DNA of 64,000 nt. Source: an uncultured Clostridia bacterium (GTDB taxonomy: Bacteria > Bacillota > Clostridia > Oscillospirales > Ruminococcaceae). A program made the translations under genes and the position numbers. The notes below the pieces were generated by a model. The model was not told the origin of the DNA. It made no database searches and saw nothing but the letters and a program-made list of their open reading frames with translations. The stretch covers positions 1-64,000 of the forward strand of contig CANQNF010000011.1 in assembly GCA_947625125.1 (NCBI GenBank), read 5' to 3'. Shown piece after piece: positions 1 through 64,000 of this stretch (the first letter of the stretch is position 1; the number at the start of each line of letters is the position of its first letter).

Positions 1-117
1 CCTGCCGTGCTGTGTTCCCGTGTCAGCTTTCGCCTTTCGGTTAGGCAGGTTGTTTCCCGCGTTATCTTACGGGGTAGGGCCTTACGCTACTTTGCTCAAA
101 GCCCTATCTGGGCGCAC
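1..117 (-). mobile_element. 5' end of a group IIA intron (Ll.LtrB-like), rest outside window
   Basis: Read on the minus strand, the coding sequence of virD4 stops matching its family at base 118 and continues as GTGCGCCCAGATAGGG, the canonical start of Ll.LtrB-type group II introns. About 90 bases further in comes CCGAAAGGCGAAAGCTGA followed by an ACGGGAACA-type stretch, which also matches domain I of the lactococcal intron as I remember it. The intron-encoded reverse transcriptase/maturase and the 3' exon lie beyond the window edge. The sense orientation relative to virD4 means self-splicing could restore the mRNA. The family call is confident; whether the intron is intact cannot be seen. 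Confidence 0.88.
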
Positions 118-1578
118 GGTATCTATCGTTTCCTTTCCCAAAACCTCGGAAATTTCCTTGAGCGTGGATTTCTCCTTGCCGCCCAAGAAAAGCGTAACAT
201 CGCAGTTGCCGACTATCGTGTCTGCCGCGTCCTTGTAGATAGTCTTAAGCTGCGACTGAGACTGTAATATAATTGAAGCCGAGATTTCACGGCTTCGTAT
301 TGTTGCGATGAGCTTGTCAAACTTCGGTATCTGACCGATGTTAGCAAACTCGTCCAGCAGGCAGCGCACATGGACGGGCAGCCGCCCGCCGTGTTCGTCG
401 TCAGCTTTGTCGCACAAGAGATTGAAAAGCTGAGAGTACATAATCGCCACGACAAAGTTGAAAGTGTCGTCGGTGTCGCTGATGATGACGAACAATGCAG
501 TTTTCCTCTCACCGAGGGTATCGAGTTCCATTTCGTCGTAGCTCATCAGTTCCCGCAGCTCGGCGATGTCAAAGGGAGCAAGCCGCGCACCGCAGCTTAT
601 GAGGATAGAGCTTCGGGTCTTGCCTGCGGACAGCAGGAATTTCTTGTACTGCCGCACCGCAAAATGGTCTGGGTCTTTTTCTTCCAGCCGTTCAAACATG
701 AGGTCAACCGGGCTTTGAAATTCCGGGTCGTCCTCGCGGGCTTCCGACGCATTTATCATTTCAAGCAGCGTCGTAAAGTTCTTCTCGTCCTCCGGGGCTT
801 CGTAGTGGATATAGCCGATCAGTGCGCTGTAAAAGAGCCGTTCCGACTTCACCCAGAAATCCTCGCCGGACTTCTCGCCGTCGCCCTTGGTGTTGGCGAT
901 TATGGTATTGACTAACTTCAAGATGTCCTTTTCGCTGCGGATATACGCAAAGGGGTTGTACCGCATGGACTTCTTGAAATTGATCGTGTTCAGCACCTTG
1001 ATACGGTACCCGCCGCGCTGCAAGAGCTTCCCGACTTCGATCAAAACCGTGCCCTTGGGGTCTGTGACAACATAGGAGCTGTGCATTTGCATTAAATTCG
1101 GCTTTACAAAAAACCGGGTCTTGCCGCTGCCGGAGCCGCCGATCACAAGGATATTTTTGTTCCTCGCGTATTTCGGCTGCTTCGGGCGGCTTGACATGGT
1201 AAGCCGTTCCGTCTGCGTCAGAAGCACGTTGTTTTCAAAGGCGGGGTCGATATACGGCTTGATGTCCTCCGGCGTCCCCCAGCGGGCGGAGCCGTATTCT
1301 ACATTCTTGCGGTATTTCTTCGCGTTCTTGCCTTTCATGTAGACGATCAGCCGGATAACCACCGCCCCGGCAATGCCGATCAGTAAATCGGCGGGGTGGA
1401 AGCTGGGCGCATAGGAAGCAAGGGCGGCGGTGAAGCCCTCGGAGAGCCGCAGCAGCTTTTCGCTGGCGTCCACGCCCGGCGTCAGCCGTAACGCCTGCCC
1501 CGCCTTGTCAAAGAGGTAGACAAAGAGCAGGTAAGGCAGGTTTGGGATAATCCATTTTTTCAAGTTGATGTTCTTCAC
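118..1578 (-). CDS. virD4: VirD4/TraG-like type IV coupling protein, 5' exon (intron-interrupted)
   Basis: Conjugation coupling ATPase that would link the relaxosome of the element to its membrane transfer channel. Two or three hydrophobic segments lie in the first ~85 residues. The Walker A motif GGSGSGKT is near residue 147 and a Walker B-like LLDEFANIG near residue 410, as in the TcpA/VirD4 proteins of Tn1549-like elements. Family members are about 600 residues; here about 487 residues are exonic, and reading then runs into the group II intron and meets a stop at base 82. The start overlaps the end of the upstream PcfB gene by 4 bp, indicating translational coupling. The remainder of the gene should lie beyond the intron, outside the window. 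Confidence 0.9.
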
Positions 1579-2051
1579 CGTTCAAGCCCCCTGTCCTTGT
1601 TCTTTTCCTTGACGCGCTGGGCGTCCCTCTGTTTTGCCTTGTCCCGGAACGCCGACAGCAGCTTTCGGATTGACGGCCTTTTCTCCTGCGTCAGCTTCTT
1701 TGCGGAAAACTCCTTAAAGGCGGCGGTCAGCACGTCCGCGTCCCGCCCCTTGAAAAACACAAGGTAGCGGGGCGGGCTTTCCGTGGCGTCCTTTTTCAGC
1801 GCAAAGTCAATCCCGTACTTTTTCGCCGTGCTTTCAAACGCCTTGATGTTCTCCCCGGTGATCTCAATGTTGGAAACGCCCGTGTTCTGCTTCATAAGCT
1901 GCCGTAGGGTCTGTTTCCCGTGGGGCGGCTTTTCGATCTGCTTCTTTCCCTGCGACAGCAGGGCTTTCATTGCCTTTTGCAGCGTTTCGGCGGTCAGCCG
2001 CCCGGTCTTGATGTATAGGGCTATGGTCTTTTCGTTGATCTCGTCCTGCAT
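1575..2051 (-). CDS. PcfB family (DUF3801) conjugation accessory protein
   Basis: A 158-residue basic protein resembling PcfB/DUF3801 proteins, which nearly always precede the VirD4 gene in Firmicute conjugative elements and are thought to act at the coupling step. The N-terminal half is helical, the middle contains a conserved-looking segment (residues ~55-100, ending LVFFKGRDADVL), and the C-terminal tail is highly charged and rich in Lys and Arg. A GGAAAGGAGG-type ribosome binding site precedes the ATG. It overlaps virD4 by 4 bp. The family assignment rests on sequence feel plus synteny; the biochemical role is inferred from the family. Confidence 0.8.
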   Translation of the reverse strand: MQDEINEKTIALYIKTGRLTAETLQKAMKALLSQGKKQIEKPPHGKQTLRQLMKQNTGVSNIEITGENIKAFESTAKKYGIDFALKKDATESPPRYLVFFKGRDADVLTAAFKEFSAKKLTQEKRPSIRKLLSAFRDKAKQRDAQRVKEKNKDRGLER

Positions 2052-2089
2052 TTCGCGTCCTCCTTTCCCTGCGGATTTTTATGCGGCGG

Positions 2090-2314
2090 TCAGATACGCA
2101 CCCGCAGCCCGTTCAAGTCCTTTGCACGGACGCCCACAAGGTACCATTCCTGCGCCGCGTTCATCTCCATGCGGGTAGGCTTCCATTTGCCGCCAACGAA
2201 TACGTCAAAGCAGTCACCGCAATGCACCCCGCCGTAGTAGTCGGCAAGGTCAAAGCGAATGTCGTAACGGTCTGTGCGCTCGTCAAAAATCAAGGCTCCC
2301 TGTTTCTGTGTCAT
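2090..2314 (-). CDS. DUF5348-like small protein of the conjugative element
   Basis: A 74-residue protein beginning MTQKQGALIFDERTDRYDIR. It contains the pattern of small DUF5348 proteins of clostridial mobile elements: a short beta-rich domain with YGGVHCGDCFDVF followed by GKWKPTRMEM and a C-terminal segment ending LNGLRVRI. The start at 2314 was chosen because AAAGGAG lies about 9 bases upstream; the longer in-frame extension runs into the preceding gene and has no ribosome binding site. Function is unknown. It lies between the RepA-like gene (17-bp gap) and pcfB, so all four genes probably form one minus-strand transcript. Confidence 0.7.
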   Translation of the reverse strand: MTQKQGALIFDERTDRYDIRFDLADYYGGVHCGDCFDVFVGGKWKPTRMEMNAAQEWYLVGVRAKDLNGLRVRI

Positions 2315-2330
2315 GGTCTGTATTCTCCTT

Positions 2331-3251
2331 TCAGATTTTCCCGCTCGCCATATCGTGGGCGACAAGGGAAGTGTAGTAGTTGCCGATTGTGGACGGGGCA
2401 TTGAAAAGCACCGCCCGAAGATACTGTTTGATGTTGCGGATTTTGGTCGTGTTCTCGCTCATGCAGTCCAGCACAAAGCGGATATGCTCACTGTCCAGCT
2501 TCATAAACTTTGACTTCACAAGCTCGGCGGGGTAGTCGTCCCCGGCAATGCGGATAGTCTTTCTCGCCGTGCAGACGGTTTCCAGCATGAGGTCAACGAT
2601 TTCGTCCAGCCTGTCCCGGTCAAGGCTCCTGTCCTGTATGAGGACGTCATAGCTGATGTTGTCCATGATGATCTCCCGGTACACGTCAACCGCGCTCTGT
2701 GATTTCGCTTCCGTTCTTTTCCGTTCCTGCGGCTCTGCCGCGTCCCCGAAAGGTGAGGGGTAAGGGGAAAGGATAGGAATGGAATGGGTACTTGGTAAAT
2801 CCGTATTTGATTTTTCTGTTTTTGGTAAGTCAGTTCTTTGTATATCTTTATTTAATTGCGTTGGATTTTCCAACGTAGGTTTTTCCAACGTAGGATTTTC
2901 CTGCGTTGGATTATCCAATGTTGGATTTTCCAATGTAGGTAAATCCAATGTAGGTGTCTGGGGCTGCTCATAGATTACATACTCTGCGCCGCGCAAGCGT
3001 CCTTTTTCGTCGCGCTCCCGTGAGCGGACGATATACCCGGCGCGTTCCAGCTCCCGCACCGCTTCCCGGATAGCGTCGATCTTCTCCCGGTTGATAAGGG
3101 ACAGCCCCGCAAGGGTGTAGTCCCAATCTTCCGGCAGGGAAAGCATTTGCGACAGAAGCCCCTTTGCCTTTAGGGACAGCTCCTTGTTGCGCAGGTGGTG
3201 GTTGCTCATTACGGTATAGCCTTTGTTTCGCTCCACCCGGAAAACTGCCAT
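2331..3251 (-). CDS. RepA-like replication initiator (DUF6017 type) of the ICE
   Basis: A 306-residue protein. The N-terminal ~110 residues (MAVFRVERNKGYTVMSNHHL, then SLKAKGLLSQML...LPEDWDYT) form the winged-helix domain typical of replication initiator protein A/RepA N-terminal proteins of Firmicute plasmids and conjugative elements. A degenerate pentapeptide repeat (PTLEN-like, seven units) follows, and then a C-terminal DUF6017-like helical domain with DNISYDVL and IRNIKQYLRAVLFNAP. The ATG at 3251 has AAAGGAG 9 bases upstream, so the longer upstream reading was rejected. Its likely job is autonomous replication of the excised circle. The assignment is by family recognition; no origin was identified. 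Confidence 0.8.
   Translation of the reverse strand: MAVFRVERNKGYTVMSNHHLRNKELSLKAKGLLSQMLSLPEDWDYTLAGLSLINREKIDAIREAVRELERAGYIVRSRERDEKGRLRGAEYVIYEQPQTPTLDLPTLENPTLDNPTQENPTLEKPTLENPTQLNKDIQRTDLPKTEKSNTDLPSTHSIPILSPYPSPFGDAAEPQERKRTEAKSQSAVDVYREIIMDNISYDVLIQDRSLDRDRLDEIVDLMLETVCTARKTIRIAGDDYPAELVKSKFMKLDSEHIRFVLDCMSENTTKIRNIKQYLRAVLFNAPSTIGNYYTSLVAHDMASGKI
2859..2955. repeat. 15-bp coding repeat (PTLEN-like pentapeptide, ~7 units)
   Basis: Inside the RepA-like gene, units such as GGATTTTCCAACGTA recur with 15-bp period and encode PTLDL, PTLEN, PTLDN, PTQEN, PTLEK, PTLEN, PTQ. The repeat links the DNA-binding and C-terminal domains and can change length in steps of five residues without loss of frame. 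Confidence 0.9.
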
Positions 3252-3401
3252 TGTTTCATCACTCCTTTGCCGTGGATTTGTTACGCAGTAGAAACGCGGT
3301 TTTGGGGGGATAAGGTATAAATCCCTTGCCCCTCGGTTTTTGCGCCCGCAAAGCCGCATAAATCAATGCTTTTTTCGCCCCTATTGCGTAACAGAGGGCA
3401 T

Positions 3402-3450
3402 AAAAAAAGCGGCGTTCCTGTTCTCCCGGTTAGGGATTGAGAAACGCCGC
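3402..3450 (-). terminator. Intrinsic terminator upstream of the RepA-like gene
   Basis: On the minus strand an 8-bp stem GCGGCGTT/AACGCCGC (3409-3416 with 3443-3450) is followed by a run of seven U residues. It points towards the RepA-like gene about 150 bp downstream, so it either stops read-through from outside the element or acts as an attenuator in the leader, as in several rolling-circle and theta replicons. Which of these applies cannot be told from sequence alone. Confidence 0.6.
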
Positions 3451-3560
3451 CTTTGCGGTCAATATTCAGTTGTCTTGTATTTGGTCTATGCTGATGTGCC
3501 GTGTCTTTGGGCTTTTATCTCGCGGGAAGTGGGGCGCATATCAAGGCTCTTTCCTCAAAC

Positions 3561-3650
3561 GTAGTAAATGAGTAGTAAATCCGGCTTGTCACCCTGCGAA
3601 ACTGCCCGTAAAATCAAGGCTTTTTGAGATAATCAATATTTTTATTTAAA
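3561..3650. other. Probable terminus of the conjugative element
   Basis: Two direct copies of GTAGTAAAT at 3561-3569 and 3572-3580 (11-bp spacing) look like integrase arm-binding sites. An AT-rich stretch with T-run then A-run (3635-3650, ATTTTTATTTAAAAAG) follows, which is the kind of target that Tn916/Tn1549 integrases use. Immediately beyond it the coding sequence of a DNA methyltransferase begins in mid-gene. The 400 bp between the RepA-like start and this point otherwise hold only the terminator above. The exact junction base is not determinable here. Confidence 0.5.
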
Positions 3651-4466
3651 AAGTTAGGAAATGCGCCAAAGCCGACGGTCGAGCAGAAGAAAGCCTCCGA
3701 GATTTCAAAGGAAGAATGGAATCAGTATTTTTCCTCGCATTGGAATTTCAACGGCGTAAAGCAGATGGGGCATATAGCTATGTTTCCCGAAGAGCTGCCT
3801 AAGCGGCTTATAAAGATGTTTTCATTTGTCGGGGAAACTGTTCTTGATCCTTTTTTGGGCAGCGGAACTACTTCGCTTGCCGCAAAGAATTTAGGCAGAA
3901 ACTCTGTCGGATATGAAATCAACAGCGAGTTTAAGCCTGTCATTCAAGAAAAATTATGGGGAAATCAGCTTGATATTTTCAGCATGGACAGCGAAGTGAC
4001 TTTTGAGGAAGGTTCACCTGCGGACATTTCTTTTGACAGGCTGCCGTATATCTTTCACGATCCGCATAAAATGGATAAGCAGGTTGATGTTAAGAAAATG
4101 CAGTTTGGGTCAAAAATTGATAAGACCGAAGTGAAAAGAAACGACTTGTTCAGCGTTAAAAAGGTTATTTCTCCCGATAAAATAGAGTTAAACGACGGCA
4201 GGACGGTGCGCCTTTTAGGAATTAAGCCGAATTTGCAGTATCAAAGTCAGGCGATAGGTTTTTTGAAAGACAAATTTACAAAGCGAAAAGTGTTTCTGAA
4301 ATATGATACGGTAAGATATGATAAAGAAGATAACCTTTTATGCTATGTATATCTTGACAACAAGACGTTTATAAACAATCACTTGGTCAGAACGGGCTTT
4401 GTTGATGTGGATACATCGTTTGATTATTCCTGTCAAAAGAAATTTTTGAATTCCGTTCCGAATTAA
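3633..4466 (+). pseudogene. DNA methyltransferase C-terminal part fused to SNase-like domain (5' part missing)
   Basis: The frame is open from 3633 and clearly methylase-like from about 3655, before any start codon (EWNQYFSSHWNF, GHIAMFPEELPKRLIKMFS, then DPFLGSGTTSLAA, which is SAM-binding motif I). That order, with motif I after the target-recognition part, fits beta-class N4/N6 amino-methyltransferases, and the catalytic (S/D)PPY half is absent. After a linker, residues equivalent to bases ~4080-4450 resemble a staphylococcal nuclease fold (VRLLGIKP, FLKDKFTKRKVFL, NLLCYVYL, NNHLVRTGF), but the usual acidic and Arg catalytic residues appear replaced. The gene is cut or interrupted by the end of the conjugative element; the missing half may lie at its other end. 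Its convergent neighbour is the cognate restriction enzyme relic. Confidence 0.75.
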
Positions 4467-4470
4467 AAAC

Positions 4471-4500
4471 AGGCGAGGGCTGATGTCCTCGCCTTAATTT
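4471..4500. terminator. Bidirectional terminator between convergent R and M genes
   Basis: The hairpin GGCGAGG/CCTCGCC with an 8-nt loop lies between the stop codons of the convergent methylase and restriction genes and is followed by TTAATTTT on the plus strand and preceded by an A-run that serves the minus strand. Confidence 0.7.
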
Positions 4501-5091
4501 TATTCTTCAACTTCAAAGGTCAAGCCTGTCTTGGTCTTGGTATAATAAATCATCTTTACGGAAATTGTTTCGGACAGCCGTCCCATTGTTTTGTATGTAT
4601 CGGGCTTGATTGAATAGGAAACATCTCCTACATATCCGTCAATTCCCACCGATTCTTCGGACGGTTCAGCCAACCTGAACGGTTTATGCTGAAATTCCGC
4701 AAGATAAGCTAAAATCGTCTTTTGAACATATAAGCCATTGAAGGTTTTATTTATCACAAGATCTTCTACCCGATTTTCTACCATCTCTCTGTCTATTTGC
4801 TGTATCGTAACGGTGAGATTCTCTACTTGATTGAATATTTTATCTGTTGCTTTTTCAAAAGCGTCGGGGGTATTTTTTCGTATACCATTTTTTCCAATTT
4901 TCAATGGTGATCTCTTCTCCCGATGCAATAAACTCCGGGAACAGTTCCGACAGTTGACCTACGACCACGGGTCTTGTACCCTGAGCGTTTTGATTTGCCC
5001 AATTTATCAGCTGCGAGGTATACTTCGGAAAAGAAAACGAGTCTGCGTCGTTATAGCGTTCGATTTTTTCATTTTTAAGCGTGTATTTCAT
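4500..5091 (-). pseudogene. MjaI-family type II restriction endonuclease, frameshifted
   Basis: Two overlapping minus-strand reading frames make one ~197-residue protein. The first (5091 down to about 4866) contains FPKYTSQLINWANQNAQGTR and VVGQLSELFPEF, which I recognise from the MjaI restriction family (CTAG-specific in the type member). The second (to 4500) continues with DAFEKATDKI, VEDLVINKTFNGLYVQ, GIDGYVGDVSYSIKP and TYKTM; the D...SIK part is a plausible PD-(D/E)XK core. They join exactly if one C is removed from the five-C run at 4866-4870 (G-run on the plus strand). The start overlaps the controller gene by 4 bp. As written the enzyme is truncated after ~78 residues and should be inactive. 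Family identity is from memory. Confidence 0.72.
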
Positions 5092-5306
5092 CGGCTTTCC
5101 TCCTCAATAAACAATTTATAAGTATCAATTCCGAGCGCGTCGGCAATTCTCTGTACGTTTTCGAGTGCGATGCTCCGGCGGTAACATTCGACGGCGCTGA
5201 TATAAGTTCGGTGCAGCCCGCATTTTTCGGCGAACGCCTCCTGCGACAGCCCTATAGCCGTCCGGTATTTTCTCAAATTATTTCCGAAAACTTTTATTAT
5301 GTCCAT
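5088..5306 (-). CDS. XRE-family controller (C) protein of the restriction system
   Basis: A 72-residue single-domain Cro/C1-type helix-turn-helix protein (MDIIKVFGNNLRKYRTAIGL, SQEAFAEKCGLHRTYISAVE as the HTH, then a short dimerisation helix). Size and position directly upstream of the endonuclease gene, with a 4-bp overlap, are those of restriction-modification controller proteins, which time endonuclease expression. The ATG at 5306 was chosen because GGAGG lies 8 bases upstream; an in-frame TTG five codons earlier overlaps the Shine-Dalgarno sequence. A C-box-like operator lies in its promoter. The gene itself looks intact although both its partners are broken. Confidence 0.85.
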   Translation of the reverse strand: MDIIKVFGNNLRKYRTAIGLSQEAFAEKCGLHRTYISAVECYRRSIALENVQRIADALGIDTYKLFIEEESR

Positions 5307-5327
5307 AGTGCAAACCTCCAATTTAAT

Positions 5328-5369
5328 ATTATAGCATTGGTGAATACTATTAGTCTACACACTATGAGT
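5328..5369 (-). promoter_or_regulatory. Promoter and C-box-like operator of the controller gene
   Basis: On the minus strand TATAAT (5333-5328) stands 20 bp before the GGAGG. The -35 region is covered by ACTCATAGT-N6-ACTAATAGT (5369-5346): two half sites, each itself an ACT-N3-AGT inverted repeat, like the paired operators bound by C proteins. This predicts autoregulation of controller and endonuclease. Confidence 0.7.
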
Positions 5370-5442
5370 AACAATATATGCTTTTACATAGAAACATTTT
5401 GAAAAAGATTTTTCATCTACGCTCTTTATGCGTATTTTCAAT

Positions 5443-5554
5443 GGGAGTGGCTAAAGCGGCCACATTTAAATTAAAAGGGAAAAGTGAAAAGCGTTTAGTA
5501 ACGGCAAGTCATCCTGCAAATAATTTTTATAATGTGGCCGCTTCGGCCACTCCC
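5443..5554 (+). mobile_element. MITE-like repeat, copy 1, with 8-bp target duplication
   Basis: A 112-bp non-coding element starts GGGAGTGGCTAAAGCGGCCA and ends with the near-perfect inverse TGGCCGCTTCGGCCACTCCC. It is flanked on both sides by TTTTCAAT (5435-5442 and 5555-5562), a perfect 8-bp target site duplication. The interior (CGTTTAGTAACGGCAAGTCA and on to ATCCTGCAAATAATTTTTAT) is conserved in three other copies at 25081, 29850 and 29971. No coding capacity. It lies just upstream of the TIR gene promoter. Confidence 0.88.
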
Positions 5555-5569
5555 TTTTCAATAAATATG

Positions 5570-5598
5570 TTGACAAATGTCAAAAAATGAAGTATAAT
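5570..5598 (+). promoter_or_regulatory. Sigma-A promoter of the TIR gene
   Basis: TTGACA (5570-5575), 17-bp spacer, TATAAT (5593-5598): a consensus promoter 38 bp upstream of the TIR start codon and 15 bp downstream of the MITE end. AGGAG lies about 9 bases before the ATG at 5636. Confidence 0.85.
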
Positions 5599-5635
5599 GG
5601 CTAATAACTTAAAAAATTAGAAGGAGTTTCTCAGC

Positions 5636-6570
5636 ATGAAAGTGTTTGTCAGTTGATCCGGAGACTTAAGCAAAAATGTTGCAAACGAATTAAAAAAATG
5701 GTTACCATGTATTATTCAGTCTTTGGAAGTATTCTTTTCTCCTGAATATATTGAAAAAGGTGATAACTGGGATAGTAAGATATCAAATGAGCTGTCAAAA
5801 TGTAATTACGGCATAGTTTGTTTAACATCCGAAAATACATCTGCACCTTGGATAAATTTTGAAGCCGGGGCAATTGCAAAAGCATTAGAATCCAAAGTTG
5901 CTACTCTTATGGTAGATATAAAAACATCTGATATTCAAGGACCGTTAAAGAGATATCAAGCAACAAATCTTGAAAAAAATGACATGTGGCAACTTATTTC
6001 TGATATCAATAAAGTAACAGAAAATCCTTTGAGTACCGAGGTTTTAGAGTCAACATTTAGTGCTATTTGGGACAAGATGTATGATGCTATCAAGCAACAT
6101 ATAGAGAACAATAAACCTAAAAAGAATCTACTGAAAAGACTAATAATGATAAAACTATTAATACAGAAGCGATAGAAGAGATTTTACAGCTTTTAAGAAA
6201 ACAAAATGTATTGCTTAGTTCACCGGAACAAATATTGCCTCCTGAGTATCTTGCGATGATACAAAGAAAATTCGGAGCTGGAAGAGGAGAGAGGGCTCTT
6301 GATGAAATATTAATATGTACTAATAGAATGTTGTCAGATTTATATGAATTTTCTGAAATCAACAATAATGATGAGTACTGTCAGATATTGCTACAGAAGA
6401 TTCATGTTTTTGAGTTTATAAATGACATAATTAATATTATAATTGAAAGAGAAAAATATGTAAATGTTCGAATATTTAGACGAGCGAAGATGATTCAAGA
6501 AAAATATATGTTAGATAGGAATAATCCGTCAATCGATTTACGACAAAAAATTGAGCAGGACGTTGAATGA
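5636..6570 (+). pseudogene. TIR-domain protein (putative defence effector), broken twice
   Basis: The ATG at 5636 has a good AGGAG and consensus promoter, and the frame reads MKVFVS-stop-SGDLSKNVANE. The TGA at 5654-5656 sits exactly where the family has Trp or Tyr (VSWSGD). The rest is a clear TIR domain: SLEVFFSPEYIEKGDNW, CNYGIVCLTSENTSAPWINF and FEAGAIAK, with the Glu expected for NAD cleavage, then GPLKRYQATN. After ~165 residues a second lesion occurs: adding one A to the five-A run at 6119-6123 joins the frame to the downstream part (KESTEKTNNDK... to a helical C-terminal region, ILPPEYLAMIQRKFGAG) ending at 6570. The original protein would be ~311 residues. Other genes here use TGA as a stop, so recoding is unlikely. 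The area is AT-rich relative to the chromosomal core. Confidence 0.8.
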
Positions 6571-6649
6571 CGAAATATTTTATTGTATATTTTTAAAAGT
6601 TACGTTGAATTAAACAGTTCGGTTGCAGCTTTCATTATATTTTGGCAAT

Positions 6650-6686
6650 AGCACCACCCGATTAAAAATCAGGCGGTGCTTTCGTT
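6650..6686. terminator. Hairpin terminator after the TIR relic
   Basis: AGCACC (6650-6655) pairs with GGTGCT (6675-6680), with extra CC/GG pairs inside and a short T-rich tail (TTCGTT) on the plus strand. It could serve the TIR gene and the small minus-strand gene on the other side. Confidence 0.55.
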
Positions 6687-6906
6687 AATAATGACTTTTC
6701 AATTCGTCTACCAATCGGTTTCTGTAAATCTGTTCCAATTCGAGTATTGCGAGCAGGATCATCTGGTAAAGTTCATCATACCATTTTTCAAGCTCCTCAT
6801 CATTCATATGAGCGGTGTACGCCTTGTATTTTTTATCTTTTTCGTTTACGTTATTATGTCGTACGTTTAAATTGTTTAGCATGAAAAATATATTATAAAG
6901 CTGCAT
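6685..6906 (-). CDS. Hypothetical small protein (uncertain)
   Basis: A 73-codon frame; the likeliest product starts at the internal ATG near 6807 (MNDEELEKWYDELYQMILLA, ~40 residues), a very acidic, helical sequence. No good ribosome binding site is seen for either start, and I do not recognise a family. On the opposite strand next to it, bases ~6906-7094 hold a start-less fragment ending MNEVQTLRAYVYDEIHARES. Both look like debris of small element genes. Confidence 0.3.
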   Translation of the reverse strand: MQLYNIFFMLNNLNVRHNNVNEKDKKYKAYTAHMNDEELEKWYDELYQMILLAILELEQIYRNRLVDELKSHY

Positions 6907-7138
6907 GTGTAAAGGCGGAAGAAACTGAATTTTATAATAAGTTTAGCAAGCCGCTTGCGGCTGTTATGTCTGATTTAACAATAATGTGTTGGCAAAATAA
7001 ATACATATCAGCATTTTTTGGTTTGTCTATGAATGAAGTTCAGACCTTGAGGGCGTATGTTTATGACGAAATTCACGCCCGAGAATCGCATTAAGTGAAA
7101 ATTGTAGTATTTAATTATGCAAAATAATTATTTTGTTT

Positions 7139-7172
7139 TCCCGCTGAAGTTGGATTATCAGCGGGATTTTTT
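7139..7172 (+). terminator. Rho-independent terminator
   Basis: CCCGCTGA pairs with TCAGCGGG around an ~11-nt loop, followed by ATTTTTT. It closes the small plus-strand fragment ending at 7094. From here to the adhesin promoter (~280 bp) I see only a GC-richer coding scrap (frame 7220-7315, ending FAVNRINDGQFAVGEKS) of unknown origin. Confidence 0.8.
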
Positions 7173-7418
7173 ATAAGTCGAGCGCGTAAGCGCAAACATA
7201 TCAGTGAAAAATCATTCATGTGGTTGAGGAGGCCGCGCAGGAACTGAGCGTTTCAAAGTCATTCGCCGTCAATCGAATAAACGACGGGCAGTTCGCCGTC
7301 GGCGAGAAATCTTGAAATCAGAGGAAACTCAGGAGAATTTTTCCGGAGCCACTGCACTTTAGCACGTTTTCAATTAACAAAATTAAAGTCTGAAATTCGT
7401 GAAGTTGCACAAAAATGC

Positions 7419-7429
7419 GGGGGGGGGGG
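7419..7429. repeat. Homopolymeric G11 tract upstream of the adhesin promoter
   Basis: Eleven consecutive G residues end 22 bp upstream of the -35 hexamer of the giant surface-protein gene. Tracts of this length are prone to slipped-strand mispairing, and their position can alter upstream promoter contacts. Confidence 0.9.
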
Positions 7430-7451
7430 TAGATTTATTGTGTAATTTTAC

Positions 7452-7480
7452 TTGAAAAATTGAAATACTGTTGCTATAAT
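7452..7480 (+). promoter_or_regulatory. Consensus promoter of the giant surface protein
   Basis: TTGAAA (7452-7457), a 17-bp spacer and TATAAT (7475-7480), followed by GGGAGG about 10 bases before the ATG at 7538. The transcript would have a ~50-nt leader. Confidence 0.85.
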
Positions 7481-7537
7481 ATATTATGTATAAAAATACT
7501 TACTTGAATACACTTTTTTCCAGGGAGGAACTTTTGC

Positions 7538-10500
7538 ATGAGCGCTAAAACAGGTTTCAAACGTTTCTTTGCCGCGATTCTCAGTCTCGCGATGATTTTT
7601 TCCACTTTTGCGGGAATGCTGCCGGGCACTTTGGTGTTTGCAGCTGTCGAAGATCCGGAAATGCACATCATAATTAAGCACTGGCACGCAGATGGAGTTA
7701 CATCTAATTATAAGGTAATTGACGTTACTGTTAACTCTAATGAGATTGTTTCCACTAAATCCGATAATGGCACCAAGCCCGATAGTGAATATAAAAATAA
7801 TAAATTGATTTTCAATGCGCACCCTGATGACTCATCTGAAACTTTCTCGGGCTTTGCTGTGTCTGCGGGCAACGATTGCGTTACGCTTGATACCACCGCA
7901 GAAACGCCCCAAATTACTGTACAGTATAATCCTAACGTTCATCTTGTAAAGGTGCATGTTTTCTACAGCGCTAAGCCGAAACTCGTCCCCGGTACGGAAA
8001 TGCAGGTGGGAACGGGAACGGGAACGGGATCGGGATTAGAAATAAAAGAATACGAAGATACCTCAACACAGAAGTGGGGCGATCTTGACAAAAGCCTTCA
8101 AGAAGACATAAAAGCCGCTCTCGGCGACGACGGCGTTATAGACCCCACAAAATTGAAAGACGCGGATCTTATCAAGCTCTACAACACCTCCGAGGGTCTG
8201 CACACCGATAAGACGGCCACGCCCGTTTATTATGATTCGGCAGCTAAAGAACCGGAAGCGGGCACTACCGAAGAGGACGTTGAGGACAACGGCACCCGTG
8301 TATTCGATATAAATCTTGAGGCGTGGTATAACGACCAGGCTACCGCGAAGGTAGGACTTATCCTTGACGCTTCGGGAAGTATGGCGTTTATTTCCGACGG
8401 GCTGGAGCCTATGCATTTTGATGCTTCAGCAGAAGGTGGGTATACACTTCCCGACGGTATAACGAATGTACAGCCGAACGTATACCTCACGCTCGAGCAG
8501 GTCGGTAAGATACTTGATAAGAAACTGACGGACAACTCGAAGCTGAGCTACAGCGACTATTCGTATTACATATTCGACACCCGCGACTTCACGCAGGAGT
8601 TTGTCCCGCTGGCGTATTGGGGAGGGGAAAACGGCGAAGAAGAACTTGGCGAAATTACGCTGGAGAGCATTGATGGAAGTTATTTGTCATATTGGAATAT
8701 TGAAAATGATAATCGGAACAAAGAGTATTATGTTGTAAAAAAAGATAGTAGTGGACAGTATCAAGTAGATGAGACTTATGAACCGAACAGGAAAACAACA
8801 ACCAGAGATAGTGCAGGAACCAATAAAGCGATACAGTTGATTAGTTATTTTAATGATAGTAAAGGAAGTGGTAACGCTGGCTATTATATGGCGCTTAAAG
8901 ACTCGTGTTTGCCTAAAAATGAAGGTTTTACTGTAACTTTTGCTGTACAGTGCAAGGATACGGGTTATGGTCCTTTGTTAAGCATAGGTCCTAAAACCGC
9001 AACATCCTCAAAAGAAGGCTACTTATTTACAGTTAATGATAAAAAGCAACTTATAGTACAAAATAAAAACAACGCAACTATAGCCCAAATATGTAATGCA
9101 TTTGATAGTAAAATCAATACAAGCGGTGAAGGCGGTGAAGGTTACAATTATTTTACCTTTGTATTTAGTAATGACAATAAGCTGTATTCATACTTAAATG
9201 GTGAACTTATTGCTGACAGGAAAACTAACAATTACTCAAGTATGGTATATAACAACAATAGCCAAGGAAAGGAATATACATCACTTGGGGTATATGGCAG
9301 CGACTTGCAAGCCTTGATTGGTGGTTTCTGGAGCGATGAAAGCCATTATTTCAAAGACACAAAACGAACATTAAATATAGACGATATTGTTATATATGAT
9401 GCAGGATTAGATGCAACCCAAGTAAAACAAATGTATAATGTTTTGGCAGGAGAAAGTTCAACCGTTGTGTCTGCTAATACTAACGCTTACGACGACAGCG
9501 GTGACAACGTAATCGCCACCTATGACGCCAAGCTTAACGCAGGAACCAAAGCCGACCGCGCCGGCTGGTACTTCGTCAATTCCGGCAGCGATCTCACAAA
9601 GTTTTATGAAACAGTCGGCACTGCAAAAGAGTTTAAAGGCTTGCCCGCAGACGAGGTTATAGAAAATGAAATAGTCCTCGAAAAACTTCCTCAAAGTGTT
9701 AAGGATTACTTTGAGGGGCACGAGGATGATGTAACTAATGGCAATGGCGGCTACATCGCCACTTCGGGACCAGATTTTACAGGCGAAGGCTACTTGTGGA
9801 CTGGCGCAAATACTGGCGAAACAGTAGTGGTAAAAGCCGAAACAGGCTATAAACCTGCTATAACCTTGCCCAATGGAGTAAATAGACAAGTTACCGGATA
9901 TTCTCCCTGCGTTTTCTTCATAGACGATTGTGGCTTCTTGCGTTGCTTCTATAACAACGGTGCGCCTTCTTATGACGGTAAAAAATACTCCAAAGAGCTT
10001 CGCTCCGGCGTTTCCTATGTTTTTAAGAAAGAAGACAACCAAAACATAAAGTCCGAGGACCTGCAGTATGCTTTGGGCGAGTTTGTCGCACAGCTCCACA
10101 ACGCGACCCCGAACAGCATGCTCTCCGCGGTAAGATTCAGCAACCAGAGTGTTAAATTAAACGGTAAAGAATACGAAACAGGCAAGCCCACCGATAGCGA
10201 CTACACTGAAGATGTGCTGAAAAAGCTCGTTATGCTTGACTGGACCTCCGACACAAAGGAAATATCCCAGATACTTAGCCTTGAGCGCGGTAATGGCGGA
10301 ATGGCCGACGATGACTGTGTTGAATCCGACCCGACGGGTAAAGACGGTCTTAAAACTGACGCTCAAAAGCTCAAGCAGTATAACTACGGCATGACGGGCG
10401 GTACATACACCTGGACGGGTTTCCAAGCATATACGGACTTTTTGGACAAACGAATCGTCGAGGGCGACCCGGCGAAGAAGTATATTATCCTCTTTACCGA

Positions 10501-13500
10501 CGGTATGGATAATATGTTGGATAAAGGCGAAGATGAACAGAATTATGCCATTAATTTGGCAAAGGCTTTGAAAGATAAGGGCTATACCATTTTCTGCGTT
10601 GTATTGAAGAACGATTCATTTAACACCGGTGCTGCCGAAGGCGAGAAGACCAGAGGTGAAAGAGTACGGGAATATATGGCTGAAATTGCCGGAAATACAA
10701 GTACAAAAGACAAAACATATGATGATTTGTCGAAAGAAAATTCGTCAACAAGATATATCTTTGAGGCAAATGACGTTAACCAGCTGACCGAAGCGTTTAC
10801 CGGTGAGATTTTGCGCCAGATCTCCTCCAGCCTGCTTGATTACTCCGTTCAGGACTATATCGACCCTCGCTTCGACATTGTTGACGGCATGGGAAACACT
10901 ATCGTTCTCGGCAAGGGCGGTCAAGCGACGGGCGGCACACTGGGCACAGACTACCCCGAAGATTATAAAAACGATGAAAAGATAGGCACTATCCACATAA
11001 ACGATGGTGAAACTGCAATACTGTGCTATAATGCTGCCAAGGACAGATACTATCTTGAATGGTTGAAACAGGATATTCCCGGCACAACTCCGGGACAGAA
11101 CAGCCTTACCGTATGGTCAAGGACTTTCCGCGTAAAAGCTAAGGAGGACTTTATCGGCGGAAACGCAGTCCTTTCCAACGGTAACGGAGCAAATGAAAAC
11201 TGGGTATTCAACGAGAAAGATATTGATGAGGATAATGTTAATGCTGATGCTTCTTCGGGCGTAGATGACGCAATATTGAATAAAAAAGAAACAGACGGCA
11301 GCGATAATCTGTTAGACCCATATGTTTCCAAGGGCTTCCCGCGCACTGCGGTGAATGTGCGCCTGCTTAAGCCTACGATTGCTGAAGACAGCGACAAGAT
11401 ATATATGGGCGAAACCATAGATCCTAAGACAGTCGCGAAAGATATTATTCAAATTGTAAAAGACGATTACTATTGGGAATATCTGAAAAGATATTATTCA
11501 AGGGATCCTTTGGGAGAATTAGCCGCAGCAGGTAAAACGGTAGCTTCAGATTCATATGATACTGCATTTGAAAATGCAATAGGTGAGCTGTTGGATAGCA
11601 CTCATAATGTTGAAGCTTTTAATGTCGAAGATTATGCAGGACTTGAAGATTATCTGAGTAAAAATCACATTGAAGCTGCAAAAATAAACACCGTCCATAA
11701 GCTGACGGTTCCCTATACGTATCTTCCAAACCAAGCAGGCAATACCTATACCAACACCGTAGGTAATGCAGATTATCAAAAAGACCAAACCGGCTCGATC
11801 ACCTATATGATAATCCAGAACACGCCTAACGACGAACTTGGCGGCAAGGTTACGACCGAAGATACAAACGAGCGCTCCTACATTATCTGGGTGCAGTTTA
11901 ATGCTGACCAAATTGAGGCCACATCAAATGGCAGAAAAGATGCTATTACAACCCTTCTCAGCGGTAAAGATACCGATTATCCTTGGAATTCTGGCTACAA
12001 GCCCGCCGCCGGAAAAGAGCAAACAGAACAGCATATTGAGGGCCCGTATAATGTAGACATCGTCAAGGGCGAAATATGGCTTGATTGGGATATTGATCAG
12101 ACAGACATTGACTATCTTAAAAATCATTTCCCCAATCTCAAGATTACATATTCTGTTCCTCTTATACGCAATTATACTGATACCGAAAATAATGTTAGTG
12201 TTAATAACGAAACCGTAGGTACGTTTAAATTTACTATGCCTGTTTCTGGGCTGCCCACGTCGGCGGGCAAAGTCAAGGCAGAGTTTGAATGTGACCCGAA
12301 GTATGAATACATGCTTAAGACCTACGGTCTGCCGATAGGTCAGTATTCGCTCGGCACGCCTCAATCCACATTCTCAGAAACAGACTTTAAAGGCTTTGAA
12401 TTTAATGACCCTGTTATTCAAGATGCAACCGAGATCGCAAGCATTTTAGACAGCACAGACAACAACTATTATGTAGGCTACGGCACAGAGCCTAACGAAA
12501 CAAAAGATACAAGCGATAATGCAGCTAAATATTCCGTTGGCACCATATACTTGGGCAACGGCAGCTCAGATTATGACGAAAACGGCGAGATCAAAGATGG
12601 CAGCGGAGCAGTAACCCGCCGTTATACCGATGACCGCTTGGGACTTATTCGCATATCCGGTGATCCTAACACAGGTACGCTCGCCATAACCAAAAACGTT
12701 GATTATAATACGGTTTCATATGGCAATACTTATGACGAAAACACGGAATTTACATTTGAAGTAACGCTTGACGCTGTCGGAACGTTTGATTATACCATCA
12801 CAGGAGGACAAAATGGCACACTCGGCGTTAATGGTGAGGATTTTGGAACAAGAACGATCACCCTGAAAAAAGACCAAAAAGCCACTATAGAGGGTATCCC
12901 CGTAGGAACAACGTATACTGTCAAGGAAGTATCTTTACCGGCGGGATATAAAGCTAATCCTGATACGGCGACCACCGGTACGATCATAGAAGCTGATAAA
13001 AATAAGTCAGTCACCGTCGAAAACAAATACACCGCCTACGGCGAGCTTACTCTTGATATTGCAAAGGTAATTGCGGGCAGAGATTGGATTAACAGCGATA
13101 AATTTACTTTTGAGATAAAGCGTACCGATACAGGTGCTCCCGACGCTGTAACTATGCCCGAAAATACTACCATCACCATTAACAAGGACACGGCGGAACA
13201 CAAAACTTCATTTGACAAGATAACCTTTAACAAAGTAGGAACTTATGAGTTTAAAGTTACAGAGACAAGCGGAAACATAAACAGCCTGACTTGTGACCCG
13301 AAAGAATATACAGTTAAAGTTATCGTTACCAATGATTCTTCTAATGCTAAGCTAAATGTAGCTGCTACATATGTTACTGAACCGGACGGTACGCCGGAAG
13401 ATTATAATTCTCCGTTATCTTTCACCAACACGGTTGAGCCTATCAAATGGTCTTTCGATGTAACAAAGAATCTGACGGGCAGGGATTGGCTTAACGGCGA

Positions 13501-16500
13501 GACATTTACGTTTGACGTCACATCATCGGATGGTGTCAACGCAGTTGTCGACTCATCGCCCGTTACTGTCAGCGAAGCAACAAATTCTGCCAAGGTAAAT
13601 GTAACATTCTCCGAAACAGGAGAGTACACCTTTACCGTTAAGGAAAACGGCACAGACGGCAACGGTTTGGATTATGATACAGATGAACACAAGATTGTTG
13701 TCACCGTAGGTGCAGACGCAACGACGGGAGCTCTTGAAGTTACGAAAGTCACTGTAGACGGAACAGAACAGAACGATCCTAAAGCGGCCACAAAACTCCC
13801 AATAACCAACACCTACAAAGCAAGCGGCGAGGCATCCGTCAAGCTGAATAAGGAAATACTCGGCAGAGACTTCAAAACCGGCGAAACATTCAAGTTTGAT
13901 GTCACCGCCAATAGCGTAGTTAAGGACGGAGCCACCGTAGAAAAAGGGCTGAAACAGGCCGATTTTGCAGGGGAATTACAGGACGTTCCTAAGGATACGG
14001 TTATATCAACCGACGACAAGTTCACTGCTGTAGTAGGCAAGGACGCTCATGATCTAAACTTCGCATTTAGTAAGGCAGGAACATATACCTTTACTATTAA
14101 AGAGCAGCCGGTTGAGAATAATTTCCTTACTGAGGACTCCAACGAAGTGACGGTTACATTTAAAGTTACAGATAATGATCACAACGGAAAGCTGGCGGTC
14201 GAAACATCCTATAAATCAACTGTAACCGCAGGTAGTGATGATGGCATTGACGAGAGCAGTAATACCATAACGTTCATCAACAAATCAGAGCCTATCACAT
14301 GGTCTTTCGATGTAACGAAGAATCTGACGGGCAGAGATTGGAAAGACGGAGAAAGCTTTACATTCGGTATCTCACTGGATGAAAAACGTGATTATACAAC
14401 TGCTCAGCTTACTGAGTATACTGACAGCATAACTGTAAGTAACGCCACAGCAGATCATAAGGGGACGGCAAGTGTCAAATTCTACTCCACAGGCACTTAC
14501 ACCTTTACCATTCAGGAACAAGGTGGAAACAGCAGCGGTTTGACTTATGACACAGATGAACATAAAATTGTTGTCACTGTAGGTGCAGACGCAACGACGG
14601 GAGCTCTTGAAGTTACGAAAGTCACTGTAGACGGAACAGAACAGAACGATCCTAAAGCGGCCACAAAACTCCCAATAACCAACACCTACAAAGCAAGCGG
14701 CGAGGCAACATTTACCATTCAGAAAACGCTTGAAAACATTGGCTGGGATGGCAAAACATTCACATTCACACTTGAACCTGTTGATGGCAATCCCGACGGA
14801 GCCGCAATTCCCGCTAACATTGAGTTGAGCAGCGAAACTGAGCAGACATTTGTGATCACATTCAGCGACCTCACCTTTGATGGCGAAGACTCTAAGGTCT
14901 ACAACTTCACTTTGACAGAAAACGGCAGTAGTCCCTATCCCGGAATAGATTATGATGACACTGCGTACACGATTGAGGTGAATGTTACCGATAACGGCGA
15001 TGGTACAATTAACCCGACTGTCAAGGTAAACGGAACTGAAAACGGGACAGCAACATTCACCAACACCTACAGCGCCGCTTCTGCAAGTTGGACCCCGCAG
15101 GTGAAGAAAACGCTGACGGGAAGAGATTGGGCAGAGGGCGACAGCTTCACATTCACCCTTGCTCCCGGCATCAGTAATCCCGCAGATGGTTTTACAATGC
15201 CCGTTAATACCACGGCAATGGTTTCAGGGACATCCGTCATAAATGATTCTGCTTACGCCTCTTTCGACGCAATCACCTTTACCAAGGCGGGAACATATTC
15301 CTTTACTATAAGTGAGAATGACATGGGCGTCAGCGGCTTGACATATGACAAGCACGTTTATCGCGTTACGGTCATAGTCGAAGACAATACGATGGGCGGC
15401 TTAAAGATAAGCCAAATCGCCTATAATGACAAGAAGAATCCAAACAAAACGGTTTCGGGCAATTTCGATGACATATCCTTTGGCTTCGAGAACGTTTATA
15501 ACCCCATTCCCGTTGATTGGACTCCTCAAGTCACCAAAGTGATAGCAAACAAAGCGGTGTGGAACCCAGATTATGTGTTCAACTTCACAATTACTCCTCC
15601 CAAGGGAATTAACAGCATACTTGCAAAAGAAACAGGGGGAATATACACTGAAAATACGATTGCAATCACAGATATCGACTTTGACGGATTCAGCCATGTC
15701 AAAGCGTTCCCGACTGTTACATTCAAGGCTCCGGGAGTGTATGAGTTCACCATACAGGAGGAAGAGGGCGGCATAAGCGCCGTAACATATGACGCTGTTC
15801 CCCACACGGTAATTGTAACGGTCACAGATGTAAACGGCATGCTGATGATTACAAATGTCAGCGGAACCGACATGGGAAGCGACAGCAATTTGACGGTAGT
15901 GAACACCTATTCCACAAGCGTCCCGTGGCCTCCCATCGTGGAAAAGACCATCAACGGCAGAGAATGGCTGCCGAGCGATGCGTTTACATTTGAGCTTTCG
16001 CTTGATCCCGGCTTCCCGCAAGACGCAGCATCTGTCATTATGCCTGCAGACTCCACTATCACTTTGACTCAGGCTGATTATGATTATGCGTCTAAGAAAG
16101 CGACGGGAATGTTCGCCACCGGCGTTGAGTTCACAAACGAGGGCACATACAGGTTTATCCTGAGAGAAAAAATGCCGGAACCCATTTACGGCAGCGTGAT
16201 CGGCAATATGATTTATGACGCGTCAAGGTATATCATAACCGTAGAGGTCATTCGTGATTATAGCAGCGGTGAGCTTTCCGTAACATCTTCAGCTGTAAAG
16301 GAGGACGCATACGGAAACATTCAGGAGGCAGGAGGAAACTACAGATTTACAAACATCTACAATAAGGCAGAAGCGGAGATTTACATTCGTAAGGAGTTGG
16401 AAGACTGGAAGAACGAGGACATCTTCACGTTTGACATTGCGTTGACAAGCGGAGACCCGGGTAATGTTACACTGCCTTTCCCTGCTGAAGTAATTGTTAC

Positions 16501-18082
16501 AAAGGATAATCCTACAGTTTCCTTTGGAGACATAACATTCACGGAATCAGGAGAGTACACATTTACCGTCACCGAAATGGTCGACCCTGCAAATGTTGGC
16601 GATATTGTTTATGCACAGCCTCAGACAGTAACGGTCAACGTCAGCCAAGACCCGTTTACCGGACAGCTAACCGCAATCGTTATTGGCGGCTATGACAATA
16701 TCAATACTCCTTTGATATTTACCAACTACTATATCGAAGAGGCAACGCTTCCTATAAGCGTCACCAAGGAGATAGAGGGCTGGAAAGATGGGGACAGCTT
16801 CACATTTGACATCGCTTTGACAAGCGGCAACTCAGACGAAGTTATAATGCCGAATCCTGCATATGTAACCGTTACAAAGGATAATCCTACAGCTGCTTTC
16901 GGAGACATTACTTTCACGGAAGCCGGGGTTTACACCTTTGACATCGCCGAGCAAATTGATACTGCAAAAGCCGATGAAATTGTTTATGCACAGCCTCAGA
17001 CAGTAACGGTCAACGTAAGTCCGGATATGTTCAGCAACAAGCTTATCGCAACTGTTGACGGAGGGTATGGCAACGTTAATACTCCCTTGATATTCACCAA
17101 CTACTACATCGAAGAGGCAACGCTTCCTATAAGCGTCACCAAGGAGATAGAGGGCTGGAAAGACGGGGACAGCTTCACATTTGACATCGCTTTGACAAGC
17201 GGCAACTCAGACGAAGTTATATTGCCGAATCCTGCATATGTAACCGTTACAAAGGATAATCCTACAGCTGTTTTCGGAGATATAACTTTCACGGAAGCCG
17301 GGGTTTACACCTTTGACATTGTCGAGCAGATTGACCCTGCAAAGGCCGGTGAAATTGTTTATGCCGCTCCTCAGACCGTAACGGTCACCGTAAGTCCGGA
17401 TATGCTCAGCAACAAACTTATCGCAACCGTTGACGGAGGATATGGCAGCGTCAGCAGTCCTATGACATTTATCAATTCTTACAAAACGCCCGACAATCCT
17501 CCCGAAGAGCCCACGCCTCCCGAACCGACCGCAAGCCTTACGCTGAGCAAGGTTCTCTTAATCAACAACAACATTACCAATGGCGTCGGACAATTCAAAT
17601 TCAGGATTGAGCTCATCGGCTCTGATTTTACCGACGGAATATTTAATAACGGAGTTGCCGATGTTACGCTTGCCTCCGGCGAGAGCATTACCTTTGAGGG
17701 ACTTCCCGTCGGTACAAGTTATACGGTCAGCGAGTACGACTCCTACGGTTATACGCTTGTAAGGAGTCGGAGCAGCGGTCTTTCCGGGACGCTTTCCGAG
17801 AACGTTGAAGCGATGGCGGTTGCCGTCAACGTCTATGTTGATAAATGGCGTCCTCAGACTCCTCCGCCTGTCGAGACTCCGGACAATCCGCCTGCCGAGA
17901 CAGTGGTCGAACTTCCGACTGAAGCGAAGCGGTATGATGAGGACAGCGTTGAAATTCCCGGCACAGCCTTGGACGTCTGCTTGGGAATTGCCGCAATAAT
18001 GCTCCTCACTACTGCCTTTGTGATAGAGTTGAAGAGGAGATTACAGTTCCGGCACAGAGGAAACTACAGATTATTCAAATGA
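7538..18082 (+). CDS. Giant VWA / LamG / FctA-repeat surface adhesin (3,514 aa)
   Basis: Secreted cell-surface protein with a Sec signal peptide (residues 1-36, cut near VFAA). The VWA domain starts with MIDAS residues DASGS at 277-281 and resumes with KYIILFTDGMDN near 979. Between the halves lies a LamG/concanavalin-like sandwich (~385-650: GFTVTFAVQC, YSYLNGELIADR, LNIDDIVIYDAGL). After a ~700-residue unassigned beta-rich region come a Cna-B-like domain (~1710-1832), about eleven FctA/Spy0128-like domains (~1834-3316; each opens near TKxLxGRDW...FTF and closes near FTNTY, supplying the Lys and Asn of an isopeptide bond) and a last Cna-B-like domain (~3330-3438). A Pro-rich spacer, IPGTA (3473-3477), a hydrophobic helix and basic tail follow, resembling a sortase signal with an unusual motif. 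Likely a fibrous tip-type adhesin like RrgA on a long stalk. No sortase gene is nearby. Confidence 0.85.
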   Translation: MSAKTGFKRFFAAILSLAMIFSTFAGMLPGTLVFAAVEDPEMHIIIKHWHADGVTSNYKVIDVTVNSNEIVSTKSDNGTKPDSEYKNNKLIFNAHPDDSSETFSGFAVSAGNDCVTLDTTAETPQITVQYNPNVHLVKVHVFYSAKPKLVPGTEMQVGTGTGTGSGLEIKEYEDTSTQKWGDLDKSLQEDIKAALGDDGVIDPTKLKDADLIKLYNTSEGLHTDKTATPVYYDSAAKEPEAGTTEEDVEDNGTRVFDINLEAWYNDQATAKVGLILDASGSMAFISDGLEPMHFDASAEGGYTLPDGITNVQPNVYLTLEQVGKILDKKLTDNSKLSYSDYSYYIFDTRDFTQEFVPLAYWGGENGEEELGEITLESIDGSYLSYWNIENDNRNKEYYVVKKDSSGQYQVDETYEPNRKTTTRDSAGTNKAIQLISYFNDSKGSGNAGYYMALKDSCLPKNEGFTVTFAVQCKDTGYGPLLSIGPKTATSSKEGYLFTVNDKKQLIVQNKNNATIAQICNAFDSKINTSGEGGEGYNYFTFVFSNDNKLYSYLNGELIADRKTNNYSSMVYNNNSQGKEYTSLGVYGSDLQALIGGFWSDESHYFKDTKRTLNIDDIVIYDAGLDATQVKQMYNVLAGESSTVVSANTNAYDDSGDNVIATYDAKLNAGTKADRAGWYFVNSGSDLTKFYETVGTAKEFKGLPADEVIENEIVLEKLPQSVKDYFEGHEDDVTNGNGGYIATSGPDFTGEGYLWTGANTGETVVVKAETGYKPAITLPNGVNRQVTGYSPCVFFIDDCGFLRCFYNNGAPSYDGKKYSKELRSGVSYVFKKEDNQNIKSEDLQYALGEFVAQLHNATPNSMLSAVRFSNQSVKLNGKEYETGKPTDSDYTEDVLKKLVMLDWTSDTKEISQILSLERGNGGMADDDCVESDPTGKDGLKTDAQKLKQYNYGMTGGTYTWTGFQAYTDFLDKRIVEGDPAKKYIILFTDGMDNMLDKGEDEQNYAINLAKALKDKGYTIFCVVLKNDSFNTGAAEGEKTRGERVREYMAEIAGNTSTKDKTYDDLSKENSSTRYIFEANDVNQLTEAFTGEILRQISSSLLDYSVQDYIDPRFDIVDGMGNTIVLGKGGQATGGTLGTDYPEDYKNDEKIGTIHINDGETAILCYNAAKDRYYLEWLKQDIPGTTPGQNSLTVWSRTFRVKAKEDFIGGNAVLSNGNGANENWVFNEKDIDEDNVNADASSGVDDAILNKKETDGSDNLLDPYVSKGFPRTAVNVRLLKPTIAEDSDKIYMGETIDPKTVAKDIIQIVKDDYYWEYLKRYYSRDPLGELAAAGKTVASDSYDTAFENAIGELLDSTHNVEAFNVEDYAGLEDYLSKNHIEAAKINTVHKLTVPYTYLPNQAGNTYTNTVGNADYQKDQTGSITYMIIQNTPNDELGGKVTTEDTNERSYIIWVQFNADQIEATSNGRKDAITTLLSGKDTDYPWNSGYKPAAGKEQTEQHIEGPYNVDIVKGEIWLDWDIDQTDIDYLKNHFPNLKITYSVPLIRNYTDTENNVSVNNETVGTFKFTMPVSGLPTSAGKVKAEFECDPKYEYMLKTYGLPIGQYSLGTPQSTFSETDFKGFEFNDPVIQDATEIASILDSTDNNYYVGYGTEPNETKDTSDNAAKYSVGTIYLGNGSSDYDENGEIKDGSGAVTRRYTDDRLGLIRISGDPNTGTLAITKNVDYNTVSYGNTYDENTEFTFEVTLDAVGTFDYTITGGQNGTLGVNGEDFGTRTITLKKDQKATIEGIPVGTTYTVKEVSLPAGYKANPDTATTGTIIEADKNKSVTVENKYTAYGELTLDIAKVIAGRDWINSDKFTFEIKRTDTGAPDAVTMPENTTITINKDTAEHKTSFDKITFNKVGTYEFKVTETSGNINSLTCDPKEYTVKVIVTNDSSNAKLNVAATYVTEPDGTPEDYNSPLSFTNTVEPIKWSFDVTKNLTGRDWLNGETFTFDVTSSDGVNAVVDSSPVTVSEATNSAKVNVTFSETGEYTFTVKENGTDGNGLDYDTDEHKIVVTVGADATTGALEVTKVTVDGTEQNDPKAATKLPITNTYKASGEASVKLNKEILGRDFKTGETFKFDVTANSVVKDGATVEKGLKQADFAGELQDVPKDTVISTDDKFTAVVGKDAHDLNFAFSKAGTYTFTIKEQPVENNFLTEDSNEVTVTFKVTDNDHNGKLAVETSYKSTVTAGSDDGIDESSNTITFINKSEPITWSFDVTKNLTGRDWKDGESFTFGISLDEKRDYTTAQLTEYTDSITVSNATADHKGTASVKFYSTGTYTFTIQEQGGNSSGLTYDTDEHKIVVTVGADATTGALEVTKVTVDGTEQNDPKAATKLPITNTYKASGEATFTIQKTLENIGWDGKTFTFTLEPVDGNPDGAAIPANIELSSETEQTFVITFSDLTFDGEDSKVYNFTLTENGSSPYPGIDYDDTAYTIEVNVTDNGDGTINPTVKVNGTENGTATFTNTYSAASASWTPQVKKTLTGRDWAEGDSFTFTLAPGISNPADGFTMPVNTTAMVSGTSVINDSAYASFDAITFTKAGTYSFTISENDMGVSGLTYDKHVYRVTVIVEDNTMGGLKISQIAYNDKKNPNKTVSGNFDDISFGFENVYNPIPVDWTPQVTKVIANKAVWNPDYVFNFTITPPKGINSILAKETGGIYTENTIAITDIDFDGFSHVKAFPTVTFKAPGVYEFTIQEEEGGISAVTYDAVPHTVIVTVTDVNGMLMITNVSGTDMGSDSNLTVVNTYSTSVPWPPIVEKTINGREWLPSDAFTFELSLDPGFPQDAASVIMPADSTITLTQADYDYASKKATGMFATGVEFTNEGTYRFILREKMPEPIYGSVIGNMIYDASRYIITVEVIRDYSSGELSVTSSAVKEDAYGNIQEAGGNYRFTNIYNKAEAEIYIRKELEDWKNEDIFTFDIALTSGDPGNVTLPFPAEVIVTKDNPTVSFGDITFTESGEYTFTVTEMVDPANVGDIVYAQPQTVTVNVSQDPFTGQLTAIVIGGYDNINTPLIFTNYYIEEATLPISVTKEIEGWKDGDSFTFDIALTSGNSDEVIMPNPAYVTVTKDNPTAAFGDITFTEAGVYTFDIAEQIDTAKADEIVYAQPQTVTVNVSPDMFSNKLIATVDGGYGNVNTPLIFTNYYIEEATLPISVTKEIEGWKDGDSFTFDIALTSGNSDEVILPNPAYVTVTKDNPTAVFGDITFTEAGVYTFDIVEQIDPAKAGEIVYAAPQTVTVTVSPDMLSNKLIATVDGGYGSVSSPMTFINSYKTPDNPPEEPTPPEPTASLTLSKVLLINNNITNGVGQFKFRIELIGSDFTDGIFNNGVADVTLASGESITFEGLPVGTSYTVSEYDSYGYTLVRSRSSGLSGTLSENVEAMAVAVNVYVDKWRPQTPPPVETPDNPPAETVVELPTEAKRYDEDSVEIPGTALDVCLGIAAIMLLTTAFVIELKRRLQFRHRGNYRLFK
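8680..9470 (+). other. AT-rich LamG-encoding insert within the VWA domain
   Basis: This stretch of the adhesin gene is visibly richer in A and T and in A-ending codons than the flanks, and it encodes the LamG-like sandwich that splits the VWA domain. The flanks rejoin as one VWA fold. This suggests acquisition of the domain from another source after the VWA gene existed. Confidence 0.55.
13706..13834 (+). repeat. 129-bp identical repeat in the adhesin gene (partner 14579-14707)
   Basis: Bases 13706-13834 and 14579-14707 are identical as far as I can compare them by eye, while the sequence on either side is diverged. The shared block covers the end of FctA-like domains 2 and 4, from GADATTGALEV to YKASGEA. 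Identity at synonymous sites indicates recent gene conversion or duplication. Confidence 0.85.
16733..17484 (+). repeat. Tandem 375-bp repeat encoding FctA-like domains 10 and 11
   Basis: Two units of 375 bp begin at 16733 and 17108 (ATCGAAGAGGCAACGCTTCC) and differ at only a modest number of positions; a third, older unit precedes them at ~16360. Each encodes one domain opening ISVTKEIEGWKDGDSFTFDI. The number of stalk domains can therefore vary by recombination. Confidence 0.88.
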
Positions 18083-18160
18083 CGTAGCCGGCGATATTTC
18101 AAAAATCCGCCGTAGATACCGGCGATTGTCGTGTTGTTCCTCAGACAAGAAAACATAATT

Positions 18161-18195
18161 AAAGAGCGCTGCCGAGTTACGGCGGCGCGCTTTAT
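18161..18195 (+). terminator. Terminator after the adhesin gene
   Basis: AAAGAGCGC-TGCCG and CGGC-GGCGCGCTTTATT form a GC-rich hairpin with a short T-rich tail about 80 bp after the adhesin stop codon. Confidence 0.6.
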
Positions 18196-18196
18196 T

Positions 18197-18511
18197 ATGA
18201 ACCAAGAGGTAAATAACGACATACACAATTTATCACACACAAAGTGGAATTGCAAGTATCACAGCCGTAAAGATTCTCAGAAAATGGGGAATATGAAAAT
18301 GAAGTACCGAAACCGAGAATTCTGGTGCAGAGGGTACTATGCAGATACGGCAAATGAATGCAAAAAATATTGAGGCATACATCAGAAACCAGCTTGAAGA
18401 ATACAGACTGAGCGGCCAGATGAGTTTCAGTGATTATGACCCGTTAACGGGTAGCAGGTAACATAAGAAACGCAAGGGCCGGACCGAACCTACGCCTTTA
18501 GGCGTGGCCGG
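18197..18511 (+). pseudogene. tnpA: IS200/IS605-family TnpA relic with right-end hairpin
   Basis: The frame starting at 18197 reads NLSHTKWNCKYH, the N-terminus of IS200/IS605 TnpA, then jumps directly to KYRNREFWCRGYYADT, which belongs near the C-terminus, so the central HUH region is deleted. After ADTA a frameshift follows and the correct tail (NAKNIEAYIRNQLEEYRLSG, ending DPLTGSR at 18461) continues in another frame. The small hairpin ACGCC-TTTA-GGCGT within CGAACCTACGCC...GGCGTGGCCGG (about 18486-18511) looks like the subterminal end structure of these elements. This is a dead, internally deleted insertion sequence. From here to 18723 (~210 bp) I see nothing else. Confidence 0.8.
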
Positions 18512-18723
18512 TAGAACAGGGCCTTGCCCGTAAGAGAAAAAGTTTTGGCGGAGAAGGGAGGTATTTATGCATTTAAAATCCCCGAATAAAAATCTTCCTC
18601 GGCCTCCTGCTGCGAATCCGCGCTAAAGAATACTTTTTCATCATTTCCGTAATAGTTTACCCCCTTAATCGTCCTGACCGACCAAGGGGGGGTAATGTAA
18701 TTCTCCTTTAATTTGACGAAAAT

Positions 18724-19053
18724 CTATCCTCCCATCCCGCCGAGCATGCAGAAAAGTCCTATCAAAAAGATAATAGCCATTGCCGGGAGCGATGACAAAA
18801 CATACGCTTTTTCTGCGGCCGCGTCGCCTTTTTTGCCTTGAATTCGCGCCGCAAGCAAAAACAGCGTCCCGATAACCGTCACGGCGGCGGGAAATATAAG
18901 ACATTCAAATTTGCTCCCGAACCTGTCGACCCCGCCGGCGGCATTCGGATTTAAATGCAGGGGAATTTCCGCCGGGAGAATGAAAAGTAACGCAAGCGTG
19001 CCGACCCACGAAACCGCCATCACCGAAAACGCACAGATATAAAGCTTTTTCAT
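18724..19053 (-). CDS. DUF1648-domain membrane protein
   Basis: A 109-residue integral membrane protein with three hydrophobic segments (residues ~3-25, ~49-68, ~85-103). The segment LPAEIPLHLNPNAAGGVDRF resembles the DUF1648 signature found in SdpI-like and PadR-linked membrane proteins. The second Met was taken as start because GGGAGG lies 7 bases before it; the first Met overlaps the Shine-Dalgarno sequence. It has its own consensus promoter. Function is unknown; DUF1648 proteins are often next to transcriptional regulators and in some cases (SdpI) act in immunity and signalling, but nothing here shows that. Confidence 0.72.
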   Translation of the reverse strand: MKKLYICAFSVMAVSWVGTLALLFILPAEIPLHLNPNAAGGVDRFGSKFECLIFPAAVTVIGTLFLLAARIQGKKGDAAAEKAYVLSSLPAMAIIFLIGLFCMLGGMGG

Positions 19054-19097
19054 CTGCATGCCTCCCGAAAATATTTTTCCGAAAAATCGCTGTTTAT

Positions 19098-19126
19098 ATT
19101 ATGCGGCATTTTTCGGGGAATGTCAA
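19098..19126 (-). promoter_or_regulatory. Promoter of the DUF1648 gene
   Basis: Minus strand TTGACA (19126-19121), 17-bp spacer, CATAAT (19103-19098). The region also forms a CCGAAAAA/TTTTTCGG hairpin between this promoter and the end of the DUF2812 gene. Confidence 0.7.
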
Positions 19127-19141
19127 GCGGTATTCCGCCGT

Positions 19142-19951
19142 CTACCCTATCGAAAACCTGCCCTTATGCTTATCGGCTTCGATTTTGACTTTGACCTTTT
19201 CTGGCGCGCTTACGCTGTAGGACCCGGTTTGCATGTCCGATTCATCAAAAATCACATCGCCGTCGGCGTCGCAGATCTCGATAGAAATTTCCCCCGACTC
19301 CGTTTCCACGTCTATTCTGAGCTCGTCGGTTTTTGGGCGAATAGTTTTTTTCATCGTTCCGTCGAGCATGGCGTATTTCCCCGACCAGCTGCTAAGGCCT
19401 TTATTTCCGACGTAGCCGATAGTCGTATAGCTTCCCAAATCGTCCGCAAAAATCGCGCTCGCCGTCACCAAAACCGCCATAACGACCGCGGCCGCGATTG
19501 CAAATATCCACAGCTTGCGGACTTTCTTTTTGTATTCTTTTATGTCGGTTTCATCGGTGTGCAGTTCAAAATCTTTTCCGTCGTTTTCCTTTTCAACAAT
19601 GAGAAGCTCTTTGTTATATGCGCCGGCTGTAGTGGCGATTCTGCCGCCCTTGTCGGCCCACGGACGAACGACGACCTTTGCGACCGAATAATCAAGATTT
19701 AAATTTTTGAACATTACACGGTAGCCGCAGTCCTCCAAAAAATCGGCATATTCCCTGGCGTTCCGCTTGGATTTTTCCCCGACAAATTCGACGGCGTAGC
19801 GATATTTCCCCGGCTCGCACTCCTCAAATTCATACCATGCTCTGCCGGTATTCACAAGGCGAAGCCCCTTGTCGGCCATCTTGTTCAGCCAATTTTTCTG
19901 TTTATCCAAAAATCCCCAAAAGAAGCGGTAATATTTTTTGCGCATGATCAT
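19142..19951 (-). CDS. DUF2812 membrane protein, PadR partner
   Basis: A 269-residue protein. The N-terminal half (KKYYRFFWGFLDKQKNWLNK, ADKGLRLVNT, YEFEECEPGKYRYAVEF) matches the DUF2812 pattern; one transmembrane helix lies at about residues 145-167 (LWIFAIAAAVVMAVLVTASA), followed by an extracytoplasmic beta-rich domain. The start is placed at MIMRKKYY, overlapping the PadR stop codon (ATGA). DUF2812 proteins are typically encoded directly after PadR regulators, as here, and are presumed to be targets or partners of that regulator; their activity is unknown. Confidence 0.75.
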   Translation of the reverse strand: MIMRKKYYRFFWGFLDKQKNWLNKMADKGLRLVNTGRAWYEFEECEPGKYRYAVEFVGEKSKRNAREYADFLEDCGYRVMFKNLNLDYSVAKVVVRPWADKGGRIATTAGAYNKELLIVEKENDGKDFELHTDETDIKEYKKKVRKLWIFAIAAAVVMAVLVTASAIFADDLGSYTTIGYVGNKGLSSWSGKYAMLDGTMKKTIRPKTDELRIDVETESGEISIEICDADGDVIFDESDMQTGSYSVSAPEKVKVKIEADKHKGRFSIG

Positions 19952-20265
19952 TCTTCCATAATTTTTTCCGCAACGTTGACAAGCTCTTTTAATCTTAAAA
20001 TCTCCCTGCCGCAGACGTCTTTTCCGGCGCTTGTGATGACGTATTCTTTTTTTCGTCCGTCGGTATCGCCGTACGGCTTTATCCACCCTTTTTCTTCAAG
20101 AGAAGTAAGAGCGCCGTACAAAGTCCCCGCGCCAAGCGCCAGCCGACCGTTCGTTTTTTCTTCGATAAACTGCATTATGGCATACCCGTGCTTCGGCTGA
20201 TACAGCGACAGCAAAACGAAAAACGTCACCTCGGTCAGCGCTCCGCCCTTAATGTTGTCCCGCAA
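19948..20265 (-). CDS. PadR-family transcriptional regulator
   Basis: A 105-residue PadR-type winged-helix repressor: TEVTFFVLLSLYQPKHGYAI, GRLALGAGTLYGALTSLEEK (recognition helix) and GRKKEYVITSAGK (wing), then a C-terminal helix ending at KIMEE. The start is TTG with AAGGGG 7 bases upstream. It is the first gene of a unit with the DUF2812 gene and very probably represses its own promoter, where inverted repeats are seen. The inducer is unknown. Confidence 0.88.
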   Translation of the reverse strand: MRDNIKGGALTEVTFFVLLSLYQPKHGYAIMQFIEEKTNGRLALGAGTLYGALTSLEEKGWIKPYGDTDGRKKEYVITSAGKDVCGREILRLKELVNVAEKIMEE

Positions 20266-20278
20266 TTTTTCATCCCCT

Positions 20279-20326
20279 TATTACGTTTACTGTAATAATT
20301 ATATCACTAACCGTAATAGTTGTCAA
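20279..20326 (-). promoter_or_regulatory. PadR promoter with overlapping operator
   Basis: Minus strand TTGACA (20326-20321), 17-bp spacer, TATAAT (20303-20298): a perfect sigma-A promoter. Directly downstream TATTAC-N7-GTAATA (20297-20279) is an inverted repeat suited to a PadR dimer; a related ATTAC motif recurs within the spacer. This arrangement implies autorepression. Confidence 0.75.
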
Positions 20327-20360
20327 GAGGAAATGCGAAAAAATTTAAAATATTATTGAA

Positions 20361-20404
20361 AATGCATAAAACCGCCGCGCCCAAAACAAGCGCAGCGGCT
20401 TTTA
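20361..20404 (-). terminator. Terminator of the sigma/ABC operon
   Basis: On the minus strand GCCGC-TGCGC and GCGC-GGCGG form an imperfect hairpin ending in TTTTAT, shortly after the stop codon of the last ABC permease gene. Confidence 0.65.
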
Positions 20405-20417
20405 AAAATTTCCGAAA

Positions 20418-21518
20418 TCACATGCCCTTTCTTTTGAATTCTTTCCATCCCGTCAACATGGCGCACGCCGAAATAACCGCCCAAACCGCCGCCGTCGCCG
20501 CCTCGAACCACGGCCCTCTTGCCGGGTCGAATTCTATGAACCACATCCCCGTGCTGTCAAAAAGTATCGCCGGGGTCATCAGCGAAACGGTGTGCCATAC
20601 CCCTGCGGGAACGGCGTACGGCAAAAGCATGGCCCCCAAAAACGCAACGCCCAAGCCGAGCATTGCAAAATAGCTGTTTCGCAGGAAAAAATACGTTCCT
20701 GCGCATACCGCGGCGGTTATAAGTATCAGCATTTCGCAAAGTCCGAGCGAGAGTAAAAGCTGTCCCAAAACGCTTAATTTAAACCATGTTACAAACGGAT
20801 ACGTGAAAAACGAGGTCGGCTCGGTAAGCGTGAACGCGCTCACGGACGTATGCCACAGCCCTTTCATCGGCACCGTGCAGGCAAATGCCGCAAGCGGGAT
20901 GACGAACAATACCGCCGACGATAAGACGCTGAAAACCGCGCCTGCAAGTATTTTTTTCAGCTGCACGCCCCGCCCGCACTTCGTCGCGTAAATCAGCCCC
21001 TCTGCGGCGTTCACGCGCTCATAGTCCATCAGATACAAAACCCCGAGCGCCGCCACGAGCATGCTCTCCAAAAGCGAGCGGGACAAAAGCCCGCCGAGCT
21101 TTCGGTGGATTTTATACGCGGGTCCGGGGTAGAAATCTCCGCCGGCTTCGTCCGAATTCCGGATATTTTCAACGCGCGTTTGAAGCTTCGCATAATTATT
21201 TTCCGCCCGTCTGAAATAGTCCGAATCCTCCGGCACAGTCGGAAAATACAGCGCCATTTTCTGCTTAAAAATTTCGTTCATGTCAAGCCCGTCATAGAGT
21301 GCCGACAATTCATCATAAAAGCCCTTGTAGTATTCCTTTGCGCCGTCTTCGGCGGATTCCTCCCCGACTATCGCCGCATAAATTTCACGGTAGCCGCTGT
21401 ATTTCGGCGACAGGTCGTCAAGGAGCATGAAAATATCAAACGCCGCGAACACCAAAAGAAGCCCTAAAAGAAACGGACAGAGCAGGAGTTTTTTCAGTTC
21501 ATGCCGAAAAATTTTCAC
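20418..21518 (-). CDS. ABC-2 type transporter permease (second subunit)
   Basis: A 366-residue polytopic protein: N-terminal hydrophobic helix (CPFLLGLLLVFAAFDIFMLL), a large extracytoplasmic segment (~35-150), then five or six membrane helices, as in ABC-2 permeases that work with a single ATPase. Its start overlaps the end of the preceding permease by 4 bp. It is the last gene of the operon sigma factor - membrane protein - ATPase - permease - permease. Substrate is unknown; such modules commonly export antimicrobial peptides or give resistance to them. Confidence 0.78.
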   Translation of the reverse strand: MKIFRHELKKLLLCPFLLGLLLVFAAFDIFMLLDDLSPKYSGYREIYAAIVGEESAEDGAKEYYKGFYDELSALYDGLDMNEIFKQKMALYFPTVPEDSDYFRRAENNYAKLQTRVENIRNSDEAGGDFYPGPAYKIHRKLGGLLSRSLLESMLVAALGVLYLMDYERVNAAEGLIYATKCGRGVQLKKILAGAVFSVLSSAVLFVIPLAAFACTVPMKGLWHTSVSAFTLTEPTSFFTYPFVTWFKLSVLGQLLLSLGLCEMLILITAAVCAGTYFFLRNSYFAMLGLGVAFLGAMLLPYAVPAGVWHTVSLMTPAILFDSTGMWFIEFDPARGPWFEAATAAVWAVISACAMLTGWKEFKRKGM

Positions 21519-22741
21519 AGAATATCCCTCCTGCCGTCCCGCTTAAGTATCAGGCAGACCGCGGCCGTGACGGCGATACATATGGGCAGGATTATCAAAA
21601 ACGGCAGGGCGACGGAGCTCCAAAAGCGGGAGAGCGTCCATGTTCGCTGAGCGCTGAAAAGACCGGCCGTTGAGAAAAATTTTGCCGCGCATAGGGCCAC
21701 GAGAGTCGGTATCGAGACCGCAAGACCCGAGATGTAATTCGTAGCAAATCTGCCGATAATATAGCTTAAAAGCCCCGCAACGCCGGAGAAAATTATCACC
21801 GCCGCGGCCATGATGATAAGATACTGCCGGTAGCTTATCTTCACCCACATATCGTGATAGAAGTTGTCCATCGGGCAGTTTAAAAACACCCCTGCGCCCT
21901 TATTCAAAAGCGCCGCGCCGTATATGAGGCATGCCAGAGCGCCGGCCAAAAGCCCGAAAATCCCACAGACCGCCGTCTGGATTTTAAATATTTTCCTGCC
22001 GATTTTTGATGACAGCGCGATGGGGTAAATTCCTCTCAGACGGTCGGTTATGAGCATTAAAATCACCGCCGAAAAAACTGTGATACAGCTTATTATCGTA
22101 AGATACAGCGAGTCGTTTTCGACGACATTCGACGGGGTCGCGGGCAGGAGAGATATTTCGTCCGAAAAGCATTTTTCCCTTATCATCTCAGCCATTTCGG
22201 GGTTCAGCTCGCTCAAATAACCGTCAAGTATCTTAATTGTTTCATCGGTTGCAAACGCCTTTCCTATATCGATCTGTTGGGTTATTTTGTTTAAATCCTG
22301 GAGCTTGAAAAGAAGCTCGGAAGCAGGCTCTTCGCGAAACATGTACCTGTCCGCTTCGGCCAAAACTTCTTCATCGTTTCCCGAAAATGCCTCGCCGGAA
22401 GCGTCCTTTGTTTGCAGGCCGTTTTTCACTTCAATATACTGCTCATAGGTTTCTATTCCGTTTTCTTTAAATATCTCGCTCTTTTGGAGCTCCGCGTTTA
22501 CCTGCGAAACTATCTCGTTTCTGAACTCATAAAACTGCGGCATCTCGTCGCGTGACAGCGTGGGGCCGACCCTCTCCGCCAATTCCGAATAAACTTCGGT
22601 GTTCCAGGGGCTTTCGACCTGAAACTGCGGCCAGTACCCGAGCGCGAAGAATCCCTTGTAAAAAATAAATGTAAAGATTATCAGCATTACAAGTAAAATC
22701 GGGTTGAAAAGTTTTTTAGCTTCGTTAAATATTATCTTCAT
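21515..22741 (-). CDS. ABC-2 type transporter permease (first subunit)
   Basis: A 408-residue protein with one N-terminal helix (residues ~12-32), a long extracytoplasmic loop (~35-210) and about six C-terminal helices, the same layout as its downstream neighbour, so the two probably form a heterodimer. The gene starts 4 bp after the ATPase stop codon. No periplasmic-binding protein is encoded nearby, consistent with an exporter. Confidence 0.78.
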   Translation of the reverse strand: MKIIFNEAKKLFNPILLVMLIIFTFIFYKGFFALGYWPQFQVESPWNTEVYSELAERVGPTLSRDEMPQFYEFRNEIVSQVNAELQKSEIFKENGIETYEQYIEVKNGLQTKDASGEAFSGNDEEVLAEADRYMFREEPASELLFKLQDLNKITQQIDIGKAFATDETIKILDGYLSELNPEMAEMIREKCFSDEISLLPATPSNVVENDSLYLTIISCITVFSAVILMLITDRLRGIYPIALSSKIGRKIFKIQTAVCGIFGLLAGALACLIYGAALLNKGAGVFLNCPMDNFYHDMWVKISYRQYLIIMAAAVIIFSGVAGLLSYIIGRFATNYISGLAVSIPTLVALCAAKFFSTAGLFSAQRTWTLSRFWSSVALPFLIILPICIAVTAAVCLILKRDGRRDIL

Positions 22742-22745
22742 ATCG

Positions 22746-23594
22746 TCACCTGTATGTCACGAGGAAAAAGTCCTCTAAATCAGGCTCGGCGATCTGATAT
22801 GGGGCAGGGGAGGGGCTGTAAAACCTCACCGCCATCGAGCCTTGCTCCTGCCTCGCCGACAGAACGAAATACTCCCGCTCAAAGGCCTCATATTCTCCGT
22901 CCGGCACCGATGTTTCGTACACCTGCCCCTCAAGCTCCTTTGAGACCTCCGGCACAGTGCTGTCCCGAAAAATTTTTCTGTCCTTTATCATTACGACCCG
23001 GTTTGCTATGCTCTCTATATCGCTCACGATGTGGGTCGAGAGGATGACGGTGCGGTCCTTTGACATGGCGGAGATGATATTGCGAAATCTCACCCGCTCC
23101 TTGGGGTCGAGTCCCGCCGTCGGCTCGTCCAAAATAAGTATCTTCGGGTCGGACATGACGGCCTGGGCTATGCCCACGCGCTGGAGCATCCCGCCGGAGA
23201 ATTTTTTCATTTTAATATTTTTCGATTCCGTAAGCCCGACCTCGTCGATGACCTTGTCTATTTTTTCGCGAAGCCCTTTTTCGGGCATGCCCTTGAGCGC
23301 GGCCAGATATTCAAGATACCTAACCGGCGTGCTGCCGCGATAATAGCCGAACTGCTGGGGCAGATAGCCGATAAGCCCGCGGTACTCTGCGCCCAATTTT
23401 TCTATCGGCGTGCCGCAGTATAAGATCTCCCCCGAAGTAGGCGTCAAAAGCGTCGTGAGCATTTTTATCAGCGTGGTCTTGCCCGCTCCGTTTGGCGCCA
23501 AAAGCCCGTAGAGCCCGTTTCCGAGGCTCAGCGATATATTTTCCACGGCCGGCTTTTTGCCGTAGCATTTTGTGACGTTGTCAACAGTCAGCAT
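22746..23594 (-). CDS. ABC transporter ATP-binding protein
   Basis: A 282-residue ATPase with Walker A PNGAGKTT (about residues 34-41), Q-loop YLPQQFGYYRG, signature motif FSGGMLQRVGIAQ, Walker B ILILDEPTAGLDP and the switch His in LSTHIVSD. It is of the CcmA/BcrA group that pairs with ABC-2 permeases, and the C-terminal ~65 residues are the usual extension of that group. It overlaps the preceding membrane-protein gene by 14 bp and has its own GGAAAGGTGG ribosome binding site. Confidence 0.92.
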   Translation of the reverse strand: MLTVDNVTKCYGKKPAVENISLSLGNGLYGLLAPNGAGKTTLIKMLTTLLTPTSGEILYCGTPIEKLGAEYRGLIGYLPQQFGYYRGSTPVRYLEYLAALKGMPEKGLREKIDKVIDEVGLTESKNIKMKKFSGGMLQRVGIAQAVMSDPKILILDEPTAGLDPKERVRFRNIISAMSKDRTVILSTHIVSDIESIANRVVMIKDRKIFRDSTVPEVSKELEGQVYETSVPDGEYEAFEREYFVLSARQEQGSMAVRFYSPSPAPYQIAEPDLEDFFLVTYR

Positions 23595-24285
23595 ACCTTG
23601 TTTCCACCTTTCCGACGTATAAAATTATTCCCGCAATGCTCGCGGCCGCGACCAGAATATGAACGGCAAGCGGGACTATATTGATAAAGCGGTTAAATAT
23701 CATCGCGCCTTTTTCGGAACCTGCTGAGAGCGCGCACACCGCCGCCCACAATGCCGGGAGAGCGCATATAGCCGTGGAGCTTCCGAATTTTTGATATATT
23801 TTCATGCTTAAAAGCGCCAAAATCACTGTGAACGCAGTGCCGGCCGCGCAAAGGCTCCACACGCCGTTTAAATGCCGAAAAACGGCCGCCATCAGCGCAA
23901 GGTTCATGAACACTGCCGCGACCGAGGCATAGAGCGTTCTCAATGCTACAATATAAAAATACGGAAACCTGAGAGCCGATTTAAGCTCGACGGTCTCGCT
24001 CTGCTCCTCCGAAAAAATTGAGAGAAAGCTGAACGAAAAGTAGCTTAGCGGGTATATTCCGAGAATCGCAAGCCCGGAGCTGAGCGGGTCGGCGTTTTTA
24101 AGACCCATGCAGAGCCACCAGAGCAGCGCGTATATGAGAATGCTTATAAACCCGGCCGAACCGCAGCCGTGAAAGACGGTTTTAAGTCCCGGACGGCGTA
24201 TTTTTTTTCGCATGACCGCCGCTTCGACGACTGTTTTTTTGCATTTTTCGATTTCATCCCTCGGCGGGTATTTAATTTCTATCAT
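23581..24285 (-). CDS. Membrane protein, possible anti-sigma factor
   Basis: A 234-residue protein with a short basic cytoplasmic N-terminus (MIEIKYPPRDEIEKCKKTVV) and six hydrophobic segments from about residue 45 on. It overlaps the ECF sigma gene by 14 bp and is followed by the ABC ATPase. Polytopic proteins directly after an ECF sigma factor are often the cognate anti-sigma factor, so this role is proposed from position only; I do not see a ZAS zinc motif. It could instead be an additional transporter subunit. Confidence 0.65.
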   Translation of the reverse strand: MIEIKYPPRDEIEKCKKTVVEAAVMRKKIRRPGLKTVFHGCGSAGFISILIYALLWWLCMGLKNADPLSSGLAILGIYPLSYFSFSFLSIFSEEQSETVELKSALRFPYFYIVALRTLYASVAAVFMNLALMAAVFRHLNGVWSLCAAGTAFTVILALLSMKIYQKFGSSTAICALPALWAAVCALSAGSEKGAMIFNRFINIVPLAVHILVAAASIAGIILYVGKVETRYADC

Positions 24286-24820
24286 GCTCCCGCTCCTTTC
24301 TTATTTTTCGCAAAACCGCGTAGTAGCGCGTTTTGACGGTGTTTTCGGAGATGTTTAAGCGCTCGGCGATTTCCGCAAAGGTCATCTCCCCGAAAATTTT
24401 CATCTGAAAAACGATTGCAAAGGACGGCTCAAGCTCCGATACGGTTTTCATGACCGACTGAATATCCTCGCGGTTTTCAAGCAGCCTTTCGACGTCAAAG
24501 CCGTCGGCGGTTTCCGGCAGATCCTCCAAAGCGGCCGAAAGCGAGGTTTCGCGATGGGCCCGGCTTCGGTAGTAGTCGGTTATCTTGTTCGCGGCGATTT
24601 TATAGAGCCATGTGCGAAAAGACGCGCGCCCGTCGAACGCTGCGAGCGATGTAAAAACGGTCAGAAAGATGTCCTGAGTAAGGTCTTTTGCCAAATCTAC
24701 CGCCCCGGTCTGGCGGTAGACGTAGGCGTAGATTTTTTCGTAGTACCGCGTAAAAAGCTCCTCGGCGGCCGCTCTCTGGCGCCGCAGGATACGCCGAATA
24801 AGTTTTTCATCCGAAGCCAC
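24272..24820 (-). CDS. ECF-type RNA polymerase sigma factor
   Basis: A sigma-70 family protein of about 182 residues with region 2 (LFTRYYEKIYAYVYRQTG, DLAKDLTQDIFLTVF, GRASFRTWLYKIAANKITDY) and region 4 (SFAIVFQMKIFGEMTFAEIA, LNISENTVKTRYYAVLRKIR). The GTG at 24820 was chosen because GGCGGTG lies 8 bases upstream and region 2 begins soon after; the longer frame has no ribosome binding site. It leads the operon containing a membrane protein and an ABC-2 transporter, so it probably drives an envelope-stress type response including its own operon. Confidence 0.88.
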   Translation of the reverse strand: MASDEKLIRRILRRQRAAAEELFTRYYEKIYAYVYRQTGAVDLAKDLTQDIFLTVFTSLAAFDGRASFRTWLYKIAANKITDYYRSRAHRETSLSAALEDLPETADGFDVERLLENREDIQSVMKTVSELEPSFAIVFQMKIFGEMTFAEIAERLNISENTVKTRYYAVLRKIRKEREHDRN

Positions 24821-25080
24821 ATTCTCACCGCCTTGCATAAGTATATACGAAATTTTAGTGGGGATAGTTTTATTATAGCAGAAAGTTGGGGGAATTTTGC
24901 TATAGTCAGCCGTCTTTTGCGGTCCGGCGAAATCGGGGAGCAAATGGCGGCCTAAATTAATTATAATAATCGCTTGAGATTATTATAGCAGATTTTTTGC
25001 CGTGTGACCAGAAAGCGGAACAGAAAATCAGGAGGGGGAGGGATTCAGAACCGGGTGGTAAAAGATAGGGGGAGTGGAAT

Positions 25081-25192
25081 GAGAGTGGCCGAAACGGCCG
25101 CATTTAAATGAAAAGGGAGAAGCGAAAAGCGTTTAGTAACGGCAAGTCATCCTGCAAATAATTTTTATAATGTGGGCGGAATGGACACTCCC
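25081..25192 (+). mobile_element. MITE-like repeat, copy 2
   Basis: Starts GAGAGTGGCCGAAACGGCCG and ends with GGGCGGAATGGACACTCCC; the interior matches copy 1 almost base for base (CGTTTAGTAACGGCAAGTCA). The bases after its right end (GCAGTGCC) recur next to copies 3 and 4. No target duplication is evident. Confidence 0.85.
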
Positions 25193-25256
25193 GCAGTGCC
25201 TGCCTCGGCCGTGAATTATAATCTTATCCAAACAGATTTTGTATAATTCTTCCTTT

Positions 25257-25635
25257 CAGCTATCTCCCGCACTTCTCCATTATCCCCTCTGCAATTTCCC
25301 TGATTTCCGCTTTAAACTTCTCTCCAATGAACGCAGGGTTTTGTCCAAGAGTACGAGGCGAGACACGCGGGATTTTGCCCAAGAGAGCGTCCTGTGGAAC
25401 GGTCGATTGGCTGCAAAATCAGCTTGTCTTATGGTCGTTTATGACCGCGAAGTCCGATTGGGAACAAAACCGGCTTTCATTGCCGATATGCAGCGCGCTC
25501 AAAAACCTGTTACGGCAGTTTTCGACCAGCGTTCCGCTGTCGCAAAATGCAAGGTGCTGCTTTAAAATCTCATCAAATGTAAAGGATTTTATGTTCAGAA
25601 CCGCCGTCCAACTGCTTTCGCCTATTCGTCATTCT
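25257..25635 (-). pseudogene. Unrecognised coding relic
   Basis: In a ~1-kb stretch without a convincing gene, one minus-strand frame reads coherently from SFTFDEILKQHLAFCDSGTL to a single TGA and on to LGQNPAFIGEKFKAEIREIA, ending KCGR just before a possible GAAAGGAAG. No start codon or ribosome binding site is visible and the family is not recognised. It may be the remains of a gene or chance. The rest of the stretch 24960-25960 holds MITE copy 2, a terminator and a TAGTAGTTAGT/ACTAACTACTA inverted repeat (~25828-25895). Confidence 0.25.
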
Positions 25636-25669
25636 GCACAAAAATGCCCCGAAAAATTCTACATCCATT

Positions 25670-25713
25670 CCGCGGACAAGTCCGTATTTTTGGACTCCAC
25701 GGGCGGTTTTTTT
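25670..25713 (+). terminator. Rho-independent terminator
   Basis: CCGC...AGTCC and GGACT...GCGG form a two-part hairpin with loop GTATTTTT, followed by seven T residues (25707-25713). The transcript it ends is not identified. Confidence 0.65.
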
Positions 25714-25966
25714 ATTTTTTTTCGTTTTGTTGCATTGAAACGTGCAACATTCCCCGCTTTTTCCGCTGTTTATGAAAGGCGTTGCAAAATGCGCAAAATG
25801 CGGATAGTTATTAGTTGTTTAGTTATTAGTAGTTAGTCCACGCACTTTTCAAAATCGCCGCAAGGCGACGCCTCGCAACTAACTACTAACTACTATAAAG
25901 TAATAACGTCAGATTTTACGATTTAAATTGATAAAGTGATTTTTTGTATTTATACTCTTATGAATT

Positions 25967-26701
25967 TTGCACATTTTGCACACGCTGAGCGACAAAATGC
26001 GCAAAATGCGAAAATGTTTCAGAAAGGAGAATTTTACGCTTTTTGACGATATAAAATCCGCGCTCGACATGCCCGCCGTCGTCCGCGGTTACGGCCTTAA
26101 AATCAACCGCTCGGGCTTGGCGATTTGTCCGTTTCATGCCGAAAAAACGCCGTCCGCGAAGATTTACCCCGACGCTTTTCACTGCTTCGGCTGCGGGGTT
26201 CATGCGGACGTCATCGGGTTTACGCAGAGGCTTTTCGGGCTTGCGAGGCCGATTGATGCGGCGAAAAAATTGAATGATGATTTTTATCTGCACCTTGATG
26301 TCGGCGGTAAGGCGCAGTCCGCGCAGGTGAGCGAGTACCGCAGGAGGCAGCAGGAGCGCGAGGAGTATGAGCGGTGGGAAAGGGAGGCGTGGAATACCCT
26401 CCGGGGGTATCTGAGGACGATGTATGACTGGCGGGAGATGGTGCCCAAAAGCCCTGATGAGGAGCCTGACCCGAGGTTTGCGTATGCGCTGGGTCAGGCG
26501 GGGTATGCGGAATATTTGTGCGAGGAGTTCATAGCCGCCGACGAAAATGGGAGAAAGGCTATGAGGGCAGAGGTGGAGAGGGCGGAAGGGTTTTTAGGCG
26601 GGGTGAGCGATGGGCTTAAAACAGGGGTCCCCGCAAAGCGCAGCTTTGTGGGGAAAAGCCGGAGCAGCGGAATGAGTGAAGCGGCGATTTCAAATGCGTA
26701 G
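25967..26701 (+). CDS. CHC2 zinc-finger primase-like protein of a mobile element
   Basis: The core (LFDDIKSALDMPAVVRGYGL, CPFHAEKTPSAKIY, FHCFGCGVHADVIGF) is the CHC2 zinc-binding domain of DnaG-type primases, with Cys-x2-His and Cys-x2-Cys ligands. No Toprim domain follows; the remaining ~120 residues are charged and helical. Short CHC2-only proteins of this kind are common in phages and conjugative elements. The start is uncertain: AAAGGAG at about 26022 points to a site where no ATG is in frame (the sequence reads TTTACGCTTTTTGAC), so either an upstream ATG at ~26000 is used or the start codon has been lost. The last 25 residues are encoded by a CCCCGCAAAGC hairpin region and may not be native. 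Confidence 0.7.
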   Translation: MHILHTLSDKMRKMRKCFRKENFTLFDDIKSALDMPAVVRGYGLKINRSGLAICPFHAEKTPSAKIYPDAFHCFGCGVHADVIGFTQRLFGLARPIDAAKKLNDDFYLHLDVGGKAQSAQVSEYRRRQQEREEYERWEREAWNTLRGYLRTMYDWREMVPKSPDEEPDPRFAYALGQAGYAEYLCEEFIAADENGRKAMRAEVERAEGFLGGVSDGLKTGVPAKRSFVGKSRSSGMSEAAISNA

Positions 26702-26743
26702 CATGCAGAAAGCGCCGCAAGCGATATGAAGCTTGCGACGCCG

Positions 26744-26766
26744 TGGTGGAGCATACGGGATTCGAA
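26744..26766 (-). other. tRNA 3'-end-like sequence (candidate att site)
   Basis: On the minus strand TTCGAATCCCGTATGCTCC followed by ACCA reads as T-loop, T-stem 3' side, acceptor 3' side, discriminator and CCA of a tRNA, but no tRNA body precedes it. Such fragments mark where a tyrosine-integrase element inserted into a tRNA gene elsewhere or was rearranged. Confidence 0.6.
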
Positions 26767-26881
26767 AATCCAAAATGCTTTTCTCTGATTTTGCAGAACT
26801 TGCGTAAAGCGGCTAAAATAGGGCATTTAAGAGCAAGATACAAAAACCCGATTGCTCTATTTTACACCGACTTTTCGCAGT

Positions 26882-26914
26882 AATAAAGAACAAATAAAGA
26901 ACAATCAATGAACA
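26882..26914 (+). repeat. Tandem AATAAAGAACA repeats (possible integrase arm sites)
   Basis: AATAAAGAACA occurs twice head to tail (26882-26892, 26893-26903), followed by the degenerate AATCAATGAACA. Short direct repeats about 120 bp from a tRNA-end core are typical arm-type binding sites of phage-like integrases. Confidence 0.55.
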
Positions 26915-26953
26915 AACCGCGCGGCGGACCTTTCATTCCGAAATTTAATCATT

Positions 26954-29764
26954 TCATCCGTTCTTGATCGGTATCATATTCTTGCATTTAATCTTGTCAT
27001 TGCTGTAATTGGTGCAGCCGTAAAAAACATCGCCGTTTTTGGGATTGAATTTCACTATCATATATCCGTCGGAGCACTTCGGGCATTTGAAAATATCGTG
27101 CTTATGGACCTTGTCGTTGGTCATAAAATCGCAGATCTCCGGCTCGTTTGTACATATCCAGAGATTCAATCCGTAATTCTTGTTGAATTCATATTTCAGC
27201 GGGAAGCCGCATATCGGGCATCTCAGAGAAAACAGGTCTACTGTCTGCATATTGATTTCTTCATCATGCGGCAGCTTATAGTCTTTGATAAGCTCTACCA
27301 AGAACCGCGACGGCTTGTTTTTTGGCGTAACGATATATACCCTGTTCTTTGTCCTTGTCATGGCGACATAGAACAACCTGCGCTCTTCCGCATAAGGCAT
27401 ACTTGTATCCTCATATGTAACGAGCTTCATAATCGGGTCGTCCTCGATTTGGCACGGAAAACCGAACTTGCCCTCAAACATATTTACGAGGATCACATTG
27501 TCATACCCCAAGCCCTTAGAACTGTGCGCGGTCATAAAGGTGATATCGGCATTAGGGTATTTCACGCTGCGGATTTTGTTGTTGTATCCCTCTTTGAAAC
27601 GACCCGTATTGCAGAGCTTGTACATATCGTAATTGTAACGCCCGATGATCAGGATCGTCTTCTTGTCTCCGAATTCGTCTATGATTTTTCCTATGATCTC
27701 TTCGGTCTTTTCGGCGAGGTTTTTCATTATTTTTGCGGTATCGTCGAAAGATTCTATTACTATCGGGTTTTCAAGATGTTTCGGGGAAACAAGCTGTTTC
27801 TTTATCTGCGCAGAGTTTTTCTGCACAAATCCGCCCGCTATATCTATAAGCTCCTGCGAATTGCGGTAGGTGTGAGTGATTTTAAGCTCAATACCGTTCC
27901 CCATAAGCTCAAGAAAGCGCGTGAACAGCGTAATATCCGAGCCGGAAAAGGCATAGATAGACTGCCAGTCGTCCCCGACGGCGACAACCTTGGCGTTAGT
28001 TATCTCCGACAGCCTTTTTGTCAGATTGAATCTCTGACGGGCGATGTCCTGAAATTCGTCTATTATTATGTAGCGGTAGGGCAGTTTGATATTCTGCCGC
28101 TCGATCTCCCCGAGATAAAAATGCGCGTCGTTTATCATATCGGCGAAGTCGATCTGATTATGCTGCTTCAAAACAGACTGGTAGTGACGGTATACCTGCT
28201 CGGCAATATCCAGAAACAGCAGCGTTCTCGGGTTGTCGGTTTTACCACGGAGTATCGCAAATCCGCCGTCGTCGTATCCCGAGGTCTTATACTGCTCTAT
28301 AAAGTTCATCACAAAATATATGAGCTTATAGATATATTTATCCTTGCCGGTCTCAACGATCTTTTTGTATACCTCGTCGAAATCGCGCGGTTTTAGCACA
28401 AATCCCTCTTTTTGAAGAGTTTCTTTCAGATGCTCAAGTAACGGTCGTCTGTCGTTATATACCGACCACGTTTCGATAAGCGCGGTCCTGTGCGCCGAAT
28501 GTAAAGCCCTTTTGTCCCTTATCTGCCTTTTATAGCGGGCAATCTGCTCCGGCGCGAAAACAGCGCTGTATCCGCTCTCGGTCAGCGCGTAATGTTCAAG
28601 CCAGACCGAATGTTCACCCTGAGTTATATAAAAATCCGGAGTGTATTTTTTTCTGTTTGAAGGAGAACCGAAAGGATATACCCGCTCATATTCATAATCG
28701 AGACCGTTGAGATATAAAAAGTTGGCGATCTGCACTTCCTGAACCGAACGAAGATATTCTCCGGTGATGGTTTTTACCTGCTTTGAGCGCTGGTTCTCGA
28801 CCTTTTTCACATATTCCCCGAGACTGCTCTTTAAGGTCTCATAATCCTGCGAAGCCTTATAGAGATGATACTGATTCAGATTTTCAAATCTGAATACGTC
28901 TTCCGAAAGGTCGAAGTAATATCCGAGAAACAAAACAAGGTTCCTCATTAAAGCCTTATTGTTAAATATGCTTTTTTCGAGCATATCAAAAACTATCCGA
29001 TATGCGGAAAAGTTGATTTCGGGAGGCTCTGCAGAAAACTTTTTTACAATATCATAGGCAAAAGCGTGGAAAGTGCTGATTTTTGCAGGAATTTTCAAGC
29101 CCTTGTTTATGCGCTCCCTGAGTTCTCCGATCGCCTTGTTGGTATAAGAAATCACAATGATCTCCTCGGGATTGATCTGCTTCTTATCCACAAGATATTT
29201 TACCTTTGCCGCCATGGTGGTGGTCTTTCCGGCGCCCGCTCCCGCCACAAGAAGGCAGTAGTCGTCATCGGTAATAACGGCTCGGCGCTGCTCTTCGTCG
29301 AGCATTATGTTAGGGTCGATTTCGCGAAGAATACCGTCGAAATAGTCCTTTTCTTTTTCGAGAACCGAGTCGACATAGTTTGTGTTGTGAGCCTTGACGT
29401 CGTTTTCAAGCGAGCGCATTTTCAGAATAAAGCTCTTAAGCCTGCCCGCGTCTACCCGAAGCTTTGCCGCGTTATTGCATACATATTGATATATCAGCCT
29501 GTTTTCAAGCGACAAGTAATAACTGCCGTATGTTTTTTTAAAACTCTGATTTTCTCGATTGGTAATATAGTGGCTCGGCGAAAAAGCGGTGCAGTAATCG
29601 CGGTCAAAAGAAATCAGAACATTGCCCAGATTTGCATAGTCAAGCGCTCCGGCGGGACTTTCGGACTGAGTTTGAAAATATGATGAAGGCAGACCGCAAT
29701 ACGGACAGAAATCGGCTTTGTCGGATATCTGCTTTTTGCATTCCGGACAGGAAATCAGGCTCAT
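26954..29764 (-). CDS. UvrD-like SF1 helicase with zinc ribbons and inserted nuclease-like domain
   Basis: A 936-residue protein starting MSLISCPECKKQISDKADFC, an N-terminal zinc ribbon. Helicase motifs: Walker A AGAGAGKTTT (~170), motif II YIIIDEFQDI, motif III VGDDWQSIYAFSGSD, and motif VI VAMTRTKNRVYIV. Between IA and II lies an insert (EVQIANFLYLNGLDYEYE, YTPDFYIT, VWLEH) resembling a PD-(D/E)XK nuclease-like fold as in HelD/helicase IV relatives. The C-terminus carries topoisomerase-type zinc fingers (CPICGFPL...CTNEPEICDF; CPKCSDGYM...CTNYSNDKIKC). The start has GAGGTGATA just upstream. Likely DNA repair or defence; no partner gene is seen, and it stands alone between a candidate att site and MITE copies. 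Confidence 0.82.
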   Translation of the reverse strand: MSLISCPECKKQISDKADFCPYCGLPSSYFQTQSESPAGALDYANLGNVLISFDRDYCTAFSPSHYITNRENQSFKKTYGSYYLSLENRLIYQYVCNNAAKLRVDAGRLKSFILKMRSLENDVKAHNTNYVDSVLEKEKDYFDGILREIDPNIMLDEEQRRAVITDDDYCLLVAGAGAGKTTTMAAKVKYLVDKKQINPEEIIVISYTNKAIGELRERINKGLKIPAKISTFHAFAYDIVKKFSAEPPEINFSAYRIVFDMLEKSIFNNKALMRNLVLFLGYYFDLSEDVFRFENLNQYHLYKASQDYETLKSSLGEYVKKVENQRSKQVKTITGEYLRSVQEVQIANFLYLNGLDYEYERVYPFGSPSNRKKYTPDFYITQGEHSVWLEHYALTESGYSAVFAPEQIARYKRQIRDKRALHSAHRTALIETWSVYNDRRPLLEHLKETLQKEGFVLKPRDFDEVYKKIVETGKDKYIYKLIYFVMNFIEQYKTSGYDDGGFAILRGKTDNPRTLLFLDIAEQVYRHYQSVLKQHNQIDFADMINDAHFYLGEIERQNIKLPYRYIIIDEFQDIARQRFNLTKRLSEITNAKVVAVGDDWQSIYAFSGSDITLFTRFLELMGNGIELKITHTYRNSQELIDIAGGFVQKNSAQIKKQLVSPKHLENPIVIESFDDTAKIMKNLAEKTEEIIGKIIDEFGDKKTILIIGRYNYDMYKLCNTGRFKEGYNNKIRSVKYPNADITFMTAHSSKGLGYDNVILVNMFEGKFGFPCQIEDDPIMKLVTYEDTSMPYAEERRLFYVAMTRTKNRVYIVTPKNKPSRFLVELIKDYKLPHDEEINMQTVDLFSLRCPICGFPLKYEFNKNYGLNLWICTNEPEICDFMTNDKVHKHDIFKCPKCSDGYMIVKFNPKNGDVFYGCTNYSNDKIKCKNMIPIKNG

Positions 29765-29849
29765 ATTATCACCTCGCGATTCTTCGGAGAATACTGTATA
29801 ATAAATTATACCTCGTTTATTGTTAAAAGTCAATACAAAGGCAGTGCCG

Positions 29850-29960
29850 GGGAGTGTCCAAACCGCCCGCATTATAAAAATTATTTGCAGGATGACTTGC
29901 CGTAACTAAACGCTTTTCACTTCTCCCTTTTCATTTAAATGTGGCCGCTTTAGCCACTCC
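29850..29960 (-). mobile_element. MITE-like repeat, copy 3
   Basis: Minus-orientated copy, beginning on the plus strand as GGGAGTGTCCAAACCGCCCG and ending GTGGCCGCTTTAGCCACTCC; the interior GCAGGATGACTTGCCGTAAC matches the other copies. It lies 86 bp upstream of the helicase start codon. Confidence 0.85.
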
Positions 29961-29970
29961 ACGGCACTGC

Positions 29971-30081
29971 GGGAGTGTCCATTCCGCCCACATTATAAAA
30001 ATTATTTGCAGGATGACTTGTCGTTACTAAACGCTTTTCGCATTTCCTTTTCATTTAAATGTGGCCGGTTTGGCCGCTCCC
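29971..30081 (-). mobile_element. MITE-like repeat, copy 4
   Basis: Tandem to copy 3 with a 10-bp spacer (ACGGCACTGC). Its plus-strand left end GGGAGTGTCCATTCCGCCCA is the exact inverse of the right end of copy 2, including the flanking GGCACTGC. It ends 17 bp before the -35 box of the GPH transporter. Confidence 0.85.
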
Positions 30082-30097
30082 GGTTGTAAGACCCCCC

Positions 30098-30126
30098 TTG
30101 ACATCCTCCGGAAAATGTATTACAAT
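30098..30126 (+). promoter_or_regulatory. Promoter of the GPH transporter
   Basis: TTGACA (30098-30103), 17-bp spacer, TACAAT (30121-30126). A GGAGG Shine-Dalgarno lies shortly before the ATG at 30160. Confidence 0.8.
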
Positions 30127-30159
30127 ATTAACGAAAACTTTTCGCATCGGAGGATAAAT

Positions 30160-31530
30160 ATGAAAAAAATCACAAACAAAATTCTCTGGATATTCGCCGT
30201 CGGGCAGTTCGGCTGGAGCCTTCTTTCCGGCGTCGTCACCAACTGGCTCGTCTACTACTACACCGACGAGACCGCCGGGATTTTCGGCAAAAACATCACC
30301 ACCGGCACGCTGTTTTTGAGTATCACTCTGTTCGGCCTCATAACGATGGTCGGCAGGATTTTCGACGCCGTCACCGACCCGCTCATCGCCAGCTGGTCCG
30401 ACCGCTCAAGCTACAAGGGCGGCCGCCGCATTCCGTTCATGAAAGCCATCGCGGTGCCCTTTGCAATAGTCACGGCATGCGTATTTATCCTGCCGCAGAC
30501 CGGAAGCAAAATCGTCAATGACATTATAGTTTTCGTGACTTTAATGCTGTTTTATCTGTTCATGACGATTTACTGCACGCCCTATAACGCGCTTATTTCC
30601 GAGCTTGGCAATGACCAGAAAAACCGCATAAACGTCTCGACTTACATATCTTTTACATATATTGCCGGCCTTTCCGTCTCATATTTGATTCCGAACATTG
30701 CCGGCGTTTTCGAGCCGTCTCTCGGCAAGGACAACTCGGTTCGGGCCGCGATTTCGATAATGTGCATTATTGCAGCGGCCGCCATGCTCATACCCTCGCT
30801 TCTGATAAAAGAACGTGAATATATTGAGTCGAAGCCTGTGGAGACCCCGGCGTTCAGCTCGCTGTTCAAAAGCTTTAAAAACGCCCAGTTTGCGCGGTTT
30901 GTCGTGTCCGACGTGATATATTTCTTTGCAGTCACTCTTTTCCAGACCGGCCTGCCGTTCTATGAAACAAAGCTGATGAACGTTCCCGACACGATGACCT
31001 TTACGCTTACGGTCATCATGACGGTGTGCAGTTTAGCGCTTTACCCCGTGATAAACAAGCTTGCCCCGAAACTCGGCAAGAAAAAGATAATCATAACCGG
31101 ATTCTTTGCGTACGCGTTCGTGTTCCTGCTTGCTTCGATATGCGGCGAGGGCGTAATTTGGGGCATAGTTATTGCGGTCTGCGCAGGCGTTCCGATGGCG
31201 ATTTTGGGCATTTTGCCCCAGGCAGTCGTCGCAGATATCGCCGAAGCCGACGCGTTTGATTCGGGCGAGGAGAGAAGCGGAATGTTCTTTGCCGCGAGGA
31301 CTTTTGCGATGAAAATGGGCCAGGCAATCTCGATGCTGATATTCACGTCGGTCGTCTCGGCTTTTACTGTGGAGGCCGAATCCGGCAGCACAACGAACCC
31401 GTTCGGCTACCGTCTCACGGCTATCATCGCGACAGTCTGCTGCCTCATCGGCGCTGTGCTGTTCTTCTTCTATAACGAGAAGATGATAATGGGCAAGCTC
31501 AAAAAGAAGAACGCAGCCGCGGGGGAATGA
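30160..31530 (+). CDS. MFS/GPH-family sugar:cation symporter
   Basis: A 456-residue, twelve-helix transporter of the glycoside-pentoside-hexuronide group (MelB-like): the N-terminal FGWSLLSGVVTNWLVYYY, then GRIFDAVTDPLIASWSDRS and YKGGRRIPF, the usual loop 2-3 signature. The ATG has GGAGGATAAAT upstream, and the longer in-frame start would lie within the MITE repeat. The fucosidase gene about 0.9 kb downstream has its own promoter, but together they suggest uptake and hydrolysis of host glycans; the substrate is inferred only. Confidence 0.87.
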   Translation: MKKITNKILWIFAVGQFGWSLLSGVVTNWLVYYYTDETAGIFGKNITTGTLFLSITLFGLITMVGRIFDAVTDPLIASWSDRSSYKGGRRIPFMKAIAVPFAIVTACVFILPQTGSKIVNDIIVFVTLMLFYLFMTIYCTPYNALISELGNDQKNRINVSTYISFTYIAGLSVSYLIPNIAGVFEPSLGKDNSVRAAISIMCIIAAAAMLIPSLLIKEREYIESKPVETPAFSSLFKSFKNAQFARFVVSDVIYFFAVTLFQTGLPFYETKLMNVPDTMTFTLTVIMTVCSLALYPVINKLAPKLGKKKIIITGFFAYAFVFLLASICGEGVIWGIVIAVCAGVPMAILGILPQAVVADIAEADAFDSGEERSGMFFAARTFAMKMGQAISMLIFTSVVSAFTVEAESGSTTNPFGYRLTAIIATVCCLIGAVLFFFYNEKMIMGKLKKKNAAAGE

Positions 31531-31625
31531 CGCACGCAAAAGCTGATTGAGCATAAGTAAATACCCGGCGCCTGCTTTCCAAAAAGTGTGCGCCGGGGTT
31601 GATTATATTTTCTATGAACGCTGCT

Positions 31626-32266
31626 TTAAGCCGTTGCTACAGTTCCCACATCGACCTTTTGGCACCACTCGAACAGCAGCGAGAACGCCTTGTCAAAATC
31701 AAAATCGCCGCTCTGTACCGCTATGCTCATTTCCAAAACTTCCCTATCCTTGCCCTGCAAGCGCTCTGCCAGCTCCCGCTTTGTCTGCACAAAATCGCCG
31801 GTTTTGAGATAATGTAAATGCTGCAAAATATAAAAAACCTGCTTAACGGTCGTCGGCAGTCTTTCGGCATTATGCCCCCCGGCTCGCGTGAATATAGCGG
31901 TGGCAGAACTCATGATATAAATTATTTAGGCATAATTTAACATAATTTCTTTTGTTTTCCATTGAATATTCCGGGACAAACTCTTTCAGCTCCCCAAAAT
32001 AGTCCTTGGCAGCATGCAGCAAATGACAAATTTCAAGAGGATTCCAATTCTCCAAATCTGATTTTCCGCAGATGAAGCCGCAGGATTTGTCATAATCTCC
32101 CACTTTGATAAGAGCCTCACGATATGCACCCAAATCATCGGCCGAAAGCCCGTCGATTACCGCCATAATGTCGATGTCGCTATGTTCCGTCGTTAGGTTT
32201 GATGGCAAGCAATTTCCCGTTTTGAATGATCACGGCTTTCGCCGAGGTGCGTATTTGTCTTGACAT
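31626..32266 (-). pseudogene. NUDIX start fused to a frameshifted nucleotidyltransferase relic
   Basis: At 32266 an ATG with AAAGGAG upstream begins MSRQIRTSAKAVIIQNGKLL, the first strand of a NUDIX hydrolase, which ends at a stop after ~28 codons. A different frame then begins within a nucleotidyltransferase-like sequence (HSDIDIMAVIDGL; later ENWNPLEICHLLHAAKDYFG and NLYHEFCHRY) which itself shifts frame at the six-C run 31875-31880 and continues (NAERLPTTVKQVFYILQHLH) to 31626. The arrangement is a deletion joining two unrelated genes, followed by decay. Confidence 0.65.
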
Positions 32267-32365
32267 GGCAGACTCCTTTCAACGATGAGTAAAAATAATG
32301 GAGATTGATTATAGCAGATGCGGGGATGGTTGTCAAGGAATATGCGCGAAAATTCAAAAAACATA

Positions 32366-32394
32366 GTGACAACCCCGAAAATCCGTGCTATAAT
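32366..32394 (+). promoter_or_regulatory. Promoter of the fucosidase gene
   Basis: GTGACA (32366-32371), 17-bp spacer, TATAAT (32389-32394); AAGGAGG precedes the ATG at 32423. Confidence 0.78.
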
Positions 32395-32422
32395 ATACCC
32401 AAACCCTTAAGGAGGCCTCGCC

Positions 32423-33886
32423 ATGACAGAAAATCAAAAACAGGAATATCTTCAAAAAATAGACAATGTTATCGCCGCAGGAAAGTACAAAGACACCTGG
32501 GAATCCCTCTCCCACCACCCCGCGCCCAAGTGGTTTTTAGACGGCAAATTCGGCATTTTTATCCACTGGGGCGTCTACAGCGTGCCCGCGTTCGGCTCCG
32601 AATGGTACTCGCGGAACATGTACATTCAGGGTTCCGACGAATTCAGGCACCACGTCGAGACCTATGGCGACCATGAAAATTTCGGGTATAAAGATTTTAT
32701 CCCGATGTTCAAAGGCGAAAATTTCAATGCCGAGGAGTGGCTCTCGCTTTTCGAGCAGGCGGGCGCGAAGTACGTCGTGCCCGTCGCCGAGCACCATGAC
32801 GGGTTTCAGATGTATAAATCGGAGCTTTCGCACTGGAACGCCGCCGAAATGGGGCCTTGCCGCGATGTTCTGGGCGAGCTATCTTTGGCAGCAAAGCGGC
32901 ACGGCGTAGTCAACTGCGCGTCGACGCACCGCATCGAGCACTGGTTCTTCATGGGGCATGGGCGGGAGTTCGAGAGCGACATATCCCCCGAAAAAGAGGC
33001 ATGGGATTTCTACGCCCCAGCTATGCCCGAGCCCGACACATTCGCGCTCGACAGTCAGCCCGCGCCGACCAAGGATTTTTTGGACGACTGGCTGATCCGC
33101 ACATGCGAAATCATCGACAAATACAAAATCCACCAGCTTTACTTCGACTGGTGGATTCTCAGACCCGAAGCGAAGCCGTATCTTAGGAAGATTGCGGCCT
33201 ACTACTACAACCGTGCCGAGGAGTGGGGCGAGGAGGTAATGATCGCCTACAAGCACGACGCGTTCGCGTTCGGGACGGCGGTCGTCGACATGGAGCGGGG
33301 CAAATTCGCCGAAATAAAGCCGTTTCCGTGGCAGACCGACACCGCCATCGGCAAGTGGTCGTGGGGATACACAACGACTAATCAATTTAAAGATTCGCGT
33401 GATATTATCCGCGATTTGGTAGATATTGTCTCGAAGAATGGTTGCATGCTTTTAAACATCGGTCCGAAGCCCGACGGCACCATTACCGACGAGGAAAAGA
33501 GCGTACTTCTTGACATCGGCAGATGGCTCAAAACCAACGGCGAGGCGATTTACGGCACGCACGTCTGGCGCATTGCCGCCGAGGGTCCGACCAAGATGCG
33601 TGAGGGCATGTTCACCGATAATGACGGCTATGACTACACGCCCGAGGATTTCAGGTTTACCGCGAAAGGCGGCAATATCTACGCCACCTGCCTCAGCTAT
33701 CCGAGCGACGGCAAAGTTACGGTAAAATCCCTGCGCAACGGCTCGCCCCACGCGCAAATCAAAGCTGTCGAGCAGCTCGGGAGCAACAATCCGGTGAAGT
33801 GGACAAGAGACGACGAGGGACTGCATATTGACGGCGAACCGATGGAGACGAGAAATCCGGTCGTGTTTAAAGTGGTGACTGATTAA
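32423..33886 (+). CDS. Alpha-L-fucosidase, GH29 family
   Basis: A 487-residue glycoside hydrolase. The N-terminal barrel shows GIFIHWGVYSVPAFGSEWYS, AKYVVPVAEHHDGFQMY and HQLYFDWWI, the last with the Asp that serves as nucleophile in GH29 enzymes; a C-terminal beta domain begins near residue 380. It releases fucose from host glycans or milk oligosaccharides. There is no signal peptide, so it acts inside the cell on imported oligosaccharides, consistent with the GPH transporter upstream. The gene is monocistronic, with its own promoter and terminator. Confidence 0.9.
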   Translation: MTENQKQEYLQKIDNVIAAGKYKDTWESLSHHPAPKWFLDGKFGIFIHWGVYSVPAFGSEWYSRNMYIQGSDEFRHHVETYGDHENFGYKDFIPMFKGENFNAEEWLSLFEQAGAKYVVPVAEHHDGFQMYKSELSHWNAAEMGPCRDVLGELSLAAKRHGVVNCASTHRIEHWFFMGHGREFESDISPEKEAWDFYAPAMPEPDTFALDSQPAPTKDFLDDWLIRTCEIIDKYKIHQLYFDWWILRPEAKPYLRKIAAYYYNRAEEWGEEVMIAYKHDAFAFGTAVVDMERGKFAEIKPFPWQTDTAIGKWSWGYTTTNQFKDSRDIIRDLVDIVSKNGCMLLNIGPKPDGTITDEEKSVLLDIGRWLKTNGEAIYGTHVWRIAAEGPTKMREGMFTDNDGYDYTPEDFRFTAKGGNIYATCLSYPSDGKVTVKSLRNGSPHAQIKAVEQLGSNNPVKWTRDDEGLHIDGEPMETRNPVVFKVVTD

Positions 33887-33892
33887 CAAACG

Positions 33893-33920
33893 CCCCGCCC
33901 TGTGAAAACAGGGCGGGGTT
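33893..33920. terminator. Terminator after the fucosidase gene
   Basis: A perfect 10-bp stem CCCCGCCCTG/CAGGGCGGGG with loop TGAAAA lies just after the stop codon. Confidence 0.8.
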
Positions 33921-34008
33921 ACAAATTTATGATAACAAAAGGGGAGCGGCCAAAATTCAACGGCGCGTTTTTTGAGAAGATTATTTATAAGACGGTTTTC
34001 CCCTGCGT

Positions 34009-34626
34009 TTATTCCTCCCTGCTCCTTTTCCACAGTTCGGCGGTTGCGAGAGCGCCTACCGAATTCCCGAACACGACCGCGACGATAAAGCCGACGTACG
34101 CAAGATTCATCATCCCCGCCACGGCAAAATAAAACATATCCGCGATAGAGTGCTCAAAGCCGCTGAGGATGAACACCGGGATGCAGAAAATGATCCCGAG
34201 CGGGCTGCCGAGCTTGTAGATCTTCACCGCGACGTACATCAGCACTCCGCAGAAGCACCCGAGCACAAACCCCCTTAAAACCCCGTTTTCAAGCCTTATA
34301 TTGCATGCCGTGACGGCTTTTTCTATGATCATCGGGCGCGCAAATCTCATGATAAGTCCGGTCAGGGTAGCTCCCGTAAAATTGCCGAAAAGCCCGACGG
34401 CGAGGTCTCTTGCGGTCTTGGCGTCGAATTTTTCCGCGGCAAAACCTATCCTGCCGGTGTAAAGATACAGCCCGAGGCAGCATATCGCCAGAAGCGCCAC
34501 CGTGAACATGACCGCGCCCACGACCTTGCTCTCACACGATAAAAGCACCGTGCCGCCTATGCCGACCAAAAGTCCCGAGGCGACGCCGCCGAAAAATGCC
34601 GGGAACAGCTTTTTCATTTTTTCCAT
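34009..34626 (-). CDS. Formate/nitrite transporter (FNT) family channel
   Basis: A 205-residue membrane protein with six hydrophobic helices. FNT hallmarks are GLFGNFTGATLTG, GFVLGCFCGVLMYVAV and SGFEHSIADMFYFAVAG, the last carrying the pore His region. The protein is shorter than typical FocA/NirC (~250-280), with compact termini. It exports or imports small monovalent anions (formate, nitrite, hydrosulfide). A GGAGGATAAAA ribosome binding site precedes the ATG. It is followed upstream by the dap operon on the same strand, with a 75-bp gap. Confidence 0.85.
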   Translation of the reverse strand: MEKMKKLFPAFFGGVASGLLVGIGGTVLLSCESKVVGAVMFTVALLAICCLGLYLYTGRIGFAAEKFDAKTARDLAVGLFGNFTGATLTGLIMRFARPMIIEKAVTACNIRLENGVLRGFVLGCFCGVLMYVAVKIYKLGSPLGIIFCIPVFILSGFEHSIADMFYFAVAGMMNLAYVGFIVAVVFGNSVGALATAELWKRSREE

Positions 34627-34701
34627 TTTTATCCTCCGAATTCACAGCCCGGAGGACAGTACCGCCGGGCCGATACATGGCGCTTTTTACGGCGCATGTT
34701 T

Positions 34702-35880
34702 TTATCCTAACATTTTGCGGATCCTCGCTGTCGCTTCCTCGGTGTTCTCGTGGGTCGAGAACGACGTGAGGCGGAAATATCCCGCGCCGTTTCTGCCGAA
34801 GCCCTCGCCGGGCGTGCCGACGACGTTCGCCTCGGAAAGAAGCCTGTCAAAGAACTCCCATGAGCCCATCCCGTCGGGGCATTTGAGCCAGATATAGGGC
34901 GAGTTTTTGCCGCCGAAATATTTTATGCCGCAGCTGTCGAGCCCTTTCATCAGAATTCTCGCGTTCTCCTGATAATAGGCGATATTTTCGCGTATCTGCT
35001 TCTGACCCTCGGGGGTGAAAACGGCTTCGGCGGCGCGCTGTACGATATATGCCACGCCGTTGAATTTGGTGGTCTGACGGCGCATCCACATCGCGTTTAA
35101 GTCCCCGTCTGCCTTTAATGCTTTCGGGACAATAGTGTAGCCGCACCTCGTTCCGGTAAAGCCTGCGGTTTTCGAGAGCGAGCAGAACTCTATCACGCAC
35201 TCCTTTGCGCCCTCGACCTCATAAGCCGAGTGGGGCACGTCGGGGTCGGTTATAAACGCCTCGTAGGCCGAGTCCATGAGGATGACGGCGTTGTTTTTCT
35301 TGGCATATTCTACCCATTTCGCAAGCTGAGCTCTCGTATATGCGGCGCCGGTCGGGTTATTAGGCGAGCAGAGATAGATTATATCCGCACTGACGTTCGG
35401 GTCGGGCATGGGCAGGAACCTGTTCTCCTCGGTCGCGTCGGCGTAGATGACCTTTCTTCCCGACATGACGTTGGTGTCGACATAGACGGGGTAGACGGGG
35501 TCGGTCACAAGGACGGTGTTGTCGGAATCGAACAGGTCGAGGATGTTGCCGAGGTCGGATTTCGCTCCGTCCGAAATGAATATTTCATAGTAGTCGAGGC
35601 CGACCCCGAAATTCTTATAATAATCCTTAACTGCGTTAATTAAAAACGCATAGCCGTTGTCGTCGACGTATCCCCTGAAAGTCTCCTTTTTGCCCATCTC
35701 GTCGGCGGCCCTGTGCATGGCTTCAACGACCTTTGGGGCAAGCGGGAGCGTCACGTCCCCTATGCCCATCTTGATGATTTTTGCCTCGGGATGGGCTTTG
35801 GTATAGTCGGCGACGCGGTGGGCTATCTCGGTAAAGAGATAGCTTTTTTTGACGTTTTCATAATTTTTGTTTATTTTCAT
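34702..35880 (-). CDS. dapL: LL-diaminopimelate aminotransferase
   Basis: A 392-residue class I/II PLP aminotransferase that converts tetrahydrodipicolinate directly to LL-diaminopimelate. Recognisable features are IIKMGIGDVTLPLAP, ETFRGYVDDNGY, YLCSPNNPTGAAYTR, and the PLP-lysine segment SLSKTAGFTGTRCGY. This is the DapL type known from plants, Chlamydia and many Clostridia, which replaces the dapD/dapC/dapE steps. It is the last gene of the dapA-lysA-dapF-dapL operon, 15 bp after dapF, and is under the lysine riboswitch upstream of dapA. Confidence 0.93.
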   Translation of the reverse strand: MKINKNYENVKKSYLFTEIAHRVADYTKAHPEAKIIKMGIGDVTLPLAPKVVEAMHRAADEMGKKETFRGYVDDNGYAFLINAVKDYYKNFGVGLDYYEIFISDGAKSDLGNILDLFDSDNTVLVTDPVYPVYVDTNVMSGRKVIYADATEENRFLPMPDPNVSADIIYLCSPNNPTGAAYTRAQLAKWVEYAKKNNAVILMDSAYEAFITDPDVPHSAYEVEGAKECVIEFCSLSKTAGFTGTRCGYTIVPKALKADGDLNAMWMRRQTTKFNGVAYIVQRAAEAVFTPEGQKQIRENIAYYQENARILMKGLDSCGIKYFGGKNSPYIWLKCPDGMGSWEFFDRLLSEANVVGTPGEGFGRNGAGYFRLTSFSTHENTEEATARIRKMLG

Positions 35881-35895
35881 GACAGTCCTCCTCGG

Positions 35896-36735
35896 TCATA
35901 TTTCAACTGTTCCCTCAAAAGCGGTCTCGGCGGGACCCGTCATCATGACGTTGTAATCGTCCGAAATGACAATTTTCAGATCCCCGCCCAGAAGCTTCAC
36001 GGTTATCTCTTCGCCTGCTTTGGCAAGTCCTTTTTTAACGGCCGCAGCCGCAACGGCGCACGCCCCCGTTCCGCATGCCATGGTCTCGCCGCTTCCGCGT
36101 TCCCAAACCCGCATGGAAAAAGTATGCCCGTCGATTATGTTTACAAATTCGGTGTTCACGCGTTCCGGGAAAACCGGGTCGTTTTCAAAGTCCGGCCCGA
36201 TCTTTTCAAGCTCAAGGGCCTTTATATCCTCGTCGGTGAAGATAACGCAGTGAGGATTCCCCATCGATACTGCGGTCTCATGCCATACTATGCCGAATTT
36301 TTCGGCCGGACGGTCTATCATCTGCGGCTCATCATATATCGCGGGGATATTTTTGCAGATAAACTCGGCCTTTCCCATATCTACGGTGACGGTTTCGACC
36401 TGCCCGTTTTTTACATGCAGATCGAGAGTTTTAATGCCCGAAAGCGTTTCGAGCGTGACAGTGGTCTTTTTCGTAAGGCCCTTGTCGTAGACGTATTTTC
36501 CGATGCAGCGCGTGCCGTTGCCGCACATCTTTCCCTCGCTGCCGTCGGCATTGAACATCCTCATCCGAAAATCCGCGACCTCTGACGGGCAAATAAGAAT
36601 AAGCCCGTCGCCGCCTATTGAGCGCCGCCTGTCGGAAAGCCTGACAGAAAGCTCCTCGGGATTCGGAACGTTTTCTTCAAAGCAGTTTACGTATATGTAG
36701 TCGTTTGCTATGCCGTGCATTTTTGTGAATTTCAT
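35896..36735 (-). CDS. dapF: Diaminopimelate epimerase
   Basis: A 279-residue epimerase interconverting LL- and meso-DAP. The two catalytic cysteines are in GKMCGNGTRCIGKY (about residue 73-79) and ETMACGTGACAVAAAAV (about 218). N-terminal KMHGIANDYIYVN is also typical. It follows lysA by 8 bp and provides meso-DAP both to LysA and to the MurE encoded in the division cluster. Confidence 0.95.
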   Translation of the reverse strand: MKFTKMHGIANDYIYVNCFEENVPNPEELSVRLSDRRRSIGGDGLILICPSEVADFRMRMFNADGSEGKMCGNGTRCIGKYVYDKGLTKKTTVTLETLSGIKTLDLHVKNGQVETVTVDMGKAEFICKNIPAIYDEPQMIDRPAEKFGIVWHETAVSMGNPHCVIFTDEDIKALELEKIGPDFENDPVFPERVNTEFVNIIDGHTFSMRVWERGSGETMACGTGACAVAAAAVKKGLAKAGEEITVKLLGGDLKIVISDDYNVMMTGPAETAFEGTVEI

Positions 36736-36743
36736 ATTCTCTC

Positions 36744-38042
36744 CTATCTGTCAAGGCGAATGAGGTCGTCGAGGCTCTCTCGCTCTACCGCAATATATTC
36801 CGAGCCGTCCTCTTTGATGACGACCACCGCCGGGCGGCCTATCCGGTTGTAATTTGAAGCCATCGAGTAGTTATACGCCCCCGTCGTCAGAACGGCCACG
36901 GTATCGCCCCTGCCTATGTCGTCGGGGAAAAGGCAGCCGGGCTGGACGATGTCTCCCGATTCGCAGCAACGGCCCACAAGGTCTGCCGGGAAGTCCGCTT
37001 TTTTGTCGGCCTTGTTCGCGGTGAGGACGGTGTATTTTGATTCGTAAAGGGCGTATCTCGGGTTATCGGTCATGCCCCCGTCTATCGATACATAATTTTT
37101 GTAGCCGGTGATTTTTTTGACCGAGCCGACGGTGTAAAGCGTGACCCCCGAGTCGGCGACTATGCTCCTGCCGGGTTCTAACCGCAACGACGGAACGCTT
37201 ATCCCGAGCCTTTGGCAGATATTTTCTATCTCCCGGGAAAGCTCCCTTATATTCGACGGGATGTCGAGCTCGCCCTGGCCCTCGTAATATTTTACGCCGT
37301 AACCTCCGCCGAGGTCTAAAATTTCCGCCTCGCAGCCGGTATGCTCCTTAACGTCCTTAATAAACCCGAGCATTACCGCCGCAGCCCTTTTGAACACGTC
37401 CGAGTCAAAGACCATCGACCCGACGTGACAGTGAAAGCCCTTTAAATCGAGGTTTTTCTTTGAAAGAGCAAGCTTTGCGGCCTCAAGAGCCTGACCGGTC
37501 TCGACGGCTACGCCGAACTTGGAATCGACCTTGCCGGTCGCGACCTCGTCGTATGTATGGGGGTCTATTCCGGGCGTGACCCGCAAAAGAATTTTTTGCT
37601 TCACGTTCATCTTTGCGGCGATTTCGTCGAGCGCGTCTATTTCCTCAAAATTGTCGCAGACAAAATATCCCACTCCGCACTTTATCGCAAACTCTATATC
37701 GCCGTCGGTCTTGTTGTTGCCCTGAAAATAGGCTTTTTCCATCGGAAAGCCCGCCTTGTACGCGGTGTATATCTCTCCGGGCGATACGACGTCGGCTCCG
37801 AGGCCCTCCTCGTTTATGATTTTGTAGACAGCTTTGAACGAGCATGCCTTTGAAGCGTATACCGCCGACGAATCGGGGCAGGCAATGCCGTCGAGGGCGG
37901 TCTTGTAAGCCCGGCATTTTTTTCGGATGGTGCGCTCGCTCATCACATAAAGAGGCGTGCCGTATTTTTCGGCAAGCTCTGTTAAATCCCTGCCGTCAAG
38001 CGTAAGACGGCCGTTTTTTATATCTAAGCTCTCGTATAACAT
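36744..38042 (-). CDS. lysA: Diaminopimelate decarboxylase
   Basis: A 432-residue fold-type III PLP decarboxylase making lysine from meso-DAP. Visible motifs: AVYASKACSFKAV (PLP lysine), HCHVGSMVFD, ILDLGGGYGVKYY, LEPGRSIVADSG and RCCESGDIVQPG with the active-site Cys of the partner subunit. It starts 11 bp after the end of dapA on the same transcript. Confidence 0.95.
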   Translation of the reverse strand: MLYESLDIKNGRLTLDGRDLTELAEKYGTPLYVMSERTIRKKCRAYKTALDGIACPDSSAVYASKACSFKAVYKIINEEGLGADVVSPGEIYTAYKAGFPMEKAYFQGNNKTDGDIEFAIKCGVGYFVCDNFEEIDALDEIAAKMNVKQKILLRVTPGIDPHTYDEVATGKVDSKFGVAVETGQALEAAKLALSKKNLDLKGFHCHVGSMVFDSDVFKRAAAVMLGFIKDVKEHTGCEAEILDLGGGYGVKYYEGQGELDIPSNIRELSREIENICQRLGISVPSLRLEPGRSIVADSGVTLYTVGSVKKITGYKNYVSIDGGMTDNPRYALYESKYTVLTANKADKKADFPADLVGRCCESGDIVQPGCLFPDDIGRGDTVAVLTTGAYNYSMASNYNRIGRPAVVVIKEDGSEYIAVERESLDDLIRLDR

Positions 38043-38053
38043 AGCTGTCTCCC

Positions 38054-38938
38054 TTAAATAAGATTTTGTTCTTTCATCAGCTCAAGGAGCGTTTTTTCAT
38101 GCTCGGCTTCCATTTTCGTAAGAGGCAGCCTCAGCTCGTTGTCGCCGTACCCCATCGCCGCCATCGCAGCCTTTACGGGTATCGGGTTCACCTCGCAAAA
38201 CAGCGCGTTTATAAGCGGAAGATACTTAAGCTGCGCTTCCCTTGCGGATTTTATATCGCCGCCAAGCATATCCTTGCATATCCTGTCCGTTTCTTTCGGC
38301 ATGAGATTTGAAAGGACCGAGATGACTCCCTTGCCGCCTAAACTCATAACGGGAACGATCTGGTCGTCGTTGCCGCTGTAAATCGCGAGGTCGTCGCCGC
38401 AAAGCTCGGCAATCTTCGCCACCTGCGAAATATCTCCGCTTGCTTCTTTTATGCCGGCGATCTTTTCATGGGATGAAAGAATTTTAGCCGTTGCGGGAGC
38501 GATGTTGCAGCCCGTGCGGGACGGAACGTTATATAAAATTACCGGCTTCGAGCTTATATCGGCGACCGCCGTGAAGCTCTCTATAAGGCCCTTTTGGGTC
38601 GCCTTGTTGTAATAGGGCGTGACCAAAAGCATGCCGTCGGCGCCGACTTCGCAGGCAAATTTTGTGAGGTCTTTGGCGTACGCCGTGTCGTTAGAGCCGG
38701 TCCCGGCGATGATGGGTACCCTGCCGGAGGCCCTTTTAACGGAAAATTCGATGACGTCGCGGTGCTCTTTATCGGTCAGGGTAGAGCCCTCGCCGGTGGT
38801 GCCCGCGATTACAAGGGCGCTTATGCCCTCGGATATCTGCCAATCAATGAGCCTGCCGAAAGACTCGTAGTCGACAGCGCCGTTTTTGAACGGAGTGATA
38901 AGAGCGGTGGCGGCTCCCTCAAATAAAACCTTTTTCAT
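38054..38938 (-). CDS. dapA: 4-hydroxy-tetrahydrodipicolinate synthase
   Basis: A 294-residue TIM-barrel lyase, first committed step of lysine/DAP synthesis. Motifs are VIAGTTGEGSTL (pyruvate-binding Thr-Thr), ILYNVPSRTGCN (catalytic Tyr), and AGIKEASGD with the Schiff-base Lys. The ATG at 38938 follows GGGAGG by 6 bases; the longer upstream reading runs through the riboswitch expression platform and was rejected. It is the first gene of the operon. Confidence 0.95.
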   Translation of the reverse strand: MKKVLFEGAATALITPFKNGAVDYESFGRLIDWQISEGISALVIAGTTGEGSTLTDKEHRDVIEFSVKRASGRVPIIAGTGSNDTAYAKDLTKFACEVGADGMLLVTPYYNKATQKGLIESFTAVADISSKPVILYNVPSRTGCNIAPATAKILSSHEKIAGIKEASGDISQVAKIAELCGDDLAIYSGNDDQIVPVMSLGGKGVISVLSNLMPKETDRICKDMLGGDIKSAREAQLKYLPLINALFCEVNPIPVKAAMAAMGYGDNELRLPLTKMEAEHEKTLLELMKEQNLI

Positions 38939-38975
38939 GATAACCTCCCAAGAGTTGCGGCAAGTTTTGCCATGT

Positions 38976-39009
38976 AAAAACGCGGCGGCTTGATATGGAG
39001 GCCTCCGCG
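38976..39009 (-). terminator. Intrinsic terminator of the lysine riboswitch
   Basis: On the minus strand CGCGG-A-GGC and GCC-G-CCGCG pair around a short loop and are followed by TTTTTA, about 37 bp before dapA. It is the expression platform of the upstream aptamer. Confidence 0.82.
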
Positions 39010-39035
39010 TAAAGCTGCTCATATGAGTTTTCCGC

Positions 39036-39192
39036 GATAGCTCTCCGCAAAAGCGACAGCGAAACGCCTGTTATTTCGTTCCGCCGGATCGCTTCCCGCC
39101 ACGGAAACGTCCTCGGCAGCCGTCCCTTTCGGCGGCGCGGTCTTTGGCAGACCGTTGCGCACCGCGTACTCTTGACAAGCTGCGCCTCTATC
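39036..39192 (-). promoter_or_regulatory. Lysine riboswitch (L box)
   Basis: Minus-strand leader with the L-box landmarks: GATAGAGGCGC at the 5' side, AAGAGTA, GAAAGGGACGGCTGCCGAGG, AACAGGCGTTTCGCTGTCGC and the closing GGAGAGCTATC that pairs with the 5' GATAG. It lies between a consensus promoter and an intrinsic terminator before dapA, so lysine should cause premature termination of dapA-lysA-dapF-dapL. Confidence 0.88.
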
Positions 39193-39199
39193 TAAGATA

Positions 39200-39228
39200 T
39201 TTATAGCACATCCCGCCGCGATTGTCAA
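39200..39228 (-). promoter_or_regulatory. Promoter of the dap operon
   Basis: Minus strand TTGACA (39228-39223), 17-bp spacer, TATAAA (39205-39200), about 8 bp before the start of the lysine aptamer. Confidence 0.85.
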
Positions 39229-39300
39229 GGGGCAAAGGGCAAAAAGAATGAATAAATCGGAATTTGCGAAAATAAAAAAAGCGGGCTTTTACCTGCTGCC

Positions 39301-39384
39301 GGCGCAGCCCCGCTCCCACTGCCGTGGGAGCAAGCTCCGGCTTCGCCGGAGCTTCGTCGGCCTGCGGCCGACGGGGGCTGCGCC
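39301..39384. repeat. GC-rich cloverleaf element A
   Basis: GGCGCAGCCCC (39301-39311) pairs with GGGGCTGCGCC (39374-39384). Enclosed without any unpaired base are three hairpins: 39312-39331 (8-bp stem GCTCCCAC), 39332-39354 (10-bp stem AAGCTCCGGC, loop TTC) and 39355-39373 (8-bp stem CGTCGGCC, loop TGC). It is intergenic, between the divergent dap promoter and the dtd promoter. Related elements lie at 52.3, 57.2 and 60.9 kb. Confidence 0.9.
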
Positions 39385-39445
39385 CCCGGCAACGCGCAAG
39401 GGTCCGGAACCCCGAGCGCGCCACGCCCGTTTACCCGCGCACGTC

Positions 39446-39474
39446 TTGATTTTCCCCGCAAAAAGATGTATAAT
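39446..39474 (+). promoter_or_regulatory. Promoter of dtd
   Basis: TTGATT (39446-39451), 17-bp spacer, TATAAT (39469-39474), 26 bp upstream of the start codon. Confidence 0.75.
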
Positions 39475-39499
39475 ACCGAAAAAGGCAAAGGAGCAGAAT

Positions 39500-39937
39500 A
39501 TGAAAGCTGTTATACAACGCATGCTGAGGGCGGCGGTCTCGGTGGACGGCGAGGTCGTCGGGAAGATTTCGAGGGGGTATATGATACTTTTGGGAGTAGA
39601 GGCCGGGGACAGCGTCTCCAAGGGTTCGGCGCTCGCCGCAAAAATTTCAAAGCTAAGGATCTTTGCAGATGAAAACGGCAAGACAAACCTGTCGATAACC
39701 GACGTCGGAGGAGAAATTCTGGCGATCTCGCAGTTTACGTTATGCGCAGACTGCTCGCACGGAAACAGGCCGAGCTTTATAGGCGCAGCCCCGCCGGACG
39801 AGGCGAACATGCTCTACGAGAGCTTTTGCGGGAGCCTTGAGGGCCTCGGGCTTCCGGTTCAAAAGGGGATTTTCGGGGCGGATATGAAGATAGATATGCT
39901 CTGCGACGGGCCTTTTACCGTCACACTGAGCATATAG
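39500..39937 (+). CDS. dtd: D-aminoacyl-tRNA deacylase
   Basis: A 145-residue homodimeric enzyme that hydrolyses D-amino acids mischarged onto tRNA. MKAVIQRMLRAAVSVDGEVV, GYMILLGVEAGD, KISKLRIFADENGKTNLSI, the catalytic ISQFTLCADCSHGNRPSF (SQFTL) and GIFGADMKIDMLCDGPFTV (variant of the G-P motif region) are all in place. The start was set at the ATG preceded by AAAGGAG; a longer in-frame reading enters cloverleaf A and is an artefact. Confidence 0.95.
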   Translation: MKAVIQRMLRAAVSVDGEVVGKISRGYMILLGVEAGDSVSKGSALAAKISKLRIFADENGKTNLSITDVGGEILAISQFTLCADCSHGNRPSFIGAAPPDEANMLYESFCGSLEGLGLPVQKGIFGADMKIDMLCDGPFTVTLSI

Positions 39938-39947
39938 GAGGTATTTT

Positions 39948-40286
39948 ATGAACATTCAGATCTACTCGCGGTCGAAGTGCTTCGACTCGAAAAAGGCGGA
40001 GCGCTGGTTCAAGGAACGCCGAATTAAGGTGCAGATAATCGACATAGATTCAAAGGGCCTCAGCCCCCGGGAACTCGACAGCGTCATCTCGGCGGTAGGG
40101 CTGGAGAATCTTATCGACCCGAAGTCGAAGTCGAAAGACGCTATGCTCATGCAGTATCTCGGCAGCAGCGAGCAAAAGCGTGAGAAGCTGCTTGAGGACC
40201 CGAAGCTGCTGAGATCGCCCATTGTTAGAAACGGCCGCCAAGCAACGGTGGGCTACTGCCCGGAAATATGGGAGGGGTGGGGGTGA
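39948..40286 (+). CDS. ArsC/Spx-like thioredoxin-fold protein
   Basis: A 112-residue protein of the arsenate reductase/Spx/YffB fold: MNIQIYSRSKCFDSKKAERW with a single N-terminal Cys where Spx has CxxC, ENLIDPKSKSKDAM, and DPKLLRSPIVRNGRQATVGY with the cis-Pro Arg segment. It is too short and lacks the RPB-binding features needed to call Spx. Co-transcribed with dtd (10-bp gap, GGAGG before the ATG). A role in thiol redox chemistry is inferred from the fold only. Confidence 0.82.
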   Translation: MNIQIYSRSKCFDSKKAERWFKERRIKVQIIDIDSKGLSPRELDSVISAVGLENLIDPKSKSKDAMLMQYLGSSEQKREKLLEDPKLLRSPIVRNGRQATVGYCPEIWEGWG

Positions 40287-40340
40287 GGGGGTACTATTGC
40301 CTGACCATCTCCCTCACCGTATATAAAGTTTATATTCCGC

Positions 40341-40370
40341 AAAAAAGCCGTCAGCTCACGCCGACGGCTT
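40341..40370. terminator. Bidirectional terminator between the ArsC-like gene and gdhA
   Basis: AAAAAAGCCGTC and GACGGCTT form a hairpin with A-run on one side and T-containing tail on the other, between two convergent genes. Confidence 0.8.
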
Positions 40371-40391
40371 CTATATATTCAACCTGCTTGA

Positions 40392-41952
<1,561 letters not shown>

Positions 41953-42041
41953 GGGGATAATTCGCCGCATACATAAAAAACGGCACAGCCGCAGTACGCA
42001 GCCATGCCGAAATTTCATAATTTCATGAATACTTCTTTTTC

Positions 42042-43646
42042 TCAATCATTTACCCAGCTGTCGCCGCCGCAGTTCGGGCAATCCACCTTGCCTCGGCCGT
42101 GGCATTTTGTGCATGTGACCCATCTTTTATGCTGAGTCTTCTGGTTGCCGGTGTAATTCGGCGTGGAGGTGTACTCATAGTGTCCGCCGTCGCCGTCGCA
42201 GCGCGAACATTCGATCTCACCGGCAAAACACTTCGGGCATTTGTACCTGCCCGTGCCGGAACTGCCCGAGCTCGATGAGCTTGACGATGACGAGGACGAC
42301 GAGGATGACGAAGAGGAGTGCTCGCTGTCCTGATACCCGGGCTCGTAGTAGCTGTTGTAGCTGCTTTGAGTGCTTACGTCGCCGTTGTCGACAAATTCAA
42401 TATCGTCGGAGTAGAGTATAGTCAGGCTTATGATATGGTCCTTCGGCCAGTAATGAACATAAAGAATAATGTCGAGATCGTCATATTTGACGTCGTCTAT
42501 CTTTCCCGTTACATGGGTTATGCTGCCGCCCATGTATTTAAGGCCGTAGGTTTCGGAATATTCGGGGGAAAGATACGGGTGATAATCATAGACCTCCTGG
42601 CTGTAGGGGTAGCTGTCGAGAACAAGCTTAACGTATTCGTTGACGCCGTCGATATCATCGTCGTCTCTGAATGAGAAGTGTGTTCCGCCATTGTCGGCAA
42701 TCGTGTATCCCGCCTGATCATGGAAGAAAGCAACGGGGTCGGGAAGCGTGGCCTTTGAGGATTTTGAGGAGGCTGCGGACGAAGTGCCCGAACTCTTTTC
42801 GGGTATGTCAAGGCGCTCGGAATCGGAGGTTATGCTTCCCGCCTTGACCCTGAAATAATATGTGCCGGGATTGAGGCCGGTCAGCTTGTCGGAGGTTTTG
42901 GCGGTAGTGATGAGGTCTATCCATGACCCGCCGGTGAGCTTGAACTGGACGGTATAAGACGTGACCCCGCTGATTTTGTTCCAGCTCAGTGTGACGGTGC
43001 CGTCGCTGCCGGTTTCAATGTCGAGATCCAATTCCTCGTCGTTATCCTCGGGAACGTCGACGCTGACGGTGTTTGAGACGCTTCCCTTGTCGGGGACTAT
43101 CTTAAACGAGTATTTTTTGCCCGCTTTGAGGCCGGACACCGTGACGGCTGTGGACTTGGTCGTTTTCAGGGTTTTGAACGACGATAAGCCGGTGTACTTG
43201 TACTGAATGGTGTATTCGGCCGCGTTTTTGACCTTTGTCCAGCTGAGCTTTATCTTGCCGTCGGTGAGCTTGCCGGTGAGAGTGGGCGCCGTCGAATTCG
43301 TGCCGGTCTTGACGGTTATCTTGTACTCGTCGGGGTCGTCGATATTTGAGTTTGAGATTTTAAAATCATAGCTCATATTCTCGACAAGTCCCGAAATGTT
43401 CACGGCCCTCTTTTGCGTGGTGCCCGCGGATTTATATGTCGAATTCGAGGACCTCTTATAACTGATTTTGTATGTCGCGTCGGAGACCCCGGGCACCGCG
43501 TCCCATTTCAGGCTCACGACCGTTCCGTTGACTTCGGCGGAAATATGCTTAGTGCCCGAAGCCGAGACCGGCGCCGCAAGCGATGTCAGAACAATCGAAA
43601 TAACTGTGACGGCTAAAAGAAAACGTTTTAATGCTGCTTTTTTCAT
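42042..43646 (-). CDS. Secreted FnIII protein with C-terminal DnaJ-like zinc ribbon
   Basis: A 534-residue secreted protein. Residues 1-29 form a signal peptide (FLLAVTVISIVLTSLAAPVSA). Three fibronectin type III domains follow (opening near ISAEVNGTVVSLKWDAVPGV, TLTGKLTDGKIKLSWTKVKN and LDIETGSDGTVTLSWNKISG), then a unique domain (~290-415, YDYHPYLSPEYSETYGLKYM) and a run of about 17 Ser. The C-terminus has DnaJ-type cysteine pairs CPKC, CSRCDGDG, CTKCHGRG and CPNCGG. Such zinc modules are unusual outside the cell. The function is unknown. It is a single gene with its own promoter. Confidence 0.75.
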   Translation of the reverse strand: MKKAALKRFLLAVTVISIVLTSLAAPVSASGTKHISAEVNGTVVSLKWDAVPGVSDATYKISYKRSSNSTYKSAGTTQKRAVNISGLVENMSYDFKISNSNIDDPDEYKITVKTGTNSTAPTLTGKLTDGKIKLSWTKVKNAAEYTIQYKYTGLSSFKTLKTTKSTAVTVSGLKAGKKYSFKIVPDKGSVSNTVSVDVPEDNDEELDLDIETGSDGTVTLSWNKISGVTSYTVQFKLTGGSWIDLITTAKTSDKLTGLNPGTYYFRVKAGSITSDSERLDIPEKSSGTSSAASSKSSKATLPDPVAFFHDQAGYTIADNGGTHFSFRDDDDIDGVNEYVKLVLDSYPYSQEVYDYHPYLSPEYSETYGLKYMGGSITHVTGKIDDVKYDDLDIILYVHYWPKDHIISLTILYSDDIEFVDNGDVSTQSSYNSYYEPGYQDSEHSSSSSSSSSSSSSSSSSGSSGTGRYKCPKCFAGEIECSRCDGDGGHYEYTSTPNYTGNQKTQHKRWVTCTKCHGRGKVDCPNCGGDSWVND

Positions 43647-43723
43647 AATATCTTCCTTTCCGAGAAATTCTGCCGCCTAAAACCCGCGACGGCCTTGCGC
43701 TCCAAGATAATGGTAGTAATACT

Positions 43724-43751
43724 ATTATAGCATAAAAGGGGGAAATGTCAA
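43724..43751 (-). promoter_or_regulatory. Promoter of the FnIII/zinc-ribbon gene
   Basis: Minus strand TTGACA (43751-43746), 16-bp spacer, TATAAT (43729-43724). From here to the mraZ promoter (~240 bp) no gene or clear signal is seen. Confidence 0.8.
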
Positions 43752-43997
43752 TATGGAGGGGGATATTGCCGAAACTGCCACATAAAGAAAACAGAAGTCG
43801 GACGTCAGAACTTTAAGGCGTCACCTATGTCGACGGTTTTGAATTCTAAAAAACGAGTGAGGGATGAACGCTCCTGAAATTATTATGATGGATTCAGAGG
43901 CTTGGATGCCATCCCCTCCCACCCCATTTGTGCACTATTCACAAAATTCGTGTTAAAACTTCTCACAATTTCCTGTGCTCCGATTTTGGAAAAGGCC

Positions 43998-44026
43998 TTG
44001 AAATTTTTCCCGTCAGGTGTTATAAT
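43998..44026 (+). promoter_or_regulatory. Promoter of the division cluster
   Basis: TTGAAA (43998-44003), 17-bp spacer, TATAAT (44021-44026), giving a predicted start near 44033. Confidence 0.82.
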
Positions 44027-44037
44027 TGCGGTATCAA

Positions 44038-44062
44038 GTGGACAAAAGTGCAATTTTGTGGG
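44038..44062 (+). promoter_or_regulatory. MraZ boxes
   Basis: Three direct repeats GTGGA, GTGCA and GTGGG begin at 44038, 44048 and 44058, exactly 10 bp apart, as in known MraZ operators. They lie just downstream of the predicted transcription start, so MraZ binding would block elongation or initiation of its own operon. Confidence 0.78.
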
Positions 44063-44123
44063 AAGATTACCCTGAAAAGTAACCTGCCCACACTAAAACC
44101 GTCTCTGAAAGGAGGGATCTGCC

Positions 44124-44564
44124 GTGGCCGGAAACGTTGAAATGATGAGCGGCGAGCTGCCGTATACCATCGACCAAAAGGGGAGAATGAGCTTTCCTCA
44201 GCGCTTCCGCGATATTTTAGGCGACAGATTCATGCTCACAAGAGGCGCCGACCGCCGACTCGTGGCCTATTCCGAGAGCGACTGGCAGGAGCTGATGTTG
44301 AAAATATCGGCCATGCACGAGGGCAGACAAAAGGAAATTTTAAAGCAGATATACATCAAGGGCGCCATCGCCGTCGAATGCGACAAAACGGGGAGGATAC
44401 TCGTTCCCCAGGCGCTGAGGGAATACGCCGGGCTTTTAAAGGACGTCTACGTCGTCGGCGCGATGGATACCGCCGAGATTTGGGACAAGGCATGCTATGA
44501 GGCGTTCACTCAGTCTATTGCCCCCGAGGAGCTTTACAGCGCTCTCGGAGCGTTGGGAGTGTAA
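44124..44564 (+). CDS. mraZ: Transcriptional regulator MraZ
   Basis: A 146-residue protein with two AbrB-like swapped-hairpin domains (YTIDQKGRMSFPQRFRDIL and VECDKTGRILVPQALREYAG), each with the DxKGR/DKTGR DNA-contacting motif. The GTG start follows AAAGGAGG by 9 bases. First gene of the division and cell-wall cluster, predicted to repress it through the boxes upstream. Confidence 0.95.
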   Translation: MAGNVEMMSGELPYTIDQKGRMSFPQRFRDILGDRFMLTRGADRRLVAYSESDWQELMLKISAMHEGRQKEILKQIYIKGAIAVECDKTGRILVPQALREYAGLLKDVYVVGAMDTAEIWDKACYEAFTQSIAPEELYSALGALGV

Positions 44565-44568
44565 ATAA

Positions 44569-45489
44569 GTGGAATTTGTGCATCTTCCCGTGATGCTCGA
44601 CGAATGCATCGCGGGGCTGAATATAGACCCTGCCGGAATCTATGTCGACGGGACAGCCGGCGGCGGGGGTCATTCTCTCGCCATAGCGGGCAGGCTCACC
44701 ACCGGGCTTTTGGTGTCCGTCGACCGCGACCCCGACGCCATAAAGGCGGCAGGCGAGAGGCTTTACGGCCTTAACGTAAAGCTCGTAAAATCGGACTACA
44801 GAGACGTCGACCGTGTATTAAAGGACCTCGGCATTGACGGCATAAACGGCATGCTTTTAGACCTCGGGGTATCGAGCTACCAGCTCGACAACCGTGAGAG
44901 GGGATTTTCCTATCACGACGACGCGCCCCTCGATATGAGGATGTCAAAAGAGGGGATGTCCGCCAAAGACGTCGTGAACGGTTATTCCTACGAGGAACTC
45001 AGCCGTATCATCTTCGAGTACGGCGAAGAAAAATTTGCAAGATCAATAGCCTCCAATATAGTAAAGAAGCGTGAATCAAAGCCCATCGAATCGACTGCGG
45101 AGCTGGCCGAGATAATCAAAGAGTCGGTTCCGCAAAAGGTTCGGCGGGAGCACAACCCCTGCCGAAAGACTTTCCAGGCGATAAGAATTGAGGTCAACAG
45201 CGAGCTCGACGCGCTTTCGGAAGCCCTGGACAAGGGCTTTGAGGCATTAAAGCCGGGCGGGAGATTTGCCGTGATAACGTTTCATTCCCTTGAGGACAGG
45301 CTCGTGAAGCAGCGTTTTGCGGGATTCTGTCAGGGCTGCACCTGCCCTCCCGAGTTTCCGGTGTGCGTGTGCGGCAAAAAGCCGAGAGGGAAGCTCATAA
45401 CGAAAAAGCCGATAGAGCCGAGCGACGAGGAAACGCGCATTAACCCGCGTTCGCGCTCAGCAAAACTGCGAATAATAGAAAAGCTGTAA
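44569..45489 (+). CDS. rsmH: 16S rRNA m4C1402 methyltransferase
   Basis: A 306-residue SAM-dependent methyltransferase (also MraW): VHLPVMLDECIAGLNID, GIYVDGTAGGGGHSLAIAGR (motif I), GMLLDLGVSSYQLDNRERGF, FQAIRIEVNSELD and FAVITFHSLEDRLVK. GTG start directly after mraZ (4-bp gap), with GGGAG inside the mraZ end. Confidence 0.96.
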   Translation: MEFVHLPVMLDECIAGLNIDPAGIYVDGTAGGGGHSLAIAGRLTTGLLVSVDRDPDAIKAAGERLYGLNVKLVKSDYRDVDRVLKDLGIDGINGMLLDLGVSSYQLDNRERGFSYHDDAPLDMRMSKEGMSAKDVVNGYSYEELSRIIFEYGEEKFARSIASNIVKKRESKPIESTAELAEIIKESVPQKVRREHNPCRKTFQAIRIEVNSELDALSEALDKGFEALKPGGRFAVITFHSLEDRLVKQRFAGFCQGCTCPPEFPVCVCGKKPRGKLITKKPIEPSDEETRINPRSRSAKLRIIEKL

Positions 45490-45522
45490 ATATATTTCAT
45501 CCGAGAGAAAGGAGTGACCCTG

Positions 45523-46005
45523 TTGGCACAGCGCGGAAATTTGGCATACGACCTGTCGGTCTACGAGCCTAAAAAGAAGCAGCAGCCCGAGGCCCAGGAA
45601 GCAAGGATAAGCCATAAGAAAAACCCGACCCCGGTCCGCCGGCAGAGTCCCCTGAAGCTTTTCACAAAGGCGGCGTTCATCTTCGGGGTCATGTGCGCGG
45701 TCCTCTACGGAAAGGTCGAGTCCAACTCTCTCTTTAACGAAATTCACAGCTTGGAGCAGGAACTTAAGGACCTTCAGGGCGAGAATATAACGCTTGCGGC
45801 GGAGTATGAGTCGAGGACGTCCTTAAAGAACGTCGAGGACTATGCCGAAAACGTCCTGGGGCTCAAAAAGCTGGACAAGTCTCAGATAGAGTATGTAGAG
45901 CTTCCGGGCGAGAGGGTCATCGAGATCGTCGAGACCGAGCAGAAGAACATCTTCATCATCATAAGGAACAAGATAAACGAGCTCCGGGAATATTTGGGAG
46001 CTTAG
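45523..46005 (+). CDS. ftsL: FtsL-like septal protein
   Basis: A 160-residue bitopic protein: a ~50-residue basic cytoplasmic region, one membrane helix (LFTKAAFIFGVMCAVLYG), then an extracytoplasmic coiled coil (LEQELKDLQGENITLAAEYE) with a leucine-zipper pattern. The TTG at 45523 is preferred because GAAAGGAG stands 8 bases upstream. Position between rsmH and the PBP, and the topology, identify it as FtsL; sequence similarity is weak as usual for this family. Confidence 0.8.
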   Translation: MAQRGNLAYDLSVYEPKKKQQPEAQEARISHKKNPTPVRRQSPLKLFTKAAFIFGVMCAVLYGKVESNSLFNEIHSLEQELKDLQGENITLAAEYESRTSLKNVEDYAENVLGLKKLDKSQIEYVELPGERVIEIVETEQKNIFIIIRNKINELREYLGA

Positions 46006-46106
46006 TCAAATACAATATAGCATATGAAAAAGTTGGGCTCTAAGGTTCACGAGGCGGTCCAATTTTTTCCGTATGTGGGTGCTGAAAAATTCGGGAGGCG
46101 TGAGTT

Positions 46107-48368
46107 TTGGAAAAATCTACGCAGAAAATGCGGTTCCGGCTTTTATGTGCGGTATTTCTTGTCATGATACTCGTCGCGGGGTATGTTTCTTTCGTCATGT
46201 ACCGCGTCGCCGTGACCGAGAGCGACAAGTACCAGGCTCTTGCCAACTCTCAGCAGTTCAAGACGATGACGATAGCCGCGAACCGCGGTTCAATATATGA
46301 TTCAACGGGCCAGGTCCTCGCCCAGAGCGTCACGGTATACACCGTCTTTGTCGACCCTAAGACATTTCGGGAGAGAGACAAAGCGCGTGAAAACGATATA
46401 GTGACCGTACTCACCAATCTTTTGGACGTGGACGGCGACGAGATACGCGAGAAGTTATATAAGGACAACAGCTACCAGGTCATCAAAAAGGACGTGGATA
46501 AGGTCACGGTCGAGACGATGATGGAGCAGCTAAACCCAACCTATCCCGACGACTACGAGGGCGAGGAGAAAAAGGCGATAACCTCGGTGGGAGCGGCTCC
46601 GACGGCTAAAAGATACTATCCCCACAACGACCTCGCGGCCTCAGTCATCGGGCATCTTCACTACGACGGCTACGGGATTTTGGGGCTTGAAAGCTACTAC
46701 GACGACTATCTCACCGGCGTGGACGGAAAAATAATCACCGCCGTCGACGCGCACAACCGTGAGATACAGTATAAATATAAGCAGTCCTACGACGCACAGG
46801 ACGGCGACTCTATCTATACAAATCTCGACTCTACGATACAGTATTACACCGAAAAGGCGCTGAAGCAGGCCGTCGACGACAACAATGCAAAGAACAGAGG
46901 CTGCGCCATAGTCATGGAGTGCAAGACGGGAAAGATTTTAGCCATGGCGACCGAAAACGGCTATGACTTAAACGACCCCGCCGCGATATTCGATGAAAAA
47001 ACAGAGAAGAATTTAGAGCAAATTTTACAGGAGCAGGGCGAAGAAGCTTACGAGGCCGCCCGTTCGGACGCATGGAACAAGCAGTGGCGAAATAAGGCCA
47101 TAAGCGAGCTATATTATCCCGGCTCGGTCTTTAAGGTCGTGACGGGTTCTGCGGCGCTTGAGGAGCAGGCTATATCTTTAGAGGATAAATACTACTGCTC
47201 GGGCTCGGTCGTAGTCGCCAAGGGCGTGGCCCCGATACACTGCTGGACCACCCACGGCGGACACGGAGAACAGAACTTTGTCCAGGCCATGACCAACTCC
47301 TGCAACCCGGCATTCATAGCCATCGGTCAGGCCCTCGGCGCCAAAGCTTTTACAGACTACTTCAAGGCGTTCGGTCTCACCGAAAAGACCGGCATAGACC
47401 TGCCCGCCGAGAGCGACTCGATTTATGTTCCCTATTCGAGGATGAGCCTTGTCGACCTTTCGGTTTCGGCATTCGGCCAGGCGAACAAGATAACCCCGCT
47501 TCAGATGATAACCGCATATGCCGCGGTCGTCAACGGCGGATATCTCGTGACCCCGTACATCGTGAACAAGATAGTCGATTCCGACGGTAACATCGTCAAG
47601 GAATTCGAGCCGACCATCAAGCGCCAGGTCATCTCGGAGGAGACCTCCGCCACGATGAGAGACGTATTATATAAGGTCGTCACCGAAAATTCCGGCTCCA
47701 ACGTCTACATAGAGGGCTACAATATCGGCGGAAAGTCGGGCACGTCCCAGAAGCTCGACGAACCGGGAGGCGCCGAAAAGTACGTTTCATCCTACTGCGC
47801 GTTCTACCCCGCCGACGACCCCGAGATAATAATGCTCGCGATGGTCGACGAACCTACCAACGGCAAATACTACGGCTCTGCGGTCGCGGCCCCGGTCGTC
47901 GCCCAGACCCTCACCGAGGTCCTGCCGTATCTGGGATATTATGCGGAGTATTCCGAAGAGGATATTTCAAATCTTGACGTCACCGTTCCCGGCGTTTCGG
48001 GGGCAAATATAGACTCGGCAAAGGCGACCCTTGAGGAGCTCGGACTTGAGACCGATGTCATAGGCTCGGGCGAGACGGTCATAAGACAGGTCCCCGCCGA
48101 ATCGAGCGCAATGCCCAAGGGATGCAGCGTGATACTCTACACCGAGGAAAACACCGAGCCTGAATATGTCACGGTGCCGGATATCTCGGGCATGAGCCTT
48201 GAGAGCGCCGAAAAAGCTCTCTCGCGAAAGGGCCTGAATCTTAAGCCCTTGGGAGGAGCCGCAAAGAAGTCGGGAGCGAGATGCTCGGGGGCTTCTATTT
48301 CGGGCCAGCAGGTCGAAGTCGGGACGATAGTCGAGGCATACTTCCTCGTGAACGACGAGACGGGATAA
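46107..48368 (+). CDS. Penicillin-binding protein 2 / SpoVD-FtsI type with two PASTA domains
   Basis: A 753-residue class B PBP: N-terminal membrane helix (LLCAVFLVMILVAGYVSFVM), dimerisation domain (NRGSIYDSTGQVLAQSVTVY), transpeptidase with YYPGSVFKVVTG (SxxK), TNSCNPAF (SxN) and GGKSGTSQ (KTG-type). Two PASTA domains follow (about residues 625-690 and 692-750: VTVPGVSGANIDSAKATLEE and VTVPDISGMSLESAEKALSR). The TTG start follows GGGAGG. Two PASTA domains leave PBP2x/FtsI-like and SpoVD-like both possible; it is the septal transpeptidase partner of FtsW. Confidence 0.9.
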   Translation: MEKSTQKMRFRLLCAVFLVMILVAGYVSFVMYRVAVTESDKYQALANSQQFKTMTIAANRGSIYDSTGQVLAQSVTVYTVFVDPKTFRERDKARENDIVTVLTNLLDVDGDEIREKLYKDNSYQVIKKDVDKVTVETMMEQLNPTYPDDYEGEEKKAITSVGAAPTAKRYYPHNDLAASVIGHLHYDGYGILGLESYYDDYLTGVDGKIITAVDAHNREIQYKYKQSYDAQDGDSIYTNLDSTIQYYTEKALKQAVDDNNAKNRGCAIVMECKTGKILAMATENGYDLNDPAAIFDEKTEKNLEQILQEQGEEAYEAARSDAWNKQWRNKAISELYYPGSVFKVVTGSAALEEQAISLEDKYYCSGSVVVAKGVAPIHCWTTHGGHGEQNFVQAMTNSCNPAFIAIGQALGAKAFTDYFKAFGLTEKTGIDLPAESDSIYVPYSRMSLVDLSVSAFGQANKITPLQMITAYAAVVNGGYLVTPYIVNKIVDSDGNIVKEFEPTIKRQVISEETSATMRDVLYKVVTENSGSNVYIEGYNIGGKSGTSQKLDEPGGAEKYVSSYCAFYPADDPEIIMLAMVDEPTNGKYYGSAVAAPVVAQTLTEVLPYLGYYAEYSEEDISNLDVTVPGVSGANIDSAKATLEELGLETDVIGSGETVIRQVPAESSAMPKGCSVILYTEENTEPEYVTVPDISGMSLESAEKALSRKGLNLKPLGGAAKKSGARCSGASISGQQVEVGTIVEAYFLVNDETG

Positions 48369-48458
48369 AACCGACAGGAGAACTTTGATATACTTAACGG
48401 CGAAGCTGCGGTCGGGCCGACAGGTTCGGCCGCCGCATTGCCGACCAAGGGGGAAGCC

Positions 48459-49922
48459 ATGAAGCTTAAAGAACTTTTCCTCGGGGTATCGGACGAGGTA
48501 AGCGAAAATCTGAAAGACAAGGAAATAACGGGACTTTTCTCCGATTCCAGAAAGGAAATGGGGGAGGGAAGTCTTTTCGTATGCTTAAGCGGAAAACGCT
48601 TTGACGCGCACTCCGCCATCCCTGAGCTTTCAAAAAAAGGCGTTTCGGCGTTTGTGACGGAGCGCGACTGCGGGATCAGGAATCAGATAATCGTTAAGGA
48701 TACAAGAGAGGCCCTTTCAAAACTCTGGGCCAATTTTACGGGCAATCCGCAGAGGAGAATGAAGATGGTTGCCGTCACCGGCACCAACGGCAAGACCACC
48801 GTGACGACGGTCATAAAGCGGCTGCTGACCGGGCTCGGCGAAAAGGTGGGTCTTATAGGCACCGCAGGCGACGAAATAGGCGATACGGTTTTACATTCCG
48901 ACCGCTTGGCGCCGTCGTCGCCCGAGCAGGAGGACTTCTATACCCTGCTGAAAAAAATGGCGGACGAGGGCTGCACCTACTGCATAATGGAGGCCACGTC
49001 CCAGGGTCTTGAACAGCGCAGGCTTGCCGGGGTCCGGTTTGAGGCGGCTGCGTTCACGAATTTAACGCAGGACCACCTCGACGTCCACGGGACGATGGAA
49101 AACTATTATCAGGCCAAAAAGCTCCTCTTTTCACAGTGCAAAAGGGCGCTCGTCAATTTGGACGACCCGTACGGCAGGAGGCTGTATGATGAAATAAACT
49201 GCGAAAAATACGGCTTCTCGCTGTCCGAAAAAACCGACTTTTACGCCGAGGATATACTTTTAAAGCCCCACGGCTCCGACTATCGCTTTGTTTTCGGGGG
49301 CGTGCCCCATGCCGTGAGCATAGCTCTCCCCGGAAGATACAACGTCTCTAACACCCTCTGCGCGCTCTCGGTTTTGAAGCTTTTGGGGTATGACGAAAAC
49401 GACTTCATCCCGCTTATAGGTCGGGTCGAGGGCGTTAGGGGCAGATGCGAGGTCGTTCCCACGGGCAGGGATTTCACCGTGATAATCGACTATGCCCACA
49501 GCCCCGACGCGCTTGAAAATATTCTCTCGAGCGTTAAAGAATGCGCAAACGGCCGGGTAGTATGCCTGTTCGGCTGCGGAGGGGACCGCGACCCGATAAA
49601 GCGGCCGCTGATGGCGAGAGCCGCCGCAAAGTACGCGGACTTTTTAATAGTCACATCCGACAACCCCCGAACCGAGGACCCGCATGCCATAATAACCGAA
49701 ATATTAGCAGGGCTTACGGATACGGATACTGAATACATCGAAATAGACAACCGCCGGGAGGCCATCTTCTGGGCGATAGAAAACGCAAGACCGAAAGATA
49801 CGATAGTGCTCGCCGGAAAGGGCCACGAGGACTATCAGATCTTGGGGACAAAAAAGGTACACTTTGACGAGCGCGAACAGGTGAAAGAGGCGCTTGAAAA
49901 AATAAAGGCTTCGGAAGGATAA
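48459..49922 (+). CDS. murE: UDP-MurNAc-L-Ala-D-Glu:meso-DAP ligase
   Basis: A 487-residue Mur ligase with ATP-binding TGTNGKTTVTTVIKR, carbamylated-Lys region and the substrate motif SDNPRTEDP. The DNPR sequence is the marker for enzymes adding meso-diaminopimelate rather than lysine, in accordance with the complete DAP operon 10 kb upstream. The ATG was taken at 48459, after GGGGGAAG. murF and murD, usually next in the cluster, are absent here. Confidence 0.94.
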   Translation: MKLKELFLGVSDEVSENLKDKEITGLFSDSRKEMGEGSLFVCLSGKRFDAHSAIPELSKKGVSAFVTERDCGIRNQIIVKDTREALSKLWANFTGNPQRRMKMVAVTGTNGKTTVTTVIKRLLTGLGEKVGLIGTAGDEIGDTVLHSDRLAPSSPEQEDFYTLLKKMADEGCTYCIMEATSQGLEQRRLAGVRFEAAAFTNLTQDHLDVHGTMENYYQAKKLLFSQCKRALVNLDDPYGRRLYDEINCEKYGFSLSEKTDFYAEDILLKPHGSDYRFVFGGVPHAVSIALPGRYNVSNTLCALSVLKLLGYDENDFIPLIGRVEGVRGRCEVVPTGRDFTVIIDYAHSPDALENILSSVKECANGRVVCLFGCGGDRDPIKRPLMARAAAKYADFLIVTSDNPRTEDPHAIITEILAGLTDTDTEYIEIDNRREAIFWAIENARPKDTIVLAGKGHEDYQILGTKKVHFDEREQVKEALEKIKASEG

Positions 49923-49928
49923 AAGCAT

Positions 49929-50945
49929 ATGCCGTTCTGGATAAATCTCATCACAGCAGTTCTCTCGGCCGCAGTAGCAGCCGGGGTCGGGGTGATCCTG
50001 ATACCGTTTTTAAAAAAGCTCAAGGCGGGCGCTCATATTTTGGAGATAGGCCCCCGCTGGCAGAAAGACAAGGAGGGCACGCCTCTGATGGGCGGGTTCA
50101 TGTTCATACTCTCCACCGTTTTCTGCACGCTTTTGGGGTATCTGATGATTTCCCGCTACAGGAGCGCAAACTTTATTGAAAAGCCGGAAAACGGACTTTG
50201 GAAGCTTCTTTTGGGGCTTGGGGCGGCTTTGGGGTTCATGCTCGTGGGATTTGTCGACGACTATATTAAGGTCGTGAAAAAGCGCAACCAAGGCTTTAAC
50301 GCAAAGGCCAAGAGCGTCTGCCAGGCGGTAATCGTGGTGCTCTATCTTGTCGGTCTGAGGCTTTTGGGCAACGACACCGCCGTGACATTCCCGCTTATAG
50401 GGGAATTGGAGCTCGGTTGGTTTTACTACATAATAATGGCGGTCGCTATCTACGGCTTTGTAAACGCCGTTAATCTCACCGACGGCGTTGACGGCCTCTG
50501 CGGAGCTGTGACCCTTATATATTCGGGGGCGTTCGCGCTTATATTCGTTCTCATTTCGGATTGGGAATATGCGGCCTTTGCGTTTGCTCTCTGCGGAGGG
50601 TGCTTAGGTTTTTTGGTATGGAATCTCCATCCCGCCAAAGTCTTTATGGGCGACACCGGCTCGATGTTTTTGGGGGGATGCGTAGTAGCGTTCGGCTTTG
50701 CCTCGGGCCTCGAGATAATGATACCGATAATCGGAATTATTTATTTAATTGAAGCGATGAGCGACGTCATACAGATAGGAAGCTATAAAATCCGGCACAA
50801 GAGAGTTTTCAAGATGGCGCCTATACACCATCATTTCGAGCTTTCGGGCTGGAGCGAGTATAAGATCATGTTCGTGTTTTCCGCCGTTACGTTTGTAGCG
50901 GGGGTCGTCGGCGTGGCCATAACCGCCGCGTACAGTCTCAAGTGA
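49929..50945 (+). CDS. mraY: Phospho-MurNAc-pentapeptide transferase
   Basis: A 338-residue membrane enzyme making lipid I from UDP-MurNAc-pentapeptide and undecaprenyl phosphate. About ten helices; GTPLMGGFMFI, LVGFVDDYIKV (catalytic Asp pair), NLTDGVDGLCG, HPAKVFMGDTGSMFLGG and the C-terminal MAPIHHHFELSGWSE histidine motif are all intact. GGAAGGATAAAAGC precedes the ATG, 6 bp after murE. Confidence 0.96.
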   Translation: MPFWINLITAVLSAAVAAGVGVILIPFLKKLKAGAHILEIGPRWQKDKEGTPLMGGFMFILSTVFCTLLGYLMISRYRSANFIEKPENGLWKLLLGLGAALGFMLVGFVDDYIKVVKKRNQGFNAKAKSVCQAVIVVLYLVGLRLLGNDTAVTFPLIGELELGWFYYIIMAVAIYGFVNAVNLTDGVDGLCGAVTLIYSGAFALIFVLISDWEYAAFAFALCGGCLGFLVWNLHPAKVFMGDTGSMFLGGCVVAFGFASGLEIMIPIIGIIYLIEAMSDVIQIGSYKIRHKRVFKMAPIHHHFELSGWSEYKIMFVFSAVTFVAGVVGVAITAAYSLK

Positions 50946-50962
50946 CAAGGGAGGGGAGCTTT

Positions 50963-52246
50963 ATGACCGAAAATTCAAGAGCTGTCAGGGCTGCGGCTCC
51001 CCGGCAGGTCATGAAAAAGGGAACGGGACGGCCGCCGGCAAGGGAGAACGTATCCCGGGAGGAGTCGGCAGGCTCCGAAAAAACTGCCCGAAAGAGGGTA
51101 AAATACGGGCTCAGGATCTACGACGGGCCAATCGATATGGTATTTTTCGCCATCGTCATAGTCCTTTTGGCATACGGCGTCATCATGATGTTCTCCGCAA
51201 GCTACGTCGCGGGACTGAACCTCGACCCGCCCGACGGCTACCGCTACGTCAAGACCCAGGGGTTTGCGGCGGTCATCGGGGTAGTGCTGATGATATTTAT
51301 TTCATTCTGGGACTACCATGTTCTGATGAATTCAAAAATAGTCATATTCGGCTTTGTCGTCACGATGGGGCTGATGCTGATGTGCTTTGCGCCCGAACCT
51401 TTGGGGCATGCCGAGGCGGGCGCTCACCGCTGGATTAACATAGGCGGGCAGTCTTTCCAGCCGTCGGAGCTTATGAAAGCGGTGCTGATAGTATTCGTGG
51501 CGCTTTTGATATGCAATAATTCCGACCGCTTGAGCGACAAGAGATTTTACGTACCCCTGACATTTCTTATAGGCATTGTCTGCGCGCTGATGGTCGTACA
51601 GCGCCACCTTTCGGGAACGCTTATAATGGGCGTTATAGCGATGGTGGTGGTCTTTGTCGGCGGCATGGACATAAAAACGATAATCAAGATGGGCGCGATA
51701 CTTGCAATCTGCGGTTCGGTGGTTCTGGTGGTCTACGCCTCTACCCGTGAGGACGGACTTTCCTATATTTTCGACCGCTTTTCCGGCATGGGTCAGGCGA
51801 GCGAGGGCGAGATAACGACCGAGTCCTGGCAGACCTCGCAGTCGCTTATCGCCATAGGTTCGGGGGGATGGTTCGGCCTCGGGTTCGGCGAATCGAGACA
51901 GAAGTACGCATGGCTCCCCGAATCCCACAACGACTTTGTTCTTCCCATCATCGTCGAGGAACTCGGCTATCTCGGCGGGCTGGTAGTGGTCATACTCTTT
52001 GCGCTCTTTATCTACCGCGGATTCTACATCGCCAAAAAGGCCCGCGACAAGTTCGGCATGCTCATAGTCTCGGGAATAACGTTCCAGATAGGCTTCCAGG
52101 CGCTTTTGAACATCGGCGTCGCCTGCAACGCGTTCCCGAACACCGGTATATCGCTGCCGTTTTTCTCCTACGGAGGCACGGCCCTGCTTTTGCAGCTTGC
52201 CGAAATGGGGATAGTACTCGCCGTCTCACGGCAGTGCGAGATCTGA
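50963..52246 (+). CDS. ftsW: Septal peptidoglycan polymerase FtsW (SEDS family)
   Basis: A 427-residue SEDS glycosyltransferase with a ~45-residue charged N-terminal extension and ten membrane helices: MMFSASYVAGLNLD, RWINIGGQSFQPSELMK (conserved extracellular loop with the QPSE motif), QRHLSGTLIMGV, SHNDFVLPIIVEELGYLGGL and GISLPFFSYGGTALL. The start at 50963 follows GGGAGGGGAG. SpoVE is an alternative name, but its place in the cluster favours FtsW. Confidence 0.94.
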   Translation: MTENSRAVRAAAPRQVMKKGTGRPPARENVSREESAGSEKTARKRVKYGLRIYDGPIDMVFFAIVIVLLAYGVIMMFSASYVAGLNLDPPDGYRYVKTQGFAAVIGVVLMIFISFWDYHVLMNSKIVIFGFVVTMGLMLMCFAPEPLGHAEAGAHRWINIGGQSFQPSELMKAVLIVFVALLICNNSDRLSDKRFYVPLTFLIGIVCALMVVQRHLSGTLIMGVIAMVVVFVGGMDIKTIIKMGAILAICGSVVLVVYASTREDGLSYIFDRFSGMGQASEGEITTESWQTSQSLIAIGSGGWFGLGFGESRQKYAWLPESHNDFVLPIIVEELGYLGGLVVVILFALFIYRGFYIAKKARDKFGMLIVSGITFQIGFQALLNIGVACNAFPNTGISLPFFSYGGTALLLQLAEMGIVLAVSRQCEI

Positions 52247-52261
52247 GCTTGCGAGCTTCCG

Positions 52262-52394
52262 TTCTCGGCGCCCGCACCCCGGCTGAGGCGAAGCCCCGTC
52301 AGCTTCGCTGACTCGCTCCGTCCCTCCGGGACGGAGCCGCCGCCATACGGCGGCGGGGGGCTTCGCCCCGCAGGAGGCCGCGGGGCGCCGAGAA
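52262..52394. repeat. GC-rich cloverleaf element B, between ftsW and murG
   Basis: Inner stem GGCGAAGCCCC (52287-52297) with GGGGCTTCGCC (52357-52367) encloses three hairpins: 52298-52312 (GTCAGC, loop TTC), 52315-52337 (GCTCCGTCCC, loop TCC) and 52338-52355 (CGCCGCC). A further 12-bp outer stem pairs TTCTCGGCGCCC (52262-52273) with GGGCGCCGAGAA (52383-52394). It occupies nearly the whole gap between two co-directional operon genes, so it should be transcribed. Confidence 0.9.
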
Positions 52395-52437
52395 TATACA
52401 TAAAAACCTGCCGGTTAAGGCGGAACGGGGGACAACT

Positions 52438-53577
52438 ATGCCAAGAATCATACTATCCGGCGGGGGGTCGGCGGGTCACGTCAACCCGGCCCTCGCCATC
52501 TCCGAAATTATAAGGGAGCACTGCCCGGACGCCGAGTTTCTATACGTCGGCACCCCCGGCGGCATGGAGCACCGGCTCGCCGAGAACGCGGGGTTTAATT
52601 TCGCGTCGGTAAAGGTCGCCGGCTTCCAGCGCCATCTGTCCTTAAAAAATATCGGCAGAAATATTAAGGCCGCGGCATATCTTACGACCGCGGGCAGAAG
52701 ATCCAAAAAAATTCTCAAGGACTTTAAACCCGACCTCGTCATCGGCACCGGCGGCTACGTCTGCGGCCCGATAGTTCGTGAGGCCGCAAAAATGAATATT
52801 AAGACTCTTATTCATGAGCAGAACGCTTTCCCGGGGCTTACCACAAAGCTTTTGGCCCCCGACGTCGACAGGATAATGCTCACCGTCGGAAAGGCCGCCG
52901 ACAGACTCGAGGAGCAGCACCGTTCAAAGTGCGTGGTGACGGGTCTGCCGGTCCGTTCGGGATTTTTGGAGCATAAAATTTCCAAGGAGGACGCCAAGAA
53001 AAAGCTCGGGCTCGACGATTCGGTATGCATACTCTCGACAGGCGGCAGTCTCGGAGCAAGGGCGATAAATAACGCCGCCTTGGAGCTTATGGAATGGTAC
53101 ATCCGGGACGGCATAAAGGTCAATCACATCCACTCCTACGGAAAAAACAACCGCGAGGAATTCACCGTGGGACTCAAGTCAAGGGGCATCGACCTCTCGG
53201 AGCATCCGAATTTCATAGTCAAAGAGTACATCGACGATATGCCGACCTGCATGGCCGCCGCAGACCTTATCATAAGCCGCTGCGGGATGGGCGCTCTCAC
53301 CGAGATAGAAGCCGAGGGCAGGGCGTCGATACTTATCCCGTCGCCGTATCTTGCCGAAAATCACCAGTATTACAACGGTCTTGTCCTGCAAAGCGCGGGG
53401 GCGGCAGTGCTTTATGAGCAAAAGGATATAACCGACGGGCTTATCGCGAAGACGGTGTCCGACCTCATGAAAGACCCGCACGCTTTAAACGAAATGTCGG
53501 AGCATGCCGCCGAGCAGTTTATCCCCGACACCCCTGACAGAATTTGGCGGGAAGTCGAAGCACTGCTTAAAAAATGA
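52438..53577 (+). CDS. murG: UDP-GlcNAc:lipid I GlcNAc transferase
   Basis: A 379-residue GT28 enzyme converting lipid I to lipid II at the inner face of the membrane. N-terminal ILSGGGSAGHVNPALAI (glycine loop), GTGGYVCGPIVREA, TGGSLGARAINNAA and the UDP-GlcNAc site ISRCGMGALTEIEAEGRASI followed by AENHQYYN. GGGGGACAACT precedes the ATG. Confidence 0.95.
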   Translation: MPRIILSGGGSAGHVNPALAISEIIREHCPDAEFLYVGTPGGMEHRLAENAGFNFASVKVAGFQRHLSLKNIGRNIKAAAYLTTAGRRSKKILKDFKPDLVIGTGGYVCGPIVREAAKMNIKTLIHEQNAFPGLTTKLLAPDVDRIMLTVGKAADRLEEQHRSKCVVTGLPVRSGFLEHKISKEDAKKKLGLDDSVCILSTGGSLGARAINNAALELMEWYIRDGIKVNHIHSYGKNNREEFTVGLKSRGIDLSEHPNFIVKEYIDDMPTCMAAADLIISRCGMGALTEIEAEGRASILIPSPYLAENHQYYNGLVLQSAGAAVLYEQKDITDGLIAKTVSDLMKDPHALNEMSEHAAEQFIPDTPDRIWREVEALLKK

Positions 53578-53691
53578 CACCTTAAAATTCCGACATCTGT
53601 TTTCTGACTTCCGATTTCTGCCGCAGGCGGCACCCCGTTTCCCTCTTTTGCATATTATGCAGAGTACAGACTCAAAAAGAGGGGAACTAAG

Positions 53692-54951
53692 GTGACAGAC
53701 ACAAGGTTATACATAGAGGGCGGAAGAAAAATTTCCGGCTCGCTTTCGGTCCACGGTGCAAAGAACAGCGTTCTGCCGGTTTTGGCGGCCACGCTTTTAT
53801 CCCCGTCGGTATCAAGGATAAAAAACTGTCCGGCTCTTTCGGACGTATATTCATCAACAAGAATCCTCGGCTCATTAGGCTGCAAATGCCGTTCCGACAA
53901 AAGCGCGATAGAAGTCGACGCGACCGCTTTGAGCGACTGCGAGATAAGCGAGAGCTTAATGCGTGAAATGCGCTCCTCGATCGTTTTTTTGGGAGCCATT
54001 CTCGGCAGACTTCGGCGGTGCAGGCTTTCTTTCCCGGGAGGCTGCGAGCTCGGTCCGAGGCCGATAGACATACATATCTCGGGCTTACGGAGCCTTGGCG
54101 CCAAAATCATCGAGGACCACGGAGTCCTTGACTGCACTCTGCCCGGAACGGTCACTGGAGCGGTCATAAATCTGCCCCTGCCGTCTGTCGGAGCGACGGA
54201 GAATATCATGCTCGCCGCCACGATAGGCTCGGGAGTCACGCTCATCCACAATGCCGCAAGAGAGCCGGAAATAAAGGACTTGGCGGGATTTATAAACGCC
54301 ATGGGCGGAAAAATTTCGGGGGCGGGCTCGTCCACAGTGACCGTCGAGGGAGTGGAGAAACTTCACGGCGCCGAATTTTCGGTCATGCCCGACAGAATAG
54401 TCGCCGCGACATATATGGGCGCGGCCGCCATTACCGGCGGAGAGCTCATGCTTACCGGCGTAAGACCGTCGGATATGATCTCGACTATTTCACAGTTTGA
54501 GCAGATGGGCTGCGGGGTCTACCCCTATTCCGACAGAATATTCATCAGCGCGAAAAAGCCGCTGAATCCTATAAAAACGGTAAGAACGGCGCCCTATCCC
54601 GGGTTTCCGACCGACTGCCAGCCGATACTCATGGCAGTGCTGACAAGGGCGAGAGGCACGTCCGTCATCGTTGAAAATATCTTTGAAAACCGTTTTAGGG
54701 CGGCGCCCGAGCTTAGGCGTCTCGGCGCTGACATAAAAGCCGAGGGCAGAGTGGCGGTCGTCGAGGGAGTCCCGAGGCTTTCCGGCTCTCCGGTCGTTGC
54801 CACCGATTTAAGGGCAGGAGCGGCGCTCGTTCTGGCGGGGCTTGCGGCCGAGGGCACGACGACGGTGTCCAATATCAATTATATCGACAGGGGCTATGAA
54901 CAGTTAGAGGCGGCGCTTAAATCCGTCGGAGCAAGGATAAAACGAGTGTGA
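53692..54951 (+). CDS. murA: UDP-GlcNAc 1-carboxyvinyltransferase
   Basis: A 419-residue enolpyruvyl transferase, first committed step of murein synthesis and the fosfomycin target. HGAKNSVLPVLAATLL, SFPGGCELGPRPIDIHISGL (with the PEP-reacting Cys), VMPDRIVAATYMGAAAITGG, PGFPTDCQPILMAVLTRARG and ENIFENRF are conserved. GTG start after AGAGGGGAAC. Lies 114 bp after murG within the cluster. Confidence 0.95.
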   Translation: MTDTRLYIEGGRKISGSLSVHGAKNSVLPVLAATLLSPSVSRIKNCPALSDVYSSTRILGSLGCKCRSDKSAIEVDATALSDCEISESLMREMRSSIVFLGAILGRLRRCRLSFPGGCELGPRPIDIHISGLRSLGAKIIEDHGVLDCTLPGTVTGAVINLPLPSVGATENIMLAATIGSGVTLIHNAAREPEIKDLAGFINAMGGKISGAGSSTVTVEGVEKLHGAEFSVMPDRIVAATYMGAAAITGGELMLTGVRPSDMISTISQFEQMGCGVYPYSDRIFISAKKPLNPIKTVRTAPYPGFPTDCQPILMAVLTRARGTSVIVENIFENRFRAAPELRRLGADIKAEGRVAVVEGVPRLSGSPVVATDLRAGAALVLAGLAAEGTTTVSNINYIDRGYEQLEAALKSVGARIKRV

Positions 54952-54984
54952 GCCGCGCACGCAATTTCCCGAAGGGAGCAGAAA

Positions 54985-55884
54985 ATGAAGGACGTAGTAA
55001 AAACACCCAACCCGGGCGGGAACCCTACCCGCCCGAGAGCCCGCAGACGGCGCAATCTCTCGCTTTACTATTTAATGATATTCGCCGTATGCGTGATAAT
55101 ATTCTTGATTTTGGCAAGAACCGTGCTCTTTAACATCAGCGAGTACGTCGTCGAGGGAAATTCAATCTATACCGCCGACGCGATACTTGCCGCAGGCGGT
55201 CTCCACGAGGGCAGGAACATGTACGGCATAAACCTCGAAAAGACCGAAAAGAAAATCAAAGATAAGCTTGTTTATATCGAGGATATAAAGCTTCGCAGAA
55301 AGCTCCCCGACAAGTTTTTGGTGACAGTCACCGAAGCGAGGGCGTTTGCGTGCTGCGAATATGAGGGGAACAGGTATGCTGTTATAACCAAGTCGGGACG
55401 GTATCTTGAGACCGAGCAGTTAGGCCCGAGGGCGGGACTTATTCAGATAAAGGGCATGGAGCTCACGGGCGTGGCGCTTGCGGCGGATTTTGTATCGCAG
55501 GACGAGACGAAGCGGGATATAATTCTCGATTTGATGGAAGCCATCTCGGAGATATGCGACGGAAAGATAACCGAAATAGACATCACCGACCGAACGAACA
55601 TCACGATGAAATATGAGGACAGAATAGATATCGACTTCGGGTCGTCTTTGGATTATGAATATAAGCTTCGCTACATCTCGACCATCATAGAGGACAGCCT
55701 CGAGCCCGACGAGGAGGGGACTATAGTCTATCACAGCTCGGCTGCCGGCGCTTCGTTCATCAAAAAAGAGGACATGGAGCTTGACGAGGCCGAAAGAGAG
55801 GCCCGGAAGAATGCGGAGGCCGAGGACGGGAATGCCGAAAACGAAACCGACGGCGGGGACTCCGAGGGAGAGAATGAGGAATGA
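54985..55884 (+). CDS. ftsQ: Cell-division protein FtsQ/DivIB
   Basis: A 299-residue bitopic protein: basic cytoplasmic N-terminus, membrane helix (YYLMIFAVCVIIFLILARTV), POTRA domain (FNISEYVVEGNSIYTADAIL), beta domain and an acidic, Glu-rich C-terminal tail (from about residue 255). GGGAGCAGAAA precedes the ATG. Topology and cluster position support FtsQ/DivIB, which forms the FtsQLB complex with the FtsL encoded upstream. Confidence 0.85.
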   Translation: MKDVVKTPNPGGNPTRPRARRRRNLSLYYLMIFAVCVIIFLILARTVLFNISEYVVEGNSIYTADAILAAGGLHEGRNMYGINLEKTEKKIKDKLVYIEDIKLRRKLPDKFLVTVTEARAFACCEYEGNRYAVITKSGRYLETEQLGPRAGLIQIKGMELTGVALAADFVSQDETKRDIILDLMEAISEICDGKITEIDITDRTNITMKYEDRIDIDFGSSLDYEYKLRYISTIIEDSLEPDEEGTIVYHSSAAGASFIKKEDMELDEAEREARKNAEAEDGNAENETDGGDSEGENEE

Positions 55885-55918
55885 GATAACTTTCCTGAAA
55901 AATTATCTCAAAAAACTA

Positions 55919-55947
55919 TTGCCAAACGCGAAGTTTTGTGGTATGAT
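55919..55947 (+). promoter_or_regulatory. Promoter of ftsZ
   Basis: TTGCCA (55919-55924), 17-bp spacer, TATGAT (55942-55947), in the 180-bp gap between ftsQ and ftsZ, giving ftsZ its own promoter. Confidence 0.68.
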
Positions 55948-56064
55948 AATATCATGAATACAAAATAGGGACAATAAAATCACATTTTTGCATAAATTTT
56001 TACATAAATTTAATAAATAAACAGTGCTGCGGCATGATATATAAGATATTGGAGGATGTTGAAC

Positions 56065-57141
56065 ATGGGATTCATTATGGAAAACGAAGGCATTGACTTA
56101 GCGAAGATCAAAGTTGTCGGAGTCGGCGGCGGCGGCGGAAACGCCCTCAACTGCATAGTCTCGACCGGCATCCAGAATGTCGAATATATCTCGGTCAATA
56201 CCGACGCTCAGGCTCTCAAAAATTCCAAGGCCACCGTCAAGATCCAGATCGGCCAGAAGCTGACCCACGGCCTCGGCGCAGGCGGAAGACCCGAGGTGGG
56301 CGAGGGAGCCGCTCAGGAGTCTAAGGACGAAATAGCCGACGCTCTTAAAGGCGCCGATATGATCTTCATCACCGCCGGCATGGGCGGAGGCACCGGAACA
56401 GGCGCCGCTCCCGTCGTTGCGGAAATTGCCCGCGATATGGGCATTCTGACCGTTGCGGTCGTCACCAAGCCTTTTATGTTCGAGGGCGCGAAGAAGCTTG
56501 CCCAGGCCGAAAGAGGTATAGACGCGCTTCTTAAAAACGTCGACTCCTTGGTAGTCATCCCGAACCAGAAGCTTCTTACAGGAAAAGAAAATCTCACGAT
56601 GCGCCAGTCGTTCGCGCTCGCCGACGATATACTCAAGACCGCCGTATTATCGGTAACTCAGCTTATCCTCTGCCACGGCTGGATCAACGTCGACTTTGCG
56701 GACGTTCAGTCCATCATGAAAGACTCGGGCTATGCGCACATGGCCATCGGCCACGGCGAGGGCAAGGACAAAGTCACCGACGCCGTACAGCAGGTCATCT
56801 CCAGCCCGCTGCTTGAGACCTCCATCAAGGGCGCTAAGAGGCTCTTGCTCAACATCACGATGTCCGAGGATATCGGCACCGGCGACGTGACCGAGCTCAC
56901 CGACGCCATCACCAAGGCTGCCGCGCCCGACGTCAACCTCATCTTCGGCGCAGACTTCAACCCCGACCTCAGCGATTCCATCGATATCATCGTCATCGCG
57001 GCCGATTTCGACGCGTATCAGAGCGAGCCCGAGGAGGCCGAGGAGGAGACCCCCGAGGACAGCGAGAGCACCGACGAGAACGCACAGCGTCCGTCCGGCG
57101 ACCCGTTCTACGACGGGCTGTGGAGCTTCTTGAACAAATAA
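56065..57141 (+). CDS. ftsZ: Cell-division GTPase FtsZ
   Basis: A 358-residue tubulin homologue that forms the Z ring. IKVVGVGGGGGNALNCIV, GMGGGTGTGAAPVVAEIA (tubulin signature), and the T7-loop region INVDFADVQSIMKDSGYAHM are all intact. GGAGG stands 9 bases before the ATG at 56065. The C-terminus has a short acidic linker and ends DPFYDGLWSFLNK, an unusual form of the terminal peptide that normally reads near D-I-P-x-F-L-R and contacts FtsA, SepF and ZapD-like proteins. No ftsA is encoded nearby, as in many Clostridia using SepF. Confidence 0.96.
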   Translation: MGFIMENEGIDLAKIKVVGVGGGGGNALNCIVSTGIQNVEYISVNTDAQALKNSKATVKIQIGQKLTHGLGAGGRPEVGEGAAQESKDEIADALKGADMIFITAGMGGGTGTGAAPVVAEIARDMGILTVAVVTKPFMFEGAKKLAQAERGIDALLKNVDSLVVIPNQKLLTGKENLTMRQSFALADDILKTAVLSVTQLILCHGWINVDFADVQSIMKDSGYAHMAIGHGEGKDKVTDAVQQVISSPLLETSIKGAKRLLLNITMSEDIGTGDVTELTDAITKAAAPDVNLIFGADFNPDLSDSIDIIVIAADFDAYQSEPEEAEEETPEDSESTDENAQRPSGDPFYDGLWSFLNK

Positions 57142-57155
57142 TTTGAAACACTGCC

Positions 57156-57193
57156 AAAGGCGGCGGCTGAGCATATCGGCTGCCGCTTTTTTT
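57156..57193 (+). terminator. Terminator after ftsZ
   Basis: GGCGGCGGC pairs with GCTGCCGC and is followed by seven T residues, 15 bp after the ftsZ stop. Confidence 0.82.
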
Positions 57194-57203
57194 GATCGAT
57201 GCA

Positions 57204-57341
57204 AAGCGGCCGGAAACCGGGGGAGTGCGTGGGCGGAGCCCCGGCTCGCGTACGCGAGCCCGACGGCGAAGCCGTCGGGGCCCGGCCTGCGGCCGGGCGG
57301 GGCTCCGCCGGAGCAGAAGGAGCGGTCCGGCCGCGAGGGGG
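57204..57341 (+). repeat. GC-rich cloverleaf element C (138-bp unit)
   Basis: The core has GGCGGAGCCCC (57232-57242) paired with GGGGCTCCGCC (57299-57309), enclosing hairpins 57243-57260 (GGCTCGCG, self-complementary), 57261-57277 (CGACGGC, loop GAA) and 57280-57298 (GCCCGGCC, loop TGC). Flanks extend the unit to 138 bp, nearly identical to the inverted copy at 60813-60950. It lies between the ftsZ terminator and the glmM promoter. Confidence 0.9.
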
Positions 57342-57417
57342 CGGAGCAGGGGGCATATCCTACATCCGTCCGGTTGTTTTCCACCCTCTGTTTGGCACTT
57401 TTTTACATTGACTTTTT

Positions 57418-57446
57418 ACCGAATATATAATATAATATCTTTGTAT
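57418..57446 (+). promoter_or_regulatory. Promoter of glmM-glmS
   Basis: TTGACT (57418-57423), 17-bp spacer, TATAAT (57441-57446), about 48 bp before the glmM start. Confidence 0.78.
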
Positions 57447-57493
57447 ACCGTCGCTTCGGCGGTGAAAAAATATTGCAAAGGAAATGAGATTTT

Positions 57494-58879
57494 ATGGGCA
57501 AATACTTCGGCACCGACGGGTTCAGGGGCGAGGCCAACAAGGGCCTTACCGCCGAGCACGCTTTCAAGGTCGGCAGGTTCTTGGGCTGGTATTTCGGCGA
57601 GAAAAAGAGAGCGTCCGGCTCCGACGAACCCGCAAGGATAGTCATAGGAAAAGACACCCGCCGTTCAAGCTATATGTTCGAGTATGCTTTGGTCGGAGGT
57701 CTGACGGCCTCCGGGGCCGACGCGTATCTTCTGCACGTCACCACCACCCCATCCGTCGCCTACATAACCAAGGTCGACGACTTCGACTGCGGAATAATGA
57801 TCTCGGCGAGCCATAACCCCTACTACGACAACGGAATCAAACTCATAAACTGCTGCGGCGAAAAGATGGACGAGGACACCATCTCCCTTATTGAGGACTA
57901 TCTTGACGGCAGCGTCACCGTTTTCGGCAGGACATTCTCCGAGGCTCCCTATGCTCAGAGAGACAAAATCGGCCGCACAGTCGACTACGTCGCCGGAAGA
58001 AACCGCTATATAGGCTATCTTATCAGCCTCGGCATTTATTCATTCAGGGGCATTAAAGTCGGCCTCGACTGCGCAAACGGTTCGAGTTGGAACATTGCCA
58101 AGGCCGTTTTTGACGCATTGGGCGCCAAGACCTACGTCATCGGCGCCGAACCCGACGGCACGAATATCAACAGCGGCGTCGGCTCTACCCATATCGAAAA
58201 TTTACAGAAATTTGTAGTTGAAAAGGGCCTCGACGTCGGTTTTGCATATGACGGAGACGCGGACAGGTGCCTCTGCGTGGACGAAAACGGCAACGTCGTC
58301 ACCGGCGACCACATCCTTTACATCTACGGAAAATACATGAAAGAGCGCGGAAAGCTCTTAACTAACACCGTCGTCACCACCGTTATGTCGAACTTCGGCC
58401 TCTATAAAGCGTTCGACGAGCTCGGCATCGGCTATGCCAAGACCGCCGTCGGCGACAAATATGTATATGAATATATGCAGAAAAACGGCTGCCGACTGGG
58501 AGGCGAGCAGTCGGGCCACATAATCTTCATGAAATACGCCTCCACCGGCGACGGAATTCTGACGAGCCTTAAGATGATGGAGGCGATGATATCCTCCAAA
58601 AAGAAGATGAGCGAGCTCTGCGAGGGCCTGAGGATTTATCCCCAACTGCTTGAAAACGTCCGGGTCAAGGACAAAGCGGCAGCCCAAAACGACCCCGACG
58701 TCAAGGCGGCAGTCGAAAAGGCGGCGTTCGACCTCGGCTCATCCGGCAGAATTTTGGTCAGGGAGAGCGGCACCGAGCCCCTTATTCGGGTCATGGCCGA
58801 AGCCGAGACCGAGGAGCTCTGCCGAAAATATGTCGAAGATATTGTTAAAGTGATTAAAGAAAAAGGCCATGCGGTCTGA
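57494..58879 (+). CDS. glmM: Phosphoglucosamine mutase
   Basis: A 461-residue alpha-D-phosphohexomutase turning GlcN-6-P into GlcN-1-P for UDP-GlcNAc. YFGTDGFRGEAN, the phosphoserine loop IMISASHNPYYDNG, the Mg site FAYDGDADRCLCV, the sugar-binding loop GGEQSGHIIF, and RESGTEPLIRVM are all present. AAAGGAAATGAG is upstream of the ATG. It is followed 30 bp later by glmS, the preceding step of the same pathway. Confidence 0.95.
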   Translation: MGKYFGTDGFRGEANKGLTAEHAFKVGRFLGWYFGEKKRASGSDEPARIVIGKDTRRSSYMFEYALVGGLTASGADAYLLHVTTTPSVAYITKVDDFDCGIMISASHNPYYDNGIKLINCCGEKMDEDTISLIEDYLDGSVTVFGRTFSEAPYAQRDKIGRTVDYVAGRNRYIGYLISLGIYSFRGIKVGLDCANGSSWNIAKAVFDALGAKTYVIGAEPDGTNINSGVGSTHIENLQKFVVEKGLDVGFAYDGDADRCLCVDENGNVVTGDHILYIYGKYMKERGKLLTNTVVTTVMSNFGLYKAFDELGIGYAKTAVGDKYVYEYMQKNGCRLGGEQSGHIIFMKYASTGDGILTSLKMMEAMISSKKKMSELCEGLRIYPQLLENVRVKDKAAAQNDPDVKAAVEKAAFDLGSSGRILVRESGTEPLIRVMAEAETEELCRKYVEDIVKVIKEKGHAV

Positions 58880-58909
58880 TGAAATAACCGATAAAGGAGA
58901 GCGATACAA

Positions 58910-60748
58910 ATGTGCGGAATTGTAGGATTCACCGGCAAAAGGCAGGCTGCCCCGGTCCTTCTGGACGGGCTTGCAAAGCTTGAATACCGAGGATACGACT
59001 CGGCGGGAATAGCCGTAAGAGACGGCGCGAGCGAGCCCGAGATCGTCAAAGCCAAGGGCAAGCTTAAAATTCTTCGCGAGATGACCAACGAGGGCGCAGC
59101 CGTAAAAGGCGACTGCGGGATAGGGCATACAAGATGGGCGACTCACGGCGAGCCGTCTGTGACTAACGCCCACCCCCTAAGCTCCGACGATGAAAACGTC
59201 GTCGGCGTTCACAACGGCATCATCGAAAACTACCAGGAGCTAAAGGAAAAGCTCATAAAAAACGGCTACAGCTTCAAGTCCCAGACCGACACCGAGGTCG
59301 CGGTAAAGCTTGTCGACTACTACTACAAAAAGTACAACGGCGGCCCGCAGGACGCTCTTGCAAGGGCTATGACGAGAATTCGCGGCTCCTATGCTTTGGT
59401 CCTCATGTTCAAGGACTGCCCAGGTGAAATCTATGCCATAAGAAAAGACAGCCCTATGATTATAGGCGTTTCCGACGGCGAGACTTTCTTGGCGTCCGAC
59501 GTTCCCGCGATACTTAAGTACACAAGAAACGTCTACTATGTCGGCGACCTCGAAATCGCAAAGCTGACAAAGGGCGAGGTAAAGTTTTATAACATCGACC
59601 GCGAGGAAATAGAAAAAGAGCTGACCGAAATAAAGTGGAACGCCGAGGCTGCCGAAAAAGCGGGCTATGAGCATTTCATGCTGAAAGAAATACACGAGCA
59701 GCCCAAAGCCGTCAAGGATACGCTTTCCTCCGTCGTCAAGGACGGCAGGATAGACCTTTCCGACGTCGGCCTCAGCGACGATGATATAAAAGATATTGAG
59801 CAGATTTATATAGTCGCCTGCGGTTCGGCGTATCATGTCGGCATGGCGGTGCAGTATGTGATAGAGGAGCTTACATCGGTGCAGGTCCGGGTCGAGCTTG
59901 CCTCGGAATTCAGATACCGCGAATTAAAACTCAGAAAGAACAGCCTCGCCATTATAATCAGCCAGTCGGGAGAGACCGCCGACAGCTTGGCGGCGCTCAA
60001 ATATGCCAAGAAAAACGGCGTAAAGACCCTGGGCATAGTCAACGTCGTGGGCTCGTCGATAGCCCGTGAGGCCGACAGCGTTTTCTATACCCTTGCAGGC
60101 CCCGAGATATCCGTCGCAACCACTAAAGCCTATTCCGCACAGCTTATAGCGGGCTATCTTTTAGCGGTGCAGTTCGCCAAAGTCAGGGGCGAGATCGATG
60201 AAAAAGAATATTCAAGACTTATAGAGGAGCTCGAAACCATCCCCCATAAAATCGAAAAGATTTTGGAGGACAAGGAGAGGATACAGTGGTTCGCGGCGAA
60301 ATTTGCCTCGGTAAAGGACGCTTTCTTTATCGGCAGGGGCATAGACTATGCGGTCGGGCTCGAGGGGTCTTTGAAGATGAAAGAGATAAGCTACATCCAC
60401 TCGGAAGCCTATGCGGCGGGCGAGTTGAAGCACGGTCCGATAAGCCTTATCGAGAACGGAACGCTCGTCATCGGCGTCGTCACTCAGCAGAGGCTCTACG
60501 AGAAGATGGTCTCGAACATGGTCGAGGTCAAGAGCCGTGGAGCATACCTGATGGGGTTGACCTGCTACGGAAACTACGGCATGGAGGACCTTGCGGACTT
60601 CACGGTCTACATTCCCCAGACCGACCATCTGTTCCTTGCGAGCCTTGCTGTGATACCGCTTCAGCTCATGGGGTATTACGTCAGCTGCGCCAAGGGCCTC
60701 GACGTCGACAAGCCGAGAAACCTCGCCAAGAGCGTAACGGTGGAATAA
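58910..60748 (+). CDS. glmS: Glutamine-fructose-6-phosphate aminotransferase
   Basis: A 612-residue enzyme: N-terminal Ntn glutaminase with the catalytic Cys at residue 2 (MCGIVGFTGKRQ, TRWATHGEPS, NAHPLSS), and two SIS sugar-isomerase domains (IVACGSAYHVGMAVQYVIEE, SQSGETADSLAALKYAK, GRGIDYAVGLEGSLKMKEIS, GELKHGPISLIENG) ending with DVDKPRNLAKSVTVE. It makes GlcN-6-P. Only 30 bp separate it from glmM, leaving no room for a glmS ribozyme. Confidence 0.96.
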   Translation: MCGIVGFTGKRQAAPVLLDGLAKLEYRGYDSAGIAVRDGASEPEIVKAKGKLKILREMTNEGAAVKGDCGIGHTRWATHGEPSVTNAHPLSSDDENVVGVHNGIIENYQELKEKLIKNGYSFKSQTDTEVAVKLVDYYYKKYNGGPQDALARAMTRIRGSYALVLMFKDCPGEIYAIRKDSPMIIGVSDGETFLASDVPAILKYTRNVYYVGDLEIAKLTKGEVKFYNIDREEIEKELTEIKWNAEAAEKAGYEHFMLKEIHEQPKAVKDTLSSVVKDGRIDLSDVGLSDDDIKDIEQIYIVACGSAYHVGMAVQYVIEELTSVQVRVELASEFRYRELKLRKNSLAIIISQSGETADSLAALKYAKKNGVKTLGIVNVVGSSIAREADSVFYTLAGPEISVATTKAYSAQLIAGYLLAVQFAKVRGEIDEKEYSRLIEELETIPHKIEKILEDKERIQWFAAKFASVKDAFFIGRGIDYAVGLEGSLKMKEISYIHSEAYAAGELKHGPISLIENGTLVIGVVTQQRLYEKMVSNMVEVKSRGAYLMGLTCYGNYGMEDLADFTVYIPQTDHLFLASLAVIPLQLMGYYVSCAKGLDVDKPRNLAKSVTVE

Positions 60749-60753
60749 AAAAG

Positions 60754-60790
60754 AAAGCCCCCGGGAGAACATCCCGGGGGTGGCTTTATT
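60754..60790 (+). terminator. Terminator after glmS
   Basis: GCCCCCGGGA and TCCCGGGGGTGGC pair around GAACA, followed by TTTATTT. Confidence 0.85.
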
Positions 60791-60812
60791 TGGGCGAGCG
60801 CAGACGACGTCC

Positions 60813-60950
60813 CCCCCTCGCGGCCGGACCGCGCCGTCTGCTCCGGCGGAGCCCCGCCCGGCCGCAGGCCGGGCCCCGACGGCGAAGCCGTCGGGCTCGC
60901 GTACGCGAGCCGGGGCTCCGCCCACGCACTCCCCCGGTTTCCGGCCGCTT
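60813..60950 (-). repeat. GC-rich cloverleaf element D (inverted copy of C)
   Basis: Read on the minus strand it matches element C over 138 bp with a handful of differences. The core stem is 60845-60855 with 60912-60922. The central hairpin keeps the plus-strand reading CGACGGC-GAA-GCCGTCG in both copies, so within the inverted unit that hairpin loop has been flipped (GAA versus TTC). It follows the glmS terminator. Confidence 0.9.
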
Positions 60951-61056
60951 CACGTCAGACGATATTGTCGCCCCTCGGCAAAGGAGGGGTATCCATAAAG
61001 AAGTTTTCAATTAAAAAATCAATTCACGGCACCTGTCGAACGGAATTTAGGGCGAA

Positions 61057-61090
61057 AATAGAGCAAGGATTATCCTTGCTCTATTTTTTA
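61057..61090 (+). terminator. Strong intrinsic terminator
   Basis: AATAGAGCAAGG and CCTTGCTCTATT form a 12-bp stem with loop ATTAT, followed by TTTTTA. The transcript it serves is not obvious; ~105 bp of unassigned sequence separate it from element D. Confidence 0.85.
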
Positions 61091-61374
61091 TGTTTTCTTT
61101 TGCTCCTGCCGTGCTTTCCTATGCCGAATTAAAGGGCAATGTTCCAGCCGAACTCCTGTCAGAAATCCAAAAAGTCAGTGAACAAAAAGCTACCGAAAAA
61201 ATCCGCTCTGCCTACCGCGACAGGGCGGATTATTCATTGATTGAAAGGTGCAGGAATGAGGTGGCCGACGCGCTCGGAGAAGTGCTCGAGAAAGAGCCCA
61301 TTGCCGAGAAGCTCATAAGAAACAAGGAGGAACACAAGCGTGGAAATTACAGGAAGAAAGAAAAAGAAATATGA
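61090..61374 (+). CDS. Hypothetical protein or gene fragment
   Basis: A frame of 94 codons beginning inside the tail of a terminator, so the ATG at 61090 is unlikely to be used. The sequence (SYAELKGNVPAELLSEIQKV, then YSLIERCRNEVADALGEVLE) is helical and charged, and reads like the C-terminal part of a longer protein. No ribosome binding site and no recognised family. Most likely a remnant. Confidence 0.3.
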   Translation: MFSFAPAVLSYAELKGNVPAELLSEIQKVSEQKATEKIRSAYRDRADYSLIERCRNEVADALGEVLEKEPIAEKLIRNKEEHKRGNYRKKEKEI

Positions 61375-61497
61375 TACGTTGAAACGGAAAAAACGCAATA
61401 TAAAAACGTTCGCGCTTTATACAATATATGGAAATCTATTGCAATCAAGACTAATCAGGCACGACAGTCGCTTTAATTAAAATCCATATCCCTCCAC

Positions 61498-62487
61498 TCA
61501 ATCCTTTCTCGGCAGAATGATCTGCACGCCGAACATTCCGCCTTCCTCAAAACAGCTTATGATCCCGTCATAACTTTCGACCACGCTCGCTACGATTTTA
61601 TGCCCGAGGCCGTGCTCTCTCGCGTTATTTTTGGTTGATGACAAAAACCTGTTCTTTTCGAGCACCGGTCCCGGTATCGAGTTGCGGCAGATGATAATTC
61701 TGTTCTCGCCCTGCGTCGCAAAGGTCAGCTCGATTCGCTTCTCTTTCAGCGGCTTGACTGCTTCGACGGCGTTGTCCAAAATATTCCCGATCATGCAGGA
61801 CAGGTCTACGTCGCTGATGTCCGAGAGGCTGCCGATATTGCCCGAAACAATCACCTGCGTGTCTTCAAGTCTGCCGAGCTTTGCGTTGATAAGATAGTCA
61901 ACGACCGTGTTGCCGGACTGAACAATGTTTCCGATCTTGTCCACCGAGGAATAAAGATTTTTAACATATTCTCTGCAATCGTCTGCCCTCCCGTCGTCGA
62001 GATATTCGCCTATTACGGTCAGGTGCTGCTTCATGTCATGCTTGATTTTTCGGCAGGTCTCGAGCATGGCGTTGGCGTCGTTTATGCGGTTCTGCTCAAA
62101 GCTGAGGCGCTCGTTGATCAACATAAGCTCAGATTTTTTCTGCTGGAGCCGCTGTATCTGCCCGACAAGCGCATAGAGTATCACGTTTATCGCGACAAAA
62201 ATGACCGTAAGGGCGATGACGGGAGCTTTTATGTTTTCTTCAAGCTCTGCGATTTTCGTTGTCGCTCCCAAACCTATCAGCGTGAGGAAAGACGTTGCAA
62301 ACATCACAATGCTCGTCTTAATATTCAAAGACCTGTCAACAGCAAACAGCCCGAGTATCAGCTTTGCAATTATAAAAACAAACAGGTTCACGACGACTAC
62401 ATACACATACCTTATCACCGAATCCGAGCCTTGGATCGCCGTGTCAAAGTCGTTTATGAAGTCGGCAGACATTATCGTTATATTCAA
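61498..62487 (-). CDS. GHKL sensor histidine kinase, AgrC-like, possibly 5'-truncated
   Basis: A 329-residue kinase of the AgrC/CitA-like GHKL group: three or four membrane helices (residues ~25-115), a coiled coil (QKKSELMLINERLSFEQNRI), the phospho-acceptor KHDMKQHLTVIGEYL, N box IGNILDNAVEAV, and G box EHGLGHKIVASV. AgrC-type kinases normally have six or seven helices and ~430 residues, and neither the TTG at 62487 nor the ATG at 62472 has a ribosome binding site, so the N-terminus may have been lost. No response regulator is in the window. It diverges from a lipoprotein gene across a region with LytTR-like direct repeats. Confidence 0.82.
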   Translation of the reverse strand: MNITIMSADFINDFDTAIQGSDSVIRYVYVVVVNLFVFIIAKLILGLFAVDRSLNIKTSIVMFATSFLTLIGLGATTKIAELEENIKAPVIALTVIFVAINVILYALVGQIQRLQQKKSELMLINERLSFEQNRINDANAMLETCRKIKHDMKQHLTVIGEYLDDGRADDCREYVKNLYSSVDKIGNIVQSGNTVVDYLINAKLGRLEDTQVIVSGNIGSLSDISDVDLSCMIGNILDNAVEAVKPLKEKRIELTFATQGENRIIICRNSIPGPVLEKNRFLSSTKNNAREHGLGHKIVASVVESYDGIISCFEEGGMFGVQIILPRKD

Positions 62488-62561
62488 TATTTAGATCATC
62501 ATCAAGAGCCGCGCCCCCAAATTCTGACAATCTGACATCTGATCTCTGTTCTCTGACAACG

Positions 62562-62623
62562 TTTGTCCCAAAAATCAATCATTTATCCCAAGATTCGTTT
62601 TGAGACGGTTTATGCGGTATAAT
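62562..62623 (+). promoter_or_regulatory. LytTR-like direct repeats and -10 box before the lipoprotein gene
   Basis: TTTGTCCCAA (62562-62571) and TTTATCCCAA (62582-62591) are direct repeats 20 bp apart, close to the two-turn spacing of AgrA/LytTR sites. TATAAT follows at 62618-62623 with no good -35 box at 17 bp; the second repeat ends where a -35 would begin, as expected for an activator-dependent promoter. Confidence 0.55.
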
Positions 62624-62677
62624 GTAAGCACATAAAAGCCTCAAATGCGAAAAGCTATCTTCTTGAGGAAGTATATT

Positions 62678-63920
62678 ATGAATAAATCTTTTTTTAATTA
62701 TGATTACTGCAATGCTTACTTGTACTTCTTGCGGCAATCCAAGTATTAAGGCTGAAGCCGAAAACGGAGACTCATCTGTGATTTCATACGATACTTCCTC
62801 CCTAAACTATGAGAACGAACCGGACGTCAAAGCTCTTGCAGATGAAATATTAAACGGATTGAGCGAAGATATTTCGGCGATAAATGATCTGATATTCTAT
62901 GGGGAATCTGTAAATTATGACGGCGGCAGTGTTGAAGCAAATGGGGTAGCTTATTATCCTGTAACAGGCGAATCAAAAAGCATTTCCGACATAGCAGAAT
63001 TGCTGAATCGGGTTTATTCATATGACAGAGCCAATGAGTTGCTTTCGATATATACGGAGGGAGAACAACCGATATTTATCGAGGTCGTAGACGCTTTATA
63101 CAGACAAGACGCCTATTCTTCTGGCGAATATTTTTTACTTCCGATAAATCATGCCGAAAAGATAAGCGACGATCTGATTGAAGCGAGAGCCGAACGCGGT
63201 ATTCAAGATGAATATTCCGCTGTCATATCTATTGTGAAAGAAAACGAAAAGTGGAAAATTAACAGTGTTGAATATAAACTTAAACCGTTGTTTGAAAATG
63301 CGTATAATATGGCGGTTCCGGATATACCGGCCGACGAAGCGTCGTCGATTACAGAGCTTAATCAAAAGGGCTTGCCGCAAAAAATATTTGAAGCAAAGTT
63401 CGTGGGAGATCGTACTGCTTGCTTAATTGGACGGCAGGTCAGGTCGGATAACAACGATGATATATATGCAAACCAATTATCTGTCGGGATAAGCTCAGAC
63501 TGTGAGAATTTTTTCATTGAAAGATCTGTGGAAACAGTTTTCGACGACTTACAGGAAAGCGGATATTACAGAATCTTCAAAAACAGAATTAACGAGTATC
63601 TTCGCACGTTTGATTTGGATAAAGACGGAAAAACATATCAAATTATTGCGCTCAGGTATTATACCGATACCGAGGAAGAAACCGTATCTACAGTATTTTT
63701 TGCCTTGACCGACAACGATCTGATTGAGCTCGCGGGAGATTTTTCCGAAGCAGGGGGAAGTTCATATGAAATCCATGCGCAGACTTCGAGCAATTTGATA
63801 CCGGACGGTAACACTATTTTAGATCTTTCGACCGGAACACTTTATACTTTTGACTTTGATGCGTCAATTTCTTCTGCTTCCGAGGACGTGCAATATACCG
63901 CCGCCATATCTACCGAATAA
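62678..63920 (+). CDS. Putative lipoprotein with an out-of-frame signal peptide start
   Basis: The main frame (from 62700, MITAMLTCTSCGNPSIKAEA) has a hydrophobic stretch and Cys suited to a lipobox but no ribosome binding site. An ATG at 62678 does have GAGGAAG upstream and starts MNKS in another frame; removing one T (or adding two) in the seven-T run 62689-62695 would give MNKSFLIMITAMLTCTSCGN, a complete lipoprotein signal peptide. The ~385-residue mature part is acidic, with two similar-looking halves (around ISAINDLIFYGESVNYDGGS and later DFDASISSASEDVQYTA), and no family is recognised. It may be read by slippage, switched off in this clone, or started at 62700. Controlled probably by a LytTR regulator. 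Confidence 0.65.
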
Positions 63921-64000
63921 AAAGAGCGGGTATGGTATTATGAAATACAAAAATCGACTATTTTAAGCGAATGCCAGGCCGGAAGCCGATAGAGATACTC

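Follow-up and report, generated by a model that had tools for sequence, protein, structure and literature searches.

The four elements described here (A to D), found in the stretch of 64,000 nucleotides that was analysed (the window), are copies of one short, non-coding, dispersed DNA family from a single group within a genus of uncultured Clostridia. What is conserved in this family is largely a shape: the letters of the hairpins change and the pairing stays. The core, about 75–95 bp in size, consists of an outer stem around exactly three hairpins, i.e. a four-way junction with few unpaired bases, hereafter a cloverleaf.

Four elements in the window

The sequence-only reading of this DNA proposed four elements with one shared plan, and reading of the sequence, a structural descriptor and folding against shuffles agree on both the plan and the places (strand is given as "." where none is assigned):

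39301..39384, strand., core of element A, with three hairpins inside the outer stem GGCGCAGCCCC/GGGGCTGCGCC
52262..52273, strand., left strand of a further outer helix around element B: TTCTCGGCGCCC, partner 52383-52394 (by direct reading)
52287..52367, strand., core of element B, with three hairpins inside the outer stem GGCGAAGCCCC/GGGGCTTCGCC
52383..52394, strand., right strand of this further helix around element B: GGGCGCCGAGAA (by direct reading)
57206..57213, strand., left terminus of C's longer unit: GCGGCCGG, pairs with 57327-57334
57232..57309, strand +, element C core: GGCGGAGCCCC stem
57327..57334, strand., right terminus of C's longer unit: CCGGCCGC
60820..60827, strand., one terminus of D's longer unit: GCGGCCGG, pairs with 60941-60948
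60845..60922, strand -, element D core: reverse-complement copy of C, middle tip flipped
60941..60948, strand., opposite terminus of D's longer unit: CCGGCCGC

Each of A to D folds into an outer stem and three hairpins with z-scores of -6.2 to -8.4, and 0 of 200 shuffles folds equally well; the descriptor, which is sequence-free, detected exactly A, B, C and D when run on the window. The outer-stem position that was claimed to vary on both sides together does so: the pair is C:G in element A, A:T in element B and G:C in both C and D. Element D is a near-copy of C in reverse complement (flanks and all, 138 of the 146 query bases align at 96% identity), with its middle hairpin tip flipped (GAA/TTC). 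C and D are therefore not independent, and the supposed four differing copies reduce to three independent designs; the compensatory changes of the family are real.

The genes around element A diverge: on the minus strand is a dapA-like gene that has a lysine riboswitch, on the plus strand a gene for D-Tyr-tRNA deacylase. Element B lies in the ftsW-murG gap with the ftsW stop 40 bp upstream, and this gap is without the element in 11 of 12 other carriers. Element C lies between an ftsZ gene and a glmM-like gene, 3' of a terminator-like hairpin recognized by eye, and element D lies 3' of the terminator-like hairpin of a glmS-like gene. The longer unit with GCGGCCGG/CCGGCCGC ends is common to C, D and other copies of the source genome; the flanks in other genomes differ from these ends.

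Shape, copy number and carriers

Elements were gathered by sequence patterns and the structural descriptor rather than by a covariance model because MAFFT misaligns the diverged arms: in its alignment of 20 close copies of the source genome helix 4 is only 75% paired, and a plain alignment of 20 source-genome copies gives modest covariation, the number of covarying pairs being matched by 55 of 500 shuffles. Over 790 kb of sequence, the descriptor found 66 cloverleafs, all 66 with three arms; one dinucleotide shuffle per sequence gave 0. From copy to copy the arms differ with pairing kept, and the outer stem is nearly constant; its motif GGCNNAGCC is present in 63 of the 66 (26 of 27 outside the loci fetched for their elements), a conservation that is partly built in because the motif was the search key. 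Among the 174 elements of identified carriers that bear the motif, 173 likewise have three arms. The outer-stem strands are themselves small hairpins (GGC-GNA-GCC opposite GGC-TNC-GCC), and the preferred triloops cGNAg or cTNCg make up most tips (450 of 519 triloops). DNA triloops of the cGNAg type are stable; our literature search found no paper on them. No single internal-loop motif holds in every genome. Chance inverted repeats are ruled out by the folding of shuffles, by a pattern control of 0 and by a shuffled descriptor scan of 0.

The source genome holds about 50 copies: the pattern GNAGCCCCN{40,70}GGGGCTNC occurs at 51 places and its reversed control at 0, in line with the dispersed family proposed from the sequence, and a search of relatives added further copies as well as paired arm changes between orthologues. 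Elements are present in 15 of the 31 genomes of the genus survey, at 1 to 211 copies, and the 14 genomes with at least four copies form one group by murG identity. Expansions reach 151 and 211 copies in single genomes, and tandem pairs 26-44 bp apart occur in one (G411). B, C and D are lineage-specific; other copies are common to sister species.

A family spread across many phyla was considered and rejected: the pattern returned at least 107 stretches, 80 of them listed, and those folded from Streptomyces, Proteobacteria, Bacteroidales, Planctomycetes and other non-Clostridia form single stems or loose folds. The lone weak three-arm match among the stretches listed (L174) looks like chance. 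As for viral carriage, the descriptor finds 0 cloverleafs in 60 IMG/VR stretches with the stem pattern, five of which fold as three loose hairpins.

Paired changes at orthologous sites

Two sister species have 12 elements in common at orthologous sites. In 19 orthologue comparisons, 20 arm pairs are altered on both sides and still paired; one-sided arm changes comprise 16 broken pairs, 3 G.U pairs and 1 other. Of 190 outer-stem pairs in these comparisons, 189 are unchanged, partly through ascertainment, and 1 is a gap; the flanks are 64-95% identical. Between orthologous sites tips flip and arms are rewritten, and in one case (L315/L328) the whole core is inverted in place, this being the sole pair of the 12 that scores higher reversed. 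A second candidate inversion (L319/L340) was dropped, as its right flanks do not align.

Two reports on hairpin evolution by template switching give multi-base paired changes and loop inversions as its footprints (PMC8794818, PMC8604942), and the cloverleafs carry both, including inversion of a core. Template switching alone might account for the pairing without any selection. It is a mutational process, not a repeat family, and it sets neither the number of arms nor the sequence of the outer stem.

Readings of the family

Among the three options raised by the sequence-only reading (RAYT-moved repeats, folded DNA sites and structured RNA), a folded DNA site fits best. Our best reading, which we favour with moderate confidence, is a REP/MITE-like dispersed DNA element whose folded shape and outer stem are recognized and whose pairing is kept via selection and template switching. 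The element would act as DNA, recognized when folded as a single strand or an extruded cruciform; a putative recognizing protein would need the outer stem and the shape of the junction; spread would be that of a non-autonomous REP/MITE-like element moved by a putative enzyme; selection on the fold and hairpin template switching during replication would keep the arms paired; and copies would persist mostly directly 3' of genes. A more tentative possibility is that the family is shape-addressed mobile DNA, in which a protein of this clade reads the folded four-way junction via the conserved outer stem, so that arms could be rewritten, flipped or inverted in place without loss of recognition. With recognition via junction and outer stem, the three arms would hold almost no sequence information, and the element would be inherited as geometry, not as sequence.

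Clustering near stop codons and an excess of TNC tips count against the DNA-element reading, as both might reflect an RNA role. The modest covariation in the plain alignment of source-genome copies counts against it too, as does the PF01797 search for a mover, which found none. Of 102 cores in co-directional gaps, 49 are 1-59 bp 3' of a stop codon, only 2 being closer than 15 bp, and 62 of 80 sit closer to the stop than to the following start (p = 8e-7, orthologues counted separately); this placement is strong in low-copy genomes (8 of 9 in G417, 6 of 8 in G414); and near-stop sense strands carry 60 TNC tips vs. 34 GNA tips. These observations, together with arm covariation between orthologues, would suit a transcribed structured RNA, an intercistronic or 3'-end mRNA structure with its fold under selection. 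We nevertheless consider such an RNA rather unlikely: G.U pairs are balanced between sense and antisense (34/33 over 125 elements, 12/11 in the near-stop class) and the polarity of elements relative to genes shows no preference (10/14 and 11/14), and this lack of strand preference argues against structured RNA; 32 elements, A among them, lie in divergent gaps; a T-run separates stop and element in 38 of 103 co-directional elements; and when the window and 13 loci were searched against Rfam at gathering cut-offs, no cloverleaf matched, the only matches being riboswitches, T-boxes and tRNAs elsewhere. An effect on mRNA is possible for the co-directional elements within 60 bp of a stop codon, which are about half. 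Intrinsic terminators were rejected as an identity, since a T-run follows within 80 bp of the element in only 27 of 103 co-directional cases, and C and D sit behind separate terminator-like sites.

An old, functionless repeat, fossil copies of which keep their pairing solely by template switching between hairpin arms, would match the reported footprints cited above: tips are flipped, several paired bases change together and one core is inverted in place. C, D and other source-genome copies are indeed decaying in places. We regard this as unlikely: template switching preserves complementarity, not the outer-stem sequence, which stays almost unchanged (in part by ascertainment) beside diverged flanks, and the exactly three arms, the preferred tips and the two large expansions would be left unexplained.

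Mobilization of REP/BIME-type repeats by a RAYT is very improbable, even though the copies are dispersed palindromic intergenic repeats, with tandem pairs in G411, and Y1_Tnp (PF01797) matches occur in 7 of 14 carriers vs. 1 of 17 other genomes. A one-sided flank tag, GCACCAAGGCGCAG, also accompanies 51 of 209 elements vs. 6 of 209 shuffled, an optimistic comparison because the tag was picked by eye in the same data. Against a RAYT, 7 of 14 carriers are without a PF01797 match (among them G416, only 76% complete); the one Y1 gene tested is of the IS200 type, as its score of 148.8 clears the IS200 transposase cut-off of 55 and its score of 39.8 falls short of the 80 required for a REP-associated transposase; 0 of 13 Y1 loci examined, of 19 PF01797 matches, has a descriptor cloverleaf; a Y1 fragment on source contig C79 is ~1.8 kb from an element; neither a GTAG tag in the 12 bases nearest the foot (7 of 209 elements vs. 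12 in shuffled flanks) nor a CGTC tag at the foot (9 of 209 vs. 15) is enriched; and all 66 descriptor units are three-armed, not the short single imperfect palindrome of REP type. The transposase search with PF01797 found no mover or autonomous partner, and neither a target duplication nor a clean empty/filled pair with exact ends was found.

REP, BIME and REPIN repeats (PMC3116915, PMC3733652, PMC2817692, PMC8266576) resemble cloverleafs in being dispersed, palindromic and intergenic; their copies number from tens to hundreds, many of them lie side by side as pairs, and expansion is lineage-specific. A REP, however, is a single 20-40 bp hairpin with a GTAG or CGTC tag and a RAYT, whereas the cloverleaf has three hairpins within a fourth stem, arms of free sequence and no RAYT by the PF01797 search. 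MITEs (PMC2229807) are likewise short, non-coding and dispersed. The source C/D unit has inverted GCGGCCGG ends, and other genomes have other flanks. MITEs have a partner transposase and a target duplication, neither of which was found for cloverleafs (PF01797 searched). Sponge and yeast mitochondrial hairpin elements have one or two hairpins. The sponge elements, known as repetitive hairpin-forming elements, and the GC clusters of yeast (PMC2800124, PMC4478555) are, like cloverleafs, small mobile intergenic hairpin repeats without a known enzyme; unlike cloverleafs, they are mitochondrial and have no fixed three-arm junction. Neither Rfam nor our literature search gave a matching family, in agreement with the initial impression that no named family has this design.

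If our reading is right, one genus would offer the same DNA junction in hundreds of natural versions, its orthologous pairs would reveal how hairpins are rewritten with pairing kept, and the shares of template switching and selection in hairpin covariation would become measurable. The family would also point to a putative junction-reading protein, and strong intergenic covariation alone would not prove an RNA.

Fold and architecture of the cloverleaf elements

Four intergenic gaps of the window carry a cloverleaf, i.e. an outer stem enclosing three hairpins (arms):

A, 39301-39384: divergent gap, flanked by a dapA-like gene that carries a lysine riboswitch and by a D-Tyr-tRNA deacylase gene
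B, 52287-52367: ftsW-murG gap, 40 bp past the ftsW stop
C, 57232-57309: gap between ftsZ and a glmM-like gene, downstream of a terminator-like hairpin spotted by eye
D, 60845-60922: downstream of a glmS-like gene, with a terminator-like site (60757-60781) in between

A sequence-free descriptor (outer stem of at least 7 perfect pairs; 2-5 hairpins of at least 5 perfect pairs; loops of 3-5; gaps of at most 3) returns exactly these four in the window, at the positions assigned by the sequence-only reading. The fold claimed there holds for each element: it lies 6.2-8.4 SD below shuffles, and 0 of 200 shuffled sequences fold as well as A, B, C or D. The variable pair of the outer stem, GGCGNAGCCCC/GGGGCTNCGCC, indeed changes on both sides (C:G in A; A:T in B; G:C in C and D). 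Either stem strand alone forms a small hairpin (GGC-GNA-GCC and GGC-TNC-GCC), and the covarying base is thus the middle of a triloop. The common plan of the four elements stands, but the independence of D from C does not: D repeats C in inverted orientation, which that reading overlooked; a 146-base query around C finds D on the other strand (96% over 138 bases), and the middle tip (hairpin loop) reads GAA in one copy, TTC in the other. A 16-bp perfect inverted repeat with a 1-base spacer and a T-rich tail (61055-61087) follows D, ahead of the next frame.

Applied to 790,353 bases, the descriptor found 66 distinct cloverleafs, every one three-armed, and none in a dinucleotide shuffle of the same bases (one per sequence); GGCNNAGCC lies at the stem in 63 of the 66. 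Thirty-nine came from 217 kb fetched because element-bearing; the other 573 kb, which include stretches of the congeneric genome G411 in part already known to contain elements, gave 27, of which 26 have the stem motif; the 60 kb of G416 among them returned no cloverleaf. A run over 1.06 Mb, mostly motif-selected, gave 90 three-armed elements, one five-armed and none with two or four arms. Among 248 motif-bearing candidates, three arms are present in 173 of the 174 from identified carriers (including RUG14213, a named ruminal MAG); the 74 from other records comprise 41 three-armed, 9 two-armed and 24 one-armed. The junction has 0-2 unpaired bases in 148 of 213 elements (one more was left unparsed); 519 of 642 tips are triloops, and 450 of these are cGNAg or cTNCg versus 8 of 64 triplets at random, a comparison without a probability because copies are related.

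Other designs were also seen. A locus of the own genome (L029 1450-1574) has a different 15-bp outer stem around five hairpins, as if both stem strands had self-folded. Multi-copy single long stems with a foot similar to GGCGNAGCCCC occur in unrelated bacteria: the Proteobacteria MAG Centralia_MAG_189 (L073, L078, L083, L088, L143) and a termite-gut Dysgonamonadaceae MAG (L094, L101, L122).

Copy number and distribution

Further copies bear out the claim of a family. Our own genome assembly spans 3.17 Mb in 101 contigs (completeness 98.5%); in it GNAGCCCCN{40,70}GGGGCTNC matches 51 places and its reversed control 0; the stricter GGCGNAGCCCCN{40,70}GGGGCTNCGCC matches 38, and the loose GGCNNAGCCCN{44,74}GGGCTNNGCC 52 versus 1 for its control. 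The strict pattern occurs in 4 of 394 genomes drawn evenly from the order, own genome included, all four within the own genus. Among 31 genus genomes, again with our own, the loose pattern is present in 15 (211, 151, 74, 52 (own), 21, 20, 20, 19, 16, 13, 13, 11, 10, 4 and 1 copies) and absent in 16, with controls at 0 or 1. The 14 carriers, with at least four copies, are exactly the genomes with a murG protein at 81-85% identity to our own, G416 being so placed on a partial match; the remaining 17, including single-copy G397, have 60-65%. A search of viral contigs found no cloverleaf. Arms are 81% GC in the own genome (34 elements) versus 49.5% for the window; RUG14213, with 13 copies, has 36% GC in four examined loci and 39% in the arms of their four elements.

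In the 12 carriers other than our own genome and G416, the ftsW-murG gap holds cloverleafs in G415 alone, two in tandem with arms other than those of B; by descriptor the other 11 have none, and in G409 and G273 the gap shows other small repeats or hairpins. By eye, in 12 carriers, an element precedes glmM in G415 alone (four loci ended short of ftsZ), and none follows glmS within the stretch covered (one locus fell short). B, C and D are therefore lineage-specific. Many copies in G414/G417 are shared, as are sets S1-S4. Adjacent elements in G411 are 26-44 bp apart.

Cloverleafs occur within tandem duplications spaced ~265-285 bp, some with tips flipped between copies (L006 1261-1603, own genome; L245 991-1351 and 3964-4329; L200 2748-3096; L348 810-1178, G415). 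Tandem motifs that are short and AT-rich, resembling TTAGTAGTTAGT and GTCAGAAGTCAGA, are present in the window (25819-25903) and, close to some elements, in relatives; they were noted in L208 (G409) upstream of murG, in L245 and in L006. A second hairpin motif, GGGTC(A/G)AGGGGC(A/G)GAGCCCC(T/G)(C/T)GTCGC-like, is repeated between genes in several relatives, after or before glmM/glmS (L348, G415; L354, G408; L352, G335). Elsewhere in the window, the 3514-aa open frame at 7538-18082 (+), which matches DUF7601/DUF5979 and has 11 stretches of FctA (Spy0128-like isopeptide), is a giant surface-protein-like gene.

Change at orthologous sites

Close carriers G414 and G417 have 12 elements in common at orthologous sites (18 elements in 17 fetched G414 loci), and seven other-species comparisons bring the set to 19, some loci being used twice. 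Compensatory change in relatives, on which the family claim depends, is present: 20 arm pairs are altered on both sides and still Watson-Crick. Of the others, 446 are unchanged, 16 have lost pairing, 3 have become G.U, 1 became Watson-Crick through a one-sided change, and 18 are gapped. Outer-stem pairs are unchanged in 189 of 190 (one gap), a conservation that is overstated because the search motif fixed most stem positions. For the 12 G414/G417 comparisons, the 200-base flanks are 64-95% identical over aligned columns. Covariation is modest when 20 own copies are put in a plain alignment (93.5% of cells paired; arm 3 poorly aligned): four pairs changed on both sides, a number reached by 55 of 500 shuffles, and a score of 0.036 versus 0.013 shuffled (reached by 0 of 500).

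Some sites changed in blocks: several arm pairs were rewritten and the remainder kept (L311/L335, L312/L331, L323/L333); GAA/TTC tips were flipped (L062 versus L079, and between two tandem copies in G415); and in L315/L328 the core (stem and arms) is inverted in place between collinear flanks, scoring 42.5 forward versus 62 reversed, with flanks at 153 versus 10 (left) and 65 versus -9 (right). In the 11 remaining orthologous pairs the forward core scores higher. These rewrites, flips and inversion match footprints of template switching between inverted repeats, as described in parts of PMC8794818 and PMC8604942.

DNA or RNA, and the question of a mover

Strand counts are even. In 125 elements between co-directional genes (4605 pairs, transcription sense), G.U pairs number 34 sense versus 33 antisense; with identical copies dropped, 12 versus 11 in 43 near-stop elements (shortly after a stop codon) and 5 versus 9 in 37 others. 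Polarity relative to gene direction is same in 10 and opposite in 14 in G411, and 11 and 14 by flank tag. By gap type, the elements number 111 in co-directional gaps (53.8 kb), 26 in convergent gaps (17.7 kb) and 32 in divergent gaps (24.1 kb); 28 further elements lie inside called ORFs, some certainly false (e.g. over A), and 17 at locus edges.

Proximity to stop codons counts against a pure DNA reading: the distance from stop to element is 1-59 bp in 49 of 102 co-directional-gap elements (below 15 bp in 2), and the stop is closer than the next start in 62 of 80 (p = 8e-7, related copies counted apart). Near-stop placement is common in G417 (8/9), G414 (6/8), G335 (3/3), RUG14213 (3/3) and G273 (4/6), and rare in G411 (2/22), our own genome (4/16) and G415 (1/5). 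Sense-strand tips are 60 TNC versus 34 GNA near stops, and 37 versus 48 in other elements. From this clustering and TNC excess, near-stop copies may therefore affect mRNA.

A RAYT-type mover, a tyrosine transposase offered as one option by the sequence-only reading, fares poorly. Y1_Tnp (PF01797) is found in 8 of 31 genus genomes (7 of 14 carriers, 1 of 17 others), and a Y1 fragment sits ~1.8 kb away from an element on contig C79 of our own genome; half of the carriers (7/14) lack Y1_Tnp, matches in several others are fragments only, the 13 Y1 loci inspected (of 19 matches) hold no cloverleaf, and REP tags are not enriched around elements. The one own Y1 gene tested is an IS200 transposase (148.8 bits, cut-off 55); as a REP-associated transposase it scores 39.8 bits, under the cut-off of 80.

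Titles and abstract openings in the open-access literature yielded no description of a three-armed cloverleaf repeat design, which does not prove absence; the REP survey PMC12306157 does not mention cloverleaf, Firmicutes, Clostridi or multiple stem, and has Bacillota once, in a genome table. In behaviour the repeat is closest to REP repeats and to mitochondrial hairpin elements, a likeness rather than tested membership of either. We infer its recognition and movement; the cloverleafs themselves are a real, group-wide, shape-conserved dispersed repeat.
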